The notes under the pieces: model-generated | The model's database searches: none | What the model saw: the letters and a program-made list of their open reading frames with translations, nothing else | What the model was told of the DNA's origin: nothing | Position numbers and translations under genes: made by a program | Assembly (NCBI RefSeq): GCF_016756745.1 | Contig: NZ_JAESIH010000047.1 | Span: 1-64,000, forward strand | Direction: 5' to 3' | DNA from: Aminivibrio sp. | GTDB lineage: Bacteria; Synergistota; Synergistia; Synergistales; Aminobacteriaceae | Length of the DNA stretch: 64,000 nt | In this document: positions 1 to 64,000 of the stretch, piece by piece | Layout: each line of letters starts with the position of its first letter | Numbering within the stretch: position 1 is the stretch's first letter

Positions 1-127
1 GCTCACGCGCCGTGCCCTTCCCCTTCTCCTTCTGCTTCGCTATCGCCTTCGGGCCCCCTCCTCCCTGCGCTTCCTCGTGCTTCTTCAACAACTCCTCACA
101 CAATTCATCTATTGTTCGGTGTGACAT
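1..127 (-). CDS. mmdA: Methylmalonyl-CoA decarboxylase alpha subunit / acyl-CoA carboxylase carboxyltransferase, N-terminus (partial)
   Basis: Only the first 42 codons are present; the gene runs off the left edge. The translation starts MSHRTIDELCEELLKKHEE and ends in the segment KEKGKGTARE. This matches the start of biotin-dependent carboxyltransferase beta subunits, where a basic helix ending in TARER precedes the crotonase-like fold. In anaerobes this subunit transfers CO2 from (S)-methylmalonyl-CoA to biotin in the Na+-pumping decarboxylase; propionyl-CoA carboxylase beta is the main alternative. The start ATG at 127 has GGTAGGTG upstream. It lies 8 nt after the epimerase stop, so the two are co-transcribed. 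The family assignment from the N-terminus is firm; the exact substrate is inferred from the neighbouring epimerase. Confidence 0.75.
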   Translation of the reverse strand, partial: MSHRTIDELCEELLKKHEEAQGGGGPKAIAKQKEKGKGTARE

Positions 128-135
128 GACGGCAC

Positions 136-537
136 CTACCTTTCACTGATTTCCAAAAGAATGCCGCCGGTAGACTTGGGGTGCACAAAAGCGATCTTCG
201 CGCCTCCGGCCCCGTACCGGGGCGTTTCGTCAATGAGCCGTATGCCCTTTCCCTTCAGCTCCGCAAGGGCGGTTTCAATGTTTTCCACCCTGATGGCAAG
301 GTGGTGGATTCCCTCTCCTTTTTTCTCGATGAACTTTGCCACGGGGCTTTCGTCAGAGGTGGCCTCGAGGAGTTCCACTTCCGTATCGCCTATGGGAAGA
401 AAGGCCGTCTTGACTTTCTGCTCCTCAACTTCTTCAACACCGGTGCACTGGACGCCGAGAGCAGACTGCCAGAATGCGAGAGCTTCGTCGATGGATTTGA
501 CGGCAATTCCAATATGATCCACCATAATAGGTTTCAT
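136..537 (-). CDS. mce: Methylmalonyl-CoA epimerase
   Basis: This 133-residue protein of the vicinal-oxygen-chelate (glyoxalase I) superfamily interconverts (R)- and (S)-methylmalonyl-CoA in the cytoplasm. Two beta-alpha-beta modules are visible. Likely metal ligands are His8 in VDHIGIAV, the His pair in GIHHLAIRV (about residues 77-78) and the Glu in GILLEIS near the C-terminus. The length is typical of the family. It sits directly upstream of mmdA with an 8-nt gap, which fits the succinate-propionate / methylmalonyl-CoA route. The ATG at 537 is preceded by AAGGGG. A second in-frame ATG lies four codons downstream, but it lacks a better ribosome site. Confidence 0.92.
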
Positions 538-634
538 TCGTTTTTCCCCTTTCGATAATTTTCATTTGATGAAACAAAAACAGACGGGCAATATCTTATC
601 AGAAAAGCGAACGGAGGAACTTTGAAAAAGTATA

Positions 635-647
635 GTATACTGTATAC
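635..647. promoter_or_regulatory. Perfect 13-bp palindrome upstream of mce (possible operator)
   Basis: GTATAC-T-GTATAC is a perfect odd palindrome, about 100 bp upstream of the mce start. Overlapping TATACT hexamers could form a minus-strand -10, but I see no matching -35. It resembles dimeric repressor or activator half-sites such as those of GntR or TetR proteins. No regulator gene adjoins it, so the role is inference only. Confidence 0.3.
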
Positions 648-683
648 ACTACCTATGGTCTCTTCATTCCCTGCGCCTGAGGT

Positions 684-740
684 CCTAAATCCGCAGGTTT
701 TTCAGGCAGAGGGAATGTCGCCGGTGCCTGCGGATTTAGG
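684..740 (+). mobile_element. Palindromic MITE-like element, copy A (57 bp)
   Basis: The terminal inverted repeat is CCTAAATCCGCAGG at the left and CCTGCGGATTTAGG at the right, 14 bp and perfect. The inner sequence TTTTTCAGGCAGAGGGA is the left-end module shared with copies C, D, E, G and H. The direct repeat GAGGT flanks both ends (679-683 and 741-745), a perfect 5-bp target-site duplication. It lies between the divergent genes mce and the 813 gene. A weak extended -10 (TGATATAGT, 775-783) follows on the plus strand. Confidence 0.85.
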
Positions 741-812
741 GAGGTTTCGCCATCTTTATCAGCCTGTGGAAAAATGATATAGTTATCCGGAACGGGGAGG
801 GAGGATGACGCA

Positions 813-1196
813 GTGAACCTGATAACATGCAAGCTGTGCGGACGGCTTTTCAGTGCCACCCGCGGAAAGATATGCGTAACGTGTCTCGATGAAATCGACG
901 ACCTTTACCCGAAGGTCCGGGAGTTCCTCAGGGATCATTCAAAAGAGAACTTCAACGTGGAACAGATTGCCGACGGCATGGACCTGGACATCCGGTACGT
1001 CCAGGCCCTTGTTGAACTGGGGTACCTGGACAGAGGGCTCGGGACGGATCCTGAGGAGGAAGAGGAAAAGAGACGGAAGGAAGCTCTGGCACGGCAACTC
1101 CAGGCATCGCTGGAAAATTCGGCCTCCGCGAAAGCATCTGAAAATGCGGGGAAGACGTACGGACAGCAGCGCTACGGCTTTGGAAAGAAAAAATGA
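813..1196 (+). CDS. YvyF-like flagellar-region zinc-ribbon protein
   Basis: This 127-residue protein starts at GTG, because the upstream in-frame ATG at 804 hits a stop after three codons; the GGGGAGGGAGG ribosome site (about 794-804) fits. Two Cys pairs, CKLC (7-10) and CVTC (21-24), form a small zinc ribbon. A helical segment follows (about 30-70) with a winged-helix-like character. The C-terminus is highly charged with EEEEEKRRKE and ends in lysines. The pattern matches the YvyF/TIGR03826 family found in flagellar gene regions of Firmicutes, whose molecular role is not established. A strong terminator follows it, so it appears monocistronic. Family assignment is from memory of the motif layout and is moderately secure. 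Confidence 0.55.
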   Translation: MNLITCKLCGRLFSATRGKICVTCLDEIDDLYPKVREFLRDHSKENFNVEQIADGMDLDIRYVQALVELGYLDRGLGTDPEEEEEKRRKEALARQLQASLENSASAKASENAGKTYGQQRYGFGKKK

Positions 1197-1200
1197 AACC

Positions 1201-1235
1201 AAGGGAGAAGATGCCCTCGCTCTTCTCCCTTTTTC
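1201..1235 (+). terminator. Intrinsic terminator after the YvyF-like gene
   Basis: AAGGGAGAAG (1201-1210) pairs perfectly with CTTCTCCCTT (1222-1231), followed by a T run. It begins four bases after the stop codon. The convergent usp gene ends just beyond it at 1242. Confidence 0.85.
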
Positions 1236-1241
1236 TTCTGT

Positions 1242-1700
1242 TCAGAGTATCTGCAGGCCCGGCCTGTAGATGAGCACGGAGCAGTGGGCGTATCTCGCCA
1301 CGTTCGAGGCCGTGCTTCCCACGACGAGACGCTCTATGGTGCTTTGGCCCCTGTAGCCGATGACGATGAGATTGAAGTCGTTCTCCTTGGCGTAGTTCAT
1401 GATGACGTCCGAGGGGTTCCCTTCCTTGACCACCATCTTGTATTCCACATTTTCCAGTTCCGGAAGATCTTTTTTCGTCTTTTTGAAGTAGTAGTCAAGC
1501 TTCTTCCGTGCGATTTCCGCCACTTCCGCGTCAATCTCGGGAGGCAGCCAGGGTTCGTACCCCCGCCAGAGGGTGGGGTGAGGCAGGACGTGGATAAACG
1601 CCGCCTCGGCCTTGAGACGGAGTGCCAAGGAGCATCCGTAGGCAAATACCTCCTCGGACATCTTGCTCATATCGACCGCCACGAGTACTTTTCCGGACAT
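1242..1700 (-). CDS. Universal stress protein, UspA family (ATP-binding type)
   Basis: This 152-residue cytoplasmic protein has a single Usp domain. The N-terminal strand KVLVAVDMS carries the Asp that contacts adenine. The C-terminal segment GYRGQSTIERLVVGSTA fits the G-2x-G-9x-G(S/T) nucleotide-binding signature, which places it in the ATP-binding subgroup. Such proteins act as stress and energy-state switches; the partner here is unknown. It is transcribed alone, divergently from the prepilin peptidase, and ends against the terminator of the 813 gene. Confidence 0.9.
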   Translation of the reverse strand: MSGKVLVAVDMSKMSEEVFAYGCSLALRLKAEAAFIHVLPHPTLWRGYEPWLPPEIDAEVAEIARKKLDYYFKKTKKDLPELENVEYKMVVKEGNPSDVIMNYAKENDFNLIVIGYRGQSTIERLVVGSTASNVARYAHCSVLIYRPGLQIL

Positions 1701-1862
1701 GGGTCTCCCTCCTCGCTTTGTCTTTTCATTATCCGAAACGAAATTCCCCTTCCATTGAATTATACGATATTTCTAGGCAGGTGTTCAATTTTTTCCTGAG
1801 AAACCTGTCGAAGTATGCTATAAATATCTCCATATCCGTTTGTTCCCTGGGGGGGAAATAGC

Positions 1863-2636
1863 GTGAATTCCTGGCCGGTCGTTCTGTTCTTCACTCTTCT
1901 GGGAGCTTCCCTGGGCTCTTTTCTGAACGTGGTCGCCGGGCGCAGTGTCGCGGGCACGCCGTGGTGGGGCGGCAGCAGGTCGCAATGTCCCCGGTGCGGT
2001 GCCGTCCTGGGCTGGAGGGATCTCGTTCCCGTCCTGTCCTGGATGGTTCTCAGGGGCCGCTGCCGCTACTGCGGCGGCAGAATCGCCTTCCGGTACGTGG
2101 CGGCGGAAATCTGCGGGGCCGCAATGGGAGGGGTGCTTGCCTGGCGCTGGGGTCTTTCCGTTGCCCTGTTTTTTTCAATGGTGACGGCCTTCGGTCTCTT
2201 TCTCAACGCCCTTACCGACCTCGAGGAAGGCTATATTTTCGATATTTTCCCCCTCGCCATGGGGATATGCGGCATCGTCCTCAGACTGCTGCCCGAAGGA
2301 GGCTCCCTTCTCGACGGGCTTTACGGCGCTGCCGCAGGCTTTGCAATTATCGCCGTCATCATTCTTCTATCAGGGGGAGGCATGGGCTGGGGAGATGCCA
2401 CTCTGACGGCGGGCGCAGGGATGATCCTGGGGTGGAAATTGACCCTGCTGACGCTCTACCTCGGTTTCATGGCGGGGGGCGTGTTCTCCGTCGCCCTGCT
2501 TGCCGCAGGAAAACTGCGCAGAAAAGACGCCGTTCCGTTGGTTCCCTTCCTGGCCGTAGGAGGGGTTCTTACCCTTCTGTTCGGCCCGTGGATTCTTTCC
2601 CTCCTAAATGTCGATCCAGGGCAGCCATGGAGATGA
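1863..2636 (+). CDS. pilD: Prepilin peptidase / N-methyltransferase, type IV leader peptidase (A24)
   Basis: This integral membrane aspartyl protease of 257 residues cleaves and N-methylates type IV prepilins and pseudopilins. An N-terminal segment GSFLNVV precedes a cytoplasmic zinc site of two Cys pairs, CPRC (about 40-43) and CRYC (about 62-65), typical of bifunctional PilD/PulO. The catalytic aspartates lie in LTDLEEGYIFD (about 118-128) and GMGWGDATL (about 174-182). About seven hydrophobic segments follow. It starts at GTG in front of the block GGGGGGAAATAGC. No pilin genes lie nearby. Its 3' end overlaps the convergent hydrolase by 68 bp. Confidence 0.9.
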   Translation: MNSWPVVLFFTLLGASLGSFLNVVAGRSVAGTPWWGGSRSQCPRCGAVLGWRDLVPVLSWMVLRGRCRYCGGRIAFRYVAAEICGAAMGGVLAWRWGLSVALFFSMVTAFGLFLNALTDLEEGYIFDIFPLAMGICGIVLRLLPEGGSLLDGLYGAAAGFAIIAVIILLSGGGMGWGDATLTAGAGMILGWKLTLLTLYLGFMAGGVFSVALLAAGKLRRKDAVPLVPFLAVGGVLTLLFGPWILSLLNVDPGQPWR

Positions 2637-3420
2637 GAAGCATCTGCTCAAGGGGTTCCCGGGAGGGGACCCCTTCTTTTTTACGAAAAGAATGATCCGC
2701 TCCCTCTATGATGCAGAATTTCTTTCTCGTTTCAGGGAGGGGGAGCCTGTCGAAAATCCTCCGGGAGGACTCTTCGCTGAAGCTTTCGTCGCGGCTTCCG
2801 TAAAAAAAGAGGGCAAAGGCGGGAGAGGCGTCCGAAGCGGCCCGGAGAAGTTCGGTCTTGTCGCCGATGTTGTCGAGGATAGGCAGGGAGAGCACGGCGG
2901 ATGCTTCGGGCCGTAGTTCGTCGCCGCTGCCGGAGACAATGAGCCCGGCGGCATTTCTTTCCCGGGGAGGAGTCAGCCCTGCGGAGGCAATATAGCCGGC
3001 CGTTTTCTTCCCCGCCATGAGAACAGCGATAAGCCCTCCGAGGGAAAACCCCCAGAGAACGGGGGATGAGACCGAAAATGTACGGCAGAAGCATTCAAAG
3101 GCCGAGCACGCGTCGAAGACTTCCATGGAAAGGGTCTTTCCGCGGAAAGCTGTTTTCGCCCAGGAAGTTCTGTCGTCGCCGAAGGTTTCCCTGTCCCTTC
3201 TCAGCCGGGAGCTTTCTGCGATGCAGGCGGAAACTCCATGAGCAGCGAGTTCTCCGGCCAGGAAGCCGTACTTGTTTCCCTCCATGGGGGAAGCCCAGCC
3301 GTGAACGCCGTGCAGAAGCAGAACCGCTGGTGTGTCCGGGTCACTTCCCCCACGGAAGAAATGCAGGAGAACCTCCCGGTCGCCGAAACTCCCCGGGGCT
3401 TTTACCGTGACATACTCCAT
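2569..3420 (-). CDS. Alpha/beta hydrolase (dienelactone-hydrolase-like), unknown substrate
   Basis: This 283-residue protein has an alpha/beta-hydrolase core. LLLHGVHG (about residues 35-42) gives the oxyanion hole, GFSLGG carries the nucleophilic Ser, YGSRDES the acid and GADHSF the His. The ATG at 3420 is chosen because GGAGG lies 8 nt upstream; the longer reading frame to 3480 would start inside the promoter. A recognisable promoter precedes it. It may hydrolyse an ester or lactone, but nothing in the context fixes the substrate. Its last 68 bp overlap the end of the convergent prepilin peptidase gene, so one of the two C-termini is probably unusual. Confidence 0.75.
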   Translation of the reverse strand: MEYVTVKAPGSFGDREVLLHFFRGGSDPDTPAVLLLHGVHGWASPMEGNKYGFLAGELAAHGVSACIAESSRLRRDRETFGDDRTSWAKTAFRGKTLSMEVFDACSAFECFCRTFSVSSPVLWGFSLGGLIAVLMAGKKTAGYIASAGLTPPRERNAAGLIVSGSGDELRPEASAVLSLPILDNIGDKTELLRAASDASPAFALFFYGSRDESFSEESSRRIFDRLPLPETRKKFCIIEGADHSFRKKEGVPSREPLEQMLLISMAALDRHLGGKESTGRTEG

Positions 3421-3451
3421 CCTTTCGGCCTCCTTCATCGTGGTTGGACAA

Positions 3452-3480
3452 ATTATCCCCGTTTCCCTCCCTGTTTTCAA
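3452..3480 (-). promoter_or_regulatory. Sigma-70-type promoter for the hydrolase gene
   Basis: On the minus strand TTGAAA (3475-3480) and GATAAT (3452-3457) are separated by exactly 17 nt. The transcript would start near 3445, just upstream of the ATG at 3420. The -35 box lies 11 nt from repeat copy B. Confidence 0.6.
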
Positions 3481-3491
3481 CTTTTCCAGTG

Positions 3492-3522
3492 CCCCTAAAT
3501 CCGCTGCCTGCGGATTTAGGGG
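3492..3522. repeat. Minimal palindromic element, copy B (31 bp)
   Basis: CCCCTAAATCCGC (3492-3504) and GCGGATTTAGGGG (3510-3522) form a perfect 13-bp inverted repeat around a TGCCT loop. The two terminal repeats of the larger family copies are here almost back to back. It lies between two divergent promoters, 11 and 12 nt from their -35 boxes. I see no target-site duplication. Confidence 0.8.
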
Positions 3523-3534
3523 AAAACCGGGAAA

Positions 3535-3563
3535 TTGACAAATAGCCCCGGAAAGAGTATCGT
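3535..3563 (+). promoter_or_regulatory. Promoter of the thiamine-precursor transport operon
   Basis: A consensus -35 TTGACA (3535-3540) is followed after 17 nt by TATCGT (3558-3563). Transcription would begin near 3570, directly at the 5' end of the TPP riboswitch. Confidence 0.7.
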
Positions 3564-3573
3564 ACCCATGACA

Positions 3574-3666
3574 GCAACTGGGGGAGTCGGCGTGAACCGG
3601 CTGAGAGGGAGCTTTTGGGCTCCGACCCCTGGAACCTGATCCGGGTCATGCCGGCGAAGGGAAGTG
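3574..3666 (+). ncRNA. TPP (THI-box) riboswitch
   Basis: The conserved aptamer blocks are present in order: GGGGGAGTCGG, then CTGAGAGGGA (3601-3610), then GACCCCTGGAACCTGATC, then GTCATGCCGGCGAAGGGA. These form the P1-P5 helices that bind thiamine pyrophosphate. A strong terminator follows 36 nt later, immediately before the first gene, so bound TPP should stop transcription of the transport operon. Confidence 0.97.
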
Positions 3667-3701
3667 TGTGTTTTGCTGAAGCAAATGCATGAAGACTTCC
3701 G

Positions 3702-3730
3702 CTCCCGGCATTTCCAGCCGGGAGTTTTTT
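3702..3730 (+). terminator. Riboswitch-controlled terminator overlapping the thiZ ribosome site
   Basis: CTCCCGGC (3702-3709) and GCCGGGAG (3717-3724) form a perfect 8-bp stem, followed by six T residues (3725-3730) that abut the ATG at 3731. The 3' arm contains GGGAG, the only ribosome-binding site for thiZ. The same hairpin could therefore act on both transcription and translation. Confidence 0.9.
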
Positions 3731-4465
3731 ATGCTTGAAATCAGATCCTTCTCCAAGAGTTTTGAAAGTCGTCCTGTTTTTTCCGATTTCTCCCTTTCCG
3801 CCGAACGGGGAAGTTTTACCGTGCTCCTTGGACCGTCGGGATGCGGCAAGAGCACCCTGTTCAACATGCTCATGGGAGTTCTTCCACGGGACGGCGGCCG
3901 CATCTCCCTCGACGGCCGGGAAATACCGGACCTGAGAGGCGCGGCGGGCTACATGGCCCAGAAAGACCTTCTGCTCCCCTGGAAGACCATGACGGAAAAC
4001 GCCCTTCTGCCCGTGATGGTAAGAAGAACGCCCACGGAAGAAGATTTCCGCAGGGTGGCGGATCTCTTTTCCCTGCTGGGGCTCTCAGGCCGGGAAGACT
4101 ATTTCCCCGGGCAGGTATCCGGAGGGATGGCCCAGCGGTGTGCCCTGGCACGGACGATCCTGTTCGACGCACCGGTCGCCCTCCTGGACGAACCCCTTTC
4201 CGCCCTCGACGCCATAACCAGGCGGACCCTTCGTGGACTGCTTCTCCTTTTGCAGTCCCGCTTCGGGAAAACCATCCTCATGGTGACCCACGACGTGGAA
4301 GAGGCCCTTCTGTTGGCCGACAGCATCCTGCTGCTCTCCCCTCCTCCGATGAAAATCCTGGAGATTTTCCGGCCGGAAGGAACAAAGGACTCGAGAGAAG
4401 ATTCGCCGTCCTTCCCGGGGATAAAGCGACGGCTTCTGAATCTCCTCCAGGAGGGTTCCCGATGA
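3731..4465 (+). CDS. thiZ: Thiamine-precursor (HMP) ABC transporter, ATP-binding protein
   Basis: This 244-residue ABC ATPase energises uptake of hydroxymethylpyrimidine or a related thiamine precursor. Walker A is GPSGCGKSTLF (about residues 35-45), the signature is SGGMAQRCALAR and Walker B is PVALLDEP. A switch His follows in MVTHDVEEA. The start at 3731 is preferred to an in-frame ATG at 3689 because the latter lies upstream of the riboswitch terminator. The stop overlaps the permease start as ATGA. The precise pyrimidine substrate is inferred from the riboswitch and the NMT1/THI5-like binding protein. Confidence 0.88.
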   Translation: MLEIRSFSKSFESRPVFSDFSLSAERGSFTVLLGPSGCGKSTLFNMLMGVLPRDGGRISLDGREIPDLRGAAGYMAQKDLLLPWKTMTENALLPVMVRRTPTEEDFRRVADLFSLLGLSGREDYFPGQVSGGMAQRCALARTILFDAPVALLDEPLSALDAITRRTLRGLLLLLQSRFGKTILMVTHDVEEALLLADSILLLSPPPMKILEIFRPEGTKDSREDSPSFPGIKRRLLNLLQEGSR

Positions 4466-5208
4466 GAAAGGCGGCCCTTCCCCTGCTGTTTCTCGTCGCG
4501 TTTCTGGCTTTCTGGGAGGTCTTCTGCAGGATGTTCAACCTTCCGCCCTTTCTTCTTCCCGCTCCTTCAAGGGTGGCGCTCGTTCTCGCGACGGAGGCCC
4601 CTCTCCTCCTAAGGCACGGGCTGACCACGACCCTGGAAATACTTCTCGGGATCCTTCTCTCCCTTGCGGTGGGCATCCCCCTGTCCATTGCCATGTTTTT
4701 CTCTCCCGCTCTCGAAAAAGCCCTTTCTCCCCTGCTGATCGCATCCCAGGCGATTCCGGTCTTCGCAGCCGCTCCCCTTCTGGTGGTCTGGTTCGGTTAC
4801 GGCATGGGGAGCAAGGTGGCCATGGCGGCGGTGATTATCTTTTTCCCGGTGACGGTGACCCTGCTGCAGGGGTTCAAGAGCTGCGATCCCGACCTGAAAA
4901 CCCTTTTTTCCGTCATGGGAGCCGGCTTCCTGACGACCCTGCGCCACCTTTACTGGCCCTGGGCCCTTCCCTATTTCTTCGCCGGCCTGAGGGTTGCCGT
5001 CTCGGTGGCGGCCATCGGCGCCGTCATCGGCGAATGGGTGGGAAGCCTGGACGGCCTCGGTTTCCTGATGATGCAGGCAAATGCCCGCCTCAGGGTTGAT
5101 CTCGTCTTTGCCTCTATCGTCGTCCTTTCGGCAGTCAGCCTCTCCCTGTGGGGAGCCGTCTGCTTCCTCGAAAATAAAACCGTCCGATGGGCGGAAAAGA
5201 AACGGTGA
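4462..5208 (+). CDS. thiX: Thiamine-precursor ABC transporter, permease
   Basis: This 248-residue inner-membrane permease of the SsuC/TauC-like type has about six transmembrane helices. The EAA-type loop is visible where MGAGFLTTLRHLYWPWALPYFFAGLR contacts the ATPase; the conserved Gly is followed by hydrophobic residues. It begins with a 4-nt ATGA overlap with the ATPase, so translation is coupled. It forms the pore for the precursor delivered by ThiY. Confidence 0.88.
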   Translation: MRKAALPLLFLVAFLAFWEVFCRMFNLPPFLLPAPSRVALVLATEAPLLLRHGLTTTLEILLGILLSLAVGIPLSIAMFFSPALEKALSPLLIASQAIPVFAAAPLLVVWFGYGMGSKVAMAAVIIFFPVTVTLLQGFKSCDPDLKTLFSVMGAGFLTTLRHLYWPWALPYFFAGLRVAVSVAAIGAVIGEWVGSLDGLGFLMMQANARLRVDLVFASIVVLSAVSLSLWGAVCFLENKTVRWAEKKR

Positions 5209-5251
5209 TGGATTCCTTGCCGTTATTATCTCTATAATTGGAGGGAATATC

Positions 5252-6187
5252 ATGAAACGAAACCGCGCCTGCCTGATGCTTCTTGTTCTGCTGTTCCTTG
5301 TCTCACCCGCCGGGGGAGAAGAAAAGCTTACCCTGATGCTCGACTGGTTCCCCAACGTGGACCATGTCCCCCTCTTCGTCGCAAGCCAGGGAGGCATCTT
5401 CTCGAAGCACGGTCTTTCGGTGGAACTGCGGAGCCCCTCCGACAGCGCCGACCCCCTGAAGCTCGCCGCCGCCGGGCATGTGGACATCGCTCTTTCGTAC
5501 CAACCCCAGGCGATCATCGCGGCTTCAGGGGGAATACCGCTGAAGGCCGTGGGGCGCCTCGTGGGAAGCCCCCTCTCGACCCTCCTCTTTCTTGACGGGA
5601 AGGGAATAGATTCTCCTGCCGACCTTGAGGGAAAGACCATCGGCTATACCGTTCCCGGCATGATGGACCACCTTCTCGGCGCCTTCGCAGCCATCAACGG
5701 GATCAAAAAGTACACGCCGGTAAACGTGGGATTCGTCATCCTTCAGTCCCTGGCGGCAGGCAAGGTAGACGCCGTCATGGGGCCTTTCAAGAATTACGAG
5801 CCCGTCGCCATGGAGATGGAAGGATATCCCGCATCCTTCTTCGAGCTCGAGAAATTCGGCATCCCCGCCTATGACGAACTGGTATTCGTGACCGGGACGA
5901 TGACCTGGGACAGGAAAGCGGAAACGATACGGCGGTTCCTCGACGCAGTGGAAGAAGCCATCGCTTTCACGGCGGCCCGTCCGGAGGAGGCCCTTGCTCT
6001 CTATTTCGAGGCCGTTCCGGAAGCCCCGAGGGAGATGGAAAGAAAAGCCTTTGAAAAAACGAGGGCCTGGTTCGGGCCTGATACCCGGCTCGACATCGTC
6101 CGCTGGAAAGCCTTCGCTGATTTCGCCCTTCAGTGGGGAATGATCGACAAGGAAGTGAACATCTATGAAATCGTTGCTGAAAGGTAA
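5252..6187 (+). CDS. thiY: Thiamine-precursor ABC transporter, substrate-binding protein (NMT1/THI5-like)
   Basis: This 311-residue exported protein has a signal peptide of about 23 residues (MKRNRAC, hydrophobic LMLLVLLFLV, SPAGG). The mature part begins LTLMLDWFPNVDHVPLFVA, the hallmark of NMT1/THI5-like pyrimidine-binding proteins. GGAGGG lies 6 nt before the ATG at 5252; upstream in-frame codons overlap the permease and are not used. It should bind HMP or formylaminopyrimidine in the periplasm for ThiXZ. There is no lipobox Cys at the cleavage site. Confidence 0.88.
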   Translation: MKRNRACLMLLVLLFLVSPAGGEEKLTLMLDWFPNVDHVPLFVASQGGIFSKHGLSVELRSPSDSADPLKLAAAGHVDIALSYQPQAIIAASGGIPLKAVGRLVGSPLSTLLFLDGKGIDSPADLEGKTIGYTVPGMMDHLLGAFAAINGIKKYTPVNVGFVILQSLAAGKVDAVMGPFKNYEPVAMEMEGYPASFFELEKFGIPAYDELVFVTGTMTWDRKAETIRRFLDAVEEAIAFTAARPEEALALYFEAVPEAPREMERKAFEKTRAWFGPDTRLDIVRWKAFADFALQWGMIDKEVNIYEIVAER

Positions 6188-6686
6188 CGGGAAAGCCCGA
6201 ATCAGAAAACTGACCTTCGCCGGGCTCCTTGTGGCAGCCGGGATTCTTCTGTCAGGCGTTTCCTTCCCCATGGGGCCCACGCGGTGTTACCCCTTCCAGC
6301 ACACCATGAACGTCCTCGCCGGGGCAGCCCTGGGACCATGGTGGGCCGCCGGCGCCGCCTTCGTCACCAGCCTCGTTCGGAACATGACGGGAACGGGCAC
6401 TCTCTTTGCCTTCCCCGGGAGCATCCCCGGCGCCCTGGCGGCCGGACTGGCTTTCAGATATTTCAGGACCTCCAGGGCAGCCTTGGCCGAGCCTCTCGGC
6501 ACGGGGTTTGCGGGGGCGGCGATTTCAGCCTGGATTCTCGGCCCTGCCTTCGGGAAGCCTGCGGGGCTGTCAGTGCTTATGGGGGCCTTTCTTGCGAGCA
6601 GCATCCCCGGCGCGATTCTGGGCATGGGGCTGGTCCACGTGCTGAGGAGGACATCCCTCTCCCCGTTTTTCGAGGGGGGAAAATAA
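6165..6686 (+). CDS. thiW: ThiW, ECF-type S component for the thiazole precursor
   Basis: This 173-residue membrane protein has about five hydrophobic helices. Conserved ThiW blocks are KLTFAGLLVAAG, FPMGPTRCYPFQHTMNVLAGA, LVRNMTGTGTLFAFPGS and GALAAGL. ThiW proteins are predicted S components that import hydroxyethylthiazole using a shared EcfAAT energising module; no such module is in this window. It overlaps the 3' end of thiY by 23 nt and is the last gene of the TPP-regulated operon. Together with ThiXYZ it lets the cell take up both halves of thiamine. Confidence 0.9.
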   Translation: MKSLLKGNGKARIRKLTFAGLLVAAGILLSGVSFPMGPTRCYPFQHTMNVLAGAALGPWWAAGAAFVTSLVRNMTGTGTLFAFPGSIPGALAAGLAFRYFRTSRAALAEPLGTGFAGAAISAWILGPAFGKPAGLSVLMGAFLASSIPGAILGMGLVHVLRRTSLSPFFEGGK

Positions 6687-6728
6687 CCCGGCGGGAATTG
6701 TGCCCTTCTCCGGGGGAACAAACTCCTT

Positions 6729-6734
6729 TATAAT
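6729..6734 (+). promoter_or_regulatory. Candidate -10 element for the 6771 gene
   Basis: TATAAT lies 36 bp upstream of the GTG at 6771. No convincing -35 is present at 16-18 nt. It would separate the unknown gene from the thi operon. Confidence 0.4.
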
Positions 6735-6770
6735 CTTTGTACTACGCACCATGAAGAGGAGATTTTCGAG

Positions 6771-7739
6771 GTGTCCGATGCTCAGCAAATCATACCGTTG
6801 AATATTCTGAAGTGCTTTCTTTCCATCAGGAGATCCAAGACCGAAAAGATCGCGGCTTTCTTTTACGAAATCCTCTCCCCGGCCGGAGTCTGTACCTCGG
6901 GCATAGGGTATGCCGGCAGCGGAGATGATGACGATACGGCAGTTTCCGTGGATTCGGAGATAAGGGACTTCATCGCCCATACGGGAACGCTGTCGGCCCG
7001 CCGGGAGGAAATGAGAAAAAAACTTCCGCCGACCCTTCTTTCGTCTCTCGAGGGAATTCTCGGGGAAGTGCTCGCTCCCGAAGCGGTGAGGGAATGCCTC
7101 GACAAGGGGGAGGGAGGAAACAGGACCCTGGAGGAGCGGACCGGGGAGGAGATAGCAGCCCGTTTGGGCTACAGGGCGAAGGCGTACATCAAGACGGAAA
7201 GAAAAAGCTCCTCCGAACTTGCGGATCTGCTTCCCCCGGACGTTCTCACCGAAGGAGCGCCCGTGATCGAGCAGGGCGAGTCGGGAGAGGGCATCAGCTT
7301 CCCGATTCCCTGCACTCCCGGTATCGATCCCGTGCGGGGAGTGCCGGCGGCAGCACTGAAAAAGGGAGATTATATCGTCGTCACCCTCCCCTCGGAGGAA
7401 TCCCCCCTCAGGGAAAGTCTACGCGCCGTCGACCCCGGCTTCGACGGCGCAGTGAGGGCTGAAGTGCTTTCCGTCCACAGAGATCGCCCGGGAAATTTCA
7501 CCATCCTGACGCGGCTTTCCGACGAGTTCAGCGGAGTGGTGACCCTCGAAGGAAACGCCAGGCTCCGGATGGCCGAGCCGGAAGTTCCCTCCGGGGGCGG
7601 GACGCCGGTTTCACCGGAGCCGAAAGCGGAAAGGGACGAGGAGAACGGACCTCCCCTTACTCTTCCTGTGATTCTTCTGCTTACAGGCAGCGGGGCTGTT
7701 CTGCTGACCCTCCTGCTCACATTCAGGGTTTTCCTCTGA
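6771..7739 (+). CDS. Unknown C-terminally membrane-anchored protein
   Basis: I do not recognise this 322-residue protein. It starts at GTG with GAGGAGA upstream. The N-terminal half is mixed helical and acidic, with a run DDDDT near residue 53. A central part (about 165-265) looks beta-rich. A Pro/Gly/Glu-rich linker (about 270-295) leads to one C-terminal transmembrane helix (LPVILLLTGSGAVLLTLLLT), so the bulk should be cytoplasmic if it is tail-anchored. There is no signal peptide. It follows thiW by 85 bp, has its own -10 and overlaps the convergent thiE by 17 bp. Confidence 0.7.
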   Translation: MSDAQQIIPLNILKCFLSIRRSKTEKIAAFFYEILSPAGVCTSGIGYAGSGDDDDTAVSVDSEIRDFIAHTGTLSARREEMRKKLPPTLLSSLEGILGEVLAPEAVRECLDKGEGGNRTLEERTGEEIAARLGYRAKAYIKTERKSSSELADLLPPDVLTEGAPVIEQGESGEGISFPIPCTPGIDPVRGVPAAALKKGDYIVVTLPSEESPLRESLRAVDPGFDGAVRAEVLSVHRDRPGNFTILTRLSDEFSGVVTLEGNARLRMAEPEVPSGGGTPVSPEPKAERDEENGPPLTLPVILLLTGSGAVLLTLLLTFRVFL

Positions 7740-8358
7740 ACACAATCTCCGCCAGCCGCCGGGCGGCCCCGGCGATATCCTGTCTTCCCACGACGGCCGC
7801 CACTACGGCGATTCCGTCCACCCCGGCGGAGAGGACTTCAGCGGCGTTTTCCTCGTTGATCCCCCCGATGGCCACCGATGGAAGAGAAAGGGCCTCGCGG
7901 ATCGCCCTGACAGCGTCGACGCCGATCACCGAGACGACATTTTTCGTGCCTGTGGGAAAGACGGCGCCGATCCCGACGTAATCCGCTCCCTGTTTCTCCG
8001 CCTCCCGCCCTTCCTCTATGGAGTGGGCGGTCGCCCCTATGAGAAACCCCGTGGGCACGATCTTCCTGACAACCCCTACCGGAAGGTCTTCCTTCCCGAG
8101 GTGGACACCGTGGGCTCCGGCGGCAAGGGCGATGTCGAAGCGGTCGTTCACCACGAAGGCAGCTCCTCTGCGCCTGCAGAGGGAGGAAAGCCTGCAGGCG
8201 GTTTCGTACAGTTCCCGGCCGCTCATCTCCTTGTTCCTGAGCTGGATCATGGTTGCTCCGCCATCGATGGCAAGGACAGCCTGCTCTTCGATGGAACGGG
8301 GAGCCCCGACCCTGCTGTCGGGGATGACATACAGTTTCAAAGCGTCTCTGAGATTCAT
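7723..8358 (-). CDS. thiE: Thiamine-phosphate synthase
   Basis: This 211-residue TIM-barrel enzyme joins HMP-PP and thiazole phosphate to give thiamine phosphate. Diagnostic blocks are LYVIPD at the start, MIQLRNKEMSGRE, FVVNDRFDIA, GVHLGKEDLP, and GIGAVFPTGTK with the phosphate-binding IGGINEENA. The ATG at 8358 is chosen because it overlaps the thiM stop as ATGA and has GGAGG upstream; a longer reading frame exists but is unlikely. It is the last gene of a minus-strand operon. No TPP riboswitch is visible in front of this operon. Confidence 0.93.
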   Translation of the reverse strand: MNLRDALKLYVIPDSRVGAPRSIEEQAVLAIDGGATMIQLRNKEMSGRELYETACRLSSLCRRRGAAFVVNDRFDIALAAGAHGVHLGKEDLPVGVVRKIVPTGFLIGATAHSIEEGREAEKQGADYVGIGAVFPTGTKNVVSVIGVDAVRAIREALSLPSVAIGGINEENAAEVLSAGVDGIAVVAAVVGRQDIAGAARRLAEIVFRGKP

Positions 8359-9221
8359 GCTCCCTTTCCTCCTTCCGGCGGTGCGCACATCCGCCACCCC
8401 TGGGACATCAGATCTTCCGGCGCAAGGGACGCTAGTTCATCCAGCAGGGCCGCCCGGAATGAGCCCGGCCCTGCTGCCCTCTCCTCCGCCCGTTCCGACG
8501 CGAGGCGGAGCATGACGATTGCCGCCGAGGTGCCCGCTGCGGCCCCCCCGGAAATAAGCACCCCCATAAGGGACCCGAGAAGGCAGCCCCCTCCAGAAAT
8601 CTTCGCCATGAGAGGGCTTCCCCCGGAAAAGACGATGGCCGACACTCCGTCGGCAAGGACATCCACAGGACCCGTGGCGCAAATAAGGGCACCGGTTCGC
8701 CCGGCGAGGGCCTGAATGGCCGGGACGAGAGGGGCCGTTTCGCTTCCGGAATCCACGCCCCTTACCTCCCCTGCCTGCCCGGCAAGCAGCCGGATTTCTC
8801 CGTAGTTTCCCTTGATGACGGAGGGGTGACAGGCTGAAAGAAGACTGTTGACGGCGGCTGTCCTGAAGGCGGTCGCTCCGTAGCCCACGGGGTCGAAGAC
8901 GATATTTTTCCCTGCCTTCACGGCCCGGTTCATGGCCAGGAGGGAACTCTCGTCCGGAGTTCCCGTGTTGATCACGATGGAGTCGGCCGAAGACGCCAGC
9001 TCCGCCGCCTCGAGGGGACACCGGGACATCACCGGAGAGCCTCCGGCGGCAAGGGTCCCGTCCGCCTGGAAGGAGGCAGACACGAAGCTGGTGATGGTAT
9101 AGACCAGCGGGCGCAGCCGCCGCGCCCGCTCCAGAGCATCTGCCCAGGACCTGGGGGAAAGATCTGCGAGTCCTATTTTTCCGTCCACGGGGGAGTCACC
9201 GCATGTCCGAGAGATCCCCAC
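8355..9221 (-). CDS. thiM: Hydroxyethylthiazole kinase
   Basis: This roughly 288-residue ribokinase-like enzyme phosphorylates the salvaged thiazole alcohol. Conserved parts are PLVYTITSFVS, FDPVGYGATAFRT, VIKGNYGEI, and the P-loop-like VFSGGSPLMAKISGGGC, where the usual catalytic Cys region is G-C. The start is uncertain: GTG at 9221 overlaps thiD by 49 nt, and a GTG at 9188 is possible; neither has a clear ribosome site. Translation is probably coupled to thiD upstream and to thiE downstream. Confidence 0.9.
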   Translation of the reverse strand: MGISRTCGDSPVDGKIGLADLSPRSWADALERARRLRPLVYTITSFVSASFQADGTLAAGGSPVMSRCPLEAAELASSADSIVINTGTPDESSLLAMNRAVKAGKNIVFDPVGYGATAFRTAAVNSLLSACHPSVIKGNYGEIRLLAGQAGEVRGVDSGSETAPLVPAIQALAGRTGALICATGPVDVLADGVSAIVFSGGSPLMAKISGGGCLLGSLMGVLISGGAAAGTSAAIVMLRLASERAEERAAGPGSFRAALLDELASLAPEDLMSQGWRMCAPPEGGKGA

Positions 9222-9985
9222 CCGGCCCCGGGGCGAAAGCCGGATTTCAGCGCAAGACGGAGATACTGCCGTCCGCGCAGGACCGCTTCTTCAAGGGAGG
9301 AACCCGAAGCCAGCTCCGCCGCTATGGCGGCACTCAGGGTGCATCCCGTTCCGTGGGTGTTCTCCGTATGGATGCGGGGGTCGGTGAACCTCTGAAGGCG
9401 GCCCCTGGAATAGAAGACATCCGTGACGGAGTCGGCCTGCATCCGGTGCCCCCCCTTCACGAGAACCGCTCCGGGGCCTTTTCTCCCGATGGCTTCAGCC
9501 GCTTTTTCCATGTCTTCCACCGACTCTATGGTCATTCCCGAAAGCCGTTCCGCCTCGGGAACATTGGGCGTCACCAGGAGCGCCAGGGGTAGAAGCTCCG
9601 CCCGCAGAACCTCCACAGCCTCATCGGCAATCAGGGACGCCCCGCTCTGGGCGATCATCACCGGGTCCACCACGAGATTGCCTACATTCCACCTCCGTAT
9701 GCCGTCCGCCACTTCCAGGATGGTCTCCGGAAGGCCCAGCATCCCCGTTTTGGCCGCCCCGACGGGGAAGTCTGACCAGAGAGCGTCCATCTGGGCCCGG
9801 ATCATCTCCCGAGGAACATTCCAGACCGCGCTTACCTCTCGGCTGTTCTGGGCCGTCAGAGCCGTAATGACGGTCATGCCGAACACCCGAAGGGCGGCGC
9901 AGGTTTTCAGGTCCGCCTGTATTCCCGCCCCTCCGCCGGAATCGCTCCCGGCGATGGAGACGGTGATCCCCCTGTAGATTCCCAT
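9173..9985 (-). CDS. thiD: Hydroxymethylpyrimidine / phosphomethylpyrimidine kinase
   Basis: This 270-residue bifunctional kinase makes HMP-P and HMP-PP for ThiE. The N-terminal SIAGSDSGGGAGIQADLKT is diagnostic. VDPVMIAQSG and HTENTHGTGCTLSAAIA provide substrate and ATP/anion-hole contacts. GGAGGTG lies 7 nt before the ATG. It overlaps thiM. An 8-bp hairpin (GGAGCCCC / GGGGCTCC, 10010-10035) precedes it; the hairpin lacks a T run, so it is not an obvious terminator. Confidence 0.95.
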   Translation of the reverse strand: MGIYRGITVSIAGSDSGGGAGIQADLKTCAALRVFGMTVITALTAQNSREVSAVWNVPREMIRAQMDALWSDFPVGAAKTGMLGLPETILEVADGIRRWNVGNLVVDPVMIAQSGASLIADEAVEVLRAELLPLALLVTPNVPEAERLSGMTIESVEDMEKAAEAIGRKGPGAVLVKGGHRMQADSVTDVFYSRGRLQRFTDPRIHTENTHGTGCTLSAAIAAELASGSSLEEAVLRGRQYLRLALKSGFRPGAGWGSLGHAVTPPWTEK

Positions 9986-10049
9986 GATTTCACCTCCAAA
10001 TATAAATCCGGAGCCCCTCCAGTCCTCGGGGCTCCAGTCCCTTTCCGAG

Positions 10050-10326
10050 TCCTTTCAGGCTGCCGCAGGCAGGGCACGCTTGATATCATGAACCCCACGA
10101 AGCACAGGAGCACGGCCGCCGCAGGTTGAAGGGGTATCGGAGCGAGAATGAAGGATGCGAGAAGCATTCCCCCCGCTGGGATGGAAAGTCCCTGGAAGGG
10201 TCCTGACATGGGAACCGCGTCGAATCTGGCGAGGCACAGAGCACCCCACAGCAGGTTGCCGCTGGTCATCATGTCCGGTGCGATCTTCCGGGAAAGGAGG
10301 CTTCCCCGGTTTCTACGATTTTTTAC
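10050..10326 (-). pseudogene. pssA: pssA remnant (CDP-diacylglycerol-serine O-phosphatidyltransferase), internal deletion
   Basis: The frame directly after psd reads RKIAPDMMTSGNLLWGA, matching the PssA N-terminus, then jumps at once to LCLARFDAVP and FQGLSIPAGGMLLASF, matching its C-terminal half. The intervening CDP-alcohol phosphotransferase signature (DGxxARx8Gx3Dx3D) is absent, so about 70-90 residues are missing in frame. No good start codon or ribosome site is visible, and the tail runs on in a frame that enters thiD. The position psd-pssA is canonical. I infer a deletion between two short G-A-L segments. A genuine short protein without activity is possible. Confidence 0.65.
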
Positions 10327-10936
10327 CGGGCATTCCTCCAATAACGGTTCTGCCTGCGAAAACCTTCTTTCCCACAGATGTCTTAATCTGTACTCCGGCA
10401 GGGAGGTAAACATCGACTCTCGACCCCATCTTGATCATGCCGAACCGATCGCCCCGGGCGAGCCCGTCGCCCTTCCGGAGCCTGCAGACGATGCGGCGGG
10501 CAAGGAATCCCGCTACCTGGACGAGCATCACCGGCCCGTGACCGGTGGCAAGGCCCACGCACATCCTTTCGTTGAGCTCCGAGGCCTTGGGTTCAAAGGC
10601 CATCCATTTCCTCCCGGGAATGTACTCCATCCATTCCACCGTTCCGTCGCAGGGCACGCGGTTGACGTGAACGCTGAGGGGATTCATAAAAATGCCCACT
10701 TTCACCGCCCTGCCCGTAAAGGGGTGTTCCGTTTCCTCCACTTCCACCACTTTGCCGTCGGCGGGGGAAAGAAATCCCGGCCCGTCGGGAACCCTTTCCG
10801 GATCCCGGAAAAACCAGACCACCAGGCCGAGCAGGGGCGCCAGGAACAGCCCCACCATGGGAGCGAAATACAGGCTCCCGAGCAGCATGAAGGCCACAAA
10901 GGCTATCAGGGGATATCCGTCCCGGGCAATTTTCAC
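10313..10936 (-). CDS. psd: Phosphatidylserine decarboxylase (short, PSD-A type)
   Basis: This 207-residue pyruvoyl enzyme converts phosphatidylserine to phosphatidylethanolamine at the inner membrane. Two N-terminal hydrophobic segments precede [10 protein letters not shown] and [10 protein letters not shown]. The self-cleavage site is the Gly-Ser in [11 protein letters not shown] near residue 180, which would generate the pyruvoyl alpha chain. The GTG at 10936 is preferred: it overlaps the gyrA stop as GTGA and has GGAGGA 9 nt upstream, whereas the ATG at 10957 has none. The gene looks intact although its usual substrate-supplying partner pssA is deleted here. Confidence 0.92.
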
Positions 10937-13392
10937 GGCCTGTTTTCCTCCACGCATTCGTCTCCGCAGACCACGCTCACGTCCGCCACGGAATCCCCTT
11001 CGTCGAGCCGAACGGTGATCGTTCCCATGGCAGTTCTGCTCAGCTTCGGGATCTCCGCCACGGCGACCCGGATCATCCGGCCCCTGGAGGTGATGACCAT
11101 GATTTCGTCTTCTTCGGCTACCGCCCAGCTTCCGACGAGCGGGCCGGTTTTTCTGCCCAGGTTCATGGCCTTGACGCCCCGTCCGCCCCTGTGGTGAACA
11201 GTGAATTCCTCAAAACTTGTCCTCTTGGAGACTCCCCGTTCACTGATCACGAGGGCAAGGCGGTCGGATGTGACCACTTCGCAGCTTATGACGGTGTCCC
11301 CTTCGTCCAGCCGGATCGCTTTCACGCCCCGGGCGGTCCGGCCCATGGGGCGGAATTCTTCTTCGGAGACCCGGAGCCCCTGCCCGTTCGCCGTCATGAA
11401 GAGGAGTTCGTCCTTTCCCGAAGTCAGCCGCACCTGGGCGATCTCGTCCCCGTCGTCCAGGGTCAGGACCCTTTTCCCGGCACGGTTGAGCCGTGCGATT
11501 TCGGAAAGGGGAAGCCGTTTGGAAATGCCCTTTTTCGTGGCAAAGAAAATAAAGCTTTTTCCCTCGAGGCTTTTGCCGTACATGGAGACTACAGTCTCTC
11601 CCTCGTCGAGGGGAACGAGCTTGCCGATGAGCTTCCCCTTCCCCGTCCGTGATTCAGGAATCATGTGGCCCCGAATGGCGAGGGCCCTGCCCGAGGAGGT
11701 GAAGAGGTATATATCCTTATGGGTGTTGGTGACCGCCACAAGGGCTATCTCGTCCTCGTCCTGCAGCCCGCTCCCCTTTTTGCCCTTGCCTCCTCTGGCC
11801 TGGGTGGTGTACTCTTCGAGGGCTTTCCGGCGGAGATACCCGTCCTTGGAGAGGATGACCACGATGTCGTTCTCGGGGATAAGATCCTCCATGGAGACTT
11901 CCTCGTAGTTGTCCATGATCTCCGTCCTCCGGGGGCCGCCGAATTTCCGCCTCAGCTCCGAGAGTTCTTCCCTGATGACCCCGTCAAGGGCGGAACGGTT
12001 GCCGAGGATGGTCCGGTACCGCTCGATGTCGGCGAAGAGGGCTGCAAGCTCCGCCTCGAGCTTTTCCCGCTCGAGTCCGGTGAGCCGCTGAAGCCGCATG
12101 TCCAGGATGGCCTGGGCCTGGGTCTCTGTGAAGCCGAGCTGGGAGACGAGGCCGTCCCTTGCCTCCTGTACCGTCTGGGCGCCCCTGATAACGGCGATGA
12201 CCCTGTCGATCATGTCCAGGGCTTTCACGAGCCCTTCCACGATGTGGGCCCGGGCGAGGGCCTTGTCGAGCCTGAACTGGGTTCTCCTCCGGACCACGTC
12301 TCTTCTGTGTTCGAGGAAGTGGGAGAGCATATCCGTAATGGGGAGCTCCACGGGGTGGTTGTTCACAAGGGCGAGGTTGATCACGCCGAAGGTGGTCTGA
12401 AGCTGGGTTCTCCGGTAAAGCTGACGGAGAACGAGTTCCGCGTCGCCGTCCCGCTGGAGATCGAGAACGATCCGAAGCCCGTCACGGTCGGACTCGTCCC
12501 GGATATCCGCCACGCCGTCGATGTGCTTTTCCTGGACGCAGGATGCGATTGTTTCGATGAGGGATGTCTTGTTCACCATGAAGGGGATTTCGGTGATGAC
12601 CACGGAGGTTTTGCCCCGCTTTCCGTCCTCAACGACGGTCTTTCCCCGAAGGATGATCTTTCCCCGTCCCGTCCTGTAGGCGTCGATGATTCCGTCCCTG
12701 CCGAGAATAATGCCCCCCGTCGGGAAGTCCGGTCCGGGAAGCCGGGCGTAGATTTCGCCGAATTCCCAGTTTCCCTCGGAATCGATCATATACTCCAGGG
12801 CATCGATCACTTCCGAAAGATTGTGGGGGGGGATGTTCGTCGCCATTCCCACAGCAATGCCCGAGCTTCCGTTCACGAGCAGATTGGGGACGAGGGAGGG
12901 AAGGTAGAGGGGTTCCTTGAGGGACTCGTCGAAATTGGGGCCCCACTCCACGGTATCCTCGTCGATGTCGGCGAGCATGAGCTCTCCCATTTCGTAGAGC
13001 TTCACCTCGGTATACCTCATGGCCGCCGCTGGGTCCCCGTCGATGGAGCCGAAGTTTCCCTGGCCGTTCACCAGCGGGTATCTCATGCTGAAATCCTGGG
13101 CCATGCGGACCATGGTCTCGTAAATGGCGGAGTCGCCGTGGGGGTGATATTTACCCATGGTTTCGCCCACGACCCTGGCCGATTTCTTGTAGGAGGAGCC
13201 GGACCGGAGGCCCAGTTCCATCATGGCGTACAGAATGCGCCGCTGCACCGGCTTGAGGCCGTCACGGACGTCAGGCAGGGCCCTCCCCACGATGACGCTC
13301 ATGGCGTAATCGAGGTAGCTGTGCTTGATCTCCTCTACAAGGGGAAGAGGGATCACTTTGCCGAAAAGCAGTTCACCTTTTTTTTCTTCCAT
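10933..13392 (-). CDS. gyrA: DNA gyrase subunit A
   Basis: This 819-residue type II topoisomerase subunit cleaves and rejoins DNA. The winged-helix/tower domain opens with [19 protein letters not shown]; the catalytic Tyr is about Tyr127 in [11 protein letters not shown]. The quinolone region reads [10 protein letters not shown], with the normal Ser and an acidic residue. The C-terminal beta-pinwheel carries the GyrA box, visible in [11 protein letters not shown] (about residue 560), which distinguishes gyrase from ParC. GGAGAAG precedes the ATG. It heads an operon with psd and the thiamine salvage genes through overlapping stops and starts. Confidence 0.97.
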
Positions 13393-13500
13393 CTGTCTTC
13401 TCCAACCTCCAAAGCCGATCCGCCGTCAGAAAAAGCAGGCTCTCGGCACAACCCTGTCATTTTACCATGTTCACACCGGCAGATCCGGTATTTTCGTCGA

Positions 13501-13765
13501 CCTGAATCCGCGCATTTTTCAGGCAGAGGGAGTGTCGCCGGGCATAAGGATTAGCCTTCCCCGGGGGCGAAGAGATCTCGCTCCGCGCTCTTTGCGGAGA
13601 GATCCCCTGAGGGAGAGAAACAGGCATGAATGTCGGTTTCACAGGCAGGCAACCGGCGAACGCCGGGAACCGCGGGGCGCGCCTGGGCAGTTGTCACGGA
13701 CGACAATCCGCACTTTCCGCCCAAGGGGTCCCCGGCGACGCTCCCCGCCGGGGTGCGGATTCAGG
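13501..13765 (+). mobile_element. Palindromic MITE-like element, copy C (265 bp)
   Basis: The ends read CCTGAATCCGC (13501-13511) and GCGGATTCAGG (13755-13765): both carry the same change relative to the family consensus, so the inverted repeat stays perfect. TCGA occurs on both outer sides (13497-13500 and 13766-13769), an imperfect trace of a 5-bp duplication. Inside are the TTTTTCAGGCAGAGGGA module, a CTCCGC-GCTCTTT-GCGGAG hairpin and a GACAACTGC-related hairpin. It separates gyrA from the nitroreductase gene, and no credible ORF lies in it. Confidence 0.8.
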
Positions 13766-13779
13766 TCGAGGCAGGATCT

Positions 13780-14307
13780 TTACCAGCGGTTGAAGTGGAC
13801 CTTTGCACGGTCAAATCCTTCGTAGGGCGGTTTCTGTTCCGCCCCGAAGCCGATGGCGGCTATGCCGACAATTTCCACAGAGTCGGGCACGGCGAGGATC
13901 GAGCGGATTTTTTCGTTCCTGGGGTGCCTGTCCATGACCTTGAGCCAGACCCCCTCCAGTCCCAGCCCCCTGGCGGCGAGAAGGATGTTCTCCAGTGCGG
14001 CGGCGCAGTCCTCCACCCAGGCGCGGTCTCCCTCGGGATAAAGGGCCGTCTCTGCGCATACGGCTATGGCCAGGGGTGCCTGCCTGAGCATTTTCCCCGT
14101 GTCATGGGCCTCGGCAAGATCGTCCAGGACCTTCTTGTCTTCTATTGCCATGAAGACGCAGGGTCTGCGGTTATGGGCCGACGGAGCGGCAAAGCCGCAT
14201 TCGAGGAGAAGGTCCCTGATCTCCGGTGGAACAGGATCCGCAGTGAATTTTCTGATGCTCCGCCGTCCCAGAATCGTTTTGATAACCTGGTTGTCCCTTA
14301 TTGTCAT
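13780..14307 (-). CDS. Nitroreductase family protein (FMN-dependent oxidoreductase)
   Basis: This 175-residue protein has the nitroreductase fold. LGRRSIRKFTADPVPPE (about 12-28) supplies the N-terminal FMN-phosphate arginines. ECGFAAPSAHNRRP follows, and GLGLEGVWLKVMDR lies in the C-terminal half. The ATG at 14307 has GGAGGGG upstream; a start 12 codons earlier lacks one. Such proteins reduce nitro compounds, quinones or flavins with NAD(P)H. The substrate cannot be read from the sequence. It is divergent from the DJ-1/PfpI gene with 100 bp between starts. Confidence 0.88.
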   Translation of the reverse strand: MTIRDNQVIKTILGRRSIRKFTADPVPPEIRDLLLECGFAAPSAHNRRPCVFMAIEDKKVLDDLAEAHDTGKMLRQAPLAIAVCAETALYPEGDRAWVEDCAAALENILLAARGLGLEGVWLKVMDRHPRNEKIRSILAVPDSVEIVGIAAIGFGAEQKPPYEGFDRAKVHFNRW

Positions 14308-14407
14308 AATATACCCCTCCGGATTTACTTTTTGTGTTTCCATGCTAGACTCTACCGTAGTCCCTTCAGTGAAAGAGGGCTCAAAAACATCGAAAGGAGA
14401 GATTTCA

Positions 14408-14923
14408 GTGTCGAAAAAAGTCGCTGTTCTCGTCGAAGAAAACGTTCATGACCTCGAGTTCTGGTATCCCTTCTACCGCATCGTCGAGGCCGGCTTTGAA
14501 CCGGTCGTCGTGGGACCCGTCGCCGGAAAAGCGTATACCGGCAAACTGGGAACGTCAATCGAGGCGACTGCTTCCCCAGCGGATCTTTCCCCCTCGGACG
14601 TAGCCGGGGTGGTGGTTCCCGGCGGATGGGCTCCGGACCGCCTCCGCACCCATAAGTCCATAGTGGATTTCGTCCGGGAGGTCAGCGCTTCAGGGGGCGT
14701 AGTGGCCGCCATCTGCCACGGCGGGAGCGTCCTCGTCTCGGCGGGCATTCTCAAGGGCATAAAAGCCACCTCCTACAAGAGCATACGGGACGATATGGTC
14801 CTCGCGGGAGCGGAGTGGGTCGACGAACCGGTGGTGGTCTCCGGAAAGCTGGTGACCAGCAGAACTCCTTCGGACCTCCCCGCTTTCGGGAAAGCCCTCG
14901 TGGAGGCCCTGGAATCGAAATAG
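14408..14923 (+). CDS. DJ-1/PfpI family protein
   Basis: This 171-residue class I glutamine-amidotransferase-like protein has the nucleophile elbow AAICHGGSVL (Cys about 100, His next). A conserved Glu lies in VAVLVEENVHDLEFWYP, as in PfpI/YhbO proteins. Members act as deglycases, chaperones or peptidases, and the activity is debated. The start is GTG at 14408 with GGAGAG upstream; longer reading frames run into the divergent gene. A strong terminator follows. Confidence 0.88.
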   Translation: MSKKVAVLVEENVHDLEFWYPFYRIVEAGFEPVVVGPVAGKAYTGKLGTSIEATASPADLSPSDVAGVVVPGGWAPDRLRTHKSIVDFVREVSASGGVVAAICHGGSVLVSAGILKGIKATSYKSIRDDMVLAGAEWVDEPVVVSGKLVTSRTPSDLPAFGKALVEALESK

Positions 14924-14941
14924 CCGGTCCCACCTGTCTTG

Positions 14942-15565
14942 TCAGCCCCGCCCTTCTCCGGGCGGGGTTTCTTTCTTTTCGTAAAACAGTTTCACCAGAA
15001 GGTGGATTGTTTTTTCCAGCCGTTCCCAGGTCTCTTCCTTTGACAGGTCAAGACCGAGGTAGCGCCGGGAAACGTCCCGTCTCAGGAGAAGAAAAGTGAA
15101 TCCGGCGGTGAGAAGGGCGGCCATTTCGGTCACTCCTTCCGCGTCGCCGTTGTGGTCCCGCAGGAGGCCGAGAAGTTCCATCCCCTGGCGGTAGCGGTCG
15201 TCCGCCGTCCAGGCGGAGACGTCCTCCCTGCCTGCGATCTCTCCCCGAAGTATCTGCCGTGCCGCATCAGATTTCTTCAGTTCCCTCAGATAGCCTCTCA
15301 GGATGGCATAGGCCCTTGTCGCGGGATCCGCCCCGCCTTCGCCGCCGCTCTCGAGAATTTCCGACGTGGAAGGCCAGTATTTTCTCCGGGAAAAAAAAGC
15401 CCTCATAAGCTGGGGCATGCCCCCGAAGTAACGGTAGATGAGCACCTTGTCCATTCCGGCCTGTCGGGCGACTTCGTTCACACCAAGATGACCGTATCCT
15501 TTACCGGAAAGAATGGTCCCCACCGCGTCGAGTATCCGGGCCTCCGTTTTCTCCCTTTCTCCCAC
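14942..15565 (-). CDS. TetR/AcrR family transcriptional regulator
   Basis: This 207-residue regulator has an N-terminal helix-turn-helix (about 10-55): ILDAVGTILSGKGYGHLGVNEVARQAGMDKVLIYRYFGG is the typical TetR spacing, with the recognition helix ending in YRYF. The C-terminal ligand-binding part is unassigned. It ends 62 nt upstream of the ilvD end on the same strand. Neither its ligand nor its target is evident; the ilvD-TRAP operon or the convergent PfpI gene are possible targets by position only. Confidence 0.88.
   Translation of the reverse strand: MGEREKTEARILDAVGTILSGKGYGHLGVNEVARQAGMDKVLIYRYFGGMPQLMRAFFSRRKYWPSTSEILESGGEGGADPATRAYAILRGYLRELKKSDAARQILRGEIAGREDVSAWTADDRYRQGMELLGLLRDHNGDAEGVTEMAALLTAGFTFLLLRRDVSRRYLGLDLSKEETWERLEKTIHLLVKLFYEKKETPPGEGRG
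14946..14972 (+). terminator. Intrinsic terminator after the PfpI gene
   Basis: CCCCGCCC (14946-14953), loop TTCTCC and GGGCGGGG (14960-14967) are followed by TTTCTTTCTTTT. It lies inside the 3' end of the convergent tetR gene. Confidence 0.85.
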
Positions 15566-15627
15566 AACATTCCCTCCCAGTGAAAAAAAGGGCCCGGGAT
15601 CAGGCCCCTTCGCGGATGAAAAAACTT

Positions 15628-17286
15628 CTAGCCGAAAACAGCTCCCCTGGAACCCGAGGTGACAACGCTCCGGTACCTTTCGAGGAACAGGCTGTCGGTA
15701 ACGGTTTCCGCTGGTTTCCAGGCGGCCCGTCTCTTCTCAAGCTCTTCGTCGGACACCGCGAGATGCAGTGTCCGTGCGGGGATATCGATTTCGATGGTAT
15801 CGCCTTCCTGCACGAGGGCGATGTTTCCGCCGGCGGCCGCTTCCGGGGATACATGGCCTATTGATGCGCCCCTCGACGCCCCTGAAAAGCGCCCGTCGGT
15901 GATGAGCGCCACTGTCTTGTCCATTCCCATTCCCGCCAGGGATGCGGTGGGGCCGAGCATTTCCCGCATCCCGGGGCCGCCCTTGGGTCCCTCGTACCGG
16001 ATGACCACCACGTCGCCGTCGTTGATCTTCCGTGCAAGAATGGCCTCGCTTGCAGCCTCCTCGCCGTCGAATACCCTGGCAGGTCCGGAGTGCTTCAGCA
16101 TGGAGGGATCCACTGCGGACTGCTTCACCACGCTGCCTTCGGGTGCGAGGTTGCCCTTCAGGATGGCCAGCCCTCCCTGAGCATGGTAGGGATTCTCGAG
16201 GGGACGGATGATGTTTTCGTCAGCGACCTTGACGCCTGCCAGGTTTTCCGACACGGAACGCCCCGTCACTGTGAGAGGGGAACCGTCGATGAGTCCGCCC
16301 TCGAGGAGACGGGCCATAACCGCCTGAACTCCACCGGCCGCGTAAAGGTCCTGTATGTGGTGGTTCCCTCCCGGGCTCATGCTGCAGATATGAGGAGTTT
16401 TCCTGCTCGCCTCCTCGAAATAGTCGAGGGTGAGGGAGATTCCCGCCGCATGGGCGAGGGCAGGAAGGTGAAGGGCCGTGTTGGTGGAACCGCCGAGGGC
16501 CATGTCCACGGCAACAGCGTTTTTGAAAGCCTTTTCGGTGAGAATGTCTCTCGGCCGGATGTTCTTCTCCACCAGCATCATGATGTGCCGTCCCGCTTCC
16601 TTGGCGAGGCGATCCCTGGCAGAGTAAACCGCCGGGATGGTCCCGTTGCCGGGAAGAGCAAACCCGAGGGCTTCGATCATGCAGTTCATGGTGTTGGCGG
16701 TGAACATCCCCGCACAGGAACCGCAGGTCGGACAGGTGGTGTCTTCGATTGCCCGGAGCTCGTCGTCGGTCATCAGGCCGGCGACTCTTTTGCCCACCGC
16801 CTCGAAGATGTTGCTGAGGTCTACATCACGTCCGCCGCTGACTCCGGCGAGCATGGGACCGCCGCTGATCATGACGGCGGGGATGTTAAGGGAAAGGGCT
16901 GCCATGGCCATTCCCGGAATGATCTTGTCGCAGTTTGTGACCAGGACGAGGGCATCAAGGGCGTGAGCCCTGACCATGACCTCGATGGAATCCATGATGA
17001 GCTCCCTGCTCGGAAGGGAAAACTTCATCCCCTCATGGTTCATGGCGATGCCGTCACAGACACCGATAACGGGAAACTCGAGAGGGAAGCCCCCGAAGGC
17101 GTAGACAGCAGCCTTCACGCCCTCGGTGATCCTGTTCAGGTGAACGTGGCCGGGGATGATGGCGTTGTAAGGATTGACCACACCGATCCAGGGACGGCTG
17201 ATTTCCCAGTCGGTATATCCTGAAGCCTTGAGCAGAGACCGGTGAGGGGCCCTTTCCGGACCCGTTTTTGCCTTGTCGCTCCGCAT
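15628..17286 (-). CDS. ilvD: Dihydroxy-acid dehydratase (IlvD/Edd family)
   Basis: This 552-residue Fe-S dehydratase has ligand cysteines in VTNCDK (about 118), [12 protein letters not shown] (about 185-196) and [11 protein letters not shown]. The substrate loop [11 protein letters not shown] and the metal-binding GRFSGASRG are intact. The length suits DHAD of branched-chain amino acid synthesis, which forms 2-oxoisovalerate. The gene follows dctM by 37 nt on the same strand with its own GGAGGTAA site, so it is probably part of a TRAP operon. That context also allows a sugar-acid dehydratase role, since that enzyme belongs to the same family. Confidence 0.88.
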
Positions 17287-17323
17287 GATGCATTACCTCC
17301 TGCTGTTTATGTAATGGCCTTTC

Positions 17324-18613
17324 TCAGATTCCGGCCGGTCCCCAGACGAGCAGCGGCAGGGACAGGATGATGGACGGAACATAGGTCACCAGGATCAGGA
17401 CGCCTATAAGCACCGCCACCATGGGAACAATGGGTTTGCTGATCTGCTCGATGGGCAGGCCGGTGATGGCACTGGCTACGTAAATGTCGATGGCCACGGG
17501 CGGAGTGGCCATGCCGATGGCAAGTCCGATGGAGATGAGGACGCCGAAATGGACGAGGTTGCCGCCCACATGGATGACCGTGGGAAGAAAAATGGGGGTC
17601 AGGATGATGAGCGCCGAGGCGGTCTCCATGAACATACCCGCCAGGAGAATGATCACCGTGATCATGAGGTAGATGAGAACTGTATTCCCTCCGGCAAAGC
17701 CGAGGAGAAATCGTGCCACGGCCTCGGGTATCTCGTAGAAGGCCAGCCCCCAGCCGAAGAGTTTTGACGTGGCGATGATGAACATGATGAGAGCCGACGT
17801 AACGCCTGCGCCCACGACAAGCCTGTAGAATTTTTTGAAGTCCATGGACTTGTAGACGAAGAAAGCCACGAACAGTGAATAGTCCACGGCGACCGCTGCC
17901 GCTTCCGAGGGCGTGAAAAAGCCCGAGAAGATGCCCCCGAGAATGATCACGGGAGTCATGAGTCCCCAGGAAGCTTCGGCGAAAAGTTTCCATTTCTGTC
18001 TGCCCGTGGTTACTTCAGCCGCCGGGTAGCCCCGTTTTCTGGCGATGTACATGGAGTACGCGATAAGGCCGAGCCCCATCAGAAATCCGGGAACGAAGCC
18101 CGCCATGAAGAGCTTGGCCACCGATATTCCCGCGATGACGGCATAAAGCACCATGGGAACACTCGGGGGAATGACCACGCCGATGGTTCCGGACGCGGCA
18201 ATCAGCGCCGCAGAAAAGTCCACGTCATACCCCTTTTTCTTGAGCTGGGGAAGAAGGGCGGATCCCACGGCTGCGGTAGTGGCTGCCCCGGATCCGGAGA
18301 TGGCGGCGATAAACATGGATGCCACCGTGGAGACAATGGAGAGCCCTCCCCGGAACCGGCCGAGCGTGGCTTCGGCGAAAGCGACGATCCGTTCGGAAAT
18401 GCCCCCCCTGGCCAGAATATCCCCGGCAAGCACGAAAAAGGGGACGGCCACCAGGGCGAAGGATTCATTTCCGGAGAACATGGTCTGGGGGATCATGGCC
18501 AGGGGGAATCCGCTCAGGAGGACGACGAGAAGCCCTGCGGCCCCGATGGCGAGCCCCACCGGAACGCCCAGTACCATGAAGAGGATGAAGCTGCCTGCAA
18601 GAACGAGTCCCAT
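17324..18613 (-). CDS. dctM: TRAP transporter large permease DctM
   Basis: This 429-residue inner-membrane protein has about 12 hydrophobic segments. Family blocks include LGVPVGLAIGAAG, AVPFFVLAGDIL, SGSGAATTAAVGS, GVVIPPSVPMVLY and PSEAAAVAVDY. It is the Na+-coupled translocation subunit. The start at 18613 has GGGGAGGCGC upstream and lies 2 nt after the dctQ stop; the frame upstream belongs to dctQ's strand region and is not used. Substrate is probably a C4- or larger carboxylate. Confidence 0.93.
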   Translation of the reverse strand: MGLVLAGSFILFMVLGVPVGLAIGAAGLLVVLLSGFPLAMIPQTMFSGNESFALVAVPFFVLAGDILARGGISERIVAFAEATLGRFRGGLSIVSTVASMFIAAISGSGAATTAAVGSALLPQLKKKGYDVDFSAALIAASGTIGVVIPPSVPMVLYAVIAGISVAKLFMAGFVPGFLMGLGLIAYSMYIARKRGYPAAEVTTGRQKWKLFAEASWGLMTPVIILGGIFSGFFTPSEAAAVAVDYSLFVAFFVYKSMDFKKFYRLVVGAGVTSALIMFIIATSKLFGWGLAFYEIPEAVARFLLGFAGGNTVLIYLMITVIILLAGMFMETASALIILTPIFLPTVIHVGGNLVHFGVLISIGLAIGMATPPVAIDIYVASAITGLPIEQISKPIVPMVAVLIGVLILVTYVPSIILSLPLLVWGPAGI

Positions 18614-18615
18614 GG

Positions 18616-19125
18616 TCAGCGCCTCCCCAGGATGCCGCCGAAGCCGGCGACGAGATGTAGCAGAATGATGCCCCCTATCACGGGGTACATGAGATAAATC
18701 CATGTCATGGAAATTCCCATGGCCGGTGTAGTCTGCATGGCCTCGCTCTTCATGAGCTCGGCTCCGTAGAAGGCCACCACGGCAAAGAAAAACACGCTCA
18801 CGCACTGGACGAACATTGAAACGGCTTTCCTTGGCCCTTCCGGGAGTTTGTTGACCAGAAAAGTGACGGCGATGTGGGACCCTTTTTTGAAACCCACGGC
18901 CGCGCCGAGAAGGGACGAGGCAACGAGAAGATAAGTAGTGAGCTCTTCGGACCAGATGAGGGCGTCGAAAAAGATACGGCAGACTATCTGGAGGGTTGTT
19001 ACGCCAACCATGGCGAGAATCATTCCGAAGAGGACGACCTCGCTGACCGTATTCACTGCGTCGCTTAATCGGAGAAGAGGCGAGCGCTTCGTCTCGCCTC
19101 CTGCATCGCTGCTATTCCGTTCCAT
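18616..19125 (-). CDS. dctQ: TRAP transporter small permease DctQ
   Basis: This 169-residue protein has four transmembrane helices. The family motif IWSEELTTYLLVASSLLGAAVGFKKGSHIAV covers helix 2 and the conserved polar loop. It pairs with DctM to form the membrane complex that accepts substrate from DctP. It lies 12 nt downstream of dctP and 2 nt before dctM. Confidence 0.92.
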   Translation of the reverse strand: MERNSSDAGGETKRSPLLRLSDAVNTVSEVVLFGMILAMVGVTTLQIVCRIFFDALIWSEELTTYLLVASSLLGAAVGFKKGSHIAVTFLVNKLPEGPRKAVSMFVQCVSVFFFAVVAFYGAELMKSEAMQTTPAMGISMTWIYLMYPVIGGIILLHLVAGFGGILGRR

Positions 19126-19137
19126 TCCTGCCGGCGC

Positions 19138-20109
19138 CTATTTCACGGCTAGGACGGCCTCGACAAGTTCTTTGCCGAACTGCTCTCCGTATTTTTCGTA
19201 TACGGGCTTGACAGCCTCCCTGAACAGGGAGAGATCGGGCTCGGTAACTTCCATTCCCTTGTCCTTGAGGAACTGAAGCCATTCGGCTTCCTTTTCGTTG
19301 TCGTAGGCCCTGTTATGTTCAGCGGCGGTCTGGGCTGACTCCTGGACGAGCTTCTGGTGCTCCGGGGAAAGTTTGTTCCAGGTGCGCATGCTCATCATGA
19401 TCACGCTGGGGGCGTATGCATGCCGCGTCAGGGCAAGGTACTTTTGGGACTCGAAGAGGTTGAAGGACACGATGACGTTCAGGGGGTTTTCCTGTCCGTC
19501 GATGGTCCCCTGCTGGAGGGCGGTGAGGGCCTCGGTCCAGGCCATGGGAACGGCGTTCGCTCCGAGGGCCTTGAAGGAGTCCACGTACACGGGGTTCTGC
19601 ATAAGCCTGATCTTCAGGCCCTTCATATCTTCAGGAACGTTGACCGGTTTCTTGCTGTTGGTGAGGTTTCGGAACCCCCTCTCTCCGTAGGCAAGGCCCT
19701 TCCACCCGAGAGCTTCCATATCGGCAAGCATTCCCCTGCCGATGTCCCCGTCCAGAACTTTGTACGCCTGCTCTGGGGTGGAGAAAAGGAAGGGAAGGTC
19801 GAACACGCCGAACTTGGGCATGAAGTTGATGATGGGACCGCCGGTGATAATGGCGGAGTCCACCACGCCCATGCGCATGCTCTCGAGAAGGTTCCTCTCG
19901 TCGCCGAGCTTCGCGTTGGGGTAAATGGTGACCGTCAGTTCACCCTTGCTCCCGGCCTCCACGAGTTCCTTGAATTTGAGGGCGCATACGTGGAAAGCGT
20001 CGTTTTCGTTCACCACGTGGGCCAGCTTGATGTCGGCGGCCGGCGCGGACGATGCCGCTAGAACCAGGAAAAGAAAAACGACCGATAAAACCGCTGCGAT
20101 TTTCTTCAT
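19138..20109 (-). CDS. dctP: TRAP transporter substrate-binding protein DctP
   Basis: This 323-residue periplasmic protein has a signal peptide (MKKIAAVLSVVFLFLVLAASSAPAA). The mature part includes FDLPFLF, YGERGFRNLTNSKKPV and GLKIRLMQNPVYVDSFKALGANAVPM, whose Arg normally binds the substrate carboxylate. The ATG at 20109 has GGGAGG upstream; earlier codons run through the promoter. It heads the operon dctP-dctQ-dctM-ilvD. The ligand is not predictable beyond an organic acid. Confidence 0.93.
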   Translation of the reverse strand: MKKIAAVLSVVFLFLVLAASSAPAADIKLAHVVNENDAFHVCALKFKELVEAGSKGELTVTIYPNAKLGDERNLLESMRMGVVDSAIITGGPIINFMPKFGVFDLPFLFSTPEQAYKVLDGDIGRGMLADMEALGWKGLAYGERGFRNLTNSKKPVNVPEDMKGLKIRLMQNPVYVDSFKALGANAVPMAWTEALTALQQGTIDGQENPLNVIVSFNLFESQKYLALTRHAYAPSVIMMSMRTWNKLSPEHQKLVQESAQTAAEHNRAYDNEKEAEWLQFLKDKGMEVTEPDLSLFREAVKPVYEKYGEQFGKELVEAVLAVK

Positions 20110-20170
20110 ACTGCTTTCCTCCCATTCCTGATGCAGAATATATGAAACCAACGTCCCATTGTGATAAAGC

Positions 20171-20198
20171 ATTATAGACAATGGGATGATATTTGCAA
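20171..20198 (-). promoter_or_regulatory. Promoter of the dctP-dctQ-dctM-ilvD operon
   Basis: On the minus strand TTGCAA (20193-20198) and TATAAT (20171-20176) are 16 nt apart. The -35 is 14 nt from the end of repeat copy D. Confidence 0.6.
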
Positions 20199-20212
20199 GT
20201 ATTTCCCCCTAA

Positions 20213-20576
20213 CCTAAATCCGCTAATTTTTCAGGCAGAGGGAATGTCGCCGGGCACAGCGCCCGGGCCGAGAAACCGACACGGATGTCGGTTTCAGGTG
20301 CAGTTGTCAAGGACGACAATCTGCACCCCCCGCCCAAGCGTTCCCCGGTGACACTCCCCAGGGGCGAAGAGATCTCGCTCCGCGCTCTTTGCGGAGAGGC
20401 CCCTGGGGGAGGGCGCCTGAGGTGAGAAAAACCGACACGGATGTCGGTTTCACAGGCAGGCAGCCGGCGAACGCAGGGAGCCGCGGGACTCGCTTGGGCA
20501 GTTGTCAAAGGCGACAATCTGCACCCCCCGCCCAAGCGAGTCCCGGCGACGCTCCCCGCCGGGGTGCGGATTTAGG
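20213..20576 (+). mobile_element. Palindromic MITE-like element, copy D (364 bp, composite)
   Basis: This is the largest copy, with perfect ends CCTAAATCCGC (20213-20223) and GCGGATTTAGG (20566-20576). A block containing GAAACCGACA-CGGA-TGTCGGTTTC and then GCAGTTGTC...GACAATCTGC occurs twice (near 20274-20340 and 20430-20535), so it is an internal duplication or fusion of two copies. Between them is the CTCCGC-GCTCTTT-GCGGAG hairpin nested in GGGGC/GCCCC arms. Flanks CCTAA and GCACC do not match. It lies between divergent dctP and the cupin gene. It is non-coding. Confidence 0.8.
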
Positions 20577-20687
20577 GCACCTCCGCCTTTCTGGACAGGG
20601 ACACCCCCCCATGGTACCATCTTGTGTGTTTCCTTCCCCTTCAGGGAGAAGGGAAGAAATTCATTTTACCCAGGGAGCGTGAACCTC

Positions 20688-21065
20688 ATGACATGTTCCA
20701 AATGCAACGCCGGAAGGCTGAGAGATATCCCCAAGGCTGACGACGCGGTCCAGCCGGCGGGAATCGAGCGGCGGATCGTCTTCGCGCCGGGAAAATTCTG
20801 GGACGATTACGTTGCCCGATTTTTTACCGTGGAAAAGGGAGCCCAGACCCCCTTCCACGCTCATGACTGGCCCCATTATGTCCTTATCATGGGCGGCTCC
20901 TGCGAAGCGAAAATAGACGGGACAGTTTACCAGCTCGAAGGCGGATGCTGGGCCCATGTCCCGCCCGGCGCGGATCATAATTTCACCAATACGGGCGAGG
21001 GCCCCCTTGAATTCGTCTGTATCGTCCCACCGAAGGGAGATCCCGCCGGCAGCTCGAAGGCCTGA
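20688..21065 (+). CDS. Small cupin-domain protein
   Basis: This 125-residue protein has a short Cys-containing N-terminus (MTCSKC) and one cupin barrel. The metal-site motif is HAHDWPHYVLIMGGSCE (about 59-75), followed by GGCWAHVPPGADHNFTNTGEGPL (about 85-107), which supplies the third His. The ATG at 20688 has AGGGAG upstream. The frame stays open back into repeat copy D, but no ribosome site supports a longer protein. The function is unknown; single cupins are often sensors, isomerases or dioxygenases. Confidence 0.75.
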   Translation: MTCSKCNAGRLRDIPKADDAVQPAGIERRIVFAPGKFWDDYVARFFTVEKGAQTPFHAHDWPHYVLIMGGSCEAKIDGTVYQLEGGCWAHVPPGADHNFTNTGEGPLEFVCIVPPKGDPAGSSKA

Positions 21066-21081
21066 TTGGCGGCAGGGAGGC

Positions 21082-21546
21082 TCAGCCTATGGGAAACTTC
21101 ATCAGGGGCGGAAGCCACGGATAGACGGAGGCAAGAAAATAGGGGTTCAGGGCGAATATGACGAAAAACCCCATGGCCATGGCGGAATGAAAAACAGAAA
21201 GAAGCCCGCGGTAGGGTTCCCGTTTCGCCACGATCCCCAGGATTCCTTCGCAGATGATGAATGCGGAAATATAATACAGCCAGCCGTTCGTGCCGGGCTC
21301 AAGAAGGAAGACCATGGTTCGGAGTACGCAGTAAGCGGACCAGATGCCGAGCACATAGGCCTGGGCGACGGTCAGGACGATTTTCACCAGAAAGGCAAGA
21401 ACCCGGTGAAAGATCTGCCCGCTTTCTTCCAGGGATTCGAGGGTGGTGAAAACGGAGCCTATGAGCGGGACTACGTACCGCACGTATCCTCCGGAGAGGA
21501 TCCATCCCCAGAGAAGAAGGAAAAAAGCGTAGTTTAAATAGTGCAC
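21082..21546 (-). CDS. Unknown integral membrane protein
   Basis: This 154-residue protein is strongly hydrophobic, with about four transmembrane segments (LNYAFFLLLWGWILSG; VLAFLVKIVLTVAQAYVLGIW; WLYYISAFIICEGILGIV; SAMAMGFFVIFAL). I do not recognise the family. It starts at GTG, with GGCGGGG upstream. A minus-strand TATAAT (21586-21591) is in contact with the end of repeat copy E. It converges on the cupin gene, 16 bp apart. Confidence 0.65.
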   Translation of the reverse strand: MHYLNYAFFLLLWGWILSGGYVRYVVPLIGSVFTTLESLEESGQIFHRVLAFLVKIVLTVAQAYVLGIWSAYCVLRTMVFLLEPGTNGWLYYISAFIICEGILGIVAKREPYRGLLSVFHSAMAMGFFVIFALNPYFLASVYPWLPPLMKFPIG

Positions 21547-21593
21547 ATGAACCCCGCCTTCCCATAGATAAAATAGACGTTCCTGATTATACC

Positions 21594-21850
21594 CCTAAAT
21601 CCGCAGGCAGCGGGGAGTGTCACCGGGGAACGCTTGGGCGGGGGGTGCAGATTGTCGTCCTTGACAACTGCCCAGGCGAGTCCCGCGGCTCCCTGCGTTC
21701 GCCGGTTGCCTGCCTGTGAAACCGACATCCGTGTCGGTTTCTCTCACCTCAGGCGCCCTCCCCAGGGGATAATCTCTTCGCCCCTGGGGAGGGCGAATTC
21801 ACCTTATGCCCGGCGACATTCCCTCTGCCTGAAAAATTAGCGGATTTAGG
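21594..21850 (-). mobile_element. Palindromic MITE-like element, copy E (257 bp)
   Basis: Ends CCTAAATCCGC (21594-21604) and GCGGATTTAGG (21840-21850) are perfect. The 5-bp sequence ATACC lies on both sides (21589-21593 and 21851-21855), a clean target-site duplication. The TTTTTCAGGCAGAGGGA module is at the right end, so it is reversed relative to copies A, C and D. Inside are GAAACCGACA/TGTCGGTTTC and an arm pair CCCCTGGGGAGGGC / GCCCTCCCCAGGGG around a short loop. It sits between divergent genes. Confidence 0.87.
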
Positions 21851-21883
21851 ATACCCTCTTTTTTTTTCGGGGGCACTCCGGTG

Positions 21884-21892
21884 TGATATAAT
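21884..21892 (+). promoter_or_regulatory. Extended -10 promoter of the YjfB-like gene
   Basis: TGATATAAT contains a perfect -10 (21887-21892) with the upstream TG of extended -10 promoters. No good -35 is present. The position where a -35 would start is 13 nt from the end of copy E. Confidence 0.6.
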
Positions 21893-21923
21893 CATGGAAA
21901 AGAAAAGCGGGGGGGGAAACTGA

Positions 21924-22085
21924 ATGGAAGGTATTTCCGTTGCGTCCCGGGGTTCCGCGGCACAGGATGTTCAGCTTGCTGTTCAGTACTCTGTATTGAA
22001 GCAGGTGACTGACCTCCAGAAGGACATGCTCGCCCAGATGATGCAGAGCATGGGCGTAGGGCAGAACATCGACCTCCTTGCCTGA
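21924..22085 (+). CDS. Small YjfB-like putative motility protein (53 aa)
   Basis: The ATG at 21924 follows a GGGGGGG-AAAC ribosome site, and the frame ends at TGA 22083-22085. The peptide starts MEGISVASRGSAAQDVQLAV, continues with YSVLKQVTDLQKDMLAQMMQ and ends GQNIDLLA. This is the layout of the YjfB family: a short amphipathic helix pair and a hydrophobic C-terminal tail. YjfB proteins are annotated as putative motility proteins; the biochemical role is unknown. A clear promoter and a terminator bracket it, so it is a real monocistronic gene. The YvyF-like gene at 813 also suggests a flagellated cell. Confidence 0.8.
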   Translation: MEGISVASRGSAAQDVQLAVQYSVLKQVTDLQKDMLAQMMQSMGVGQNIDLLA

Positions 22086-22109
22086 GAAAGTTGATTCCGG
22101 TATGTATGA

Positions 22110-22146
22110 AGGAACAGGGGGAATTTCTTCCCCTGTTCCTTTTTTT
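22110..22146 (+). terminator. Intrinsic terminator after the YjfB-like gene
   Basis: AGGAACAGGGG (22110-22120) and CCCCTGTTCCT (22130-22140) form a perfect 11-bp stem followed by TTTTTT. It abuts the 3' end of gpt, which is convergent. Confidence 0.9.
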
Positions 22147-22630
22147 ACTGCTGTTCAGCTATTGGCTTGACGTAAGAGGTTTCGGCGTCCCACGGGAAGA
22201 GGATCCACGTGTCCTGGCTGACTTCGGTGATGAACGTGTCAACGAAGGGCCGCCCTTCCGGTTTGGCGTAGACGGCGGCGAAATGGGCCTTCGGCAACAT
22301 TTCCCGGACGACCCTGGCCGTTTTGCCCGTATCAACCAGGTCGTCGATGATGAGCCATTCCTCCCCGTCCCCCCGAATCTCCTTGAGAACGGATATTTCC
22401 CCCTGGTTCCGGATGGTGTAGCTTGACACACAGACCGTGTCCACCAGACGTATATCCAGTTCTCTGGCGATGATAGCGGCGGGGACAAGCCCTCCCCGGG
22501 CGATGCCTATGATTCTCTCCCATTTGGCCAACCCCACCAGCCTCCAGGCAAGAGCCTTGCAGTCCCTGTGGATCTGCTCCCATGAAATGGGGTATGTTTT
22601 GTGATACCGTTCGCTGGACACGCCGAACAT
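22145..22630 (-). CDS. gpt: Xanthine-guanine phosphoribosyltransferase
   Basis: This 161-residue purine salvage enzyme transfers ribose phosphate from PRPP to guanine, xanthine or hypoxanthine. The PRPP motif is [14 protein letters not shown] (about 92-105). [46 protein letters not shown] and [10 protein letters not shown] match E. coli Gpt nearly throughout. Seven extra N-terminal residues are plausible, since an ATG start is present. It is divergent from a nucleoside-type importer, which fits a purine scavenging locus. Confidence 0.93.
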
Positions 22631-22722
22631 TCCTCCTCGCCGAAAAATCAGGAGCTATTATTGTAACATGACCGAAGGAGAAAAAAAGAAGAGGGGCACC
22701 CCCTAAATCTCCGCCGGCAATG

Positions 22723-22728
22723 TATAAT
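22723..22728 (+). promoter_or_regulatory. Candidate -10 for the BMP transporter operon
   Basis: TATAAT lies 44 bp upstream of the GTG at 22772, preceded by TG. No clear -35 is visible. Confidence 0.45.
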
Positions 22729-22771
22729 AACCTTGGGCAGTTGACCCACATTTAACAGGGAGGTAGAAAAC

Positions 22772-23857
22772 GTGAAGAGATTTTCTGTGCTTCTCGCTCT
22801 CGCGGTCGGTTTCGTTTTCTGCAGCGCGGCATTCGCCGCTTTTCCGCCGATCCCGGTGGAAAAGATCAATCCCGGATTTATTTACATAGGGCCCATAGGC
22901 GACGGCGGATACACCTTCATGCACGACAAGGGGAGGCTCTTCATGGAAGAGGCGTTCCCCGGGCTGAAATCCGTCTACGTGGAATCGGTCCCGGAAGGCC
23001 CCGATGCGTCCAGGGTCATGGAGACCCTCGTGAGGAACGGCTCGAAGGTGGTTTTCGCCAACTCCTTCGGCCACATGGATTTCGTCCTTGAAGTGGCAAA
23101 GAAGTACCCCGAGATCATTTTCATGCACTGCTCCGGCTACAAGGTTGCCGAAAACGTGGGGACCTACTTCGGAAGAATGTACCAGGCGCGGTACCTCTCC
23201 GGCCTCGTGGCGGGGAGCATGACGAAGAAGAATGTCATAGGCTACGTGGCGGCCTATCCCATCCCCGAAGTCATCCGGGGCATCAACGCCTTCACCCTCG
23301 GCGTACGGAAGGCCAACCCCAACGCGGAAGTCAGGGTTATCTGGATCTTCTCCTGGCTCGATCCCGGCAAGGAAAAGGAAGCCGCCAAGGCCCTCATTGA
23401 CGCAGGGGCGGACGTTCTCGGTATGCACGCCGACACGGGCGCCGCACCCCAGGCCGCAGAAGAGGCCGGTGTCTACGTGGTGGGCTACAACAACGACATG
23501 AGCAATTATGCCCCCACGAAGCATCTCACCGCCCCCATCTGGAACTGGGGCATCGTGTACAGGGACACCATCCGGCAGGTCGTTGACGGCACATGGAAAT
23601 CCGAGCAGATCTGGATCGGTCTCAAGGAAGGCATGGTCGACCTTGCCCCCTACGGCAAGGATGTGCCGGATTCCGTGAAGAAGCTCGTGGAAGACGAAAA
23701 GGCGAAAATCATAACCGGCGGGTGGGACGTGTTCCACGGCCCGGTGAAGGACCAGGGCGGAACGGTGAGGGTTCCCGGGGGAACCGCCATGACCGACGCC
23801 GAATTGCTCTCCATGAACTGGTTCGTCGAGGGTGTGAAGGGAGATATACCCAAATAG
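22772..23857 (+). CDS. BMP-family ABC transporter substrate-binding protein (PnrA-like)
   Basis: This 361-residue exported protein starts at GTG with GGGAGGTAG upstream. A signal peptide (MKRFSVLLALAVGFVFCSAAFAAF) is followed by IYIGPIGDGGYTFMHDKG, a variant of the BMP GxxxDxgfn start. GRMYQARYLSGLVAGSMTKKNVIGYVAAYPIPEVIRGINAFTLG is the family core. ADVLGMHADTGAAPQAAEEAGVYVVGYNND lines the ligand cleft. PnrA-type proteins bind purine nucleosides. A strong hairpin follows the gene, so it should be made in excess over the membrane parts. Confidence 0.9.
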   Translation: MKRFSVLLALAVGFVFCSAAFAAFPPIPVEKINPGFIYIGPIGDGGYTFMHDKGRLFMEEAFPGLKSVYVESVPEGPDASRVMETLVRNGSKVVFANSFGHMDFVLEVAKKYPEIIFMHCSGYKVAENVGTYFGRMYQARYLSGLVAGSMTKKNVIGYVAAYPIPEVIRGINAFTLGVRKANPNAEVRVIWIFSWLDPGKEKEAAKALIDAGADVLGMHADTGAAPQAAEEAGVYVVGYNNDMSNYAPTKHLTAPIWNWGIVYRDTIRQVVDGTWKSEQIWIGLKEGMVDLAPYGKDVPDSVKKLVEDEKAKIITGGWDVFHGPVKDQGGTVRVPGGTAMTDAELLSMNWFVEGVKGDIPK

Positions 23858-23895
23858 ACCGATCTTTTGTATCATAATGGTCGGGAGATTCTTGA

Positions 23896-23922
23896 GGGCG
23901 CGAATTTCCGCGCCCTTTTTTT
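23896..23922 (+). terminator. Terminator/attenuator between binding protein and ATPase genes
   Basis: GGGCGCG (23896-23902), loop AATTTC and CGCGCCC (23909-23915) precede seven T residues. The downstream transport genes have no evident separate promoter, so partial readthrough is likely. Confidence 0.85.
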
Positions 23923-23958
23923 CGCCCTCCGTCATTCAGAACACAAGGAGGAAATGGG

Positions 23959-25512
23959 ATGAATCAACGCCAGCCGCTGGTACGCATGAAAAAGATCACG
24001 AAGCGGTTCGCCGGTGTAACGGCAAACCACGAGGTGGATTTCGACGTGCGCCCGGGAGAAGTCCACGCTCTGCTCGGAGAAAACGGCGCAGGGAAATCCA
24101 CGCTCATGAACATTCTCTACGGCCTGTACCGCCCGGACAGCGGCTCTCTCTTCATCGACGGGAACGAGACTGCCTTCGCATCCCCAGGGGACGCCCGGAA
24201 AGCCGGGATCGGCATGGTCCACCAGCACTTCATGCTCATTCCCAGCCAGACGGTGTGGGAGAACATGATCCTCGGCCTCGACGGTCTCCCCTGTATTCTG
24301 CCGAAGAACGACATCCGGGACAAAATCGTCTCCCTCTCGTCGAGATACGGCCTCATGGTGGACCCCGACGCCGGTATCTGGCAGCTCTCCATCGGGGAGC
24401 AGCAGCGGGTGGCCATTCTCCAGATGCTCTTCCGCCAGGCGAACATCCTTATCCTCGACGAGCCCACGGCGGTGCTCACCCCCCAGGAGGCGGAGCTCCT
24501 CTTCGAGACCGTGCGGCAGATGACCTCCGAGGGGCATGGCGTGGTCTTCATCTCCCACAAGATGGACGAGGTCATGGGCCTTTCGCAGAGAGTGACCATC
24601 CTCCGGAAGGGGAAGCTCGTCGGCACGGTGGAGACTGCCTCCACCTCCAAGGAGCAGCTCGCGGAAATGATGGTGGGACAGAAAATGGTCTATACCGTAA
24701 GCAAGCCCCCTCTGGAACCAGGCGACCCGGTACTTGAATGCGCCTCCGTCTGCGCTCTTGGAGACAGAGGCTTCCCCGCCGTAAACCATGCCACGTTCCT
24801 TGTGCGCCGGAGGGAGATCCTCGGCATAGCGGGAGTCGCGGGGAACGGACAGCAGGAACTGTGCGAAACTCTCGTGGGCCTGCGGAAAGTCGAATCGGGA
24901 ACCATTCATGTCAACGGCCGGGAGATGACCAACGCCCTGCCGAAGGATTTCATCCGGCAGGGCGTCCATTACATACCCGCCGACAGAAAGGGAACGGGCC
25001 TTGTTCCCAACATGAACGTGAGCGAGAACTCCATTCTGAAGCGCTATTGGATCCCCCCCGTCTCCCGGGGGCCCTTCCTGAACTGGAAGGAAGTGTTTTC
25101 CTTCGCCAGGGAGCTTGTCTCCAGGTTCAACGTGAGTACGCCGTCCATAGAAACTCCCGTCCGCAACCTCTCCGGGGGAAACCTGCAGAAACTCATGCTC
25201 GGCAGGGAACTAAGCGACTCCCCCGTCGCCCTGCTCGCCGTCCATCCCACCTGGGGGCTCGACGTGGCCGCAACCAAGTTTGTCAGGGAACAGCTTCTGT
25301 GTCACCGTGAAAGGGGTGGGGCAGTGCTCCTCGTGTCCGAGGACCTGGATGAACTTCTCGCCCTGAGCGACAGGCTCGCCGTGATGTGCAAGGGGGAAAT
25401 CATGGGCATTCTCGACAACCCGTCATCTGTGCCGGTGGAAACCATCGGCCTGATGATGGCGGGGACACCCCTTGAGGAACTGGAAAAACGCGACGGAGGG
25501 ACCGTCCGGTGA
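23959..25512 (+). CDS. BMP-type nucleoside ABC transporter, double ATP-binding protein
   Basis: This 517-residue protein carries two fused ABC modules, as in RbsA and NupA/YufO. Module 1 has Walker A GENGAGKSTLM (about 36-46), signature LSIGEQQRVAILQ and Walker B ILILDEPTAVLTP. Module 2 (from about 255) has a degenerate Walker A, GVAGNGQQELCE, and signature LSGGNLQKLMLGREL; its Walker B is weakened to VALLAVHPTWGLDV, typical of this family. AGGAGG precedes the ATG. Its stop overlaps the permease start as GTGA. Confidence 0.92.
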   Translation: MNQRQPLVRMKKITKRFAGVTANHEVDFDVRPGEVHALLGENGAGKSTLMNILYGLYRPDSGSLFIDGNETAFASPGDARKAGIGMVHQHFMLIPSQTVWENMILGLDGLPCILPKNDIRDKIVSLSSRYGLMVDPDAGIWQLSIGEQQRVAILQMLFRQANILILDEPTAVLTPQEAELLFETVRQMTSEGHGVVFISHKMDEVMGLSQRVTILRKGKLVGTVETASTSKEQLAEMMVGQKMVYTVSKPPLEPGDPVLECASVCALGDRGFPAVNHATFLVRRREILGIAGVAGNGQQELCETLVGLRKVESGTIHVNGREMTNALPKDFIRQGVHYIPADRKGTGLVPNMNVSENSILKRYWIPPVSRGPFLNWKEVFSFARELVSRFNVSTPSIETPVRNLSGGNLQKLMLGRELSDSPVALLAVHPTWGLDVAATKFVREQLLCHRERGGAVLLVSEDLDELLALSDRLAVMCKGEIMGILDNPSSVPVETIGLMMAGTPLEELEKRDGGTVR

Positions 25513-26594
25513 GAATCAAAGTCGAACCCCGGCTGACCTCGACATGGAAACTGTCCGTCGCCATCCCCTTTTTCTCCCTTGCCGCCGCCATTCTCTCGGG
25601 AGGAGTGTTCCTCTTTTTCATGGGCGTTTCCCCTCTCCAGGCGTACCGGGCCATTCTCACATCGGCCCTCGGGGATGCCTACGGAATCAGTGAAACGGTG
25701 GTAAAGGCCATCCCGCTGATCATGGCAGGCATCGCCGTCATGCTTTCCTTCACCATGCTCATCTGGAATATCGGCGCGGAAGGGCAGATTTTCATGGGAG
25801 CCATTGCCGCCACTGCAATGGTCAGGTTCTTCTATACCGACAACAAGATCGTCATGCTCCTGCTCATGTTTCTTGCGGCGGCGGCGGCGGGGGGCATATG
25901 GGCGGCCATAGCTGGTTATTTCAGGGCGAAGTGGAACGTCAACGAGATTATCACCACCCTGATGCTCAACTACGTGGCCATGAACTTCCTCAACTATTTC
26001 GTCTTCGGCCCGTGGAGAGACCCCTCGAGCCTTGGATTTCCCATGACGCCTCCCTTCCCCGATTCAGCCAGGCTGCCTGTCTTCTGGGGCACCCGCATTC
26101 ACGGGGGACTCGTCCTTGCGATTATTCTCCCCCTTCTTTTCTGGGTTATCCTGAAGTTTACCCGGTGGGGGTATGAAATCCGGGTCATGGGAGAGAACCC
26201 GAAAGCGGCGGGATTCGCAGGGATGAATTACCTGAAGAACGTGGTCCTCGTCATGTTCATTTCCGGCGCCATAGCGGGAATCGCCGGGATGTGCGAGCTT
26301 TCCGGGCTCCAGGGCAGGCTCCAGCACGGCTTCTCGGGCGGCTACGGCTTCACCGCCATCATCGTTGCCTGGCTCGCCCGTCTCCATCCCATCGCCATCA
26401 TTTTCGTCTCTTTCCTCATGGGCATTCTGCTCGTGGGGGGCGAGACGCTCCAGATCGTCATGCGGCTCCCTCTCTCGAGCGTCATGGTGTTTCAGGGCCT
26501 GATCCTGTTCTTCGTCCTCGGCGGTGAGTTCTTCCGGAAATACACCCTGAGGATCATTCCGGCGAAAGACACTCCCCGCAAGGAGGGAGCATAA
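25509..26594 (+). CDS. Nucleoside ABC transporter permease 1 (NupP-like)
   Basis: This 361-residue permease of the BPD_transp_2 family has about ten transmembrane segments. Conserved blocks are GAEGQIFMGAIAAT, KWNVNEIITTLMLNYVAMNF, GENPKAAGFAGMNYLKNVV and GYGFTAIIVAWLARLHPIAI. It starts at GTG in a 4-nt overlap with the ATPase gene, implying coupled translation. It pairs with the next permease to form the channel. Confidence 0.92.
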   Translation: MRIKVEPRLTSTWKLSVAIPFFSLAAAILSGGVFLFFMGVSPLQAYRAILTSALGDAYGISETVVKAIPLIMAGIAVMLSFTMLIWNIGAEGQIFMGAIAATAMVRFFYTDNKIVMLLLMFLAAAAAGGIWAAIAGYFRAKWNVNEIITTLMLNYVAMNFLNYFVFGPWRDPSSLGFPMTPPFPDSARLPVFWGTRIHGGLVLAIILPLLFWVILKFTRWGYEIRVMGENPKAAGFAGMNYLKNVVLVMFISGAIAGIAGMCELSGLQGRLQHGFSGGYGFTAIIVAWLARLHPIAIIFVSFLMGILLVGGETLQIVMRLPLSSVMVFQGLILFFVLGGEFFRKYTLRIIPAKDTPRKEGA

Positions 26595-26595
26595 C

Positions 26596-27525
26596 ATGGA
26601 AATGATCATCCCCATCCTCACCGCCGCGGTCAGGAGCGGAACCCCCATTCTCTACGCCACCCTGGGGGAGATTCTCACGGAAAAGGGAGGAATCCTCAAC
26701 CTCGGCCTTGAAGGCATCATGCTCATGGGGGCCTACACCGGCTTTTCCGCCGCCTATTCCACAGGCAGCGCATGGCTCGGCGTGGCGGCGGCCTTTCTCG
26801 TGGGGGCTCTCATGGGCCTTGTCCATGCTTTCATCTGCGTTTCCCTGAAGGGCAACCAGGTGGTCAGCGGCCTCGCTCTGGCCATGTTCGGTACGGGAGC
26901 AAGCTCCCTCCTCGGAAGGAACTTCGTCGGCTTCACCATTCCCGGGCTTCCCCGGATCAGCGTCCCCATCCTCGCCGACATCCCGGTGATCGGTCCCGTC
27001 TTCTTTTCTCACGACGCCCTGACCTACTGCTCCTACGGCCTGGTGATCTTCTTCTGCTGGTTCTATTCCTCCACCCGGCCCGGGCTCTACCTTCGGGCAG
27101 TGGGAGACAACCCGAGGGCGGCGGACGCCATGGGCATTTCCGTGGCGAAGACCCGGTACTTCTATACTCTGGCGGGGGCGGGCATCGTGGCCGTGGGAGG
27201 AGCCTACATGTCCCTGGCTTATACAAAGATGTGGGGGGAACTGATGACTGCGGGACGAGGATGGATTGCCGTAGCGCTGGTCATTTTCGCCATCTGGAAT
27301 CCTGCCCGGGCGGCCCTCGGCGCCTATCTCTTCGGGGGCGTGGAAGCCTTCCAGCTTCGCATCCAGACAGCCGGAACCACCATTCCCACCCCGGTGCTGA
27401 TGATGCTTCCCTATCTCATGACCATCGGCGTGCTTCTCTTCATCTCGATAAAAAAGGGAAAGGGCATCATTTTCGGAGCCCCGGCTTCCCTGGGAACGCC
27501 ATTTTTCCGGGAGGAAAGGGACTGA
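26596..27525 (+). CDS. Nucleoside ABC transporter permease 2 (NupQ-like)
   Basis: This 309-residue permease begins one base after the previous stop. Family features are TPILYATLGEILTEKGGILNLGLEGIMLMGA, KGNQVVSGLALAMFGTG, RAVGDNPRAADAMGISVAKTRY and GRGWIAVALVIFAIWNPARA. This N-terminal arrangement defines the second permease of BMP-type importers. With gpt nearby, the system probably imports purine nucleosides. Confidence 0.92.
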   Translation: MEMIIPILTAAVRSGTPILYATLGEILTEKGGILNLGLEGIMLMGAYTGFSAAYSTGSAWLGVAAAFLVGALMGLVHAFICVSLKGNQVVSGLALAMFGTGASSLLGRNFVGFTIPGLPRISVPILADIPVIGPVFFSHDALTYCSYGLVIFFCWFYSSTRPGLYLRAVGDNPRAADAMGISVAKTRYFYTLAGAGIVAVGGAYMSLAYTKMWGELMTAGRGWIAVALVIFAIWNPARAALGAYLFGGVEAFQLRIQTAGTTIPTPVLMMLPYLMTIGVLLFISIKKGKGIIFGAPASLGTPFFREERD

Positions 27526-27573
27526 TTCCCTTCCTTCACTATCTGCTGGAAAGTACAGGAGGATTCAATTATC

Positions 27574-28278
27574 ATGGATTTCTTTTTTGCCCATGTCCCG
27601 GCCTCGGGAAGCGTTCTGAACGCCCTTGCCATCGTGATCGGCTCCCTTGCGGGGCTGGTTCTTCACTCGCGCCTTCCCCAGAGGTTCGTAGCCATAACCT
27701 TCCAGGGACTGGGACTTCTGACCCTGTTTCTCGGCGTTTTTATGGCTCAGCGCACCCAGAGCTTTCTCGTCATGGCTTTCAGCATCGTCGGAGGTTCCCT
27801 TCTCGGGGAATACCTAAACCTCGAGAAGGGACTGAACAGGCTGGGGGAATGGACGAAGGTAAAAATCCGCTCGAAGAACGAAAAGTTCACCGAGGCCTTC
27901 ATTGCCTCATCCCTTCTCTTCTGCGTCGGCTCCATGGCCATTCTCGGGGCTATCGAGGAAGGCATGGGAGAGTTTCCGAGGCTCTTCGTCACCAAGTCGC
28001 TCATGGACGGCATGGCGTCCGCTGCCATGGCCGCCTCCATGGGACCGGGGATCGTGTTCTCGGCCCTTCCGGTGCTGCTCTACCAGGGGGGGATGACCTT
28101 TCTTGCGGGGACGGTGCAGACCGTGATGACCCAGCCAGTCATCGACGAGGTGAGCGCCGTGGGCGGCCTCCTTCTTCTCGGCATCGGTCTCTCCATACTG
28201 GAGATCAAAAGGGTCAAGGCGGTCAACATGCTTCCAGCCCTTTTGTTCGCCGGAATACTCGCATCCCTTTTCCGGTAG
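27574..28278 (+). CDS. DUF554 family membrane protein
   Basis: This 234-residue protein has about six to seven transmembrane helices. GSVLNALAIVIGSLAGL at the N-terminus, GSLLGEYLNLEKGLNRLGEW, FIASSLLFCVGSMAILGAIEEG and KSLMDGMASAAMAASMGPGI are DUF554 (YdfK/YqgA) hallmarks. The function is unknown. It follows the permease by 48 bp and may share its transcript. An imperfect hairpin with a T run (about 28293-28329) ends the unit. Confidence 0.88.
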   Translation: MDFFFAHVPASGSVLNALAIVIGSLAGLVLHSRLPQRFVAITFQGLGLLTLFLGVFMAQRTQSFLVMAFSIVGGSLLGEYLNLEKGLNRLGEWTKVKIRSKNEKFTEAFIASSLLFCVGSMAILGAIEEGMGEFPRLFVTKSLMDGMASAAMAASMGPGIVFSALPVLLYQGGMTFLAGTVQTVMTQPVIDEVSAVGGLLLLGIGLSILEIKRVKAVNMLPALLFAGILASLFR

Positions 28279-28292
28279 GCTCCCGTGGACGG

Positions 28293-28330
28293 AACGAGGG
28301 GAACCTCCGAAAGGGCTCCTCTCGTTTTTT
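28293..28330 (+). terminator. Imperfect terminator between DUF554 and the convergent SDR gene
   Basis: AACGAGGGG and CTCCTCTCGTT pair with bulges, followed by TTTTTT. It lies in the 89-bp gap between convergent genes. Confidence 0.55.
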
Positions 28331-28367
28331 CATGCACCCACCGATGCACTCATTCCGGGGGTGATCC

Positions 28368-29174
28368 TCAATAATAGGTTCCCTTCGTCCTGTAGTTCTC
28401 CCTCCGCTCATCAGCCAGCTTCCGGGCAAACTCGTCGAACACGTCCTTCTTCGTCCTGTAAAGGACATCGAAATCCCGGGCCGCCTGGGGAAGCACGATC
28501 ACCACCGATTTTTTCTCCATTTCGGCGAAAATGTATTCCACTGCCTCCTCCACACTTATGGAGTCAGGCGGAGGGGTCATATCGCCGAAGATCGCCGTCC
28601 GGACGTTGGCGGGGCAGAAGACGCTGAACCGGAGATTTTCGTTTTCCAGCTCGTAATTGAGGCTTTCCGTCATGGATATGACGGCGCTCTTGGTGGCGGC
28701 ATACACCGCCTGATAGGGTACCGGAATCCGGCCGGTGATGGACCCGGTATTGACGATATGACCGAAGCCCTGCTCCCGCATGATGGGGATGGCGCTGTAG
28801 GTTCCGTAGACCACGCCCATCAGGTTGAGGTCCACAACGAATTTCCAGATCTCGAAAGTAATCTGCTCCGTGGGGAGGGTCATTCCCACCCCTGCATTGT
28901 TGAAGAGGAAATCGAGATGTCCGTCAAAATCCCTCGCGTCACCCACCAGCTTTTTTACCTCGTCGAGCTTTGTGACATCCGTCAGGACGGGAAAAACCCT
29001 CCCGGGGTATTCGGCGTTCAACCTGTCCGACTCACGGGCGAGGTTTTCCTCCTTGAGGTCGCCCATAAAAACGGCCCTTGCGCCCCTGGCCAGCAAGCTC
29101 TCGGTGATGCCCAGCCCCAGTCCCGAAGCGGCCCCCGTGACGGCAGCCACCTTGTTTTCATAGTATCCGCCCAT
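28368..29174 (-). CDS. Short-chain dehydrogenase/reductase
   Basis: This 268-residue classical SDR has the cofactor motif TGAASGLGLGI (about 14-24), NNAGVGM (about 92-98), catalytic Ser in NTGSITGRIP and YAATK (Tyr about 160, Lys about 164). The residue after the second strand is Asp in MGDLKEEN, which favours NAD(H). It lies 18 nt downstream of an acetoacetate-decarboxylase-like gene on the same strand. The pair suggests metabolism of a small keto acid or ketone, but the substrate is not known. Confidence 0.9.
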   Translation of the reverse strand: MGGYYENKVAAVTGAASGLGLGITESLLARGARAVFMGDLKEENLARESDRLNAEYPGRVFPVLTDVTKLDEVKKLVGDARDFDGHLDFLFNNAGVGMTLPTEQITFEIWKFVVDLNLMGVVYGTYSAIPIMREQGFGHIVNTGSITGRIPVPYQAVYAATKSAVISMTESLNYELENENLRFSVFCPANVRTAIFGDMTPPPDSISVEEAVEYIFAEMEKKSVVIVLPQAARDFDVLYRTKKDVFDEFARKLADERRENYRTKGTYY

Positions 29175-29192
29175 AATGCAGTCTCCCCTTTC

Positions 29193-29993
29193 TTACGGCA
29201 GTCTTCTCGAATCACCCACGTTCAGCCGTGCGACGCCCTTGACCATGGTCCCTCCTGCCATCTTCAGCACGGGAAGGGAGGCAAGGGTACTGATGATCCG
29301 CGCCTGCAGGGGATGTTTCCACCAGTCGGGAGGTGTCCAGAGCAACCGCCCCTCCCCTTTCCAGCCTTTCTTCACGGTCATTTCCTGGGGATAGAGAGTG
29401 GCATGGCTCAGGGAAGCCCCTCCTTTCCCCAGGTTGGGAAGGTACCTCCAACCGAAATAGTTTACCTTTGACCGGGTGTTGATCTGCCAAATTTCAGCTT
29501 CTCCCTGTTCTTCCTTTCTCGAAAACTCGAGGGAGAGAAACGTATGGGACTCGTAGCTCGCCGCAGTGAACCACTCTTCCCCGTAATGGCGTTCCGAGGC
29601 GATGTCGGCGTAGATTTTCGGCATGCCGTCCTCCTCGCGCCCTCCCAGGATGGGGCATGCCTTGTTCTCCCAAATGACAAAAACGTATTCCCCCTCCAGT
29701 CCCTCGTCATTTCCCAGGTACCTGACGGGAGAAGACACCTGGATGAGCCGGTACTCGCCGCCGGACATCCAGTCGACTTCCCGCGCATTGGCGAACTGTA
29801 CGTTCACCATGGGGGCAAGGAGTTCGAAATCCTCCGGTAGAATGGACAGGAGAGCTTCCGGGTCCGTTTCAAAGATGACGGTAATCCCCGTCATATCGCC
29901 GTAGACGGTCCGCACGGGAGTGAATGGGGCTCCCCCGAAATGCACCGGCATCTTGTAGATGTCGTCGTCCTTAAGCACAAACCTACCCCTCAT
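29193..29993 (-). CDS. Acetoacetate decarboxylase-like protein
   Basis: This 266-residue protein belongs to the ADC-like superfamily. The core reads GEYVFVIWENKACPILGGREEDGMPKIYADI (about 100-130); the Lys after Pro aligns with the Schiff-base lysine region of acetoacetate decarboxylase, although the usual Lys pair is a single Lys here. TGITVIFETDPEALLSILP is the conserved N-terminal part. It may decarboxylate or otherwise act on a beta-keto acid, or be an aldolase-dehydratase of the same fold. It starts the two-gene unit with the SDR. Confidence 0.75.
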   Translation of the reverse strand: MRGRFVLKDDDIYKMPVHFGGAPFTPVRTVYGDMTGITVIFETDPEALLSILPEDFELLAPMVNVQFANAREVDWMSGGEYRLIQVSSPVRYLGNDEGLEGEYVFVIWENKACPILGGREEDGMPKIYADIASERHYGEEWFTAASYESHTFLSLEFSRKEEQGEAEIWQINTRSKVNYFGWRYLPNLGKGGASLSHATLYPQEMTVKKGWKGEGRLLWTPPDWWKHPLQARIISTLASLPVLKMAGGTMVKGVARLNVGDSRRLP

Positions 29994-30084
29994 GGTCGTC
30001 GTCCCCTTTCAGCATTGTTTATTCAGACAATACCGATTCTTCTTTGCAATATACGCTCTGTCGTGTTTTTTTTCAAGTCACTTT

Positions 30085-30155
30085 CTGCCCCTCCCCCCCG
30101 CCGGGGTTTGCCGGGGGGAGGGGCAGAAAAGGCCGGAGGCAAAATGCCTCCGGCC
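30085..30155 (-). terminator. Two strong hairpins downstream of the VanX-like gene
   Basis: GGCCGGAGGC (30131-30140) and GCCTCCGGCC (30146-30155) form a perfect 10-bp stem, followed on the minus strand by TTTTCTG, consistent with an intrinsic terminator. A second 16-bp stem with one mismatch (30085-30100 with 30111-30126) lies just beyond. The rest of the 190-bp gap shows no gene. Confidence 0.7.
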
Positions 30156-30182
30156 GAAAGAGCGACGTTTTGAAAAAAGCCG

Positions 30183-30932
30183 TTATAGGGACTTCCAGCG
30201 AAATGGCGGTTCGGCGGCGCCGTAAGGGGCCGTTTTTTCCCCCCTGAGCAGCGCCCAGCTCTGGTTGCCGTAATCGTAATGCCACCACTCGTCCGGATAA
30301 TTCGTGAAACCGGCCCTGGTCATGACGGCATACAGCAGTCTCCTGTTGGAGAGAGCCTCCTCTTCCGCTGCGGTCATCCGCTCCTTCGCCGCCAGTTTCC
30401 TCTCGAAATAATCTGTGGCCGACCTGTCCGTAGTTTCGTCGAATTCCGTGCCCATAGGGATACAGAGGCCCGATTCATCCACGATGGTCAGGTCCACGGC
30501 TCCCCCCGTGACATGAGGGGAGGGATGGGCGGGGGATACGGAGGGCTTCGCCACGAACTGGGAGGCCAGCGTGGAGATTTCCTGGTCGTCGAGCAGGGGC
30601 ATCTTCTCCCTCAGTTCGGACCTGAATTTCTGGAAAAGAGAGGTCTGCACCGCCCTGGGCCTCCAGCAGTCGAGCAGGACCAACCGGCACCCCTGGGGCA
30701 ACAGGTCAGCTGCGCTGCTCAGGCGCACAAGCACCGAGCGTCGGACAAAACACTCTGGAATCGCCCCCTCGACGCCGTGAATGTAATACTGGGGACTCGC
30801 CAGGATTTTCTCCGGAAGGTAGCCCGCAGAAACGAGGGGTTCACCGTTCTCCTCCACTGGTATCCGCCGGGAAGCATCCCATGAAAAGGTATCCGGCAGA
30901 CAAATCGGTATATCCTGATAGGGGTGGTTCAT
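30183..30932 (-). CDS. D-alanyl-D-alanine dipeptidase (VanX/DdpX, M15D)
   Basis: This 249-residue zinc dipeptidase has the VanX motif SPHVTGGAVDLTI (about 138-150; SxHxxGxAxD) with two zinc ligands. DEWWHYDYGNQ (about 214-224) supplies the catalytic Glu and third ligand. LDCWRPRAVQ carries the substrate Arg. There is no signal peptide, so it should act in the cytoplasm on D-Ala-D-Ala. It starts 16 nt after dctM of the second TRAP system, so it is co-transcribed. No vanH or vanA relatives are nearby, which makes a nutritional or recycling role more likely than vancomycin resistance. Confidence 0.9.
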   Translation of the reverse strand: MNHPYQDIPICLPDTFSWDASRRIPVEENGEPLVSAGYLPEKILASPQYYIHGVEGAIPECFVRRSVLVRLSSAADLLPQGCRLVLLDCWRPRAVQTSLFQKFRSELREKMPLLDDQEISTLASQFVAKPSVSPAHPSPHVTGGAVDLTIVDESGLCIPMGTEFDETTDRSATDYFERKLAAKERMTAAEEEALSNRRLLYAVMTRAGFTNYPDEWWHYDYGNQSWALLRGEKTAPYGAAEPPFRWKSL

Positions 30933-30948
30933 TCTCCTGCTCCTTCCC

Positions 30949-32238
30949 TCAGAGATTCAGCAGCCGCGGAAGCAGTGTGGTCAGCGGCGGGAACGAAATG
31001 ATGACCAGCAGCACAAGAAGGGCCACGCCGATGAAGGGCCAGATGTGGACGAACACGTCCGCCAGCTTCACCCTGCCCACGGCGGCGACAATATAGTTGC
31101 ACGCTCCCATGGGGGGCGTTATAAGGGCGATGGTGACGTTGAGGGTCATGACCACGCCGAAATGAAAGGGGTCGATCCCCGCCTTCAGAGCTATAGGAGC
31201 AAAGATGGGGGTAAGGAGGGCCAGGGTGGAAACTTCTTCCATGAACATGCCGACGGGGAAGATGATAGCGCTCAGCACGATCATGAGAAGCCACGGCTTG
31301 TCCAGCAGTCCCGCCTGGAGGATGAGGGAGGCGAACTTCTGGGGGACCTGCTCCCATTTGAGGAGCCACCCGATGACTGTGGCTGCTCCCATGATGAGAA
31401 AGATGGAGCTGGAAAGCCTCACCGTCTCATAAAATGATTCCGCCAGAGCCGTCATCGTGAGCTGCCTGGTGTAGAAAAGCCCGGCCAGAAGGCAGTACCC
31501 CACCGCCAGCGCTCCCGATTCGGTGGGGGTGACGATCCCGGTGACGATTCCCCCGACGATGATCACGGGGGCGAAAAGGGCCACCAGAGAACGGACGAGG
31601 ATCTCTTTTTTCCGTTTCCGGACATCGGCGAAATCCGCCACGGGAACCTGGTACCTGTGGGAATAGACATAGTTCATGGCCATGAAAGCCCCGCCGAGGG
31701 CAACCCCGGGAAGGATCCCCGCAGCGAACAGTCCTCCGATGGAGGTGTTGGTCATGGTGGCGTAGATGATCATGAAGATGCTCGGCGGGATGATCGGACC
31801 GATGAGGGCACTTCCTGCCGTGAGTCCAGCCGCATAGGGAGGAGAGAAGCCGTCCTTCACCATGGCAGGGATGAGGATGGAGCCGAGAGCCGAGGCGTCC
31901 GCCGCGGCGGAGCCGTTAACGCCTGCGAGGATGATCCCCCCCACCACGTTGACGTAGCCGAGGCCGCCCCTGACCGAACCCACAAGGAGCCTGCTGAAGT
32001 CAAGAAGGCGGTCGGTGAGGCCGGATCGGTTCATAAGGATGCCCGCAAGGATGAAAAACGGAATGGCCATTAGGGAGAAGACATCCATCCCTCCGAAAAA
32101 CTGCTGGCTCATGACCCTGAGAAGGGACAGGTCTCCCAGCATCACGATGCCGAAGAGGGACGTGGAGAGCAGGGAAAGGTAAAGGGGAACGCCGAGAATC
32201 ATGAGAATCAGAAAGGCGAACAGCATGGACAGGCCCAT
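30949..32238 (-). CDS. dctM: TRAP transporter large permease DctM (second system)
   Basis: This 429-residue protein has about 12 hydrophobic segments. AIPFFILAGILMNRSGLTDRLL, GGIILAGVNGSAAADASALGSIL, GPIIPPSIFMIIYATMTN and TPTESGALAVGYCLL are DctM hallmarks. It lies 4 nt after dctQ. Its sequence differs clearly from the DctM at 17324, so this is a distinct transporter and not a recent duplicate. Confidence 0.93.
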   Translation of the reverse strand: MGLSMLFAFLILMILGVPLYLSLLSTSLFGIVMLGDLSLLRVMSQQFFGGMDVFSLMAIPFFILAGILMNRSGLTDRLLDFSRLLVGSVRGGLGYVNVVGGIILAGVNGSAAADASALGSILIPAMVKDGFSPPYAAGLTAGSALIGPIIPPSIFMIIYATMTNTSIGGLFAAGILPGVALGGAFMAMNYVYSHRYQVPVADFADVRKRKKEILVRSLVALFAPVIIVGGIVTGIVTPTESGALAVGYCLLAGLFYTRQLTMTALAESFYETVRLSSSIFLIMGAATVIGWLLKWEQVPQKFASLILQAGLLDKPWLLMIVLSAIIFPVGMFMEEVSTLALLTPIFAPIALKAGIDPFHFGVVMTLNVTIALITPPMGACNYIVAAVGRVKLADVFVHIWPFIGVALLVLLVIISFPPLTTLLPRLLNL

Positions 32239-32242
32239 TCCC

Positions 32243-32746
32243 TCACCTCCTTCCTACGGTCTGCAGATGCATGAGGACCGTTCCGGCAAGAAGAAGGGCG
32301 AAGCCCACGGGTATTGAGAGCAGGGGGATGGTCTTGGGAATGTTCAGTGCCATGGTTTTCATGTCCCAGATCTGGACGGCGTTGACCCATCCGAGCCGGA
32401 TCATGAGGGACAGGATACCGACAGCAAGCAGGAAGCGCCCCCACTCGACGAATCTCCGCAGTGCAGCGGGAAAGCGGGGGACCACAAAGTCGATGACCAT
32501 GTGGTCCCCCTTCACCGCCGCACCCAGGGCGCCCATCATCACCATCCATACGAGAGAGAAACGGGCCACTTCTTCGGTCCAGATGATGGAGCTTTTCAGC
32601 ACATAGCGGCAGAAAATGCCGAGGAGAATGTCGCCGACATTGACCAGCAGGAGAAAACAGGCAGTCCATGCGCTGATCCGCTCAAGCCTGCGGGTCCAGC
32701 GGGCGAGACCGCTCCTTTTTTGCTCAGGGTGACGGGCGGGTTCCAT
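32243..32746 (-). CDS. dctQ: TRAP transporter small permease DctQ (second system)
   Basis: This 167-residue four-helix protein has the conserved stretch IIWTEEVARFSLVWMVMMGALGAAVKGDHMVIDF. The ATG at 32746 is 7 nt after the dctP stop. A longer frame overlaps dctP and is not needed. Ribosome binding is weak, so translational coupling is likely. Confidence 0.88.
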   Translation of the reverse strand: MEPARHPEQKRSGLARWTRRLERISAWTACFLLLVNVGDILLGIFCRYVLKSSIIWTEEVARFSLVWMVMMGALGAAVKGDHMVIDFVVPRFPAALRRFVEWGRFLLAVGILSLMIRLGWVNAVQIWDMKTMALNIPKTIPLLSIPVGFALLLAGTVLMHLQTVGRR

Positions 32747-32753
32747 GACGACG

Positions 32754-33791
32754 CTATTTCGCCTTCTCGTTCGCGTTCTTCGCACACTCGAGGGCGAGGT
32801 TGAGCCAATCCTCACCAGCCTTGGACTTCAGCCATTCCACGTAAGCGGGCTGGCCGGCAGCACGGAAAGCGTCCATTTCTTCGTTCGTGGGTGCGTAGGC
32901 GACCATGCCTTTTTCAACAAGGAAATCGATATCCTTTTTGTCCTGATCGGCCATGGCCTCTCGGTTCAGGGCGTTGGCCTTTTTCCCTGCCTCGATGACG
33001 GCCGCCTTGTGCTCCGGCGTGAGTGAATCGAGGAAATCGCCGTTGATTACCAGGAACTGGTCGGAATACTGGATGTTGGCCAGGGTGAGGTATTTCTGCA
33101 CTTCATAAAGACTTCCCATCTTGATGTACATGGCAGGGTTCATCTGGCCGTCCACCACGCCGGTCTTGAGGGCCATGTAGAGTTCCGTCCACGGGATGGG
33201 GGTTCCGCTGGCACCGAAGGACTTGTACAGAATGATCTGGCCTTCGTCCATGCCGCGGAATTTCAGTCCCTTGAAGTCTTCGGGGGAGCGGATTTCCTTC
33301 TTGTTGTTCGAGAAGGCGAGGAAGCCTCCCTCCTCCACGGCTTCGAGGAGATAGGCGCCGGTGCGCTTGTGGAACTCTTCCTTCGCCCTGTTCCAGTACC
33401 GGCTTTCATCGAAGAAGAAGTGAGCAGCCTTGTAGTTGTTGAACATGAATGGTATGGCGGAAGCGTAGATTTCCGGGAAGACCGGCGCAACTCCGGCAAA
33501 GGAAGCCACATTGATGATGGGTTGGTTCATTCCCTGCTTCGAGAGCAGTTCCATGCGCTCTTCCTCGTTCCCGAGCTGGCTGTCCGGGAAGAGCTTCACA
33601 ACCACTTCGCCGCCGGTCCCCTCGGCAACCAGTTTGGCGAAGTTTTCCGCGAAAAAGTGCACAGCGTTGTTTTCAGCGTCCGCCGGGCCGTTGTAGGACA
33701 TTTTGACCTCCAGGGCAGCCTCGGCCCCGAAAGGAACCGCCAGGCAGAACACTGCGACCATAAAAAGCACCGCAAACCTTCGGAACTTCAT
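32754..33791 (-). CDS. dctP: TRAP transporter substrate-binding protein DctP (second system)
   Basis: This 345-residue exported protein has a signal peptide (MKFRRFAVLFMVAVFCLAVPFGAEAA). The mature core includes AIPFMFNNYKAAHFFFDE, FLAFSNNKKEIRSPEDFKGLKFRGMDEGQ, where the Arg is the usual carboxylate ligand, and WTELYMALKTGVVDGQMNP. The ATG at 33791 has AGGAGG upstream. The operon is dctP-dctQ-dctM-VanX-like. The ligand is unknown. Confidence 0.92.
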   Translation of the reverse strand: MKFRRFAVLFMVAVFCLAVPFGAEAALEVKMSYNGPADAENNAVHFFAENFAKLVAEGTGGEVVVKLFPDSQLGNEEERMELLSKQGMNQPIINVASFAGVAPVFPEIYASAIPFMFNNYKAAHFFFDESRYWNRAKEEFHKRTGAYLLEAVEEGGFLAFSNNKKEIRSPEDFKGLKFRGMDEGQIILYKSFGASGTPIPWTELYMALKTGVVDGQMNPAMYIKMGSLYEVQKYLTLANIQYSDQFLVINGDFLDSLTPEHKAAVIEAGKKANALNREAMADQDKKDIDFLVEKGMVAYAPTNEEMDAFRAAGQPAYVEWLKSKAGEDWLNLALECAKNANEKAK

Positions 33792-33900
33792 CTTCACTAC
33801 CTCCTTCAGAACGATATGGGATTTTTTTCCGCCGGTTTTCCGGAGGAACCGGTTCCATTCTTCCACACTTTACTCTTTCAGTCCAGACGGTGCTTGCGGC

Positions 33901-33957
33901 CCCAAATCCGCAGGTTTTTCAGGCAGAGGGGGGAGTCCCCGGTGCTCGCTTGGGCCC
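33901..33957 (+). repeat. Truncated palindromic element, copy F
   Basis: The left end CCCAAATCCGCAGG has one change from consensus and is followed by the TTTTTCAGGCAGAGGG module. It then joins GGTGCTCGCTTGGGCC, a segment that in copy G belongs to the opposite end. No right terminal repeat or target duplication is present. It lies between dctP and the 3' end of the GH57 gene. Confidence 0.65.
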
Positions 33958-34001
33958 CCGGACCAGGGGACGGTAAAGACCTTTCCCTGGGTTCCCGGTT
34001 T

Positions 34002-36455
34002 CTACCGGCGGTTTCTCCAGGCGGGGGGAGGAGGGAAAAAATCCGAGGCGCCGCTCTCGGGCCTGACCTTGAGCATGGCCGAAATGCCTTTATACAATTC
34101 CGACGTTTCCGGAGCAATCTCCCGGTTGCCGTTCAGGATCTTCGCGAACAGATTCTGCACCTCCCAGAGATTCACATCCCACTTTCTCCTTTCAAGAAAG
34201 GAGAGCAGGGCATGGAGTTCCTCGAGGACAGCCCGGTTCTCCGGCGCCTCCCCGAGCCTGGCCAGGAATTCCTCGAGACGCCGGGCGGCAGTATGACGCA
34301 GGGTCTCCAGGTCAAGGGAAATTCCCCAGGTTTCGGCATCCGTCACCCTCCGCTCCAGGAAAATAAAGTCCAGGTGAAGGCTTTCCAAGGCTTTCCGCAG
34401 GTCGTCGTTCAGCACCACCTCAGCGGCGCTCCGGAAGGCTTCCGGTGCGGGCATGGAGAGGGTCGCAAGGAAGGAAAGGACTTCAGAATAATCCCTGACC
34501 GTCTTCCGGAGCATGTCAGTAACGGCGGCCACGTCCTCGGAGATGATGAGGGTAAGGATCCTCCGCTGTTCGTCCTTGAAAAGGTGCCTGAGAGAGTAAA
34601 CATTATGACCGAAGAACTCGACCAGGGCCTGTTCGTCCCCGCCCCTCAGGGTGGCCTCTATTCTTTCCCGCACTCCGTTTCCGTCCGCCGGAGCGGTTTT
34701 CCGGGCCACCCCGCACAGGACATCCTTTCCGCCCCGGTAGAGTGCCGCCACGAAGAGATCATCCTCCTCGAAGGTGGTCTCGGACATGATCCTGAGGTAC
34801 CCGAGAGCGTACCTGTTGTTCCCGCTTTCCTTTCGCTCGACGGAACACCCGGAAATACGGTAGGAGGAAAAGGCACACAGTTCAGGGGAACAGGCTTTTT
34901 GTTCCCCCGGGACAAAAAGACAGGAAACGGCGAAATGAGCCCCTGCCCGAAGCAGGTCCGCCCGGAGGGGTTCGACGAAGATGTCGAAAATTCTCCGGCC
35001 GTCCCGGAATTCGGCGATGTTGCTTCTGGCCTCGGCAAGCTTCGTCATGAAGGGGGTTCGAAAATCCCGGGCCGGAAAAAGCCGCTCCCCCAATTCAAGG
35101 GCCCTCGCGGCGTAAGCCATCACCTGAAGAGTTTCTATACCGGAAATCTCGTCGAAGAACCAGCCGCAGCTGGTGTACATGAGCATGAGGTTTCGCTCCA
35201 TCTCCAGCAGGGAAACCGACCGGACAAGCTCTTCCCGGGACAGGGGCCGTCCCGCTTCTCCCTCGAGGAATTCCCGGACCTTGTCGCCGTCCCTTCCGGG
35301 CAGGACGGATACATACCTGTTCCTGGCCCCGTAAGGGTCAGGAAGTACCGATCTCCCCTCTTCAGAAAAAAGAGGAGAAAGCGTGTCCCGAAGGCCGTCC
35401 AGGGCTTCTCTCAGGGGTTTTCTCCACCCCTGACTCCAGCCCGCCCTGGAATGGGCGGAACAGCCGCAGTCGCTCCGCCACCGCTCGACACCGTGCACGC
35501 AGCTCCAGGAGGAGTTTTCGGCTATCCTGACCTCGTCTGTGGGGGGGTGCTTTTCCAGATATTCGCCGTAAATGGTAAGATTCACGCGATCGCTCCGTTC
35601 GAGCCTGTCGAGGCAGTAGGCGAGAGCCATGTCCCCGTACTTGTGATGGTGGCCGAAGGTCTCGCCGTCGGTGGCCACGGAGAGAAGGGGAAATTTGGCG
35701 GGAGAGGCCAGGACGGAATCCAGCAGCATGGAGGCGAAGGCACTTCCGTTCCGGAGCGTTTCACCAAAGGCCACCTGCTGGGCGATGCCGCCGTGGTAGA
35801 AAAACAGGACCATGGATTTTCCCGACGGAAGAGGGCAGCGATATGGCCGAAAGACATCCACCCGTTCTCCCGTGACGTCGATCCAGTCTTCTTTGCCCGC
35901 ATGTCTTACGGCTGCGGCCTGGCGGGGAGCGAGAATGGTGAAGGAGACGCCGTTTTCGGCCAGGACTTCCAGGGTCTCCGTATCGACGGCGGTCTCGGCG
36001 AGCCACATACCCTCGGGGTCCCTGCCGAAGCGGGCCCGGAAATCCTCCATCCCCCAGATGACCTGGGTTTCCTTGTCCCTTCTGTTTGCCAGGGGGAGGA
36101 TCATGTGGTTATACACCTGGGCGAGGGCGGGTCCGTGGCCGGAGAATCTCGCGATCCCCAGCCCGTCCGCCCGCAGAACAGCCTCGTAGATGTCGGGGCG
36201 TTTTCTCTCCATCCAGGAAAGGAGAGTCGGCCCGAAATTGAAGCTGATGCGGGAATAGTTGTTGACAATGCTCCGGATCCATCCCTCGTCATCGAGGATT
36301 CTCGCGGCCCCGTTCGGGCCGTAGCACTCCGCCGCGACCCGTTCGTTCCAGTCGTGCCATGGAGCGGCTGATTCCTGTATCTCGATCTCCCCGATCCAGG
36401 GGTTTTCCCTGGGGGGCTGGTAGAAATGACCGTGAATGCATACTGAACGGACCAT
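34002..36455 (-). CDS. Glycoside hydrolase family 57 protein with DUF3536
   Basis: This 817-residue cytoplasmic enzyme starts with VCIHGHFYQPPRENPWIGEIE, the GH57 opening that brings a His and Pro into the active site. GMWLAETAVDTETLEVLAENG (about 148-168) carries the catalytic Glu nucleophile. The C-terminal half resembles the DUF3536 extension. GH57 includes alpha-amylases, 4-alpha-glucanotransferases and branching enzymes. Its place opposite malQ-glgP-glgA-glgC suggests glycogen turnover or branching; no separate glgB or glgX is in the window. It is divergent from malQ across repeat copy G. Confidence 0.85.
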   Translation of the reverse strand: MVRSVCIHGHFYQPPRENPWIGEIEIQESAAPWHDWNERVAAECYGPNGAARILDDEGWIRSIVNNYSRISFNFGPTLLSWMERKRPDIYEAVLRADGLGIARFSGHGPALAQVYNHMILPLANRRDKETQVIWGMEDFRARFGRDPEGMWLAETAVDTETLEVLAENGVSFTILAPRQAAAVRHAGKEDWIDVTGERVDVFRPYRCPLPSGKSMVLFFYHGGIAQQVAFGETLRNGSAFASMLLDSVLASPAKFPLLSVATDGETFGHHHKYGDMALAYCLDRLERSDRVNLTIYGEYLEKHPPTDEVRIAENSSWSCVHGVERWRSDCGCSAHSRAGWSQGWRKPLREALDGLRDTLSPLFSEEGRSVLPDPYGARNRYVSVLPGRDGDKVREFLEGEAGRPLSREELVRSVSLLEMERNLMLMYTSCGWFFDEISGIETLQVMAYAARALELGERLFPARDFRTPFMTKLAEARSNIAEFRDGRRIFDIFVEPLRADLLRAGAHFAVSCLFVPGEQKACSPELCAFSSYRISGCSVERKESGNNRYALGYLRIMSETTFEEDDLFVAALYRGGKDVLCGVARKTAPADGNGVRERIEATLRGGDEQALVEFFGHNVYSLRHLFKDEQRRILTLIISEDVAAVTDMLRKTVRDYSEVLSFLATLSMPAPEAFRSAAEVVLNDDLRKALESLHLDFIFLERRVTDAETWGISLDLETLRHTAARRLEEFLARLGEAPENRAVLEELHALLSFLERRKWDVNLWEVQNLFAKILNGNREIAPETSELYKGISAMLKVRPESGASDFFPPPPAWRNRR

Positions 36456-36502
36456 CGGGATACTCCCTTCCCATTACATTTTTGTCAATTATATATCATG
36501 AC

Positions 36503-36666
36503 CCTAAATCCGCAGGCAGCGGGAGTGTCACCGGTGCTCGCTTGGGCCGCCGGTGCAGATTGTCGTCCTTGACAACTGCACCTGAAACCGACATCCGTGT
36601 CGGTTTCTCGGCCCGGGCGCTGTGCCCGGCGACACTCCCTCTGCCTGAAAAATTTGCGGATTTAGG
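36503..36666 (-). mobile_element. Palindromic MITE-like element, copy G (164 bp)
   Basis: Perfect ends CCTAAATCCGC (36503-36513) and GCGGATTTAGG (36656-36666) are flanked by ATGAC on both sides (36498-36502 and 36667-36671). It holds two clean inner hairpins: GAAACCGACA-TCCG-TGTCGGTTTC and GGTGCAGATTGTC...GACAACTGCACC. It matches the left part of copy D and may be the simplest complete form. It sits between divergent GH57 and malQ genes. A TATAAT for the GH57 gene (36488-36493) is close to its left end. Confidence 0.87.
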
Positions 36667-36753
36667 ATGACTCTGTCCCGGAAGGCGGAGATGGGCCGTC
36701 TTCCTGGTGTAGAATGGCACTGAGAGCGACAAACCGACTACGGAGGTGTTTTT

Positions 36754-38241
36754 TTGAACAGAGCATGCGGCATCCTTCTCCCCGTCCCGTCCCTTCCCGG
36801 AGGGTACGGATCGGGAGACCTGGGAAAGCCGGCCCATGATTTCGTTGACTTTCTTTCCCGTTCCGGGCAGGCCATCTGGCAGGTCCTCCCTCTCACCGTG
36901 ACGGACGGCGCCCTCGGCAATTCGCCGTACAGCTCCCCGTCGGCCTTCGCGGGCAATCCCCTGTGCATTTCCCCGGATGATCTTGTCGCGGGGGGGTTGC
37001 TCCTCAGGGACGAACTTTCCGGTCATCCCGCCTTTCCTGAGGACCAGGTAGACTACGGCCCGGCGAGGGAGTTCAAGGAGGGCATCCTGCGGCTCGCCTT
37101 TTCCCGTTTTTCCCCGGGGGAAGAATACCGGGTCTTCCTCAGGGAACAGGAGTACTGGCTCGAAGACTACGTCCTGTTCACCGCCCTCAAGGGACTCTAC
37201 AAGGGCGCTCTCTGGAACGGCTGGCCGGAGAAGATCCGCGCAAGGGACAAAAAAGCCCTGCGGGAAGTCTCCGGTGATCTCCGGTGCGAGCTGGACTATC
37301 TCCGGTTCACCCAGTACATTTTTTTCTCCCAGATGAAGAGCCTCCGGGAAAAATGCCGGGAAGCGGGAGTGGAACTCATCGGCGACCTTCCCATCTATGT
37401 GAACTACGACAGCGCCGACGTTTGGTCCCATCAGTCCTTTTTTTGCCTTGACGGGGAGCTTCTGCCCACCGAGGTGGCAGGGGTGCCCCCCGACTATTTC
37501 AGCGAAACGGGGCAGCTCTGGGGAAACCCCCTTTACAACTGGAACGCACTGAAAAAGAACGGTTTCTCCTGGTGGATCCGGAGACTTCGCCATTCCCTCT
37601 CCCTGTTCGATATGGTAAGAATCGACCATTTCAGGGGGCTCCTCGCCTATTGGGCCGTTCCTTTCGGGGACAGGACCGCCGAGAGAGGGACATGGAGGCC
37701 GGTCCCATCGGAGGATTTTTTCAGCACCGTCAGGAAGGAACTCCCCTCCCTGCCCTTCCTGGCGGAAAACCTGGGGGTGATCACCCCCGACGTCACGGAA
37801 GCCATGGAGTCCATGGGATTTCCCGGCATGGCGGTGGTTCTTTTCGCCTTCGGCGGCGGAATGAGGGACAATCCCCATATCCCTCACAACTACCGGCGGA
37901 AACTGGCCGCCTATACGGGAACTCACGACAACAACACCATCGAAGGATGGTATTCCGAAGACGCCTCCGAGAACGAACGGCGGACATTCCTGGAGTACAC
38001 CGGCCGTTCCGCCGACGGTGTAAGCGCCGCGGACACGGTCATCCGGCTCGTCCTTTCATCGGTGGCGGAGCGGGCAGTGGTACCGCTCCAGGACTATCTG
38101 GGGCTGGGCTCGGAGGGAAGAATGAACACACCTTCGGTTCCCTCGGGGAACTGGGAATGGAAGGCCCGCCAGGAACACCTCTCCGTGGGGCTCTCCCAAA
38201 GGATGGCGAACCTTGCGGGCATCTACGGAAGAAAATCCTGA
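36754..38241 (+). CDS. malQ: 4-alpha-glucanotransferase (amylomaltase, GH77)
   Basis: This 495-residue GH77 enzyme transfers maltodextrin segments. RACGILLPVPSLPGGYGSGDLG and IWQVLPLTVTDGALGNSPYSSPSAFAGNP are the N-terminal signature. MVRIDHFRG supplies the nucleophile Asp, FLAENLGVITPDV the acid/base Glu and TGTHDNNTIEGW the transition-state Asp. The start is TTG at 36754 with GGAGGTG upstream and no better ATG. Its stop TGA lies inside the left terminus of repeat copy H; without the insertion the gene would end one codon earlier at TAG. Confidence 0.95.
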   Translation: MNRACGILLPVPSLPGGYGSGDLGKPAHDFVDFLSRSGQAIWQVLPLTVTDGALGNSPYSSPSAFAGNPLCISPDDLVAGGLLLRDELSGHPAFPEDQVDYGPAREFKEGILRLAFSRFSPGEEYRVFLREQEYWLEDYVLFTALKGLYKGALWNGWPEKIRARDKKALREVSGDLRCELDYLRFTQYIFFSQMKSLREKCREAGVELIGDLPIYVNYDSADVWSHQSFFCLDGELLPTEVAGVPPDYFSETGQLWGNPLYNWNALKKNGFSWWIRRLRHSLSLFDMVRIDHFRGLLAYWAVPFGDRTAERGTWRPVPSEDFFSTVRKELPSLPFLAENLGVITPDVTEAMESMGFPGMAVVLFAFGGGMRDNPHIPHNYRRKLAAYTGTHDNNTIEGWYSEDASENERRTFLEYTGRSADGVSAADTVIRLVLSSVAERAVVPLQDYLGLGSEGRMNTPSVPSGNWEWKARQEHLSVGLSQRMANLAGIYGRKS

Positions 38242-38446
38242 ATCCGCACCCCAGCGAGGAGCGTCACCGGAGACCACTTGGGCGGAAAGTGCGGATTGTC
38301 GTTCGTGGCAACTGCCCGGGCGAGTCCCGCGGCTCCCTGCCTTCGCCGGCTGCCTGCCTGTGAAACCGACATCCGTGTCGTTTTCTCTTCCCTCAGGTGC
38401 CCTCCCCGGCGACACTCCCTCTGCCTGAAGAATTTGCGGATTTAGG
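38237..38446 (-). mobile_element. Palindromic MITE-like element, copy H (210 bp), at the malQ stop
   Basis: The left end CCTGAATCCGC (38237-38247) and right end GCGGATTTAGG (38436-38446) differ by one transition, which would be a G-U pair in RNA. AAAAT lies on both sides (38232-38236 and 38447-38451), a perfect target-site duplication. The TCAGGCAGAGGGAGTGTCGCCGG module is at the right end. Removing the element and one AAAAT restores AAA-TAG, an in-frame stop for malQ. Confidence 0.87.
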
Positions 38447-38527
38447 AAAATAGAGTCCCTTCTCTTCAAGAAGAGGAGACTTTCTGGTAATATTGAAACA
38501 GTAAAGAGAGGGGGAATCATTCTCATC

Positions 38528-40264
38528 ATGACATCCATGCACCAGAGAGAACTGGGCAGCTCCATACGAAAACTTGTGGAAAACGACCCCGCCTTCCGGC
38601 CGGTGGCCTATCTTTCCATGGAAATAGGAATAAAAGAGTCTCTTCCCACCTACTCGGGAGGCCTGGGCATCCTGGCGGGCGACATCCTGAAGAGCGCGGC
38701 GGACCTTGGTGTCCCCATGGTAGGACTCACACTTCTCTACCGTAAAGGATATTTCGAGCAGTCCTTCAACGCCGACGGATGGCAGACGGAAAAACCGGTG
38801 CTCTGGCAGCCGGCCCAGGAACTGACCCTTCTTCCGAACCAGGTCTCCCTGACCCTTCAGAACCGGGAAGTTTACGTGCGGGTGTGGCGGTACGAGATCA
38901 TCGGAGGCGGCGGCTACCCTCTTCCGGTCTACTTCCTGGACACGGACTTCGACAACAATCACCCCGACGACCGCAAGCTTACCTGGTACCTTTACGGCGG
39001 AGACCAGCTCTACCGGCTCTGCCAGGAGATGGTCCTGGGGGTGGGTGGCCTGCGGATGCTCCGGGACCTGGGCTACAAGAACATCGAAACCTTCCACATG
39101 AACGAGGGGCATGCGGGGTTCCTCACCCTGGAGCTCATGAGGGAGCAGGGGTACTACGACCCCGAGAAGATCCGGGAGCAGGTGATCTTCACCACCCATA
39201 CCCCCGTTCCGGCAGGACACGATTTCTTCCGCTTCGACCTGGTGGACAGGGTCATCTCCCAGGAGGCACTCTCCAACCTGAAGAGAATGCTCCCCAACGC
39301 CGACGGTGTTTCCATGACCGAACTGGGCATCCGCTTCAGTCGGTACGTGAACGCCGTATCTAAAAAACATGCCGAAGTCAGCCGGAAAATGTTCAACATG
39401 CCGGAGATCGACTGGGTGACCAACGGTGTCCACCCCAGGACGTGGGTCAGCAGCGGTATTCAACGGCTTTTCAATACCTATATCCCAGGATGGGAACACG
39501 ATCCCGGAAGGCTCGTCCAGGCGGTGAAGATGCCTCCCGAGGAGATCTGGAACGCCCACCAGGCATCCAAGATGCGCCTCCTGGCAGGGGTCATGGAGCA
39601 GACCGGCCGCCAGCTCGAACCCGACGTCCTCACCATCGGCTTTGCCCGGAGGGCGGCTCAGTACAAGAGGGCCGACCTGGTGCTGTCGAACATCAAACGG
39701 CTCATGGAAGTGGGGGCGGGAAAGATCCAGTTTGTCTTCGCCGGCAAGGCCCACCCCAGGGACGACGGAGGAAAGGCCGTTCTCCAGAGACTTCTCACCG
39801 CGTCCCAGAAGGTGGACGAAATGATTCCCATTGTCTTCCTCGAAAACTACGACATGGATAAGGGAGCCCTCATAACCCAGGGAGTGGACCTGTGGCTGAA
39901 CACACCCATCCGCCCGAGAGAGGCCTCGGGAACAAGCGGAATGAAGTGCGCCCTGAACGGCGTGATGAACTTCTCGGTCCTCGACGGCTGGTGGATCGAA
40001 GGGTGGCTGGAGGACGTGACGGGCTGGTCCGTGGGTCCCGAACCCAGCGAGTCCGACATGATGCACTACGACGAATCTCTCGATGCCATCGACCTCTACG
40101 ACAAGCTGGAGAAGAAAATAATACCCACCTACTACAACAACCGGGAAAAGTGGATCTGGATGATGCAGCGGACCATAGCCCTCAACGGCAGCTTTTTCAA
40201 TACACACAGGGTGGTACGGGAGTACTGCGAAAAGGCATACAACATCACTTTCCGGGGGATGTGA
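38528..40264 (+). CDS. glgP: Alpha-glucan phosphorylase (GT35, short type)
   Basis: This 578-residue enzyme releases glucose 1-phosphate from glycogen. It is shorter than the muscle-type enzyme, as in the TIGR02094 class. PVAYLSMEIGIKESLPTYSGGLGILAGD is the family start. HMNEGHAGFLTLEL and FTTHTPVPAGHD follow. The pyridoxal phosphate lysine lies in EASGTSGMKCALNGV near residue 475. GAGGGGG lies 14 nt before the ATG; a second in-frame ATG three codons later is also possible. It is followed by glgA after 5 nt. Confidence 0.93.
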   Translation: MTSMHQRELGSSIRKLVENDPAFRPVAYLSMEIGIKESLPTYSGGLGILAGDILKSAADLGVPMVGLTLLYRKGYFEQSFNADGWQTEKPVLWQPAQELTLLPNQVSLTLQNREVYVRVWRYEIIGGGGYPLPVYFLDTDFDNNHPDDRKLTWYLYGGDQLYRLCQEMVLGVGGLRMLRDLGYKNIETFHMNEGHAGFLTLELMREQGYYDPEKIREQVIFTTHTPVPAGHDFFRFDLVDRVISQEALSNLKRMLPNADGVSMTELGIRFSRYVNAVSKKHAEVSRKMFNMPEIDWVTNGVHPRTWVSSGIQRLFNTYIPGWEHDPGRLVQAVKMPPEEIWNAHQASKMRLLAGVMEQTGRQLEPDVLTIGFARRAAQYKRADLVLSNIKRLMEVGAGKIQFVFAGKAHPRDDGGKAVLQRLLTASQKVDEMIPIVFLENYDMDKGALITQGVDLWLNTPIRPREASGTSGMKCALNGVMNFSVLDGWWIEGWLEDVTGWSVGPEPSESDMMHYDESLDAIDLYDKLEKKIIPTYYNNREKWIWMMQRTIALNGSFFNTHRVVREYCEKAYNITFRGM

Positions 40265-40269
40265 GGCTC

Positions 40270-41733
40270 ATGACCACAGAGCAGGGAAGCGGAAGGCCGA
40301 AGATTCTTCACGTCAGTCCCGAAGCGGTGCCCTTCAGCAAGGTGGGAGGGCTCGGCGACGTGGCCGGGTCTCTTCCGGCGGCACTGCGGGAGAGCGGGAC
40401 TGACTGCAGACTGCTCACCCCGGCCTGGGAGGGAACGCTCGACAGGGCGAGAGAACAGGGCTTCACCCTTACGAAGATCTCCCGGAAGGTCGAGGCCGTC
40501 ATTCGCTGGAAGATTTACCGGGGAACGGTCTGGAAATGCTCCGGTCCCGGCATGGTGGCATACCTGTTGGAAGAGCCGTCGCTCTTCGGAAAATCCGTCT
40601 ATCCGGCGAATCTTACTCCCGAAACGGTCGTCCCCTTCCTTTTTCTCTCCCTCGCCGCCCTGGACCTTCCCTCAGCGGCATTGTGGAAACCGGACATAAT
40701 CCACTGCCACGACTGGGGAACAGCGCCTCTTCCGGCGGCACTGAGGTGGCATGTCCATTTCGGAGCCTCCGGGGGTGCCTACAAAACGGTCTTCACCATC
40801 CACAATCTGGCCCACCAGGGGATTCTTCCCCTTGAATCCCTCGGCGACTGGGGCATACGGGATGAAGCAGCCCGGGTGGAAGGAATGGAATATTTCGGCA
40901 TGGCGAACCTGATGAAAGGCGCCCTGGTCGCATGCGATGCCGTCACCACGGTAAGCCCCGGCTATGCGAAGGAAATACAGACCGAAGCCGGCGGAGAAGG
41001 ACTGGGAGGGCTCTTGAAGAGTCTTTCCGGCAAGGTCACCGGAATACTGAACGGTCTTGACGACCGCTACTGGGACCCCCGGACGGACCCTCTTCTTCCG
41101 GAACGGTATTCTCCCGCCGATCTGTCGGGAAAAGCCGTCTGCAAAAGAAAACTGCTTGAAAGAGCGGGTTGGGAGGACGATGGACGGCCCTTGGTCGTTT
41201 TCGTTGGAAGAATGGTGGAACAGAAGGGCTTTCCCATCCTTCTGCCAGCCCTCGAAAAGCTTGCCGGAATGGACTGCCGCCTGTTTCTCGTCGGCTCGGG
41301 GCAGACCGAATATGAAGAAGCGGCCGAGAACGCGGCCGCCCGTTTCCCCGATTCGCTATTCGTCTTCAGAGGCTATGATGAAACCCTTGCCCACCTTGCC
41401 TACGGGGGAGGGGACTTTTTCCTCATGCCGTCCCGTTTTGAACCCTGCGGCCTGTCCCAGCTCATTTCCCTCCGGTACGGCACGGTACCAATCGTCCGGG
41501 CCGTGGGCGGCCTCCGGGACACCGTTTTCGATCACGGCACTCCGGAGGGGAACGGCTTCCTCTTCTCCGGGTACACCCCTCTTGACCTCCTGGCGGCTCT
41601 CTCCAGAGCCCTCGAAGTATACCGGGACGACGGGACGATGAAAAAGCTCGTTCTGAGGGGAATGAACGCCGACTTTTCCTGGAGCCGCTCCGCTCCCCTC
41701 TACCGTAAACTGTACGAATCTCTTCTTTCGTGA
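40270..41733 (+). CDS. glgA: Glycogen synthase (ADP-glucose type, GT5)
   Basis: This 487-residue enzyme extends glycogen from ADP-glucose. KILHVSPEAVPFSKVGGLGDVAGSLP contains the K-x-G-G-L nucleotide-sugar motif. HDWGTAPLPAALR, FTIHNLAHQG and PSRFEPCGLSQLISLRYGTVPIVRAVGGL are GT5 hallmarks, the last with the catalytic Glu. The ATG at 40270 is 5 nt after glgP; longer frames lie inside glgP. The motif VLNGLD appears as ILNGLDDRYWDPRTD. Confidence 0.95.
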   Translation: MTTEQGSGRPKILHVSPEAVPFSKVGGLGDVAGSLPAALRESGTDCRLLTPAWEGTLDRAREQGFTLTKISRKVEAVIRWKIYRGTVWKCSGPGMVAYLLEEPSLFGKSVYPANLTPETVVPFLFLSLAALDLPSAALWKPDIIHCHDWGTAPLPAALRWHVHFGASGGAYKTVFTIHNLAHQGILPLESLGDWGIRDEAARVEGMEYFGMANLMKGALVACDAVTTVSPGYAKEIQTEAGGEGLGGLLKSLSGKVTGILNGLDDRYWDPRTDPLLPERYSPADLSGKAVCKRKLLERAGWEDDGRPLVVFVGRMVEQKGFPILLPALEKLAGMDCRLFLVGSGQTEYEEAAENAAARFPDSLFVFRGYDETLAHLAYGGGDFFLMPSRFEPCGLSQLISLRYGTVPIVRAVGGLRDTVFDHGTPEGNGFLFSGYTPLDLLAALSRALEVYRDDGTMKKLVLRGMNADFSWSRSAPLYRKLYESLLS

Positions 41734-41805
41734 CGACCGCCCGGCGCGGAAGAAAAAAGAATCTCCGAACCGAGAATCCAACAACAGTCGAAGGGGGTAT
41801 GCTCC

Positions 41806-43116
41806 ATGCAGGTAGGCAAGTACGGCCGCACCCTGGGCATCGTCCTGGCGGGAGGCAAAGGCGAACGGCTCATGCCTCTGACTAAATACAGGGCGAAACC
41901 TGCGGTCCACTTCGCGGCGAAATACAGGATCATTGATTTTGCGCTTTCCAACCTGGTCAACAGCGGCATTTTTTCCATTTATGTTCTTGTCCAGTTCAAA
42001 AGCCATTCCTTGAACGAGCACATCGAGCGGGGGTGGCAGTTCGGCGGTGCCCTCCGGGGCCGTGATTTCTTCATCACTCTCGTTCCCGCCCAGATGTGGA
42101 GAGGAGAGCACTGGTTCCAGGGAACGGCGGACGCGGTCTACCAGAACCTTCATCTGGTGACCCTCTACGACGCCGATCGGGTGGCCATCTTCGCGGCGGA
42201 CCACGTTTACAAAATGGACGTTGACCAGATGCTGGCCTACCACATCAACAAGGGCGCAGACATCACCGTGGCGGCCAACGTGGTTCCAACCTCGGAAGCA
42301 TCAGCCTTCGGATGCATCGACACGGACGAGACCGGGCGGATCGTCGGGTTCCTGGAAAAGCCGGAGAACCCGCCGGAGATTCCGGGAACCCCGGGTTTCA
42401 CCTACGTTTCCATGGGCAATTACATCTTCGAGCGGGAGATCCTGGAAGAATCCATCATCGAGGACTCCAAGCTGCCCACGAGCCACGATTTCGGAAGGGA
42501 CATCATCCCGAAGCTCGTCGGGACATCCAGGGTCTTTGCGTACGACTTCTCCACCAATGTCCTTCCCGGAAAGGAAACATCCTCCTTCTGGAGGGAGGAC
42601 AAGCCCTACTGGAAGGACGTGGGAACCATTCGGACCTACTGGGAGGCCCACATGGACCTGCTGAAGTACGACTCGGAGATGACCTTCTACAACCCCCAAT
42701 GGGCCATACGGACCGTCTCCTATGCCGATCCCCCGTCCTATGTCTGCCCCGTGAAGGGCTACGCCTGCAGCGTGCAGAGCACCCTCTCGGCGGAAGGCAG
42801 CAGGGTGCTCGGGGCCACCGTGGAATCGTCGGTTCTTTCCCGGAACTGCGTCATCATGCCCGGCTCCTCGGTGGAGGAATCCATCATCGGCGAAGGAGTC
42901 GTGGTAGGCGAGAACTGCAGGCTGCGGCGGGTGATCATCGACAGCCATAACATCATCCCACCGAACACGGTCATGGGGTACGACGAGGAACATGACCGGG
43001 AACGGTACACCGTGGACCCGGGATCGGGCGTCATCGTGGTGGGCATGCCGATGATGCAGCTCCGGAGGTCCATCGATAACCCCAAGGAAGGCTTTGACTG
43101 GTCAAGCTTCAGCTGA
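41806..43116 (+). CDS. glgC: Glucose-1-phosphate adenylyltransferase
   Basis: This 436-residue enzyme makes ADP-glucose and is usually the regulated step of glycogen synthesis. The catalytic start GIVLAGGKGERLMPLTKYRAKPAV is followed by RIIDFALSNLVNSGI and WFQGTADAVYQN. A C-terminal left-handed beta-helix (about 300-430) carries allosteric sites. GAAGGGGG precedes the ATG. It ends the operon malQ-glgP-glgA-glgC. Confidence 0.96.
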   Translation: MQVGKYGRTLGIVLAGGKGERLMPLTKYRAKPAVHFAAKYRIIDFALSNLVNSGIFSIYVLVQFKSHSLNEHIERGWQFGGALRGRDFFITLVPAQMWRGEHWFQGTADAVYQNLHLVTLYDADRVAIFAADHVYKMDVDQMLAYHINKGADITVAANVVPTSEASAFGCIDTDETGRIVGFLEKPENPPEIPGTPGFTYVSMGNYIFEREILEESIIEDSKLPTSHDFGRDIIPKLVGTSRVFAYDFSTNVLPGKETSSFWREDKPYWKDVGTIRTYWEAHMDLLKYDSEMTFYNPQWAIRTVSYADPPSYVCPVKGYACSVQSTLSAEGSRVLGATVESSVLSRNCVIMPGSSVEESIIGEGVVVGENCRLRRVIIDSHNIIPPNTVMGYDEEHDRERYTVDPGSGVIVVGMPMMQLRRSIDNPKEGFDWSSFS

Positions 43117-43139
43117 CGGCGGGGAAAAAAAGAATCATA

Positions 43140-43165
43140 AAGGGGAGGCTTTTCGGCCTCCCCTT
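43140..43165 (+). terminator. Hairpin terminator after glgC
   Basis: AAGGGGAGGC (43140-43149) pairs with GCCTCCCCTT (43156-43165). The T run is poor (TTGTCTGTT), so efficiency is uncertain. The convergent AsmA-like gene ends 22 bp beyond. Confidence 0.6.
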
Positions 43166-43186
43166 GTCTGTTCACTGCTTTCCGTA

Positions 43187-46100
43187 CTACTTTTTGTTGA
43201 AGATGGATTCGAGAAGTTTCTCCTTGATGATGTCCGCAGGTTTTTTTGGCTCCTCTGTCGGGCTCGCAGGGGCCGGTGCAGGGGCGGGATTCATGATCTG
43301 ATCGATAATGGCCTGCTGGGGCGTTTTCGGCGCCTGGGGCTGTTCTGCGGGGTTCTGCAGCTGGGTCGCAGCCGGCTGCTGGGCGCCAGGAGCCACATTC
43401 AGGTTTGATACGGAAGGCTTCTCCACGGTCCCTCCAACGGAGAAGGAGATATCCCGGAAATCCGCCTTTTCCATTCCCTTCCGGGCTCCTCCGAGAACAC
43501 CCCTCAACGCGTCCTCCAGGGACCCGGCCGTCAGGCCGCCAAGGGTTCCGCCGGCAAGAGCGTTGATGATCTGGATGTTCACGTTCCCGGCAACCTGGAG
43601 CTTGAGGGCTCCCTTGGGGCCGACGGGCCCTTCGGCGGTCAGGAACCGGTAGAGAGGATCGTTCTGGGGCGCCGTCGCCTTCGTTCCCTTTTCAAAAATG
43701 ATGCGCCCCGTCTCGAGGCGGAAGGGAGCGGTGACCTCGGTGTACCTGATGCCGCTGATGCCGTGGAGCTTCGTCACGATATCCAGGACCTTGAACCCGG
43801 AGACCGCACCCTCGCCGATCTTTGCACTTCCCTTGCCCGAAAAGGCAAACTTCGGGGCCAGGGTTCCGGAGACGTTGGCCGAGCCCTGGGCAAGACCGGT
43901 GATTTTCCCGCCGAGCCCTCCGGTGAAGTCCTGGAGAACCCCGTTGACGTCCACGCCGCTGAGTTCGACGCTGTGGGAGAACTTCATGGTCGATATATCG
44001 AGAGAGCCGTTTCCGGAGGCCTTCCCTCCGTAGAACGAAGCGCCGGCGCCTTTCCCGGACAGGGTGTTCCCCTCCAGGACCAGGGGATAGTTCAGCGCCG
44101 TGGCCTTGAGGCCCATGACCGTCAGGGACTGGGACGTCACGGCCCCTTCCCCCTTACCGGAAGCTCCCGCGAACCGGCCCTTGAAGGTGGCATTCACCCT
44201 GCCCCCGATGCGGAATTCCTTGGCGTCGGGCATCCCTGAAGTGAGGACCGCAAGATCAAGATCCTTTCCCGAAATGTCAACGGTTATGTCAGGGGCCGCT
44301 CCAAGCTTGACGTTTCCCGTCGCTCCGAGAGTGCCTCCCCCGAACTTCGAACTGAATTCCTCTATCTTCATTTCTTTCGTATTGCCGCTGAGCCCCAGGG
44401 CGACGTCGGTGGCAGCCATTCCCGACAGAGTGACCTTCGGCGAGGATGCCTTGACCGTCACGGCCGGATTGGAAAAGGGGCCCTTGACCGTGACAGTGCC
44501 GTCCACCACTCCTCCGAGGGGGAAGTCGAGCCCTCCGGCGCCCGCGATGAAGCCGAGATCTGCCCCGGAGATCTTCGCGGCAAGATCGAGGGTTCCATCC
44601 TCGCCCTGCTTCGCCCCGAGGGTGGCGCTTCCGGAACCTGTAATGGTTCCCTTACCGCTTTTCACCGAGGCGGAGGAAATATTGATCTTCTGCCCGGTTT
44701 TCCTCAGCTTCACTGCGAGATCGGAGAAGGTGATCCCCTGGACGGCGGCACTTCCCGCCCCTATGTCGAGGTCAAGATCAGCCTTTTCGATGGCCTTCAG
44801 GTCTCCCGCAAGGGTGGTGGCTACCTTCAGGTTCTTGAAGGTGGCCATGTCGAGAAGCCCCAGCAATCCGGAGGTAAGGGAGAGGTCGATCTTCGGGGTT
44901 GACGTTGTTCCCGTCACCGTTGCTCCCGCCGTGACGGCACCCTTGATCTTGTACCGGGCGATATCGGGATAGAAGGCAGCTATCGCGCCGGGCTGGAGAT
45001 TCTCCAGGGTCGCCTTGAGGTTCAGTTTCCCGTCTGCTGCGATCGTTCCGGAGCCTGAAAGGGAGGAACCTCTCCACTTGGCCGACGCGCCGATAATGTT
45101 CACTGTTTTACCCTTGAGGGCGAAGGAAACCGACGGCGCCTCCACTGTCTCTTTCATGGCGGTGAGCTTGTTGCTCCAGGCCTTTCCGGAGATCTCGGGA
45201 ACGGCCGCGGTGCCCTTGACGGTCACATCGGCATTCACCGTTCCGGCGAGGGCCGGATCCTTCAGTTCAGGAACCAGGGCCGCTGCCTTCGCGAGGTTGA
45301 AGGACCGGAGATTGCCCGTGAGATTCAGCTTCGGGGAGGTCATGTAGTCGGTAATCGTTCCCTGGGCGGTGATGGGTGCCCCTTCGAAGTTGCTCTTTGC
45401 GCTCACCGTCAGCACCTTGGGGTTGATCTTCACCTGGGCGGCCGAATTGGTAACGCTGTAGCCGAAGGCGCCCAGGACTGGCGCGCTGAACTCAACCGTA
45501 CCGTCCAGGGCATCTGCGGCACCGGAGAGCTTCAACGTAAACTTGTCGATTTCACCGGAAACGTCGCCAATGTCAGGATAGAGCTTCTTCAGTTCCGCAA
45601 CCTTGATTGACGTCCCGGCGAGGTCAAGGTCAAGCACCGGGGGCTTGCCGGGAGCAAAGCCGAGGCTCATGCTTCCTGAAAGGGGCATGGCGAGGACGCC
45701 GGCTTCAAGATCCGTGACGGAAAGTTTGTCCGCTCCGAGAGCCCACTTGGCCCGGACGCTGTCCACGGGATAGCCCAGAACGGATTTTCCGCTGTAATTG
45801 ACATCACCTGCAAAAGACGGCGCATTCCACTCACCGTCCCCCCGGAAGTTGAGGGATACCTTTCCGTCGAAACCATCGGCGGGAACCACTGGCCAGAAGG
45901 CGACGAGTTCCTTCAGGTCCAGTTCCTTCAGGGTACCGCTCACGGCAAGGCTGGGAGACACTCTTCCCGAGGCGGACACCGAGCCTTTTCCCACGTTCAG
46001 CGCCATGGATTTCACGTCCACGATGTTTCCGTCCAGCAGAACGGCCGTCTTTCCCCTGACAGCAACACCGTTGACGGCAAGGTCGAGATCAGCGTCGATA

Positions 46101-46582
46101 TCCTTGCCTGAAAACGAGAGACCGATGCTTGTGATGTCCGCCTTCGCCCATTTCGATGTTATGGTGCTGTCAACGAGGCGGACCGTCTCCACCGGAATCT
46201 CCCCTCCACTCCCACTCTCGAAGCTGAGCCGGGAGATCTGCTCCGCCAGGGCGTCGGCATCAGCGGTTACTCCACCCACCGAGACCACTCTCAGCTTCGG
46301 AGACTTCGAGAGAAGGGACATCAGGTTGAGCTTTACCTCGAGAAAATCGGCGGAAAAGAGCGGTTTGCCTTCCTTCACAAGAGTGATCTTCCCGGTGGTG
46401 AAGCCCTTTATGGGGTTGCCGGATATTCCGTCCACGATCAGATCGGCGCCGAGCGTTTCCTTCACTGCCTTGGTCGTTTCCCGGACCACGAGATCCCCGG
46501 CAAAATCCACGCCGGCCCCTATGAGTACCACGCCCGCCAGGCCGACCACCAGAAACAGACCTATCATCTTTTTCTTTCCCAT
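43187..46582 (-). CDS. AsmA/TamB-like envelope protein
   Basis: This 1131-residue protein has one N-terminal membrane anchor (MIGLFLVVGLAGVVLIGAGV) and a long periplasmic part of repeating short beta-strands with G/K/D/V-rich pattern, as in AsmA, YdbH and TamB. ADLIVDGISGNPIKGFTTGKITLVKEGKPLF near the N-terminus resembles the AsmA start. A Pro/Ala/Gln-rich linker (about 1070-1115) precedes a basic tail ending in KLLESIFNKK. Such bridge-like proteins are linked to lipid or outer-membrane protein traffic between membranes, so the gene implies a diderm cell. AGGAGG precedes the ATG. Confidence 0.8.
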   Translation of the reverse strand: MGKKKMIGLFLVVGLAGVVLIGAGVDFAGDLVVRETTKAVKETLGADLIVDGISGNPIKGFTTGKITLVKEGKPLFSADFLEVKLNLMSLLSKSPKLRVVSVGGVTADADALAEQISRLSFESGSGGEIPVETVRLVDSTITSKWAKADITSIGLSFSGKDIDADLDLAVNGVAVRGKTAVLLDGNIVDVKSMALNVGKGSVSASGRVSPSLAVSGTLKELDLKELVAFWPVVPADGFDGKVSLNFRGDGEWNAPSFAGDVNYSGKSVLGYPVDSVRAKWALGADKLSVTDLEAGVLAMPLSGSMSLGFAPGKPPVLDLDLAGTSIKVAELKKLYPDIGDVSGEIDKFTLKLSGAADALDGTVEFSAPVLGAFGYSVTNSAAQVKINPKVLTVSAKSNFEGAPITAQGTITDYMTSPKLNLTGNLRSFNLAKAAALVPELKDPALAGTVNADVTVKGTAAVPEISGKAWSNKLTAMKETVEAPSVSFALKGKTVNIIGASAKWRGSSLSGSGTIAADGKLNLKATLENLQPGAIAAFYPDIARYKIKGAVTAGATVTGTTSTPKIDLSLTSGLLGLLDMATFKNLKVATTLAGDLKAIEKADLDLDIGAGSAAVQGITFSDLAVKLRKTGQKINISSASVKSGKGTITGSGSATLGAKQGEDGTLDLAAKISGADLGFIAGAGGLDFPLGGVVDGTVTVKGPFSNPAVTVKASSPKVTLSGMAATDVALGLSGNTKEMKIEEFSSKFGGGTLGATGNVKLGAAPDITVDISGKDLDLAVLTSGMPDAKEFRIGGRVNATFKGRFAGASGKGEGAVTSQSLTVMGLKATALNYPLVLEGNTLSGKGAGASFYGGKASGNGSLDISTMKFSHSVELSGVDVNGVLQDFTGGLGGKITGLAQGSANVSGTLAPKFAFSGKGSAKIGEGAVSGFKVLDIVTKLHGISGIRYTEVTAPFRLETGRIIFEKGTKATAPQNDPLYRFLTAEGPVGPKGALKLQVAGNVNIQIINALAGGTLGGLTAGSLEDALRGVLGGARKGMEKADFRDISFSVGGTVEKPSVSNLNVAPGAQQPAATQLQNPAEQPQAPKTPQQAIIDQIMNPAPAPAPASPTEEPKKPADIIKEKLLESIFNKK

Positions 46583-46682
46583 TGTATCAGGACCTCCTTT
46601 TCTCCCGCCCGAAAGGGCTACCGAGTGCGGAATTCCTTCGCACGATATTTTTCATTCTGATTCCGATTATAACACTGACCTA

Positions 46683-47516
46683 TTACGGCTCCTCCATTAG
46701 AAAGCCTTCGGCCACGATGACGGTCCGCCCTTTCAGGGACGCTTCCACGGTCATTCCGTCCTGCCCGAAGGAGAGGGTCACCGTGTTCACCCCGCCGGGG
46801 TTGATCACGTCCAAAACCGTGCAGGGAAGGGATGGGCGGCCGTTCAGGAGAAGCCAGCAGATCGCGGACGCAGTGGAGCCGGTGCCGCAGGAATCTGTGA
46901 GGTCCTCCACCCCCCGTTCGTAGGTCACGGACCGTATGGTCGCCTCACGGCCCCCGAAGACAAAATTCACGTTCGCGCCGTCGGGGAAGAGGTTCCTGTC
47001 GTGGCGGAGCGCTCTCCCCACATGAACCATGCGCTCCCGGGACGGTTCCGTTTCGCAGAACAGAACGGCATGGGGAACGCCCACCCGGAGAAAGGAGGCC
47101 GGAAAAGTTTCTCCGTCCACAGTGAGAGACCGGTTGAACCACCCTCCTTTCAGGGAGACGGTTCCCATCCGGAGATCGACGAAGGGAGAATCCACCGTTG
47201 CCTCCATAATTCCCGCAAGGGTGGAAAAACGCTGTCTCCTGCCGGCGATGCTCTTTTCGAAGGCATACCTGGCGATGCACCGGGCGCCGTTCCCGCACAT
47301 TTCTCCTTCACTGCCGTCGGCATTGAAAAGGCGCATGGTGAAGTCAGCCTCCCGGGAGGTTTCCGCGACAAGCACGCCGTCAGCCCCGAGGGACTGGCGC
47401 CTTCTGCAGTACGAAACGGCCGCCGTTGAAAGAAATGCCGCCGGATACTGTCCCGACATATTGTCAAGAACAATGAAATCGTTGCCGTTGCCCTGCATTT
47501 TCGTAAATGGAATCAC
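46683..47516 (-). CDS. dapF: Diaminopimelate epimerase
   Basis: This 277-residue cofactor-independent epimerase converts LL- to meso-diaminopimelate for peptidoglycan and lysine. The two catalytic cysteines are in GEMCGNGARC (about 75-84) and TDSCGTGSTAS (about 215-225). KMQGNGNDFIVLDN is the family start. lysA, the next enzyme towards lysine, is 5 kb away on the same strand but in a separate unit. Confidence 0.95.
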   Translation of the reverse strand: MIPFTKMQGNGNDFIVLDNMSGQYPAAFLSTAAVSYCRRRQSLGADGVLVAETSREADFTMRLFNADGSEGEMCGNGARCIARYAFEKSIAGRRQRFSTLAGIMEATVDSPFVDLRMGTVSLKGGWFNRSLTVDGETFPASFLRVGVPHAVLFCETEPSRERMVHVGRALRHDRNLFPDGANVNFVFGGREATIRSVTYERGVEDLTDSCGTGSTASAICWLLLNGRPSLPCTVLDVINPGGVNTVTLSFGQDGMTVEASLKGRTVIVAEGFLMEEP

Positions 47517-47649
47517 GGTTATCTCCCCCGGATGATGATAAATTACTCCTGCTCACAGTTTTATTTACGCTACCAAATTTTACTCCATGTTACAACCGCC
47601 GTTTTCCGCTATATTTATGTATTTGCACGGGTCTGAAGGAGGAAGCATC

Positions 47650-48117
47650 ATGAACCCCAGAGAACTGCTTCCGGTATATCGACACCGGGAAAAGAATCCC
47701 GGTCCTCGATGAAAGCATGGGAACGCTTCTCGCGGTAAAGGGCTGGAATCCCCCCCTTCCGGAGGAAATGGACCTCGGCAGTCCGGAAATCGCGGAACCC
47801 ATCCATGGGTCCTACCTGGCAGCCGGGGCAAGGGTACTCGACGTCAACGGGGGGCCTTCCCACCATCGGCCAGGAAGCGGCCATGAAGGCCCCACCGGGA
47901 TCTGGGGACCGCCATCATCAAGGAGACCGGTGGGCCGACATCCTCTCCTCCCTTCCCCTGGATCCCATCCGCATCGCCTGGGACTTTCCGGGGGAACGGG
48001 ACATAGACGAACAGGCGTCACCGTCTTCACCCGAGGAAAGAGCACGGACCTGGGGCTGTTCGGAAAGAGAGGTCCGCCTCTTCGAAGAGCTTCCGACGAA
48101 GTTCCGGACAAAATAAG
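47650..48117 (+). pseudogene. Frameshifted homocysteine S-methyltransferase-like gene fragment
   Basis: GAAGGAGG precedes an ATG at 47650, which opens MNPRELLP and then stops at TGA 47710. The +1 frame continues as YIDTGKRIPVLDESMGTLLAVKGW, then PEIAEPIHGSYLAAGARVL. This matches the N-terminus of homocysteine methyltransferases (MetH/BHMT type), which read LDGxMGTLL then HxxYLxAGA. After ARVL the similarity ends and the frame appears to shift again; no zinc-site cysteines are found. One or more indels plus a truncation make it a pseudogene. A pair of sequencing errors is the alternative for the first shift only. Confidence 0.55.
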
Positions 48118-48211
48118 GGGATGGGGAAAATTTTCGGATCTTTTCGGGAAGGGACCGGAGGATTCCAGGGGAAAAGCGCCGCCGGGACTGATCTCCGGCG
48201 GCGCTTTTCGT

Positions 48212-48919
48212 TCATCCCCCGAGGTAGGCCTTGATGATCTCGGGATCCCGCGCGAGATCAGGTCCGCTGCCGCTCTTGACGAACCGCCCCGCCTCGAGGA
48301 TGTATCCCCTGTCGCTGATCTCCAGCGCCCGGGTGGCGTTCTGCTCCACGAGCAGCACGGTCATTCCCGCGTCCCGGATCTGGAGAATGGTCTCCATGAG
48401 GGTATCCACCAAGATGGGCGCCAGGCCGAGGGAGGGCTCGTCAAGAAGCAGAATCCTGGGGCTTCCCATGAGAGCCCTGGATATGGCCAACATCTGCTGC
48501 TCCCCCCCGGAAAGGGTGCCGGACCGCTGTTTCAGCCGCTGCTTCAGTATGGGGAAGAGGCGGAAACAGCGCTCGAAATCCTCTGAGAGCCCATCGTCCT
48601 TTTTTCTCCTGTACGCTCCCATGATCAGATTCTCCTCCACGGTGAGGGCCGAGAAGAGACGGCGCCTCTCCGGGACGAGGGCGAGGCCCCGGGCCACCAC
48701 CTCGTGGGGCTTCGCCGGAAGAGGCTTGCCGAAAAGCTCCACGGCGCCCCCGGACCGTTCCGCCACCCCAGCAAGGGTCCACATGACGGTGGATTTTCCG
48801 GCCCCGTTGGAGCCGACAATGGACACGATCTCCCGCTCCTCGAGGGAGAAGGAAATTCCCTGAACGGCATGGATGGTGCCGTAATGGACATGGAGGCCGT
48901 CAACCCGCAGTACGGTCAT
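48212..48919 (-). CDS. livF: Branched-chain amino acid ABC transporter, ATPase LivF
   Basis: This 235-residue ATPase has Walker A GSNGAGKSTVMW (about 36-47), signature LSGGEQQMLAISRAL and Walker B ILLLDEPSLGLAP. The LivF-specific ARGLALVPERRRLF and VEENLIMGAY are present. It overlaps livG by 20 nt at the end of the liv operon. Confidence 0.95.
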   Translation of the reverse strand: MTVLRVDGLHVHYGTIHAVQGISFSLEEREIVSIVGSNGAGKSTVMWTLAGVAERSGGAVELFGKPLPAKPHEVVARGLALVPERRRLFSALTVEENLIMGAYRRKKDDGLSEDFERCFRLFPILKQRLKQRSGTLSGGEQQMLAISRALMGSPRILLLDEPSLGLAPILVDTLMETILQIRDAGMTVLLVEQNATRALEISDRGYILEAGRFVKSGSGPDLARDPEIIKAYLGG

Positions 48920-49703
48920 TGTTCTTCGTTCCTTTCCCGAGGTACGCGGCCACCACGGCGGGGTTCGCCCGGACTTCGTCCGGCGTTCCCGCGGCGAGGA
49001 GGGCGCCGAAGTTCATTACCACTATGGGCGAGCAGATGTTCATCACCAGGTCCATGTGGTGCTCAATGAGCAGGATGGTCACGCTGAAGCTGTCCCGGAC
49101 CTCGGAGACAAGGGCGGCGAGACTTCGGGTCTCCTCGGGGTTCATTCCCGCAGCGGGTTCGTCGAGAAGGAGGAGTTTCGGATCTGTGGCAAGGGCCCGG
49201 GCGATCTCCAGCTTTCGCTGCAGCCCGTAGGGCAGGGTGTTCGCCTGCCGGCCCGCGTACCGTTCGAGCCCCAGGGACGCCAGGAGGTCCATGCCCCTGT
49301 CGTGGAGCGCCCTTTCTCTGCGGCGGGTTCCCGGGGTCCCAAGCAGCGCACCGGCGAAACTGAATTTTTCCCGCTGGAGAAGGGGGGTAAGAACATTCTC
49401 AAGGCAGGTTCGCCTGTTGAAGAGGCGGATGTTCTGGAACGTCCTGGCGATGCCCTTTCTGACGATTGCATCGGGACGGAGCCCTCCCATCTCCTCCCCT
49501 TCGAAGAGGATGGAGCCTTCCGTGGGGCGGTAGATACCCGTGACAAGGTTGAACACCGTAGTCTTCCCCGCACCGTTGGGGCCGATGATTCCCGTGATGG
49601 AACCCTCCCGGACCCCGAAGGAGAACCGGTCCACCGCCCGGATGCCCCCGAAGGTTTTCGTGAGTCCCTTCACCTCGAGGAGAAGCCTCCCGACCGCCGT
49701 CAT
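48900..49703 (-). CDS. livG: Branched-chain amino acid ABC transporter, ATPase LivG
   Basis: This 267-residue ATPase has Walker A GPNGAGKTTVFN (about 40-51), LLLDEPAAGMNPEETRSLAALV and the LivG mark ARTFQNIRLFNRRTCLENVLTP. Its signature reads LPYGLQRKLEIARAL, a known LivG variant of LSGGQ. Its start overlaps the livM stop as ATGA. Confidence 0.95.
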   Translation of the reverse strand: MTAVGRLLLEVKGLTKTFGGIRAVDRFSFGVREGSITGIIGPNGAGKTTVFNLVTGIYRPTEGSILFEGEEMGGLRPDAIVRKGIARTFQNIRLFNRRTCLENVLTPLLQREKFSFAGALLGTPGTRRRERALHDRGMDLLASLGLERYAGRQANTLPYGLQRKLEIARALATDPKLLLLDEPAAGMNPEETRSLAALVSEVRDSFSVTILLIEHHMDLVMNICSPIVVMNFGALLAAGTPDEVRANPAVVAAYLGKGTKNNDRTAG

Positions 49704-50563
49704 GACCGGGACCTTCCTTCAGGGTTCCCGTTTTTCCGGAAGAAAGCGGAAATCTCGGAGTATCCCATGAGCCCCTGGGGCCGGTAGACCATGATGAGTA
49801 CGAGAAGAAGCCCGTAGGCCACCAGGCGCCACATCTGGGCCACCCTGAGGGCTTCGGGAAGGGCTATGAAGACGAATGAGGCGATGAGGGGCCCGGAGAT
49901 GCTGCCCATGCCTCCGGCGATGACCGCCGCCAGCAGCTGGGTGGACTGGACCAGGGTGAACATGACGGGCTGGATGAAGGAGAGGAAATGGGCCAGCAAA
50001 CCTCCCGAAAGGCCGCAGTACACGGCGCTCACCGCAAGGGAAAGGAGCCTGGTGCGGAAAAGCCGCACCCCCGCCATTTCGGCGGCCACGGGATCCTCCC
50101 GGATGGCGATGCAGGCTGCCCCCCAGCGGGAACGGAGGAAGTTCCGCGCCACGAGCACGCCCCCCGCGAGGCAGACCAGCACCACGGGGAGGGTTGTGAA
50201 ACCGTCGATGCCCGGAAGCCCCCTCGCGCCGTTGGTGATCTCGAGATTTTCGAGGATGACCCGCAGGGCTTCGCCGAAGCCGAGGATGGCGATGGCGAAG
50301 TAGTCGCTCCTGAGCTTCGCCCGAAGGGTGGGCACGCCGATGACCAGGCTGACGAGGCCGGCGGCTACACCCCCAGCCGCCAGGGCGAGATAGAAGGGAA
50401 CGTAATAGTAGTAGGTGAGGATCGCCGAAGTGTAAGCGCCGACGGCCACGAAGGCCGCGTGCCCCAGGGAGAAGAGCCCCGTGAACCCTGTGAAGATGGA
50501 GAGACCGAGCACGGCGATCATGTTGATGCACGCGAGAATGACGATGGAGAGAATATAGTCCAT
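49700..50563 (-). CDS. livM: Branched-chain amino acid ABC transporter, permease LivM
   Basis: This 287-residue permease has about eight transmembrane segments. GLSIFTGFTGLFSLGHAAFVAVGAYTSAIL and AIREDPVAAEMAGV are LivM hallmarks. The ATG at 50563 with AAGGTG upstream is used; the longer frame lies in livH. It lies 2 nt after livH. Confidence 0.94.
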   Translation of the reverse strand: MDYILSIVILACINMIAVLGLSIFTGFTGLFSLGHAAFVAVGAYTSAILTYYYYVPFYLALAAGGVAAGLVSLVIGVPTLRAKLRSDYFAIAILGFGEALRVILENLEITNGARGLPGIDGFTTLPVVLVCLAGGVLVARNFLRSRWGAACIAIREDPVAAEMAGVRLFRTRLLSLAVSAVYCGLSGGLLAHFLSFIQPVMFTLVQSTQLLAAVIAGGMGSISGPLIASFVFIALPEALRVAQMWRLVAYGLLLVLIMVYRPQGLMGYSEISAFFRKNGNPEGRSRS

Positions 50564-50565
50564 GG

Positions 50566-51450
50566 CTACACCTTTTCCTCGCTGTCCTGTCCGAGAAGTC
50601 CGTTCGGCCTCCAGACGAGGAAGGCTATCAGGAGCGTAAAGCTGAACACGTCCCGCATCACGCTCGACACATAGGAAGAGACGAAGGTCTCCACGACGCC
50701 GAGGACCAGTCCCCCGGCGAGGGCCCCGGGAAGGCTTCCCAGGCCGCCGATGACGGCGGCAATGTAGGCCTTGTTGGTGACCCATCCCATGGTGGGGTAG
50801 ACGAGGTATTTTATGCCCAGGAAGACTCCGGCCACGCCGGCGAATCCGCCGGCGAGAAGGAAGACGATGGAGATGAGCCTGTCCAGGTCAACTCCCATGA
50901 GGGAGCACATGGTCATGTCCGATACACCTGCACGGATAGCAATTCCTGTGCGGGTGCGGGTAATGAAAAGATGAAGTCCCAGGATGGCCGCAAGGGCGAA
51001 AAGGAAGGCACCTACGTCGAGAAGGCTGACACTGCTTCTGCCGATGGAGATCACCTGCCGTCCGAAGAACTCGGGAAAGGCATAAAACCTGGAGCCGATG
51101 GTGGCATAAACCAGGTTTTCGAGGAATACGGCGCACCCCATGGCACTGATCATGAGGTACAGGGAGGGAGCCTTCCGCCTGCGGAGGCTCGAATAGGCGA
51201 GCCGCTCGTTGAGAACGGCAATGATCCCCGCACCCGCGATGCTTCCCGCGAGAACGAGGCCGAATCCCAGGCTGAACTTCGTCGCCAGGGCAAGCCCCAC
51301 GTAGGCGCCGAGCATTATGACCGCTCCGTGGGCGAAGTTGCTGAAGTTGAGCACGCTGAAGACGAGGGAATACCCCACCGCCATCAGCGCGTAGATGCCT
51401 CCTATGGAGAGGCCCGTTATCAGAGTCTGAAGGAACAATCCGGCCCACAC
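50566..51450 (-). CDS. livH: Branched-chain amino acid ABC transporter, permease LivH
   Basis: This 294-residue permease begins at GTG with AAAGGAT upstream. GLSIGGIYALMAVGYSLVFSVLNFSNFAHGAVIMLGAYVGL is the diagnostic LivH start, and GTRTGIAIRAGVSDMTMCSLMGVDLDR follows. It is the first gene after a terminator-like hairpin downstream of livK, so it probably depends on readthrough. Confidence 0.95.
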   Translation of the reverse strand: MWAGLFLQTLITGLSIGGIYALMAVGYSLVFSVLNFSNFAHGAVIMLGAYVGLALATKFSLGFGLVLAGSIAGAGIIAVLNERLAYSSLRRRKAPSLYLMISAMGCAVFLENLVYATIGSRFYAFPEFFGRQVISIGRSSVSLLDVGAFLFALAAILGLHLFITRTRTGIAIRAGVSDMTMCSLMGVDLDRLISIVFLLAGGFAGVAGVFLGIKYLVYPTMGWVTNKAYIAAVIGGLGSLPGALAGGLVLGVVETFVSSYVSSVMRDVFSFTLLIAFLVWRPNGLLGQDSEEKV

Positions 51451-51516
51451 ATCCTTTGAGCGTATTGGGAAAGGTCGCCTCTCCTCCGGTTATCCCGGTT
51501 CCGGACGGATTTTTTC

Positions 51517-51557
51517 AAAAAAACCGGGGGAGCACCCGGGCGAAGGGCGCCCCCGGT
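51517..51557 (-). terminator. Terminator between livK and livH
   Basis: On the minus strand ACCGGGGG (51550-51557) pairs with CCCCCGGT (51523-51530), followed by seven T residues. It should make the binding protein more abundant than the membrane components. Confidence 0.85.
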
Positions 51558-51572
51558 AACACACAGCCGCGA

Positions 51573-52727
51573 CTATTCGACGGAGAAATACTTTTTCACG
51601 AACTTGAAGGTCTTGTTGGCCACGTCCACCTGCTGGATCACCGCAGGCTTGTCGAGGGGGTTGTGATCCTCGGGGTTGATGGTGAGGGGGCCGCTGGTAA
51701 CCTTGATGTCCTTCAGGTTGGCGAGGGCGTCGGCGAGCTTGGCGCCGTCGGTGGTCCCGGCCTTCTTCAGGCCTTCCACGATCATGATGAGGGCGTCCTG
51801 GGCCATGACGGGGTTCGGAAGCACAGGCTCCTCGCCGAAAGCGGCCTTGTACTCGGCCACGAAATCCTGGATATCGGGGTCGGCCAGATCCGCGAGGTTC
51901 ACGAAATACCCGCCGTCGATGGCGCTGCCGCCAAGCTCGATGAGATCCGGGCTGCCCCAGTTGTCCGTTCCGAGGAGTACGGCGCCGATGCCGAGGTCCC
52001 TGGCCTGCTTGGCGGCCATGGCGGCTTCCTTCTGGCTGGTGGGGATGAAGATGACGTCAGGGGCGAGATCCTTCATCTTGCCGAGCTGGGCCCTGTAGTC
52101 GAGCTCGTCGGTCCTGAAGGCCTCCTTCGCCACGATGGTGCCGCCCTTCTCCACGAAGGCCTCCTCGAAGTACTTCGCGAGCCACTGGCCGTAGTCCGAT
52201 CCAACGTCGTAGAGAATGGCGCCCTTCTTCGCCCCGAGGTCAGTCACGGCAAACCGGGCCGCCACCGTCCCCTGGAAAGGGTCAATGAAGCAGGGGCGGA
52301 AGGCGAAAGGACGAACCTTGCCGGACCTCTGGTCGATAGTCACGTAGGGGTTGGTGGCGGTGGTGACCACCATGGGGATGCCCGCCCTCTCGAATACGGG
52401 GGCTGAAGCGATGGCGTTGCCGCTCTGGGCAGGGCCGATGACGGCCACGACACCGTCGGAGACGAGCCGGCGGGCCACGTTGACCGCTTCGACCCCGTCA
52501 TTCCGGTTGTCGTAGCGGACGAACTCGATCTTCTTCCCGAGGACGCCGCCGGCGCCGTTGATCTTCTTCACGAGCATGTCAAGTGCCCGGGCCTCGGACT
52601 GTCCCCACATGGAAGCGCCGCCGGTGAGGGACACGGTATGGCCGATGCGGATCACGTCATCCGCGAAGGCGGCTCCCGCAAAGACAAGGATCAAGACTGC
52701 CGCTGCCATCATAAGGATCTTTCTCAT
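51573..52727 (-). CDS. livK: Branched-chain amino acid ABC transporter, substrate-binding protein LivK
   Basis: This 384-residue periplasmic protein has a signal peptide (MRKILMMAAAVLILVFAGAAFA). IRIGHTVSLTGGASMWGQSEARALDM and VAVIGPAQSGNAIASAPVFERAGIPMV are typical of type I periplasmic amino-acid binding folds. The ATG at 52727 is preferred; a TTG four codons upstream directly abuts the GGGAGG site and is too close. The ligand could be leucine/isoleucine/valine or another amino acid or amide. Confidence 0.92.
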   Translation of the reverse strand: MRKILMMAAAVLILVFAGAAFADDVIRIGHTVSLTGGASMWGQSEARALDMLVKKINGAGGVLGKKIEFVRYDNRNDGVEAVNVARRLVSDGVVAVIGPAQSGNAIASAPVFERAGIPMVVTTATNPYVTIDQRSGKVRPFAFRPCFIDPFQGTVAARFAVTDLGAKKGAILYDVGSDYGQWLAKYFEEAFVEKGGTIVAKEAFRTDELDYRAQLGKMKDLAPDVIFIPTSQKEAAMAAKQARDLGIGAVLLGTDNWGSPDLIELGGSAIDGGYFVNLADLADPDIQDFVAEYKAAFGEEPVLPNPVMAQDALIMIVEGLKKAGTTDGAKLADALANLKDIKVTSGPLTINPEDHNPLDKPAVIQQVDVANKTFKFVKKYFSVE

Positions 52728-52850
52728 TTCTTTTCTCAACCTCCCTGGTATTTGGCGTTTGTTTCCAATCCGATTTTCCGCCCGTCAGGACGGGGATCCA
52801 ACCGTCACTCTCTTTTTTTTCCGGCCCCACCTCCAGATATGGTGTTCCGT

Positions 52851-54155
52851 TCACTCCAGATGCTTCGGAATTCTGTCCCACCGGAGCACATCGTCGTAGG
52901 TCTGCCTCTCCGCGATCACGTCGGCCCGCCCCGGGCTCACCAGCACGGCAGCCGGTCGGGGAATGCGGTTGTAGTTGCTCGCCATGGAGAAGGTGTAGGC
53001 CCCGGTGTTCAGCACCGCGAGCAGGTCGCCCCGCTCCAGGGGAGGGACCTTCAGCCTCTCGATGAGCACGTCCCCGGACTCGCAGCATTTCCCGGCCACC
53101 GTCACCGTCTCCGTAGGTTCCCTGTTCATCTTGCCCGCCGCCACGGCCCAGTACTTCGCGCCGTACAGGGCGGGCCTCGGATTGTCCGTCATGCCCCCGT
53201 CAACAGCGACGTAGGTCACCATTCCGTCGATGGTCTTCACCGTCTGCACGGTGTACAGGGTAATTCCCGCCTCGGAGACGATCCACCGGCCCGGCTCGAT
53301 GATAACCTGAGGCAGGGGGATTCCCTCCGCGGCGCATCCCGCAGCGAGGGTCTCCATCATGGCGTCGGTGAAGGAGGCTATGGGGGGAGTCTTCCCTTCG
53401 GGGTCCAATTCCACGCCGTACCCCCCGCCCATGTTGAGTTCCATGGTGGTGAAACCGAGGTCCCGGGAAAATTCGGCAATGGTCTTTACCACGATTCCCA
53501 CGGCCATCACGTGGGATGTGTTCTCGAAAATCTGGGAACCGATGTGGAAATGGAATCCCCTGAGGGAAAGGCAGTCCGAGTCCATGGCTCTCCGCACCGC
53601 CGTTCTGAGGGAGTTCCCGAGGAGAGGAAACCCGAACTTGGAGCCCGTGTGGCCCGTAAGTATATATTTGTGGGTGTGGGCGTCCACCCCCGGGGTAACC
53701 CGGAAGAGGATGTCCGCCCTTTTTCCCGCTTTCCGGGCGATCTCTTCAAGGGCGTCGAGCTCCGAGGCGCCGTCCACGACGATCCGCCCCACTCCAGCAT
53801 CGAGGGCATAACGGAGTTCCTCCTCCGTCTTGCTGTTGCCGTGGAAAAAAACGTTTTCCATGGGGAAGCCGGCGGATTTTGCCGTGTGGAGCTCCCCTCC
53901 CGATACTACGTCGAGCCCCAGCCCTTCCGAGGCAATGATCCTGCACATGGCCAGGGGAAGGAAAGCCTTCCCGGCATACACCGCCAAGGCATTCGCCCAC
54001 CGGTCCATGAAGGATTCCCTCACCGCCCTGCATCGGGCCCGAATCCCCTCCTCGGACAAGACGTACAGCGGCGTCCCGAAACGCTCCGCCAGTTCCGTCA
54101 CGTCCCATCCTCCGAAGAGGAAATGCCCCCTGTCATTCACGTTCTGCTGGCCCAC
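52851..54155 (-). CDS. lysA: Diaminopimelate decarboxylase
   Basis: This 434-residue PLP enzyme makes lysine from meso-diaminopimelate. The PLP lysine lies in NALAVYAGKAFLPLAMCRI. HFHIGSQIFE and GGGYGVELDPEGKTP are fold-III decarboxylase signatures, and CCESGDVLIE supplies the active-site Cys. The GTG at 54155 is chosen because it lies downstream of the T-box terminator and has AGAGGTG 9 nt upstream. The open frame extending to 54434 is in the T-box leader and is not expected to be translated. Confidence 0.93.
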   Translation of the reverse strand: MGQQNVNDRGHFLFGGWDVTELAERFGTPLYVLSEEGIRARCRAVRESFMDRWANALAVYAGKAFLPLAMCRIIASEGLGLDVVSGGELHTAKSAGFPMENVFFHGNSKTEEELRYALDAGVGRIVVDGASELDALEEIARKAGKRADILFRVTPGVDAHTHKYILTGHTGSKFGFPLLGNSLRTAVRRAMDSDCLSLRGFHFHIGSQIFENTSHVMAVGIVVKTIAEFSRDLGFTTMELNMGGGYGVELDPEGKTPPIASFTDAMMETLAAGCAAEGIPLPQVIIEPGRWIVSEAGITLYTVQTVKTIDGMVTYVAVDGGMTDNPRPALYGAKYWAVAAGKMNREPTETVTVAGKCCESGDVLIERLKVPPLERGDLLAVLNTGAYTFSMASNYNRIPRPAAVLVSPGRADVIAERQTYDDVLRWDRIPKHLE

Positions 54156-54189
54156 TCCGGCTGCACCTCTTTCCGTTCGAAAAAAACGG

Positions 54190-54465
54190 TGAATAAAAAA
54201 CGACCCGCCCCGATGAAGGGACGAGTCGTTGAACTCGCGGTACCACCCTGCTTGGGCGCATGCCGCAGCGCCCCGCTCTCGGCTCTGTGACGGGAGCCTC
54301 CCGGAGGCGTACTTCCGGTTCATTCGAACCGTTTCAGCCCCGGCTCCGCAGTCTTTCGCTCCTCCGTTCCTGCCCGGGAAGCTTCTCAGCCTGTGGACTT
54401 CCCTCTCTGGCGGCAGATTCATTACTTCGGGCATTCTGCATCATCGCCTGTGCTTTCTTTGTTTC
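54190..54465 (-). ncRNA. T-box leader upstream of lysA
   Basis: The invariant T-box sequence AGGGTGGTACCGCG (54236-54249) is on the minus strand, preceded by a long structured leader containing AGAGAGGGAAG and GGCTGAGAAGCTTCC of stem I. Downstream, AACGACTCGTCCC and GGGCGGGTCGTT (about 54199-54230) form a terminator with a T run. Uncharged tRNA should stabilise the antiterminator and allow lysA transcription. A lysine specifier is expected; I see an AAA near 54354-54356 but cannot prove that it is the specifier. Confidence 0.93.
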
Positions 54466-54469
54466 GGAC

Positions 54470-54498
54470 ATTATATCCAGCGGGGGAAGGAACGTCAA
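54470..54498 (-). promoter_or_regulatory. Promoter of the T-box-lysA transcript
   Basis: TTGACG (54493-54498) and a perfect TATAAT (54470-54475) are 17 nt apart on the minus strand. The -35 is 15 nt from repeat copy I. Confidence 0.8.
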
Positions 54499-54513
54499 CA
54501 TAAAAAAAACGAA

Positions 54514-54534
54514 CCTAAATCCGCAGGATTTAGG
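54514..54534. repeat. Minimal palindromic element, copy I (21 bp)
   Basis: CCTAAATCC-GCA-GGATTTAGG is a perfect 9-bp inverted repeat with a 3-nt loop, the smallest family member. Flanks ACGAA (54509-54513) and ACGGA (54535-54539) match at four of five positions. It lies centrally between two divergent promoters, 15 and 14 nt from their -35 boxes. Confidence 0.75.
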
Positions 54535-54548
54535 ACGGAAAGTCGGTA

Positions 54549-54577
54549 TTGACAGAAAAAAACAGGGCGTGTATTCT
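54549..54577 (+). promoter_or_regulatory. Promoter of the amino-acid binding protein gene
   Basis: A consensus TTGACA (54549-54554) is followed after 17 nt by TATTCT (54572-54577). It is divergent from the lysA promoter with copy I in the middle. Confidence 0.65.
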
Positions 54578-54646
54578 GACTGTACATTGAATATCATTCG
54601 TGCGGAATGATATAAACATATGTTCAATAACAAAGGAGAGATCATC

Positions 54647-55390
54647 ATGAAAAAACTGCTGCTCGCGCTTCTGGTCCTGGCCCTCGCGGCCACCGGCGGA
54701 TGGGCCGATGTCATGGCCAAGGACGTGATTCTTGTGGGAACGGAAAGCACTTACCCCCCCTACGAGTTCCGTGACGAGAAGAACAACCTGAAGGGTTTCG
54801 ACATCGACCTCATGGAAGCCATCGCGGCGAAGATCGGCAAGAAGCTCGAGTGGGTGGACATGCCGTTCGACAGTCTCATCCCCTCCCTGCTCGCGAAGAA
54901 GATCGACATCGTGGCCGCCGGAATGAGCGCCACGGAAGAGCGGGCAAAAAAGGTCGCCTTCTCCGATAACTATGAAATCTCCATCAGCGCTTTCATCGTG
55001 AAGGCGGACAACGACTCCATGAAGGTTCTCGACGACATGAAGGGCAAAACCGTGGCGGTCCAGCTGGGCACGGTGCAGGAGACCTACTCCCGGACCATCC
55101 CCGGCGTAACGGTGAAGTCTTTTCAGAAGTTTGACGATTGCGTCCGGGAAGTCATCCTCGGGAGGGTGGACGCAACTCTCATGGACACCCCCGTGGCCAA
55201 GAGCTACGTGGAACACAAGGATTTCACCGGGAAGATCAAGATGGCCTTCGAGCAGGAAATCACCGGCTCAGGGAAAGCTCTCGCCATGAACCTTGGTGAG
55301 ACGGCCTTCATAACGGCGGTCAACGCAGCCCTGGCGGACCTCGAAAAGAGCGGAGAGCTCGCGAAGCTGAAGGAGCAGTGGTTCAAGTAG
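54647..55390 (+). CDS. Amino-acid ABC transporter substrate-binding protein (family 3), orphan
   Basis: This 247-residue exported protein has a signal peptide (MKKLLLALLVLALAATGGWADVMA). VGTESTYPPYEFRDEKNNLKGFDIDLMEAIAAKIGKKLEWVDMPFDSLIPSL is the canonical family-3 start. GMSATEERAKKVAFSDNY and GKTVAVQLGTVQETY follow. AAAGGAGAG precedes the ATG at 54647. A strong terminator directly follows and no permease or ATPase is adjacent, so it must share components encoded elsewhere. The ligand may be a basic or polar amino acid; its divergence from lysA makes lysine a reasonable guess. Confidence 0.9.
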   Translation: MKKLLLALLVLALAATGGWADVMAKDVILVGTESTYPPYEFRDEKNNLKGFDIDLMEAIAAKIGKKLEWVDMPFDSLIPSLLAKKIDIVAAGMSATEERAKKVAFSDNYEISISAFIVKADNDSMKVLDDMKGKTVAVQLGTVQETYSRTIPGVTVKSFQKFDDCVREVILGRVDATLMDTPVAKSYVEHKDFTGKIKMAFEQEITGSGKALAMNLGETAFITAVNAALADLEKSGELAKLKEQWFK

Positions 55391-55406
55391 TATTCCCCGA
55401 AACGGA

Positions 55407-55443
55407 AGCCCCCGGCCCGTTCCTCGGTCCGGGGGCTTTTTTT
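55407..55443 (+). terminator. Intrinsic terminator after the orphan binding protein
   Basis: AGCCCCCGG (55407-55415) and CCGGGGGCT (55429-55437) form the stem, followed by seven T residues. It abuts the 3' end of the convergent larA-like gene. Confidence 0.9.
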
Positions 55444-56701
55444 ATTGGCTGTCCGCCCTGAGGACGATACAGTTTCCTGACTTCACGTACACCATGGGAC
55501 CGGGGGGAACCCGGGGGAGCATCCATTCCACGGCGGAGTCGAAGGAGGAGAAGGTCTCCCCGGGGAAAGGGGTTCCTTCCCTCTCCGTCACCAGGGCGGC
55601 CGGATGTCCCTTCATGTCGTGGGGAAACTTGAGGGCGATGAAGCCCGGTATGGTGAAGTCTTCTTTCAGCCTGCGGAGAAGAACCCCGGGATCAGAGAGC
55701 GCCAGGGGAAGATCTGCGGCGAAGTTTCCCGGGCCGAGACCGTCTTCGAGACCCGCACACAGGATGAGCCCCCCGCCGGGCATCAGGGCGCCGAGAGAGG
55801 CGGTAACTGCCTTGGTGGCCTGGTACAGATCGATATCGTATGGGTATCCCCCGCTGGATACCACCACGAGGGCCGCCTTCTCCGGGATGTGAAGCGTCTG
55901 GAGCGCCCGGGCCATTTCCACGCCTTTCCCCCACGCCTCGCCAAGCCTCCCCGCCGTGTAGCAGTAGGGTTTGCCCGTCTCGTCGGGAATGACGTTGAGC
56001 AGAAAAATAGTCTTGCCCTGTTCCAGGATTCTACCGTATTCCTCCATGTCTTCGGCGGTGGCGTTTCCCGAGAGCCTGCCCACGTTCACATCCAGGCCTT
56101 CGATCCCCCCACTCAAGGAAAGGCCGTGGTTGTTGCGGACCGATGCTCTGCCGCTGATGCCGGGCAGAAGCCCCTTTCTTCCGCCGCTGAACCCGGCGAG
56201 ATCGTGGTAGACTATGCCACCGGCCAGAACCAGCAGATCCGCCCCCAAGGCCTCCGGCGCAATCGCCACGGGAGTTCCCCGGGATGTGACCGCGCCCGTG
56301 TCGGCGACCTTCTCCGGATCGGACCAAACGACGGCATCTCGGGGTCGGGAGGCCCCGCCGAGAAGAAGCCCCTTCTCCTCTTCCGTGGGAGCCCTGTGAA
56401 GCCCGGCACCGATGATCCACGTCACGGCGGCCGTTCCATCCCCTATCTCTTTCCTGAGGGCGCGGGCCATTCGGGGTACGTCCTGCCACATCCTGGTGGC
56501 GTCAGGAAGGACAATGGCGATTTTTCCGGCCCGGGAGGCCAGGGATGACAGCCGGGGGGAGTCGAAGGGAGCGGCAAGGGCGTCTTCGGGAGTTCCCTCA
56601 GGAGGCCGTTCGCCCCGGGGACGGGGGATCACCACGTCCCGGGGAGGCATCCAGGGGATGGTCTTTCTTCCCAGGGGAATCTGCAGTGTACGGTCAGTCA
56701 T
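55442..56701 (-). CDS. LarA-like nickel-pincer racemase/epimerase (DUF2088)
   Basis: This 419-residue protein belongs to the lactate racemase LarA family, which racemises alpha-hydroxy acids using a nickel-pincer nucleotide. AIVLPDATRMW opens the Rossmann part. IIGAGLHRAPT carries one catalytic His; IVYHDLAGFSGGRKGLLPG supplies the second His and the Lys that binds the cofactor. The ATG at 56701 overlaps the response-regulator gene by 8 nt. No larB, larC or larE cofactor genes are in the window. The true substrate is unknown; the operon with poly-gamma-glutamate genes is unusual. Confidence 0.85.
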   Translation of the reverse strand: MTDRTLQIPLGRKTIPWMPPRDVVIPRPRGERPPEGTPEDALAAPFDSPRLSSLASRAGKIAIVLPDATRMWQDVPRMARALRKEIGDGTAAVTWIIGAGLHRAPTEEEKGLLLGGASRPRDAVVWSDPEKVADTGAVTSRGTPVAIAPEALGADLLVLAGGIVYHDLAGFSGGRKGLLPGISGRASVRNNHGLSLSGGIEGLDVNVGRLSGNATAEDMEEYGRILEQGKTIFLLNVIPDETGKPYCYTAGRLGEAWGKGVEMARALQTLHIPEKAALVVVSSGGYPYDIDLYQATKAVTASLGALMPGGGLILCAGLEDGLGPGNFAADLPLALSDPGVLLRRLKEDFTIPGFIALKFPHDMKGHPAALVTEREGTPFPGETFSSFDSAVEWMLPRVPPGPMVYVKSGNCIVLRADSQ

Positions 56702-57365
56702 TCTCTTCCTTCTCCTCTTTCTTTTCCTCAGCAGGCTCCGAAGGGCCCGGTATGGCGTAATAGGTTTTCGGCCGTCCGGGACGGCCGTCCTGAACCCCGG
56801 CGCTTCTGACGATAAGCCCCCTGTCGGCAAGATACTCGAGGTACCTGTGTGCGGTTACGTAGGCAAGGCCGCATGCTGCAGCCACCTCGTCGCAGTCCCC
56901 GGGGGAGGGGAACTCCTTGAGTTTTTCCAGCACCTTCCGCATGGTATCCTTACTCACGCCTTTTTTTCGTTCTTCCCAGTTGAGCAGTTCTCTGTGGGCG
57001 CAGAGCTTTTCGTGAAGCCGGATGCGGGCGGTGAAGTCGGCGAGGCGTATGGGCTTGGAGATGAAATCGTCGGCTCCCGCCAGGGTGAGGTGCGAGGCCA
57101 GTTCGCCGCCATCCTCCACCGTGAGGGCAATGAGAACGAGCTTCGAGGAAAGTTCCCGGGCTTTTCGTATGATGTGGAGCCCGTTCATGACAGGCATGTG
57201 ATAATCCACCAGGAGGATGTCCACCTCGTCGAGCTTCACCCATCGGAGACACTCCTCCGGCTCGCTGGTGGCGAGCATTCTCCACCCTTCCGTGGACGCC
57301 ATGGCCTCGAGAGTATAGAGAATGGACCGGTCGTCGTCAATTGCCCCGATATGAAGCGGCATCAT
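56694..57365 (-). CDS. Response regulator (CitB/DcuR-like)
   Basis: This 223-residue protein has a receiver domain (1-120) with IGAIDDDRSI, the phospho-acceptor Asp in ILLVDYHMP (about 54) and Lys in FISKPI. The C-terminal part (about 130-205) has a winged helix, CDEVAAACGLAYVTAHRYLEYL, resembling CitB/DcuR regulators of dicarboxylate sensing. A charged tail EPAEEKKEEKEEND follows. It overlaps the kinase gene as ATGATG and the larA-like gene by 8 nt. Confidence 0.9.
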   Translation of the reverse strand: MMPLHIGAIDDDRSILYTLEAMASTEGWRMLATSEPEECLRWVKLDEVDILLVDYHMPVMNGLHIIRKARELSSKLVLIALTVEDGGELASHLTLAGADDFISKPIRLADFTARIRLHEKLCAHRELLNWEERKKGVSKDTMRKVLEKLKEFPSPGDCDEVAAACGLAYVTAHRYLEYLADRGLIVRSAGVQDGRPGRPKTYYAIPGPSEPAEEKKEEKEEND

Positions 57366-58729
57366 AGATCATCCTTTCTTTTTTCGGCCCTTCCGAGAGT
57401 CAGCGCCGCCCTGGCTCCTCCCCCGGGAAGGTTTTCGGAACTGAAGGTCCCCCTGTGATTGCGTACCACCATTGTAACGTATTGGAGGCCGAGGCCCGTG
57501 GAATTCCACCCCGAACCGGATGTCCGGTCCGGAGGGAAGCCCGGCCCTTCATCGGTCACGGCGAGGGTGACCCTGTCGCCTTCCATGGACACGGACAAGG
57601 TGATTTTTCCGCCCCCCGCCTGCATGTTTGCCTTCCGCGCGTTGTCGAGAAGGTTCACCACCGCCCTGGACATGCGCACCACGTTCACTTCCACCATCTC
57701 CGCCATGACCGGCCGCTCCGCCTCCAGCAGCACCGTCTCTCTCCAGGGGAAGGGGCTGATCTGGGTAAAGACGTACTCCACCAGGTCGCCTATGGAGACC
57801 TGCCTCCTGAAATCCTCGCGGAGTATCTCGGAGACCATCTCCTCCATGGACCGGGCCGCTTCACAGATGACGGCGCCGTATCTCGCCGCGTTCCCCTCCC
57901 CCCTGCCCGAGACGATGACGTCCCCGAGACCGAGGATGGTGGTGAGGGGCCGTTTCAGGTCATGGACAAGCTGCTGCATTTCCACGAGACTCCGGTTGCT
58001 GAGACTTTCTTCCCTCAGGCGGGCCATCTTCTTCTCCCTGTCCCTGAGGAGGGCCATGTCGGCGAGCCTGGCGCTGTAGGTCACCATGAGCTCGGTGGTG
58101 AGGACCCCTGAGAGAAAAAGCCCGGTGAAGACGGCGCCCCCCGACCAGTTGAGAAGCCCCTCCCTTTCGAGAATCCCGGCGGCGGTCTTCACCGACGAGG
58201 AGAGTTCCCCCCAGCCGGCGCCCCATGCCGTAAGGGAAGGGATGATATCGAGCCACTGGAACGAAAAGACGAAAAGGGCAAGAGCTATGGACTTGTAGAC
58301 CCAGTCGGAAATGTTCCTGGTGAGGTACCGGAGCACGAGAACGCTGGTCACGCTGAGAACGGCGGGGATGCCGAAATGGAGCTGAATCCCCTCGCCAAGG
58401 ACGGGAGGAAGGAAATATGTCATGGGTATGGCGGCGGCGGGGGTCAGCCAGGAGAGGAAGGAGAGGGAGGGGTGAAGCCCTGCAAGGCCGTTTCCCGCAA
58501 GGAACCATCCGAGGTAGAGGGCAATGGCCCGAAGTCCGTTCAACATCACCACGAAGGAAGCGGCGGTGAGAAGGTCGCCGCTGTCCATGGTCTCGGGAAT
58601 GCGGGCGATGGCTGCCAGCAGGGGGGCCGATGATATCCGCTGAGCCGCGGTCCAGAACAGGAGGAAGAACAGGGCGGCGGCGAGCTGCCTCGCCGGGTGG
58701 GTGCCGTTCACGGTCTCCATCGGTCCCAC
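57362..58729 (-). CDS. Membrane sensor histidine kinase
   Basis: This 455-residue kinase has about six to eight N-terminal transmembrane segments (residues 15-215) and no large periplasmic domain. The H-box is MQQLVHDLKRPLTTILGLGD (His about 256). The catalytic part has NLLDNARKANMQ, DEGPGFPPD and TGLGLQYV. The membrane-buried sensor suggests detection of a membrane-associated or intramembrane signal. It overlaps pgsW by about 22 nt and its response regulator by a few bases, so the three are translated together. Confidence 0.9.
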   Translation of the reverse strand: MGPMETVNGTHPARQLAAALFFLLFWTAAQRISSAPLLAAIARIPETMDSGDLLTAASFVVMLNGLRAIALYLGWFLAGNGLAGLHPSLSFLSWLTPAAAIPMTYFLPPVLGEGIQLHFGIPAVLSVTSVLVLRYLTRNISDWVYKSIALALFVFSFQWLDIIPSLTAWGAGWGELSSSVKTAAGILEREGLLNWSGGAVFTGLFLSGVLTTELMVTYSARLADMALLRDREKKMARLREESLSNRSLVEMQQLVHDLKRPLTTILGLGDVIVSGRGEGNAARYGAVICEAARSMEEMVSEILREDFRRQVSIGDLVEYVFTQISPFPWRETVLLEAERPVMAEMVEVNVVRMSRAVVNLLDNARKANMQAGGGKITLSVSMEGDRVTLAVTDEGPGFPPDRTSGSGWNSTGLGLQYVTMVVRNHRGTFSSENLPGGGARAALTLGRAEKRKDDL

Positions 58730-59760
58730 CGCCTGTGGAAAAGCAGGAAGAGAAAGAAAAAGGCCACGCCGGCCGCCGACACGGCGCCGCTTCTGAGGGA
58801 GACGAACCGGGGAGCCGGGACTCCGTCATAGGGAATCCCCGCTTCAGAGGCCATTTCCTTCATATTCAGGAAGTGGAGCACGGGAATACCCTCCTCCAGG
58901 AGGCGCTGCAGAACACCCTCCCCGGGAAGGACCGCTCCTTCCGGCGGGGGAGGAAAAAGCCCCCCCCGGAGGAAATCCGAATCGTTTCCGGCAAAGGCCG
59001 CCGCTCCTCCGCCGACGTTCACCGCAAGGCGGGGCGCAAAAGCGGTCACCAGGGCGGTCTTTGCATCAATCATTCCGGCAAGGGAGGAAGCCTTCAGAAA
59101 GGGAACATTTTCACGGGCAGCGGCGTCCTCCAGGATTTTCCGTCCCTCCTCCGGAAGGTCGCCCCCCATCTCCCCCCGTCCGCCGAGGGTGTACCAGTCA
59201 GGCTTCCGGGAGAGGAATCCTCCCTGCCGGAGGACCGATGCCATCACGGGCCACGGAAGGGAGGGATGGTTGGCTCCCCAGGTGGAGGCTCCGAGGGAAT
59301 GAATCCACAAGACATCCGCGCCCAGGTGGTCCGCCGCGGCCAGAATAGAGTAGACAAGACCCGGGAACGAGGACGACGACAAGAGCGCCACCTTGTCATT
59401 CTTCCCGATGCCCAGGGCCCGAAAGCGCCGCAGGGCATACACTGCCCAGAGGGGGTCCGCAGCGGTCCGTTTCGCCTCCAGCGGACCCAGGGTTGTTGTG
59501 AGGGGACTCCATTCCACGCCGATGAACCCCGTTTTTCCTCTGTCGGTCCCCGTTTCGGGAGCAATGCCCCGGCTCTCCCTCCACCGGAAAAGGTATTCCT
59601 GGGCGTTCCGGACTTTCTCCCAGAGCCTCAGCTCGTCTCCCGACAAGGGGCTGACGGCCCCGAAATACCAGGCGACGCCGAGGACAACGGCGAGTAAGAC
59701 AAGCCTCAGCCGTGCGTTCCGGAAAAAACTGCGCTGAACCTCAAGAAGGGAGTTTTTCAT
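58708..59760 (-). CDS. Poly-gamma-glutamate system protein (PgsW-like)
   Basis: This 350-residue protein has an N-terminal anchor (LRLVLLAVVLGVAWYFGAV) and a C-terminal one (SAAGVAFFFLFLLFH), with a large extracytoplasmic part between. KTGFIGVEWSPLTTTLGPLEAKRTAADPLWAVY and a PGLVYSILAAADHLGADVLWIHSLGASTWGANHP segment fit the TIGR04332 poly-gamma-glutamate system family, as I recall it. The start ATG at 59760 overlaps the pgsC stop as ATGA. It likely replaces PgsA/CapA in polymer export or assembly. Confidence 0.75.
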   Translation of the reverse strand: MKNSLLEVQRSFFRNARLRLVLLAVVLGVAWYFGAVSPLSGDELRLWEKVRNAQEYLFRWRESRGIAPETGTDRGKTGFIGVEWSPLTTTLGPLEAKRTAADPLWAVYALRRFRALGIGKNDKVALLSSSSFPGLVYSILAAADHLGADVLWIHSLGASTWGANHPSLPWPVMASVLRQGGFLSRKPDWYTLGGRGEMGGDLPEEGRKILEDAAARENVPFLKASSLAGMIDAKTALVTAFAPRLAVNVGGGAAAFAGNDSDFLRGGLFPPPPEGAVLPGEGVLQRLLEEGIPVLHFLNMKEMASEAGIPYDGVPAPRFVSLRSGAVSAAGVAFFFLFLLFHRRWDRWRP

Positions 59761-60197
59761 GGCAAAACACCTGAAAGGGAAAGCAGGAAGGCGGCGCCCA
59801 GGGAGGCGGCGAAGGCCGACGCCATGGTCGCCGCCACCGTGGGCACGATCCCCTGGCGCTGCATGTCGGCGCCGATGAGCCCCGGGATGACCCACCCGAT
59901 CCAGGCCGGCGCGGCAGGAAACAGGTCGCCCAACATCACTTTCAGGCCGAGGGCGAGGAGCATGGCGGCGCCGGTCCTCCGGCGGCCGTACAAGCCGGTC
60001 CCCCTGACAAGAAGAGAAAGGAGGGCGGCCACGGCCAGGGCACAGCCGAAAGCGGCAACGATCCGCCCCGGGGAGGCCAGTTCCATGGCCATGAAGCCGG
60101 GGGTGATGATGCCCCCGGGGGAATAGCCTGTCCGGTGAAACAGGTACAGTCCCAGAGCGATGCCGAGAGCGACCAGGAGCACATCGCCGTCAATCAT
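59757..60197 (-). CDS. pgsC: Poly-gamma-glutamate biosynthesis membrane protein PgsC/CapC
   Basis: This 146-residue protein has about four to five transmembrane helices. GIALGLYLFHRTGYSPGGIITPGFMAMELASPGRIVAAF is the conserved PgsC start, and a YGRRRTGAAMLLALGLKV segment follows. It partners PgsB in the membrane synthase. The ATG at 60197 overlaps pgsB by 8 nt. Confidence 0.88.
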   Translation of the reverse strand: MIDGDVLLVALGIALGLYLFHRTGYSPGGIITPGFMAMELASPGRIVAAFGCALAVAALLSLLVRGTGLYGRRRTGAAMLLALGLKVMLGDLFPAAPAWIGWVIPGLIGADMQRQGIVPTVAATMASAFAASLGAAFLLSLSGVLP

Positions 60198-61209
60198 CGG
60201 TCGTTTCCTCCCCGTCAATCCGTTCTTCCCGCCCGAGCAGGTATTCCAGAGGCACGCCGGCCACATTCCCGCATCCGAAGACCTTTCCTTCCGAAGCTAT
60301 GAAAGCCTCCAGCTCCGCAGAATCTCGAAGGGGAAGAAATGCGGCGCCGGGAGGCAGAAAAAGAGGGCGGCTTCCCGTGACGGCCACGCTCTTCCAGGAA
60401 TGGCCCGACAGCCAGGGCAGGAAGGAACGCAGCCGGGCGATGCGGTCCTTTCTCGAGTTGTAGAGCACCGCGGTCTCCTTTCTCCCCCATCCTGTCGACT
60501 GGAACAGGCTTTCCGTGGATTCGGGCTCGTTGGCGGAAAAGGCTGAAGCCAAAATGCCCTTCCCTTCGCGGAAGAAACGGAAATCGGCAGTATCGGGCGC
60601 CACTTCCCGGGCGGCCGCCAGAGCCTTCTTCCCGTCCAGCCCCAGAAAAGAGCAGACCCCGGATACGAGGGAAAGATGGGTTTCCCTGAATCCGGTGCCG
60701 TCGGGACAGGGCACAAGCTCACACCCCTTCATTCCGAGAATGCGGGATACTGCAGGGACAGACGCAACGGAACGGGGAAGGATCACAGCCCCCCCGCCTA
60801 TTCCCCCGCAGAGGGCCGCCGCAGCCGGCTCCTCACCGTGACCCCAGACTTCTTCGTGATCCGGACGGACATTGGTCAAAACGGTGCAGGAGGGCTTCAT
60901 CCAGTGCCAGGCGAGCCCCTGCAACTCGGGATCTACGGCGCTGTTTTCGAGGACAGCCCCTTTCGTTTTCCCGGGCAGGGAGCGGAGCCACCACCGCATT
61001 TCGTCCACGCTGCCGGGGCCGGATCGGAGAATAAGCGTCTCTTTCCCGTCAAATATCTCCCGGGGGAGCACACCGGTGATCCTTCCGGCCGCGTGGACTC
61101 CTGCCCCCTCGAGGGCAGCCGTCAACAGACGGACCAGGGAGCTTTTTCCCCTGCTCCCCGTGACGAGAATCCGAAGAGGTACACGGTCAGCCGCGCTGCT
61201 GAAAGTCAT
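60190..61209 (-). CDS. pgsB: Poly-gamma-glutamate synthase PgsB/CapB (Mur-ligase-like)
   Basis: This 339-residue ATP-dependent amide ligase builds the gamma-linked glutamate chain. The P-loop is LVTGSRGKSSLVRLL (about 14-28), and SCTVLTNVRPDHEEVWGHGEE (about 105-125) is the CapB block with the Asn and His of the Mur fold. It is somewhat shorter than B. subtilis PgsB (about 393 residues), mainly near the C-terminus. It follows deoC by 17 nt. Confidence 0.88.
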   Translation of the reverse strand: MTFSSAADRVPLRILVTGSRGKSSLVRLLTAALEGAGVHAAGRITGVLPREIFDGKETLILRSGPGSVDEMRWWLRSLPGKTKGAVLENSAVDPELQGLAWHWMKPSCTVLTNVRPDHEEVWGHGEEPAAAALCGGIGGGAVILPRSVASVPAVSRILGMKGCELVPCPDGTGFRETHLSLVSGVCSFLGLDGKKALAAAREVAPDTADFRFFREGKGILASAFSANEPESTESLFQSTGWGRKETAVLYNSRKDRIARLRSFLPWLSGHSWKSVAVTGSRPLFLPPGAAFLPLRDSAELEAFIASEGKVFGCGNVAGVPLEYLLGREERIDGEETTDD

Positions 61210-61226
61210 GGATCGAAGGCAGGCAC

Positions 61227-61889
61227 TCAGGAGCGGGCTTCCGAACAGATGGCCGACGACGCCGAGGCGCCTATGCGGTTCGCCCCCGCTGCGATCATGG
61301 TCTCGGCATCATGCCGCGTGCGAATCCCTCCCGCCGCCTTGACGCCGAGGCGGTCTCCCACGGTGCGGCGCATCAGTGCCACGTCCTCCGCGGTCGCCCC
61401 TCCGGAGGAAAAACCAGTGGACGTTTTCACGAAGCGGGCTCCCCCCTCCTCGGCCGGCCGGCATCCAAGAATCTTCTTTTCATCGTCCAGAAGACAGGTT
61501 TCCAAGATGACCTTGACGACGGCGCCTTTCCCGGCGGCATCCACCACCTTCCTGATGTCCTCCCGGACATAATCTTCATCTCCGGTACGGAGGCGCCCCA
61601 CGGCGACGACCATGTCGAGCTCCTCCGCTCCCCGGGCGACCGCCTCCCGGGCCTCGAAGGCCTTCGTTTCGCTCGAGCAGGCGCCCAGGGGGAAGCCGAT
61701 CACCGTGCAGACCTTCACCCCGGAGCCCTTCGTCTCGCGGACGGCCGTTTCCACGAACGATCCGTTGACGCACACCGAGGCAAAACCGTATTCCCTGGCC
61801 TCCGCACAGAGACGCCTTATATCCTCAACCCCGGCTTCAGGTTTCAGCAGGGTATGGTCGATCATGGACGCAAGCTGTTTACTGTTCAT
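61227..61889 (-). CDS. deoC: Deoxyribose-phosphate aldolase
   Basis: This 220-residue class I aldolase splits deoxyribose 5-phosphate into glyceraldehyde 3-phosphate and acetaldehyde. [20 protein letters not shown] is the family start. The Schiff-base lysine is in [15 protein letters not shown] (about 158), and VKAAGGIRT carries the second Lys. GGAGGAGGAGGGG precedes the ATG. It appears to be the first gene of the poly-gamma-glutamate operon; a functional link between the two is not obvious. Confidence 0.95.
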
Positions 61890-61926
61890 GGAACCCCCTC
61901 CTCCTCCGCCCATTGTACCAGAGCTT

Positions 61927-61973
61927 TCAAAAAGAAGAGAAGCGGGGCCGTTGCAGCATCCCCGCTTCTCTTC
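61927..61973 (-). terminator. Terminator downstream of ggt
   Basis: AGAAGAGAAGCGGGG (61932-61946) and CCCCGCTTCTCTTCT (61959-61973) form a perfect 15-bp stem. On the minus strand the 3' arm runs into TTTTTG. It separates ggt from deoC. Confidence 0.9.
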
Positions 61974-62007
61974 TCGCCGTCCTGATACCGGTTTTTGGCG
62001 GCGTATC

Positions 62008-63723
62008 TTAGTAGCCCACCGGAACGCCGAGACGCCTGCTGTCGGCACCTCCGTTCATCCTGTTCTTTGTATGGTCGAACATGATGCCCTGGGCCGTGCC
62101 GAAGTAGCCGCCGAAGGGGCGGATCTCAAGATCATGGCCCCTGAGCTTCAGGTAGTCGGCAGTGGAGGTGTCGATGCCTTCCTCTATGAGGAGCTTGCCC
62201 GCCTTGCCTCCGCCCGCGGGGTTGAAGATCCGGGGCTGTTCGATGGCCTGGTCCATGGACATGCCGAAGTCAACCACATTCATGACGATCTGGCTCACCG
62301 CTGTGATGATGCGCATGGCCCCGGCCGCCCCGATGGTCATGAAGGGACGCCCCTGAGGATCGAGAACGATGGTGGGAGACATGGAAGAAAGGGGTCTTTT
62401 CCCGGGTTCGGGAGCGTTGACGCTGTTGGGATCCTGGGAGAAGTCGTCCATTTCGTTGTTCAGGACGAAACCGAACTCGGGAACGACCACGCCGGATCCG
62501 AAAAAGTAGTTCACCGTGTTCGTGGAGGCCACGATGTTGCCCTCGGCATCCACTACGGAGAAGGAGCTGGTGGAAATGTGCTGGTTTCCGCCGCCGCCGA
62601 GATAGGCTTTCTTCACCGCGTCGTTGTAGGGCCAGGGGTCGCCGGCGGGAACGTCTTTCAGGACCTCATACCGGCGGATTTTCCCCGCGAGCTCCTTCGC
62701 GTATTCCTTGCTCACAAGGCCCGCAAGGGGAACATTGGCGAAGGCCGTGTCGGCCATGTACTTCTGCCGGTCGGCGAAGACCATCTTCATGGCCTCGGCG
62801 AGATGGTGAAGGTAGTCCGGGGAATTGTGCTTCATGGCCTTCACGGGGAAGTTCTCCATGATGTTGAGGAGCTGGACGATGTGGGTGCCGCCGCTGGATG
62901 CCGGGGGAGTGGAATAGATGGAGTAGCCCCGGTAAGTGCCGTGAACGGGTTTCTGGACGATGACCTTGTAGTTCTTCAGGTCTTCCATGGACATTGCGCC
63001 GCCGGTCCGGTTCACTGCCGCCACAAGGGCTTCACCGATAGGGCCGTTGTAGAAGGCGTCCGGCCCGTCGCTTGCCAGAAGCCTGAAGGCCTTGGCAAGT
63101 TCAGGTTGCTTCAGGATGGAGCCGGTCTCCGCCGGAAGACCGCCGGGAAGGAATACGCTGTCCGGGCTGTATTTGCTCAGCTTCTCGAATTCATCGGTGA
63201 TAATCTGAGTCTGCATGGGATGAACCTCGAAGCCCTCCTCTGCCAGCCGGATTGCCGGAGCGGCCACTTCGGCGAAGGACATGGTGCCGTACGTGTCAAG
63301 GGCGGTGAAGATACCCTTCACGATGCCGGGTACGCCGACCGCCTTGCCGCCGAGGACCGATTCCTTGGCTTTTTTCGAAGCCTCGGAAGCGTACATGTCC
63401 TTCGTTGCGGACAGGGGAGCCACTTCACGGTAGTCCAGCTCCACCACCTCGCCGGTCTTGGCGAACCGGATGGTGGAAAATCCGCCGCCGCCGATGCCGG
63501 AGGCATTGGGCTCCACCACGTTGAGGGCGAGCATTGTGGCGATGGCCGCATCGATGGCGTTACCGCCCTTCTGCAGAATCTCCACGCCGGCCTTCGACGC
63601 AAGTTCATGGGCCGAGGACACCATGCCGTTTCCCGAGTAGACTTCCTTCACGTCCGCAGCAAAGGCGGACCCTGCCACCAGGAACAGCGCAAGAACTGCC
63701 GGTGCAATAATTCTTTTTCTCAC
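62008..63723 (-). CDS. ggt: Gamma-glutamyltransferase (GGT/CapD family), secreted
   Basis: This 571-residue exported Ntn-hydrolase has a signal peptide ([22 protein letters not shown]). [40 protein letters not shown] is the family N-terminus. The autocleavage Thr lies in [11 protein letters not shown], where the common TTHF reads [15 protein letters not shown] and [12 protein letters not shown] form the gamma-glutamyl site. The GTG at 63723 has GGGAGGTG 6 nt upstream. GGT hydrolyses gamma-glutamyl bonds. CapD, which anchors or trims poly-gamma-glutamate, belongs to this family, which matters because pgsBCW lies downstream. Confidence 0.93.
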
Positions 63724-63842
63724 ATAAAACACCTCCCTGTAATGTTGTGTGTTCATGGTTCTCCGTAAGGAAAATCCTGTCGCCTGTCCGTTCAGTGATT
63801 TTTCCGGGAATCACCTCACCTTCCATTATACCGGAAAAATCT

Positions 63843-64000
63843 TTACTGTTTTGCAGAGGCCAGGAAAAATCCCACACCCTTTTCCTCGAGATCGGCGAGA
63901 CGGGGAATTCCTTCGACGGAGACCCCCCTCTCCTCGAACAGGATGTCGAGGTTCTCGAGGAGGGAAAGGATGGATTCGGCGTGTCGTCCCACCCTGTACT
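63843..64000 (-). CDS. C-terminal end of an unrecognised protein (partial)
   Basis: A frame enters from the right edge and ends at TAA 63843-63845. Fifty-two residues are visible, starting YRVGRHAESILSLLENLDIL and ending GFFLASAKQ. It is mixed helical and acidic. I cannot assign a family from this fragment. The 119-bp gap to ggt holds the likely ggt promoter but no other gene. Confidence 0.5.
   Translation of the reverse strand, partial: YRVGRHAESILSLLENLDILFEERGVSVEGIPRLADLEEKGVGFFLASAKQ

Follow-up and report, generated by a model that had tools for sequence, protein, structure and literature searches.

Palindromic putative MITEs in an Aminivibrio genome as candidate carriers of a predicted CsrA-binding RNA module

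The 64,000-nt stretch of Aminivibrio sp. DNA analysed here (contig NZ_JAESIH010000047.1, hereafter the window) contains short palindromic sequences that share their termini, which raises the questions of what these elements are, how they came to be scattered and whether their interiors do anything. The sequence-only reading had described a nine-copy, modular palindrome family with terminal inverted repeats and had guessed at a mobile element; the first point was confirmed and the second gained support. The common terminus was present at 9/9 of the places named, the inner modules were real, and the sizes were confirmed for the two-ended copies, except that the supposed 31-bp copy proved to be 27 bp (3494-3520), flanking CC/GG having been included. 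The placing of all copies between genes held as far as checked, except that the element at 38237 starts within the stop codon of a 4-alpha-glucanotransferase (GH77) gene, into which it is inserted and for which it provides a new in-frame stop. The features, labelled with the assignment argued for below (MITEs) and with the two hairpins designated H1 and H2, were as follows.

684..740, no strand assigned: 57-bp MITE, ends CCTAAATCCGC / GCGGATTTAGG, 5-bp direct flanks GAGGT
3494..3520, no strand assigned: 27-bp end-to-end palindrome, two ends only, target duplication absent
13501..13765, plus strand: 265-bp MITE, both ends CCTGAATCCGC, direct flanks 4 bp (TCGA); H1 at 13617 without GGA (loop TGAA), H2 at 13687-13711 with GGA (loop CGGA)
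20213..20576, plus strand: 364-bp apparently fused MITE made up of a 164-type half (20213-20358) plus a 257-type half; target duplication absent
20272..20327, plus strand: H1-H2 core of the 20213 element, GGA in both loops
20428..20522, plus strand: second H1/H2 of the fused element; H1 with GGA, H2 without GGA (loop AAGGC)
21594..21850, minus strand: 257-bp MITE, 5-bp direct flanks ATACC, GGA in both loops, about 70 nt apart
33901..33990, no strand assigned: one-ended fragment, left end only, CCCAAATCCGC
36503..36666, minus strand: 164-bp MITE, 5-bp direct flanks ATGAC
36508..36652, minus strand: match to RF01731 (TwoAYGGAY); H1 36585-36607, H2 36555-36579, GGA in both loops
38237..38446, minus strand: 210-bp MITE, left end CCTGAATCCGC, 5-bp direct flanks AAAAT; H1 with GGA, H2 without GGA (loop CGAA)
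54514..54534, no strand assigned: 21-bp end-to-end palindrome, right end with two mismatches, flanks ACGAA/ACGGA (4/5 match)

Taken alone, the terminal 11-mer is no rarity when two mismatches are allowed (25 window matches versus 20 expected); the inverted pairing and the long common interiors are far beyond chance. The large copies share these interiors, with 85-100% complementarity across 59-171 nt. A 164-type and a 257-type element seem to have fused to give the 364-bp copy, and such an origin would fit its absence of a target duplication. Terminators or attenuators were considered and rejected, as no T run was seen by eye after the ends of the window copies inspected.

A count of further copies, which had been proposed as a check, gave 312 exact end motifs in the 2.94-Mb genome, CCTRAATCCGC being matched 160 + 152 times versus 4 + 11 for a reversed control pattern. 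Exact 5-bp target duplications were found in 29/53 end-paired elements, a sample that is not random and whose element counts are lower bounds, while shuffled flanks gave a mean of 0.56 and a maximum of 4 (2000 shuffles). The exact duplication was missing in 24/53, and direct flanks of length 6 or more occurred in 0/53. These elements were drawn from sampled stretches and the window (54 found, one duplicate removed), pairs whose ends had more than two mismatches being excluded. The element at 21594-21850 was precisely absent from the orthologous site of the related genome G001, where a single ATACC is present; 20213-20576 and 36503-36666 were also absent from their orthologous G001 sites, with imprecise breakpoints for the former and a right breakpoint that is not clean for the latter. 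Stationary repeats of the REP/ERIC kind were rejected on the basis of the target duplications and empty sites. The window elements are 21-364 bp long, have no transposase gene and have ends in common with an insertion sequence (IS) of the same genome; their assignment as non-autonomous transposons (MITEs), and their mobility as judged from flanks and sites, is well supported. The 36503 element was also sought in plasmids and phages, with no match.

The IS in question, on contig C76, is the transposase-bearing, full-length relative that the sequence-only reading had suggested looking for. It is 1912 bp long, has the ends CCTAAATCCAC / CCCAAATCCGC with CGGTC on either side (a 5-bp duplication), and encodes an IS1380-type transposase; the initial 16 bp of the window fragment at 33901 are identical to its right end. 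The 533-aa transposase scored 67.8 bits with PF13701 (cut-off 34.7) and 174.1 bits with NF033539 (IS1380; cut-off 180). The element resembles the IS1380 family in its PF13701/NF033539-type transposase, found between ends near-identical to those of the MITEs, and differs in a score under the NF033539 cut-off and in a long stretch inserted between the two regions that match. Its 5-bp duplication agrees with one captured IS1380 member, a second having 4 bp, in the available text of PMC4133298. A transposase 64% identical in a Synergistaceae MAG has both ends exactly CCTAAATCCGC. The assembled C76 copy is probably inactive, since Ala replaces the Asp of RSDxAG that is present in 7/7 relatives; other copies of the IS are cut by contig ends, where six left-end fragments were found. 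The region C41:303-2181 was rejected as a 1.9-kb IS, as it comprises a MITE, a reading frame that by eye we take to be DedA-like, and another end, with no transposase. Homology between MITE interiors and the C76 IS was confined to the ends (best 16 bp), a structure search by sequence with the transposase gave no match, and no description of IS1380 MITEs was found in the accessible text of the open-licence papers searched. We infer that an IS1380-type transposase would recognise the ends CCTAAATCCGCACC.. and CCYAAATCCGCAGGTT.., mobilise the MITEs in trans and make the 5-bp duplications.

As to the interiors, in most of the larger elements one strand has a predicted fold in which a closed stem carries a pair of hairpins; their loops read A-N-GGA-X and are closed by a C-G pair. 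The sequence-only reading had recognised no named family. This stands for the ends, which were in no catalogue searched (ISfinder not among these), and falls for the interior of the 36503 copy, which matched Rfam RF01731, TwoAYGGAY, at 46.9 bits (gathering score 43). The core at 20272-20327 matched RF01731 positions 49-107 at 39.0 bits, under the cut-off of 43, and the remaining window copies gave no match at the gathering threshold; in genome G000, 5 of the 30 RF01731 matches listed exceed the cut-off, at most 52 candidates per genome having been scored. No RF01731 match was found in viral contigs in an Rfam scan of 20 of the 30 contigs picked by two loop patterns (29 + 1).

In an alignment of 21 distinct copies of the core, the two loops have the form A-N-GGA-X with N essentially random, changes being counted at 0/126 GGA positions, 27/42 loop N, 40/418 other unpaired and 101/2180 paired positions (N versus GGA, Fisher p 8e-21). 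This alignment (A3, 21 rows) omits five identical rows, four 106-nt rows, one 168-nt row and window:20234-20365. Seven pairs had changed on both sides, while shuffles gave 2.7 (sd 1.0), with 0/500 reaching 7, and slid versions gave 0-2; the fold z-scores were -8.8 and -9.3. When copies were selected with the loops masked (n=24), GGA was changed at 0/144 and N at 16/48 positions, and GGA was present in both loops at 18/18 G001/G002 loci chosen from the BLAST list. Among all copies from short BLAST, GGA changes were 7/129 for H2 versus 1/153 for H1. Three orthologous G001/G002 copy pairs were mixed: the core of the first was constrained (1/126 versus 53/494 in the flanks), the second had zero divergence, and the core of the third was more divergent (15/105) than its flanks (44/471). 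Copies with decayed transposon ends retain the GGA loops, and GGA was changed at 0/48 positions in the eight core rows that lack recognisable ends.

These data bear on two other readings of the interior. It is unlikely, in our estimate, that the elements are ordinary MITEs whose palindromic interior is DNA baggage, helped by palindromy in transposition or replication, with GGA loops inherited from one recent founder. This reading would suit the young and similar G000 copies (many 95-99%), the absence of one GGA from 3/6 hairpin-bearing window units and the unbiased orientation to genes, and stable folds without known function are described in some prokaryotic MITEs (available text of PMC4133298). 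It is opposed by the randomised N beside unchanged GGA within the same loops, by the compensatory changes, by the retention of fold and loops in end-less copies and by the same paired GGA hairpins in a second family with other ends. A second possibility, in which some protein binds the module as a DNA hairpin or cruciform, for instance for regulation or to the transposon's benefit, and the loop pattern reflects that recognition, was judged very unlikely: the DNA palindromes are long, near perfect and present in both orientations, but the loop pattern is strand-specific and equals the CsrA-site ANGGAX letter by letter, and G-U pairs are retained in the closing stem (U-G 12 and G-U 19 of 21), which favours RNA.

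The A-N-GGA-X loop on a C-G pair is the form described as a high-affinity CsrA/RsmE site (a stem-borne ANGGAX hexaloop in which N and X can vary; PMC4005645), which suggests that the module, when transcribed, would bind CsrA. The GGA-to-GGA spacing of the core, 28 nt, lies inside the CsrA bridging range of 10-63 nt (PMC7652899). The length of the H1/H2 stems, 10-13 bp, weighs against this reading: most SELEX winners had no more than four contiguous pairs, and high stem stability may be a disadvantage (PMC7652899). The host has one CsrA gene (PF02599, 86.6 bits). CsrA was also present in 5/5 RF01731-positive genomes of the set; this is weak evidence, and was rejected as proof, because CsrA occurs in 26/40 genomes overall. 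Also against it, the window outside the elements already contains 18 CsrA-type sites, more than the highest simulated count (15). Orientation relative to genes showed no bias in the 10 G001/G002 copies lying between co-directional genes: by heuristic gene calls the GGA strand was sense for 6 copies and antisense for the other 4, and for the five of these without clear ends the counts were 1 sense and 4 antisense, so that read-through transcription is not favoured.

A further alternative, which we consider rather unlikely, is that TwoAYGGAY is an ordinary small RNA or leader with which the host binds CsrA, and that MITE ends captured it a single time in this genus, its spread as a MITE being incidental. 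Cores without recognisable ends in G001/G002 would accord with this, as would G168, whose single locus shows just a full copy and a partial one, and Rfam places the family in human gut, gamma-Proteobacteria and Clostridiales (PMC2864571, as excerpted). However, intermediate stages of end decay exist (L292, L295, L296, L298 and L299), and the end-less copies therefore have the look of old MITEs; the loci inspected showed no gene neighbour in common.

The reading preferred here, to which we assign a probability of roughly two in three, is that the elements are MITEs moved in trans by an IS1380-type transposase, spreading a predicted CsrA-binding RNA module that is kept after end decay. Transposition with target duplication, the empty sites, the partner IS, the fold, the covariation, the loop pattern and the CsrA gene find support in the sequence; we infer the transcription of the module, its binding of CsrA and its effect, as well as the transposase-MITE link above. 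If transcribed, the module would bind CsrA and serve as a decoy dispersed over the genome, or, where a transcript includes it, as a CsrA site acting locally, and it would be kept for that binding once the transposon ends decay.

The second family, in the Synergistota genus g29, has ends that differ from those of the window family. Its MITEs showed exact 4-bp duplications in 15/20 cases (shuffles: mean 3.5, maximum 9), and when chosen by ends alone 19/20 had two ACAGGACGT hairpins. Possibly, and we propose this tentatively, at least two unrelated Synergistota MITE families independently acquired or kept paired CsrA hairpins as transposable decoys, multiply them through the genome and leave selected regulatory RNA behind once the ends decay, TwoAYGGAY being largely such elements. 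On this decoy reading, the CsrA sink of the genome would be sized by transposition, since the MITE families multiply the hairpins. The data suggest transposons spreading regulator-binding sites through a genome. If true, transposition can titrate a global post-transcriptional regulator or place new sites beside genes, and an orphan RNA family, RF01731, gains a natural history. MITEs are well known and so are Csr sponges, but no report joining them was found in the accessible text of the open-licence papers searched.

Among known systems, RF01731 is an RNA of unknown function for which CsrA binding was predicted in 2014 (PMC4333381), a prediction that the present elements would bring to the bench. 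The match at 36508-36652 has the same outer stem and two GGA-loop hairpins; the copies here differ in lying within MITEs, and most match positions 49-107 only or score under the cut-off. Some prokaryotic MITEs, among them QMITE1/QMITE2 of Coxiella, are reported sources of small RNAs (PMC10969869); the small-RNA targets are unknown there, and CsrA and IS1380 are unmentioned in the available parts of that review. The Csr/Rsm small RNAs (CsrB, RsmY and RsmZ) differ from the present elements, which are mobile and have two predicted sites per copy and many copies per genome. They are alike in their repeated GGA hairpin loops, A(N)GGAX, and the CAGGACG carried by the g29 hairpins fits the repeat of CsrB, CAGGA(U/A/C)G (PMC7652899, PMC4005645).

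All nine places at which the sequence-only reading had put a family with a common terminus held up on re-examination of the window. The terminus alone was unremarkable when taken singly (25 matches with up to two mismatches vs 20 expected), and what stands out in the window copies is the inverted pairing of the ends together with the common interiors. The search for further copies that had been proposed was borne out in the window's own genome (G000), searched whole (2,941,343 bases, 100 contigs), where CCTRAATCCGC occurred 160 + 152 times vs 4 + 11 for the reversed control.

From these sequences it is near certain that the elements transpose. Ends were paired mechanically in stretches around the listed G000 ends (up to two mismatches at each end, two in total, length up to 700), giving 54 pairs and, after removal of one duplicate, 53. 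Exact 5-bp direct flanks were found for 29 of the 53 paired elements, compared to a mean of 0.56 and a maximum of 4 in 2000 shuffles of the right flanks, while identity of 4 bp was found for 4/53 and of 6 bp or longer for 0/53. Exact 5-bp duplications were present at four of the eight two-ended window copies (684, 21594, 36503, and 38237). An empty site was observed in G001, of the same genus, where one ATACC alone separates what would be the two flanks of 21594-21850. G001 also lacked the copies at 20213 and 36503, the borders there being less clean. The short non-autonomous transposon (MITE) of window 38237-38446 entered the stop codon of a GH77 gene at 38237-38241, and its terminal CCTGA supplies a new in-frame stop. 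A 27-bp end-to-end palindrome sits just upstream of a TPP riboswitch (window 3570-3679, forward strand, 72.9 bits), and a 21-bp palindrome lies ~60 bp upstream of the 5' end of a T-box leader-like match (window 54214-54453, reverse strand, 53.3 bits, below the cut-off of 93).

The mover is likely to be an IS1380-type partner system. An IS1380 profile search of G000 gave one gene, and the full-length, transposase-bearing relative for which the sequence-only reading had proposed a test was found as an IS of 1912 bp at C76:3871-5782. Its ends are CCTAAATCCAC and CCCAAATCCGC, CGGTC stands on either side of it, and a further MITE end adjoins it. The 533-aa product of the gene matched PF13701 above the cut-off and NF033539 at 174.1 bits, slightly below the cut-off of 180. 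The nearest named relatives of this transposase (64% and 53% identity) were from Synergistaceae MAGs, and their ISs had ends of the same kind, exact in one (L048), with the 5-bp duplication absent at both. These relatives agree with the placement of the window in Synergistota implied by the sequence-only reading. Exact ends numbered just 6 in the MAG genome with L048, and the IS itself accounts for two of these, so the IS can exist without a MITE burst. The assembled C76 transposase (P0001) is presumably dead because it has Ala in place of the RSDxAG Asp, which was Asp in 7/7 aligned relatives. Six fragments from the left end of an IS that is 92-93% alike sit exactly at contig ends, which would fit a multi-copy IS missing from the G000 assembly:

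Contigs C10, C22, C35, C41, C45, and C79 of G000: IS left-end fragments, the contigs stopping within its leftmost 124-127 bp.

The Rfam family RF01731 (TwoAYGGAY) matched window 36508-36652 with 46.9 bits (cut-off 43). Matches numbered at least 30 in G000 at E ≤0.001 (at least 5 above the cut-off), at least 18 in G001, and at least 13 in G002, with none among the matches listed for G003 and G004, which complete the genus set; across the phylum, at least 11/185 genomes and 4/62 genera were positive. The top match in the phylum among those listed was L199 (G168:C98:21979-22121; 64.9 bits), from a 55%-complete genome with one full and one partial copy. Elsewhere, L162 (G028:C2:75200-78300) held two inverted 156-nt copies, 97% alike and 1.8 kb apart, with RF01731-like hairpins.

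The 132-nt core, comprising hairpins H1 and H2, is predicted to be an RNA module that binds the global regulator CsrA, to which we assign a probability of about two in three. Two cores gave RNA fold z-scores of −8.8 and −9.3, and an alignment of 21 distinct cores from G000, G001, and G002 had 96.1% of its cells paired. Both partners had changed in seven pairs, compared to 2.7 (sd 1.0) in shuffles, 0/500 of which were as high, and 0 to 2 in slid versions, although, as the tool warns, these covariation scores may be inflated by relatedness of the rows. With copies oriented from their loops, the consensus was GACA-N-GGA-TGTC for H1 and GTCA-N-GGA-X-GAC for H2. In the alignment, N was A5/C5/G7/T4 and A8/C4/G3/T6 in the two loops, X in H2 was C11/T8/A2, and GGA was changed in 0/126 letters, compared to 40/418 for the remaining unpaired positions and 101/2180 for paired ones. 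In 24 adjacent H1-H2 copies chosen with the loops masked, N1 was C14/A6/G3/T1, GGA was changed in 0/144 letters, and stems in 12/1056. Counted against the CsrA reading were a looser search (51 H1, 43 H2), in which 7/129 GGA letters were altered in H2 and 1/153 in H1, and the GGA losses in the window, from H1 at 13501 and from H2 both at 38237 and in the latter half of 20213.

Eight of the 21 aligned cores had ends at or near background (4 to 8 of 11 letters, with 8 on one side of L294; null mostly 5 to 6), and further rows had ends of an intermediate state. In these eight, N differed in 11/16, GGA in 0/48, and paired positions in 73/831. GGA was present in both loops of 18/18 G001/G002 loci drawn from a BLAST list, which represent 16 places as they include two orthologous pairs. 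The evidence from three orthologous pairs was mixed: the core differed at 1/126 vs 53/494 in the flanks for L311/L303 (p 6e-5) and at 15/105 vs 44/471 for L293/L292, while L310/L304 showed zero divergence. L292 (G002) and L293 (G001) carry differing element subfamilies, as if replaced or converted. L290 (G001:C1:5550-6150) and L291 (G002:C15:24150-24800) seemingly occupy one intergenic place in two species, with cores oppositely oriented by eye, which seems to reflect inversion or independent insertion.

One CsrA gene was found in G000, and CsrA genes were present in 26/40 genomes, including 5/5 RF01731-positive ones of that set. G003 and G004 lacked a CsrA gene as well, and since both are fragmented MAGs, the co-occurrence is suggestive at most. 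By heuristic gene calls for 15 G001/G002 copies, ten lay between co-directional genes, 6 sense and 4 antisense, and therefore a leader or 3'-UTR role for every copy is unsupported; some (L306, L310) are in a sense-leader position. The net function of the modules may be that of a decoy.

A second MITE family was found in genus g29, which belongs to a different family of the order. Counts of its ends, GGGNAYCTCTAAAAA, in four genomes were 54, 96, 10, and 22, compared to 1, 0, 0, and 0 for the control. The sample comprised 20 end-paired elements of 221-250 bp, of which G121 supplied 16 and G123 and G118 2 apiece. Exact 4-bp duplications flanked 15/20, compared to a mean of 3.5 and a maximum of 9 in shuffles, the targets being A+T-rich. 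Paired ACAGGACGT hairpin loops were present in 19/20, L268 having one, owing to a deletion. Further loci were seen in genera g24 and g47.

In the RsmE structure as described, the high-affinity form is ANGGAX on a stem, with N and X looped out and of any base (PMC4005645), and the CsrA SELEX consensus is given as RUACARGGAUGU (PMC7652899). The GGA-to-GGA spacing of 28 nt in the core falls within the reported CsrA bridging range of 10-63 nt (PMC7652899), and the CsrB repeat form as described includes the CAGGACG of the g29 hairpins (PMC7652899, PMC4005645).

Follow-up and report, generated by a model that had tools for sequence, protein, structure and literature searches.

A MITE insertion within the malQ stop codon that provides the replacement stop from its own end

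An element in the malQ stop codon

A mobile element lies inside the stop codon of the malQ gene of this Aminivibrio genome, and the element's own end is the replacement stop. The gene was analysed within a window, the whole stretch of 64,000 nucleotides considered here. Read directly, its present 3′ end consists of AAA (38233-38235), TCC (38236-38238) and TGA (38239-38241), the last two codons being composed of the T of an AAAAT duplication followed by the CCTGA with which the element begins. When the flanks are rejoined with a single AAAAT, the reading becomes AGA AAA TAG. The features of the locus are as follows.

36754..38241, plus strand: malQ, 4-alpha-glucanotransferase, 495 aa (translation; NCBIfam TIGR00217 and NF011080)
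38232..38236, plus strand: target-site duplication AAAAT, left copy (sequence; detected together with the element)
38236..38241, plus strand: TCC (Ser) as the present last codon, followed by the new stop TGA (empty site in relatives)
38237..38446, no strand assigned: MITE copy, 210 bp, start CCTGAATCCGC, end GCGGATTTAGG (sequence, paired termini)
38447..38451, plus strand: target-site duplication AAAAT, right copy (sequence)
38452..38453, plus strand: AG, stranded rest of the ancestral TAG stop (empty site AAA TAG at locus L005)
38528..40264, plus strand: downstream gene, glucan-phosphorylase-like by eye (ORF list; synteny with genome G001)

The region upstream of the gene at 38528..40264 is intact beyond the element. 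Folding of the malQ copy gave z = -5.49. The AAAAT duplications are not a matter of chance, since 79 of the 91 copies of the family that are bounded by target-site duplications (TSDs) have a perfect 5-bp duplication.

Empty sites in relatives and a second identical event

The 3′ ends of malQ were read at 31 loci, the gene's own copy counted in. In the closest relative (G001, same genus, 90% amino acid identity, locus L005) the gene ends GGA AGA AAA TAG and is followed by homologous downstream DNA. Three further element-free ends were read as AAG TAG in a Synergistaceae MAG (L034, 85%), AAC TAG at L009 (60%) and AGG TAA at L006 (67%). The two 150-nt malQ flanks, joined with one AAAAT kept, align with G001 over all 300 nt at 89%. 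The element-free relatives and this end-to-end alignment thus identify the insertion as the derived state and TAG as the ancestral stop, and show that MalQ has gained a single Ser. Each of these points had been put forward in a first-pass annotation of the sequence: that the element split the stop codon, that its end supplied the new one and that one Ser was added. The annotation had proposed comparing malQ 3′ ends of relatives without the element, and this comparison bears it out, the in-frame TAG being present in the closest relative, directly after AAA.

In the opposite history, the element and the Ser-TGA end would have been present in the ancestor, and relatives would have lost the element precisely. 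Nothing was found in support of this scenario. It would need repeated precise loss of the element together with one duplication, given the element-free homologous stops at L005, L034, L009 and L006, and the perfect AAAAT duplication at malQ fits a recent gain. We regard precise loss as extremely improbable and take the malQ insertion as a gain.

The same event is found in an amidohydrolase gene (L108), which now ends TTC GAA TCC TAA. Its relatives end TTC GAG TAA or GAA TAA in G001, G002 and G003, and GAG TAG in G004. The anticipated TAA, which the consensus end of the element was expected to give in the malQ frame, is thus realised at L108.

The element belongs to a MITE family

In the genome of the window (G000), exact CCTRAATCCGC termini number 160 + 152, against 4 + 11 for the reversed control. 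Copies were collected from 1.67 of the 2.94 Mb of G000, including the window and many stretches picked for known copies, and from 237 kb of G001 and 133 kb of G002, both mostly around known copies. Copies were accepted when their termini formed a pair and the 5-bp duplication contained no more than one mismatch, which gave 91 TSD-bounded copies (66 in G000, 16 in G001 and 9 in G002). They measure 50-284 bp across the three genomes, with clusters near 50, 165, 210, 256 and 280 bp. Short length, terminal inverted repeats, target-site duplication, lack of a transposase gene and high copy number identify them as MITEs. Insertion polymorphism is seen as well: the malQ site and that of the copy at 36503-36666 are empty in G001, and so are the gene ends of L108, L087 and L125 in relatives. 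The element was found in three of the 40 genomes searched, its own counted (G000, G001 and G002), all of one genus. Other copies in the window include the following.

684..740, no strand assigned: minimal family copy, 57 bp, TSD GAGGT (paired termini)
21594..21850, minus strand: family copy, 257 bp, TSD ATACC (paired termini)
36503..36666, minus strand: neighbouring family copy, 164 bp, TSD ATGAC, with a match to Rfam TwoAYGGAY (site empty in G001)

No homologous flank for the copies at 684 and 21594 was found in the G001 contig. Elsewhere in the window (20213-20576), family copies lie nested or in tandem, side by side on the minus strand.

Of the 182 family ends, 162 begin CC-TRA, so that a TAA or TGA codon occupies positions 3-5. 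Conservation over the first eleven positions is lowest at 3 and 4 (167 of the 182 ends at each).

One arrangement was considered and rejected as an autonomous insertion sequence (IS): C41:303-2181 of G000 holds a copy and a partial copy around a DedA-like gene, and no transposase was seen. In this unit (about 302-2181, L048), where two family copies, one of them truncated, surround what by eye is a DedA-like membrane-protein gene, the layout resembles a MITE-bounded composite; a matching duplication was looked for and none was found.

A candidate IS1380-type partner

A candidate autonomous IS lies on contig C76 of G000. It is 1912 bp long, has the ends CCTAAATCCAC and CCCAAATCCGC, is flanked on both sides by the duplication CGGTC and encodes a 533-aa DDE transposase. 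This protein scores 67.8 bits against Pfam PF13701 (DDE_Tnp_1_4; cut-off 34.7) and 174.1 bits against NCBIfam NF033539 (IS1380; cut-off 180). The ends and 5-bp TSD of the MITE match those of this IS with its IS1380-type transposase, as expected of an IS1380 derivative. In G002, G003, G004 and G020, related transposase genes or fragments adjoin termini CCTAAATCCGCACC or CCTAAATCCGCAGG or close variants, and the inner variants CCTAAATCCGCACC and CCTAAATCCGCAGG are also common in MITE ends. In G036, both ends of a more distant IS-like locus read CCTGGATCC, which lacks the stop. ISEcp1 is an IS1380-family element, and IS1380-family ends were taken from its published description because a tblastn search of plasmids with the transposase gave a single weak, partial hit.

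Two observations concern the surroundings of the IS. On C76 of G000 (L061, 3241-3275) a MITE terminus starts directly after the right CGGTC duplication, so that IS and MITE end adjoin. Nine contigs of G001 (C1, C2, C12, C19, C40, C6, C16, C20 and C23) look like an IS end over their first 108-176 bases, with a terminus at base 108-118 or 166-176. This suggests several copies of the IS in G001, at which the assembly is broken.

Gene-end insertions fall mostly in one reading phase

Genes were called on the pre-insertion sequence, with the flanks joined, by a purpose-built caller based on codon usage, and overlaps with the 91 copies were then scored. Eleven copies overlap a called gene and eight of these alter or form a gene end. 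L045 and L206 were left out of the gene-end count, their stop being complete before the element. L082 (interior, phase 1) was dropped as a gene-end case: the joined frame runs into what by eye is a LysR-like start, and perhaps two genes are involved. The eight cases are listed below.

malQ: +Ser, phase 1
L108, amidohydrolase: +Ser, phase 1; ancestral C-terminus confirmed by relatives
L087, helicase: 656 to 647 aa, phase 1; ancestral C-terminus confirmed by relatives
L125: 223 to 216 aa, phase 1; ancestral C-terminus confirmed by relatives
L114, GIY-YIG gene (G000, 1628-1909): 90 to 79 aa, phase 1
L201, orthologous GIY-YIG gene (G002, 3521-3685): 88 to 78 aa, phase 1; duplication differs from that of L114
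L168, GGDEF gene (G001): phase 1; composite case adjoining an IS end where the contig stops, ancestral end uncertain
L121, radical-SAM gene: 329 to 388 aa, phase 2; the relatives' tail differs and the exact ancestral end is less certain

Phase 1, in which one base of a codon remains before the element, thus accounts for seven of the eight TSD-bounded gene-end insertions, a small sample, where one third would be expected (P = 0.0026). The share is six of seven without the composite L168 (P = 0.0069) and five of six when L201, which hit the same gene as L114, is also left out (P = 0.018). The GIY-YIG pair shows the orthologous gene hit in two species about 3 bases apart and in the same phase; apparently these are two independent insertions at one gene end. 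When genes were counted on the present sequence and no duplication was required, the sampled stretches gave 12 genes that read into one of their 290 exact termini, and 11 of the 12 do so in phase 1 (P = 4.7e-5); without the doubtful gene L117 (49 aa) the count is 10 of 11 (P = 1.3e-4). The caller itself treats the phases alike: among 900 simulated insertions it recovered 293/293 in phase 1, 280/292 in phase 0 and 314/315 in phase 2.

The phases differ sharply in outcome. Entry in phase 1 meets a stop within 3 codons at 162 of the 182 ends, against one of 182 in each of phases 0 and 2, where the median read-in is 41 and 45 codons, respectively. The single phase-2 case, L121, has persisted with a protein 59 residues longer. 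In four of the eight cases the protein is 7-11 residues shorter.

Copies avoid genes: 8 of the 66 G000 copies touch one, as opposed to about 84% of random positions. Of 58 intergenic copies, 17 lie within 50 bp of a gene 3′ end (14.6% expected, P = 0.003) and six within 50 bp of a gene 5′ end (17.6% expected, P = 0.10).

Proposed explanation: a by-product of the element's ends, filtered by selection

We propose that a non-autonomous IS1380-type MITE, presumably mobilised by a transposase acting in trans, inserted at the 5-bp staggered target AAAAT. The cut would have fallen after the first base of the malQ TAG, stranding the old AG past the second AAAAT. Because the copy begins CC-TRA, the interrupted codon would be completed as T+CC, a Ser codon, and be followed at once by TGA. 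In general, an insertion leaving one codon base would terminate one codon later, and in the other two phases translation would usually read on for tens of codons. Selection would then have removed gene-end insertions in those phases, acting against long aberrant C-termini. The stop would be a by-product of a terminal sequence that the transposase probably needs, not something evolved for gene ends. Taken as a whole, from IS1380-type insertion and an element-supplied stop to a phase-1 excess left by selection and an incidental stop, this account appears very likely to us, and a selection filter is most likely the best explanation of the phase-1 excess.

Two other explanations bear on parts of it. 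The terminal TRA could be an adaptation, evolved to make gene-end insertions less harmful, in line with the TAA or TGA carried by most ends and with the ends of ISEcp1, CCTAGATTC and CCTAAATTC, which in the available text of PMC7864471 contain a stop in the same phase. Yet the protection is limited to a single phase, and 21.5% of shuffled termini and 37% of random 11-mers contain a stop in one phase or another. The IS-like locus of G036 does without the stop at both of its ends. Conservation within the terminus is lowest at the positions that form the stop, and we therefore see no sign that the terminus evolved to stop genes at their ends. An adaptive origin is therefore unlikely in our judgement. 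Alternatively, the phase-1 excess might come from the target-site choice of the transposase and not from selection. The A+T content of the duplications is somewhat raised (0.56, as opposed to 0.42 for the first 0.8 Mb of the sample), and target choice is therefore not fully random. However, weighting gene-end positions by the observed composition of the duplications yields null shares of 0.334, 0.313 and 0.353 for phases 0, 1 and 2, which puts phase 1 slightly under one third; target choice is thus a quite improbable source of the excess, and we retain selection as its explanation.

These results also delimit a broader idea of the first-pass annotation, that built-in stops make insertion at gene ends nearly harmless. 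That the stops soften such insertions holds in so far as seven of eight and 11 of 12 genes use the terminal TRA, but the effect works in one phase of three. Near-harmlessness as worded is not supported, considering the four shortened proteins and the 59 residues added in phase 2. The notion of a designed stop finds no support: among the first 11 terminal bases, variation is greatest at the first two positions of the stop codon, and CCTGGATCC has no stop.

CsrA-type hairpins in the family

A separate feature of the family is a pair of hairpins. Among the 91 TSD-bounded copies, 62 have two ANGGAY hexaloop hairpins with stems of at least 3 pairs and 14 have one; most copies longer than about 150 bp carry two such hexaloops, on 9-bp and 6-bp stems. 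An ANGGAX hexaloop placed directly on a stem is the high-affinity consensus for CsrA/RsmE according to the available text of PMC4005645, and the family hairpins agree with this hexaloop consensus by sequence. Counting hairpins of this type with 6-bp stems gave 150 within family cores and 73 in the rest of the 1.67-Mb G000 sample; four control loops gave 0-6 in family cores. None of 5000 shuffles of the family consensus had two such hairpins. In hairpin 1 (130 copies, three species) the loop N is C in 82, A in 21, T in 18 and G in 9, and each of the other 23 positions has its majority base in at least 119 of the 130 copies.

Five copies in three genomes, one in the window and four in G001 and G002, reach the gathering threshold (43 bits) of the Rfam family TwoAYGGAY (RF01731), with the following scores.

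Window 36508-36652: 46.9
L215: 45.2
L207: 45.0
L175: 43.5
L166: 43.1

L071 remained under threshold at 40.9, as did most scanned copies. The matches arise because family copies hold a pair of ANGGAY hexaloop hairpins. The malQ copy itself gave no TwoAYGGAY match, whether window 36400-38700 was scanned at gathering or L001 up to E = 1. The two loops of the malQ copy are as follows.

38371..38376, minus strand: hairpin 1 loop, ACGGAT (one stem mismatch)
38301..38306, minus strand: loop 2, ACGAAC, GGA lost (a variant common to 19 of 125 loop-2 copies)

Since this copy has lost loop 2 and lies antisense, the hairpins do not explain the malQ event.

G000, G001 and G002 each have a CsrA gene, as do G005 and G024, both without the element; none was found in G003 and G004, where the element search was empty too. 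Covariation was uninformative, the copies being about 95% identical, with 0 pairs changing on both sides and shuffles doing equally well. By gene side, the hairpins are sense in 28 and antisense in 6 cases at 3′ sides, and sense in 33 and antisense in 15 at 5′ sides; with each tandem site counted once the sense bias is modest (45 vs 26, p = 0.03). Copies spanning a gene end show no sense bias (3 sense, 5 antisense).

The family may tentatively be viewed as a transposon-borne carrier of putative CsrA-binding RNA hairpins scattered by IS1380-type transposition, a possibility that we put forward with some doubt. The lack of covariation, the weak preference for the sense strand and the many scanned copies under the TwoAYGGAY threshold speak against it. 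A variable N within an otherwise near-fixed hairpin is the pattern that might be expected if CsrA binding is what is kept, but it may also reflect few events, since the copies are related. If the idea were correct, transposition would have scattered two thirds of the high-affinity-type CsrA sites in the sample, which would serve as a dispersed sponge or provide new mRNA targets; the built-in terminal stop would let such sites settle in gene 3′ ends, and global CsrA regulation could be rewired by a transposon carrying binding sites. Part of TwoAYGGAY would then be a mobile element, and the described RNA family would have to be reread as partly mobile. In the accessible portions of PMC4333381 the family is described as two hairpins with GGA loops, proposed to bind CsrA (the RNA family is also treated in PMC2864571); these sources, as far as available, present it as a structured RNA and not as part of a transposable element, whereas here it lies in MITE copies. 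Our search of the open-licence literature brought up no paper that stood out as describing a transposable element that binds CsrA.

Two further RNA matches were recorded. A TPP riboswitch (Rfam RF00059, 72.9 bits) occupies window 3570-3679; just upstream of it, near 3486, is a fragment whose terminus resembles those of the family. L059 has a SECIS_4 match at threshold (38.2 vs 38).

Comparison with known systems

Gene stops encoded by repeats have already been described, in the pneumococcal BOX and the Coxiella QMITE elements. In Streptococcus pneumoniae, 58 coding sequences overlap BOX, and 36 of them, glgP included, take the stop codon at their very 3′ end from the repeat, with little sign of truncation, as related in the available text of PMC3049150. 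Like the MITE family here, BOX is a short dispersed repeat that gives genes their stop; unlike our case, the BOX account, in the portion of PMC3049150 available, includes no insertion-phase analysis, split stop with an empty-site control or IS1380-type ends. QMITE1 and QMITE2 of Coxiella burnetii overlap functional annotated genes exclusively at 3′ ends, some by just 1-10 bp, and the authors suggest that the C-terminus tolerates change (PMC5896051, from extracts). According to the same extracts QMITE2 has 7-9 bp direct repeats and another sequence, and no phase bias is given, whereas the family described here has 5-bp TSDs and a measured single-phase bias. No comparable insertion-phase analysis was found in a search of the open-licence literature.

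ISEcp1, as far as the available text of PMC7864471 goes, has a 5-bp direct repeat (TCATA) and the ends quoted above, which resemble CCTRAATCCGC and place a stop in the same phase; the feature may therefore be older than the MITE family here. ISEcp1 is, in that text, a complete IS that mobilises neighbouring genes, in contrast to the short non-autonomous copies of our family, whose partner transposase scores just under the IS1380 family cut-off. MITEAba12 creates a premature stop in one gene (PMC6382973, from extracts). In ISPsp10, too, a stop codon is assembled at the junction of element and target; there, by the available part of PMC4133298, the target supplies the stop for the transposase, whereas here the element supplies it for the host gene. 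Set beside these systems, malQ offers a clean example, checked against relatives, of a stop codon replaced by a mobile element, with the same Ser-stop outcome in two genes. The loose idea that repeats are tolerated at gene ends thereby becomes a rule that can be counted, one phase out of three, and put to the test wherever IS1380-type elements occur.
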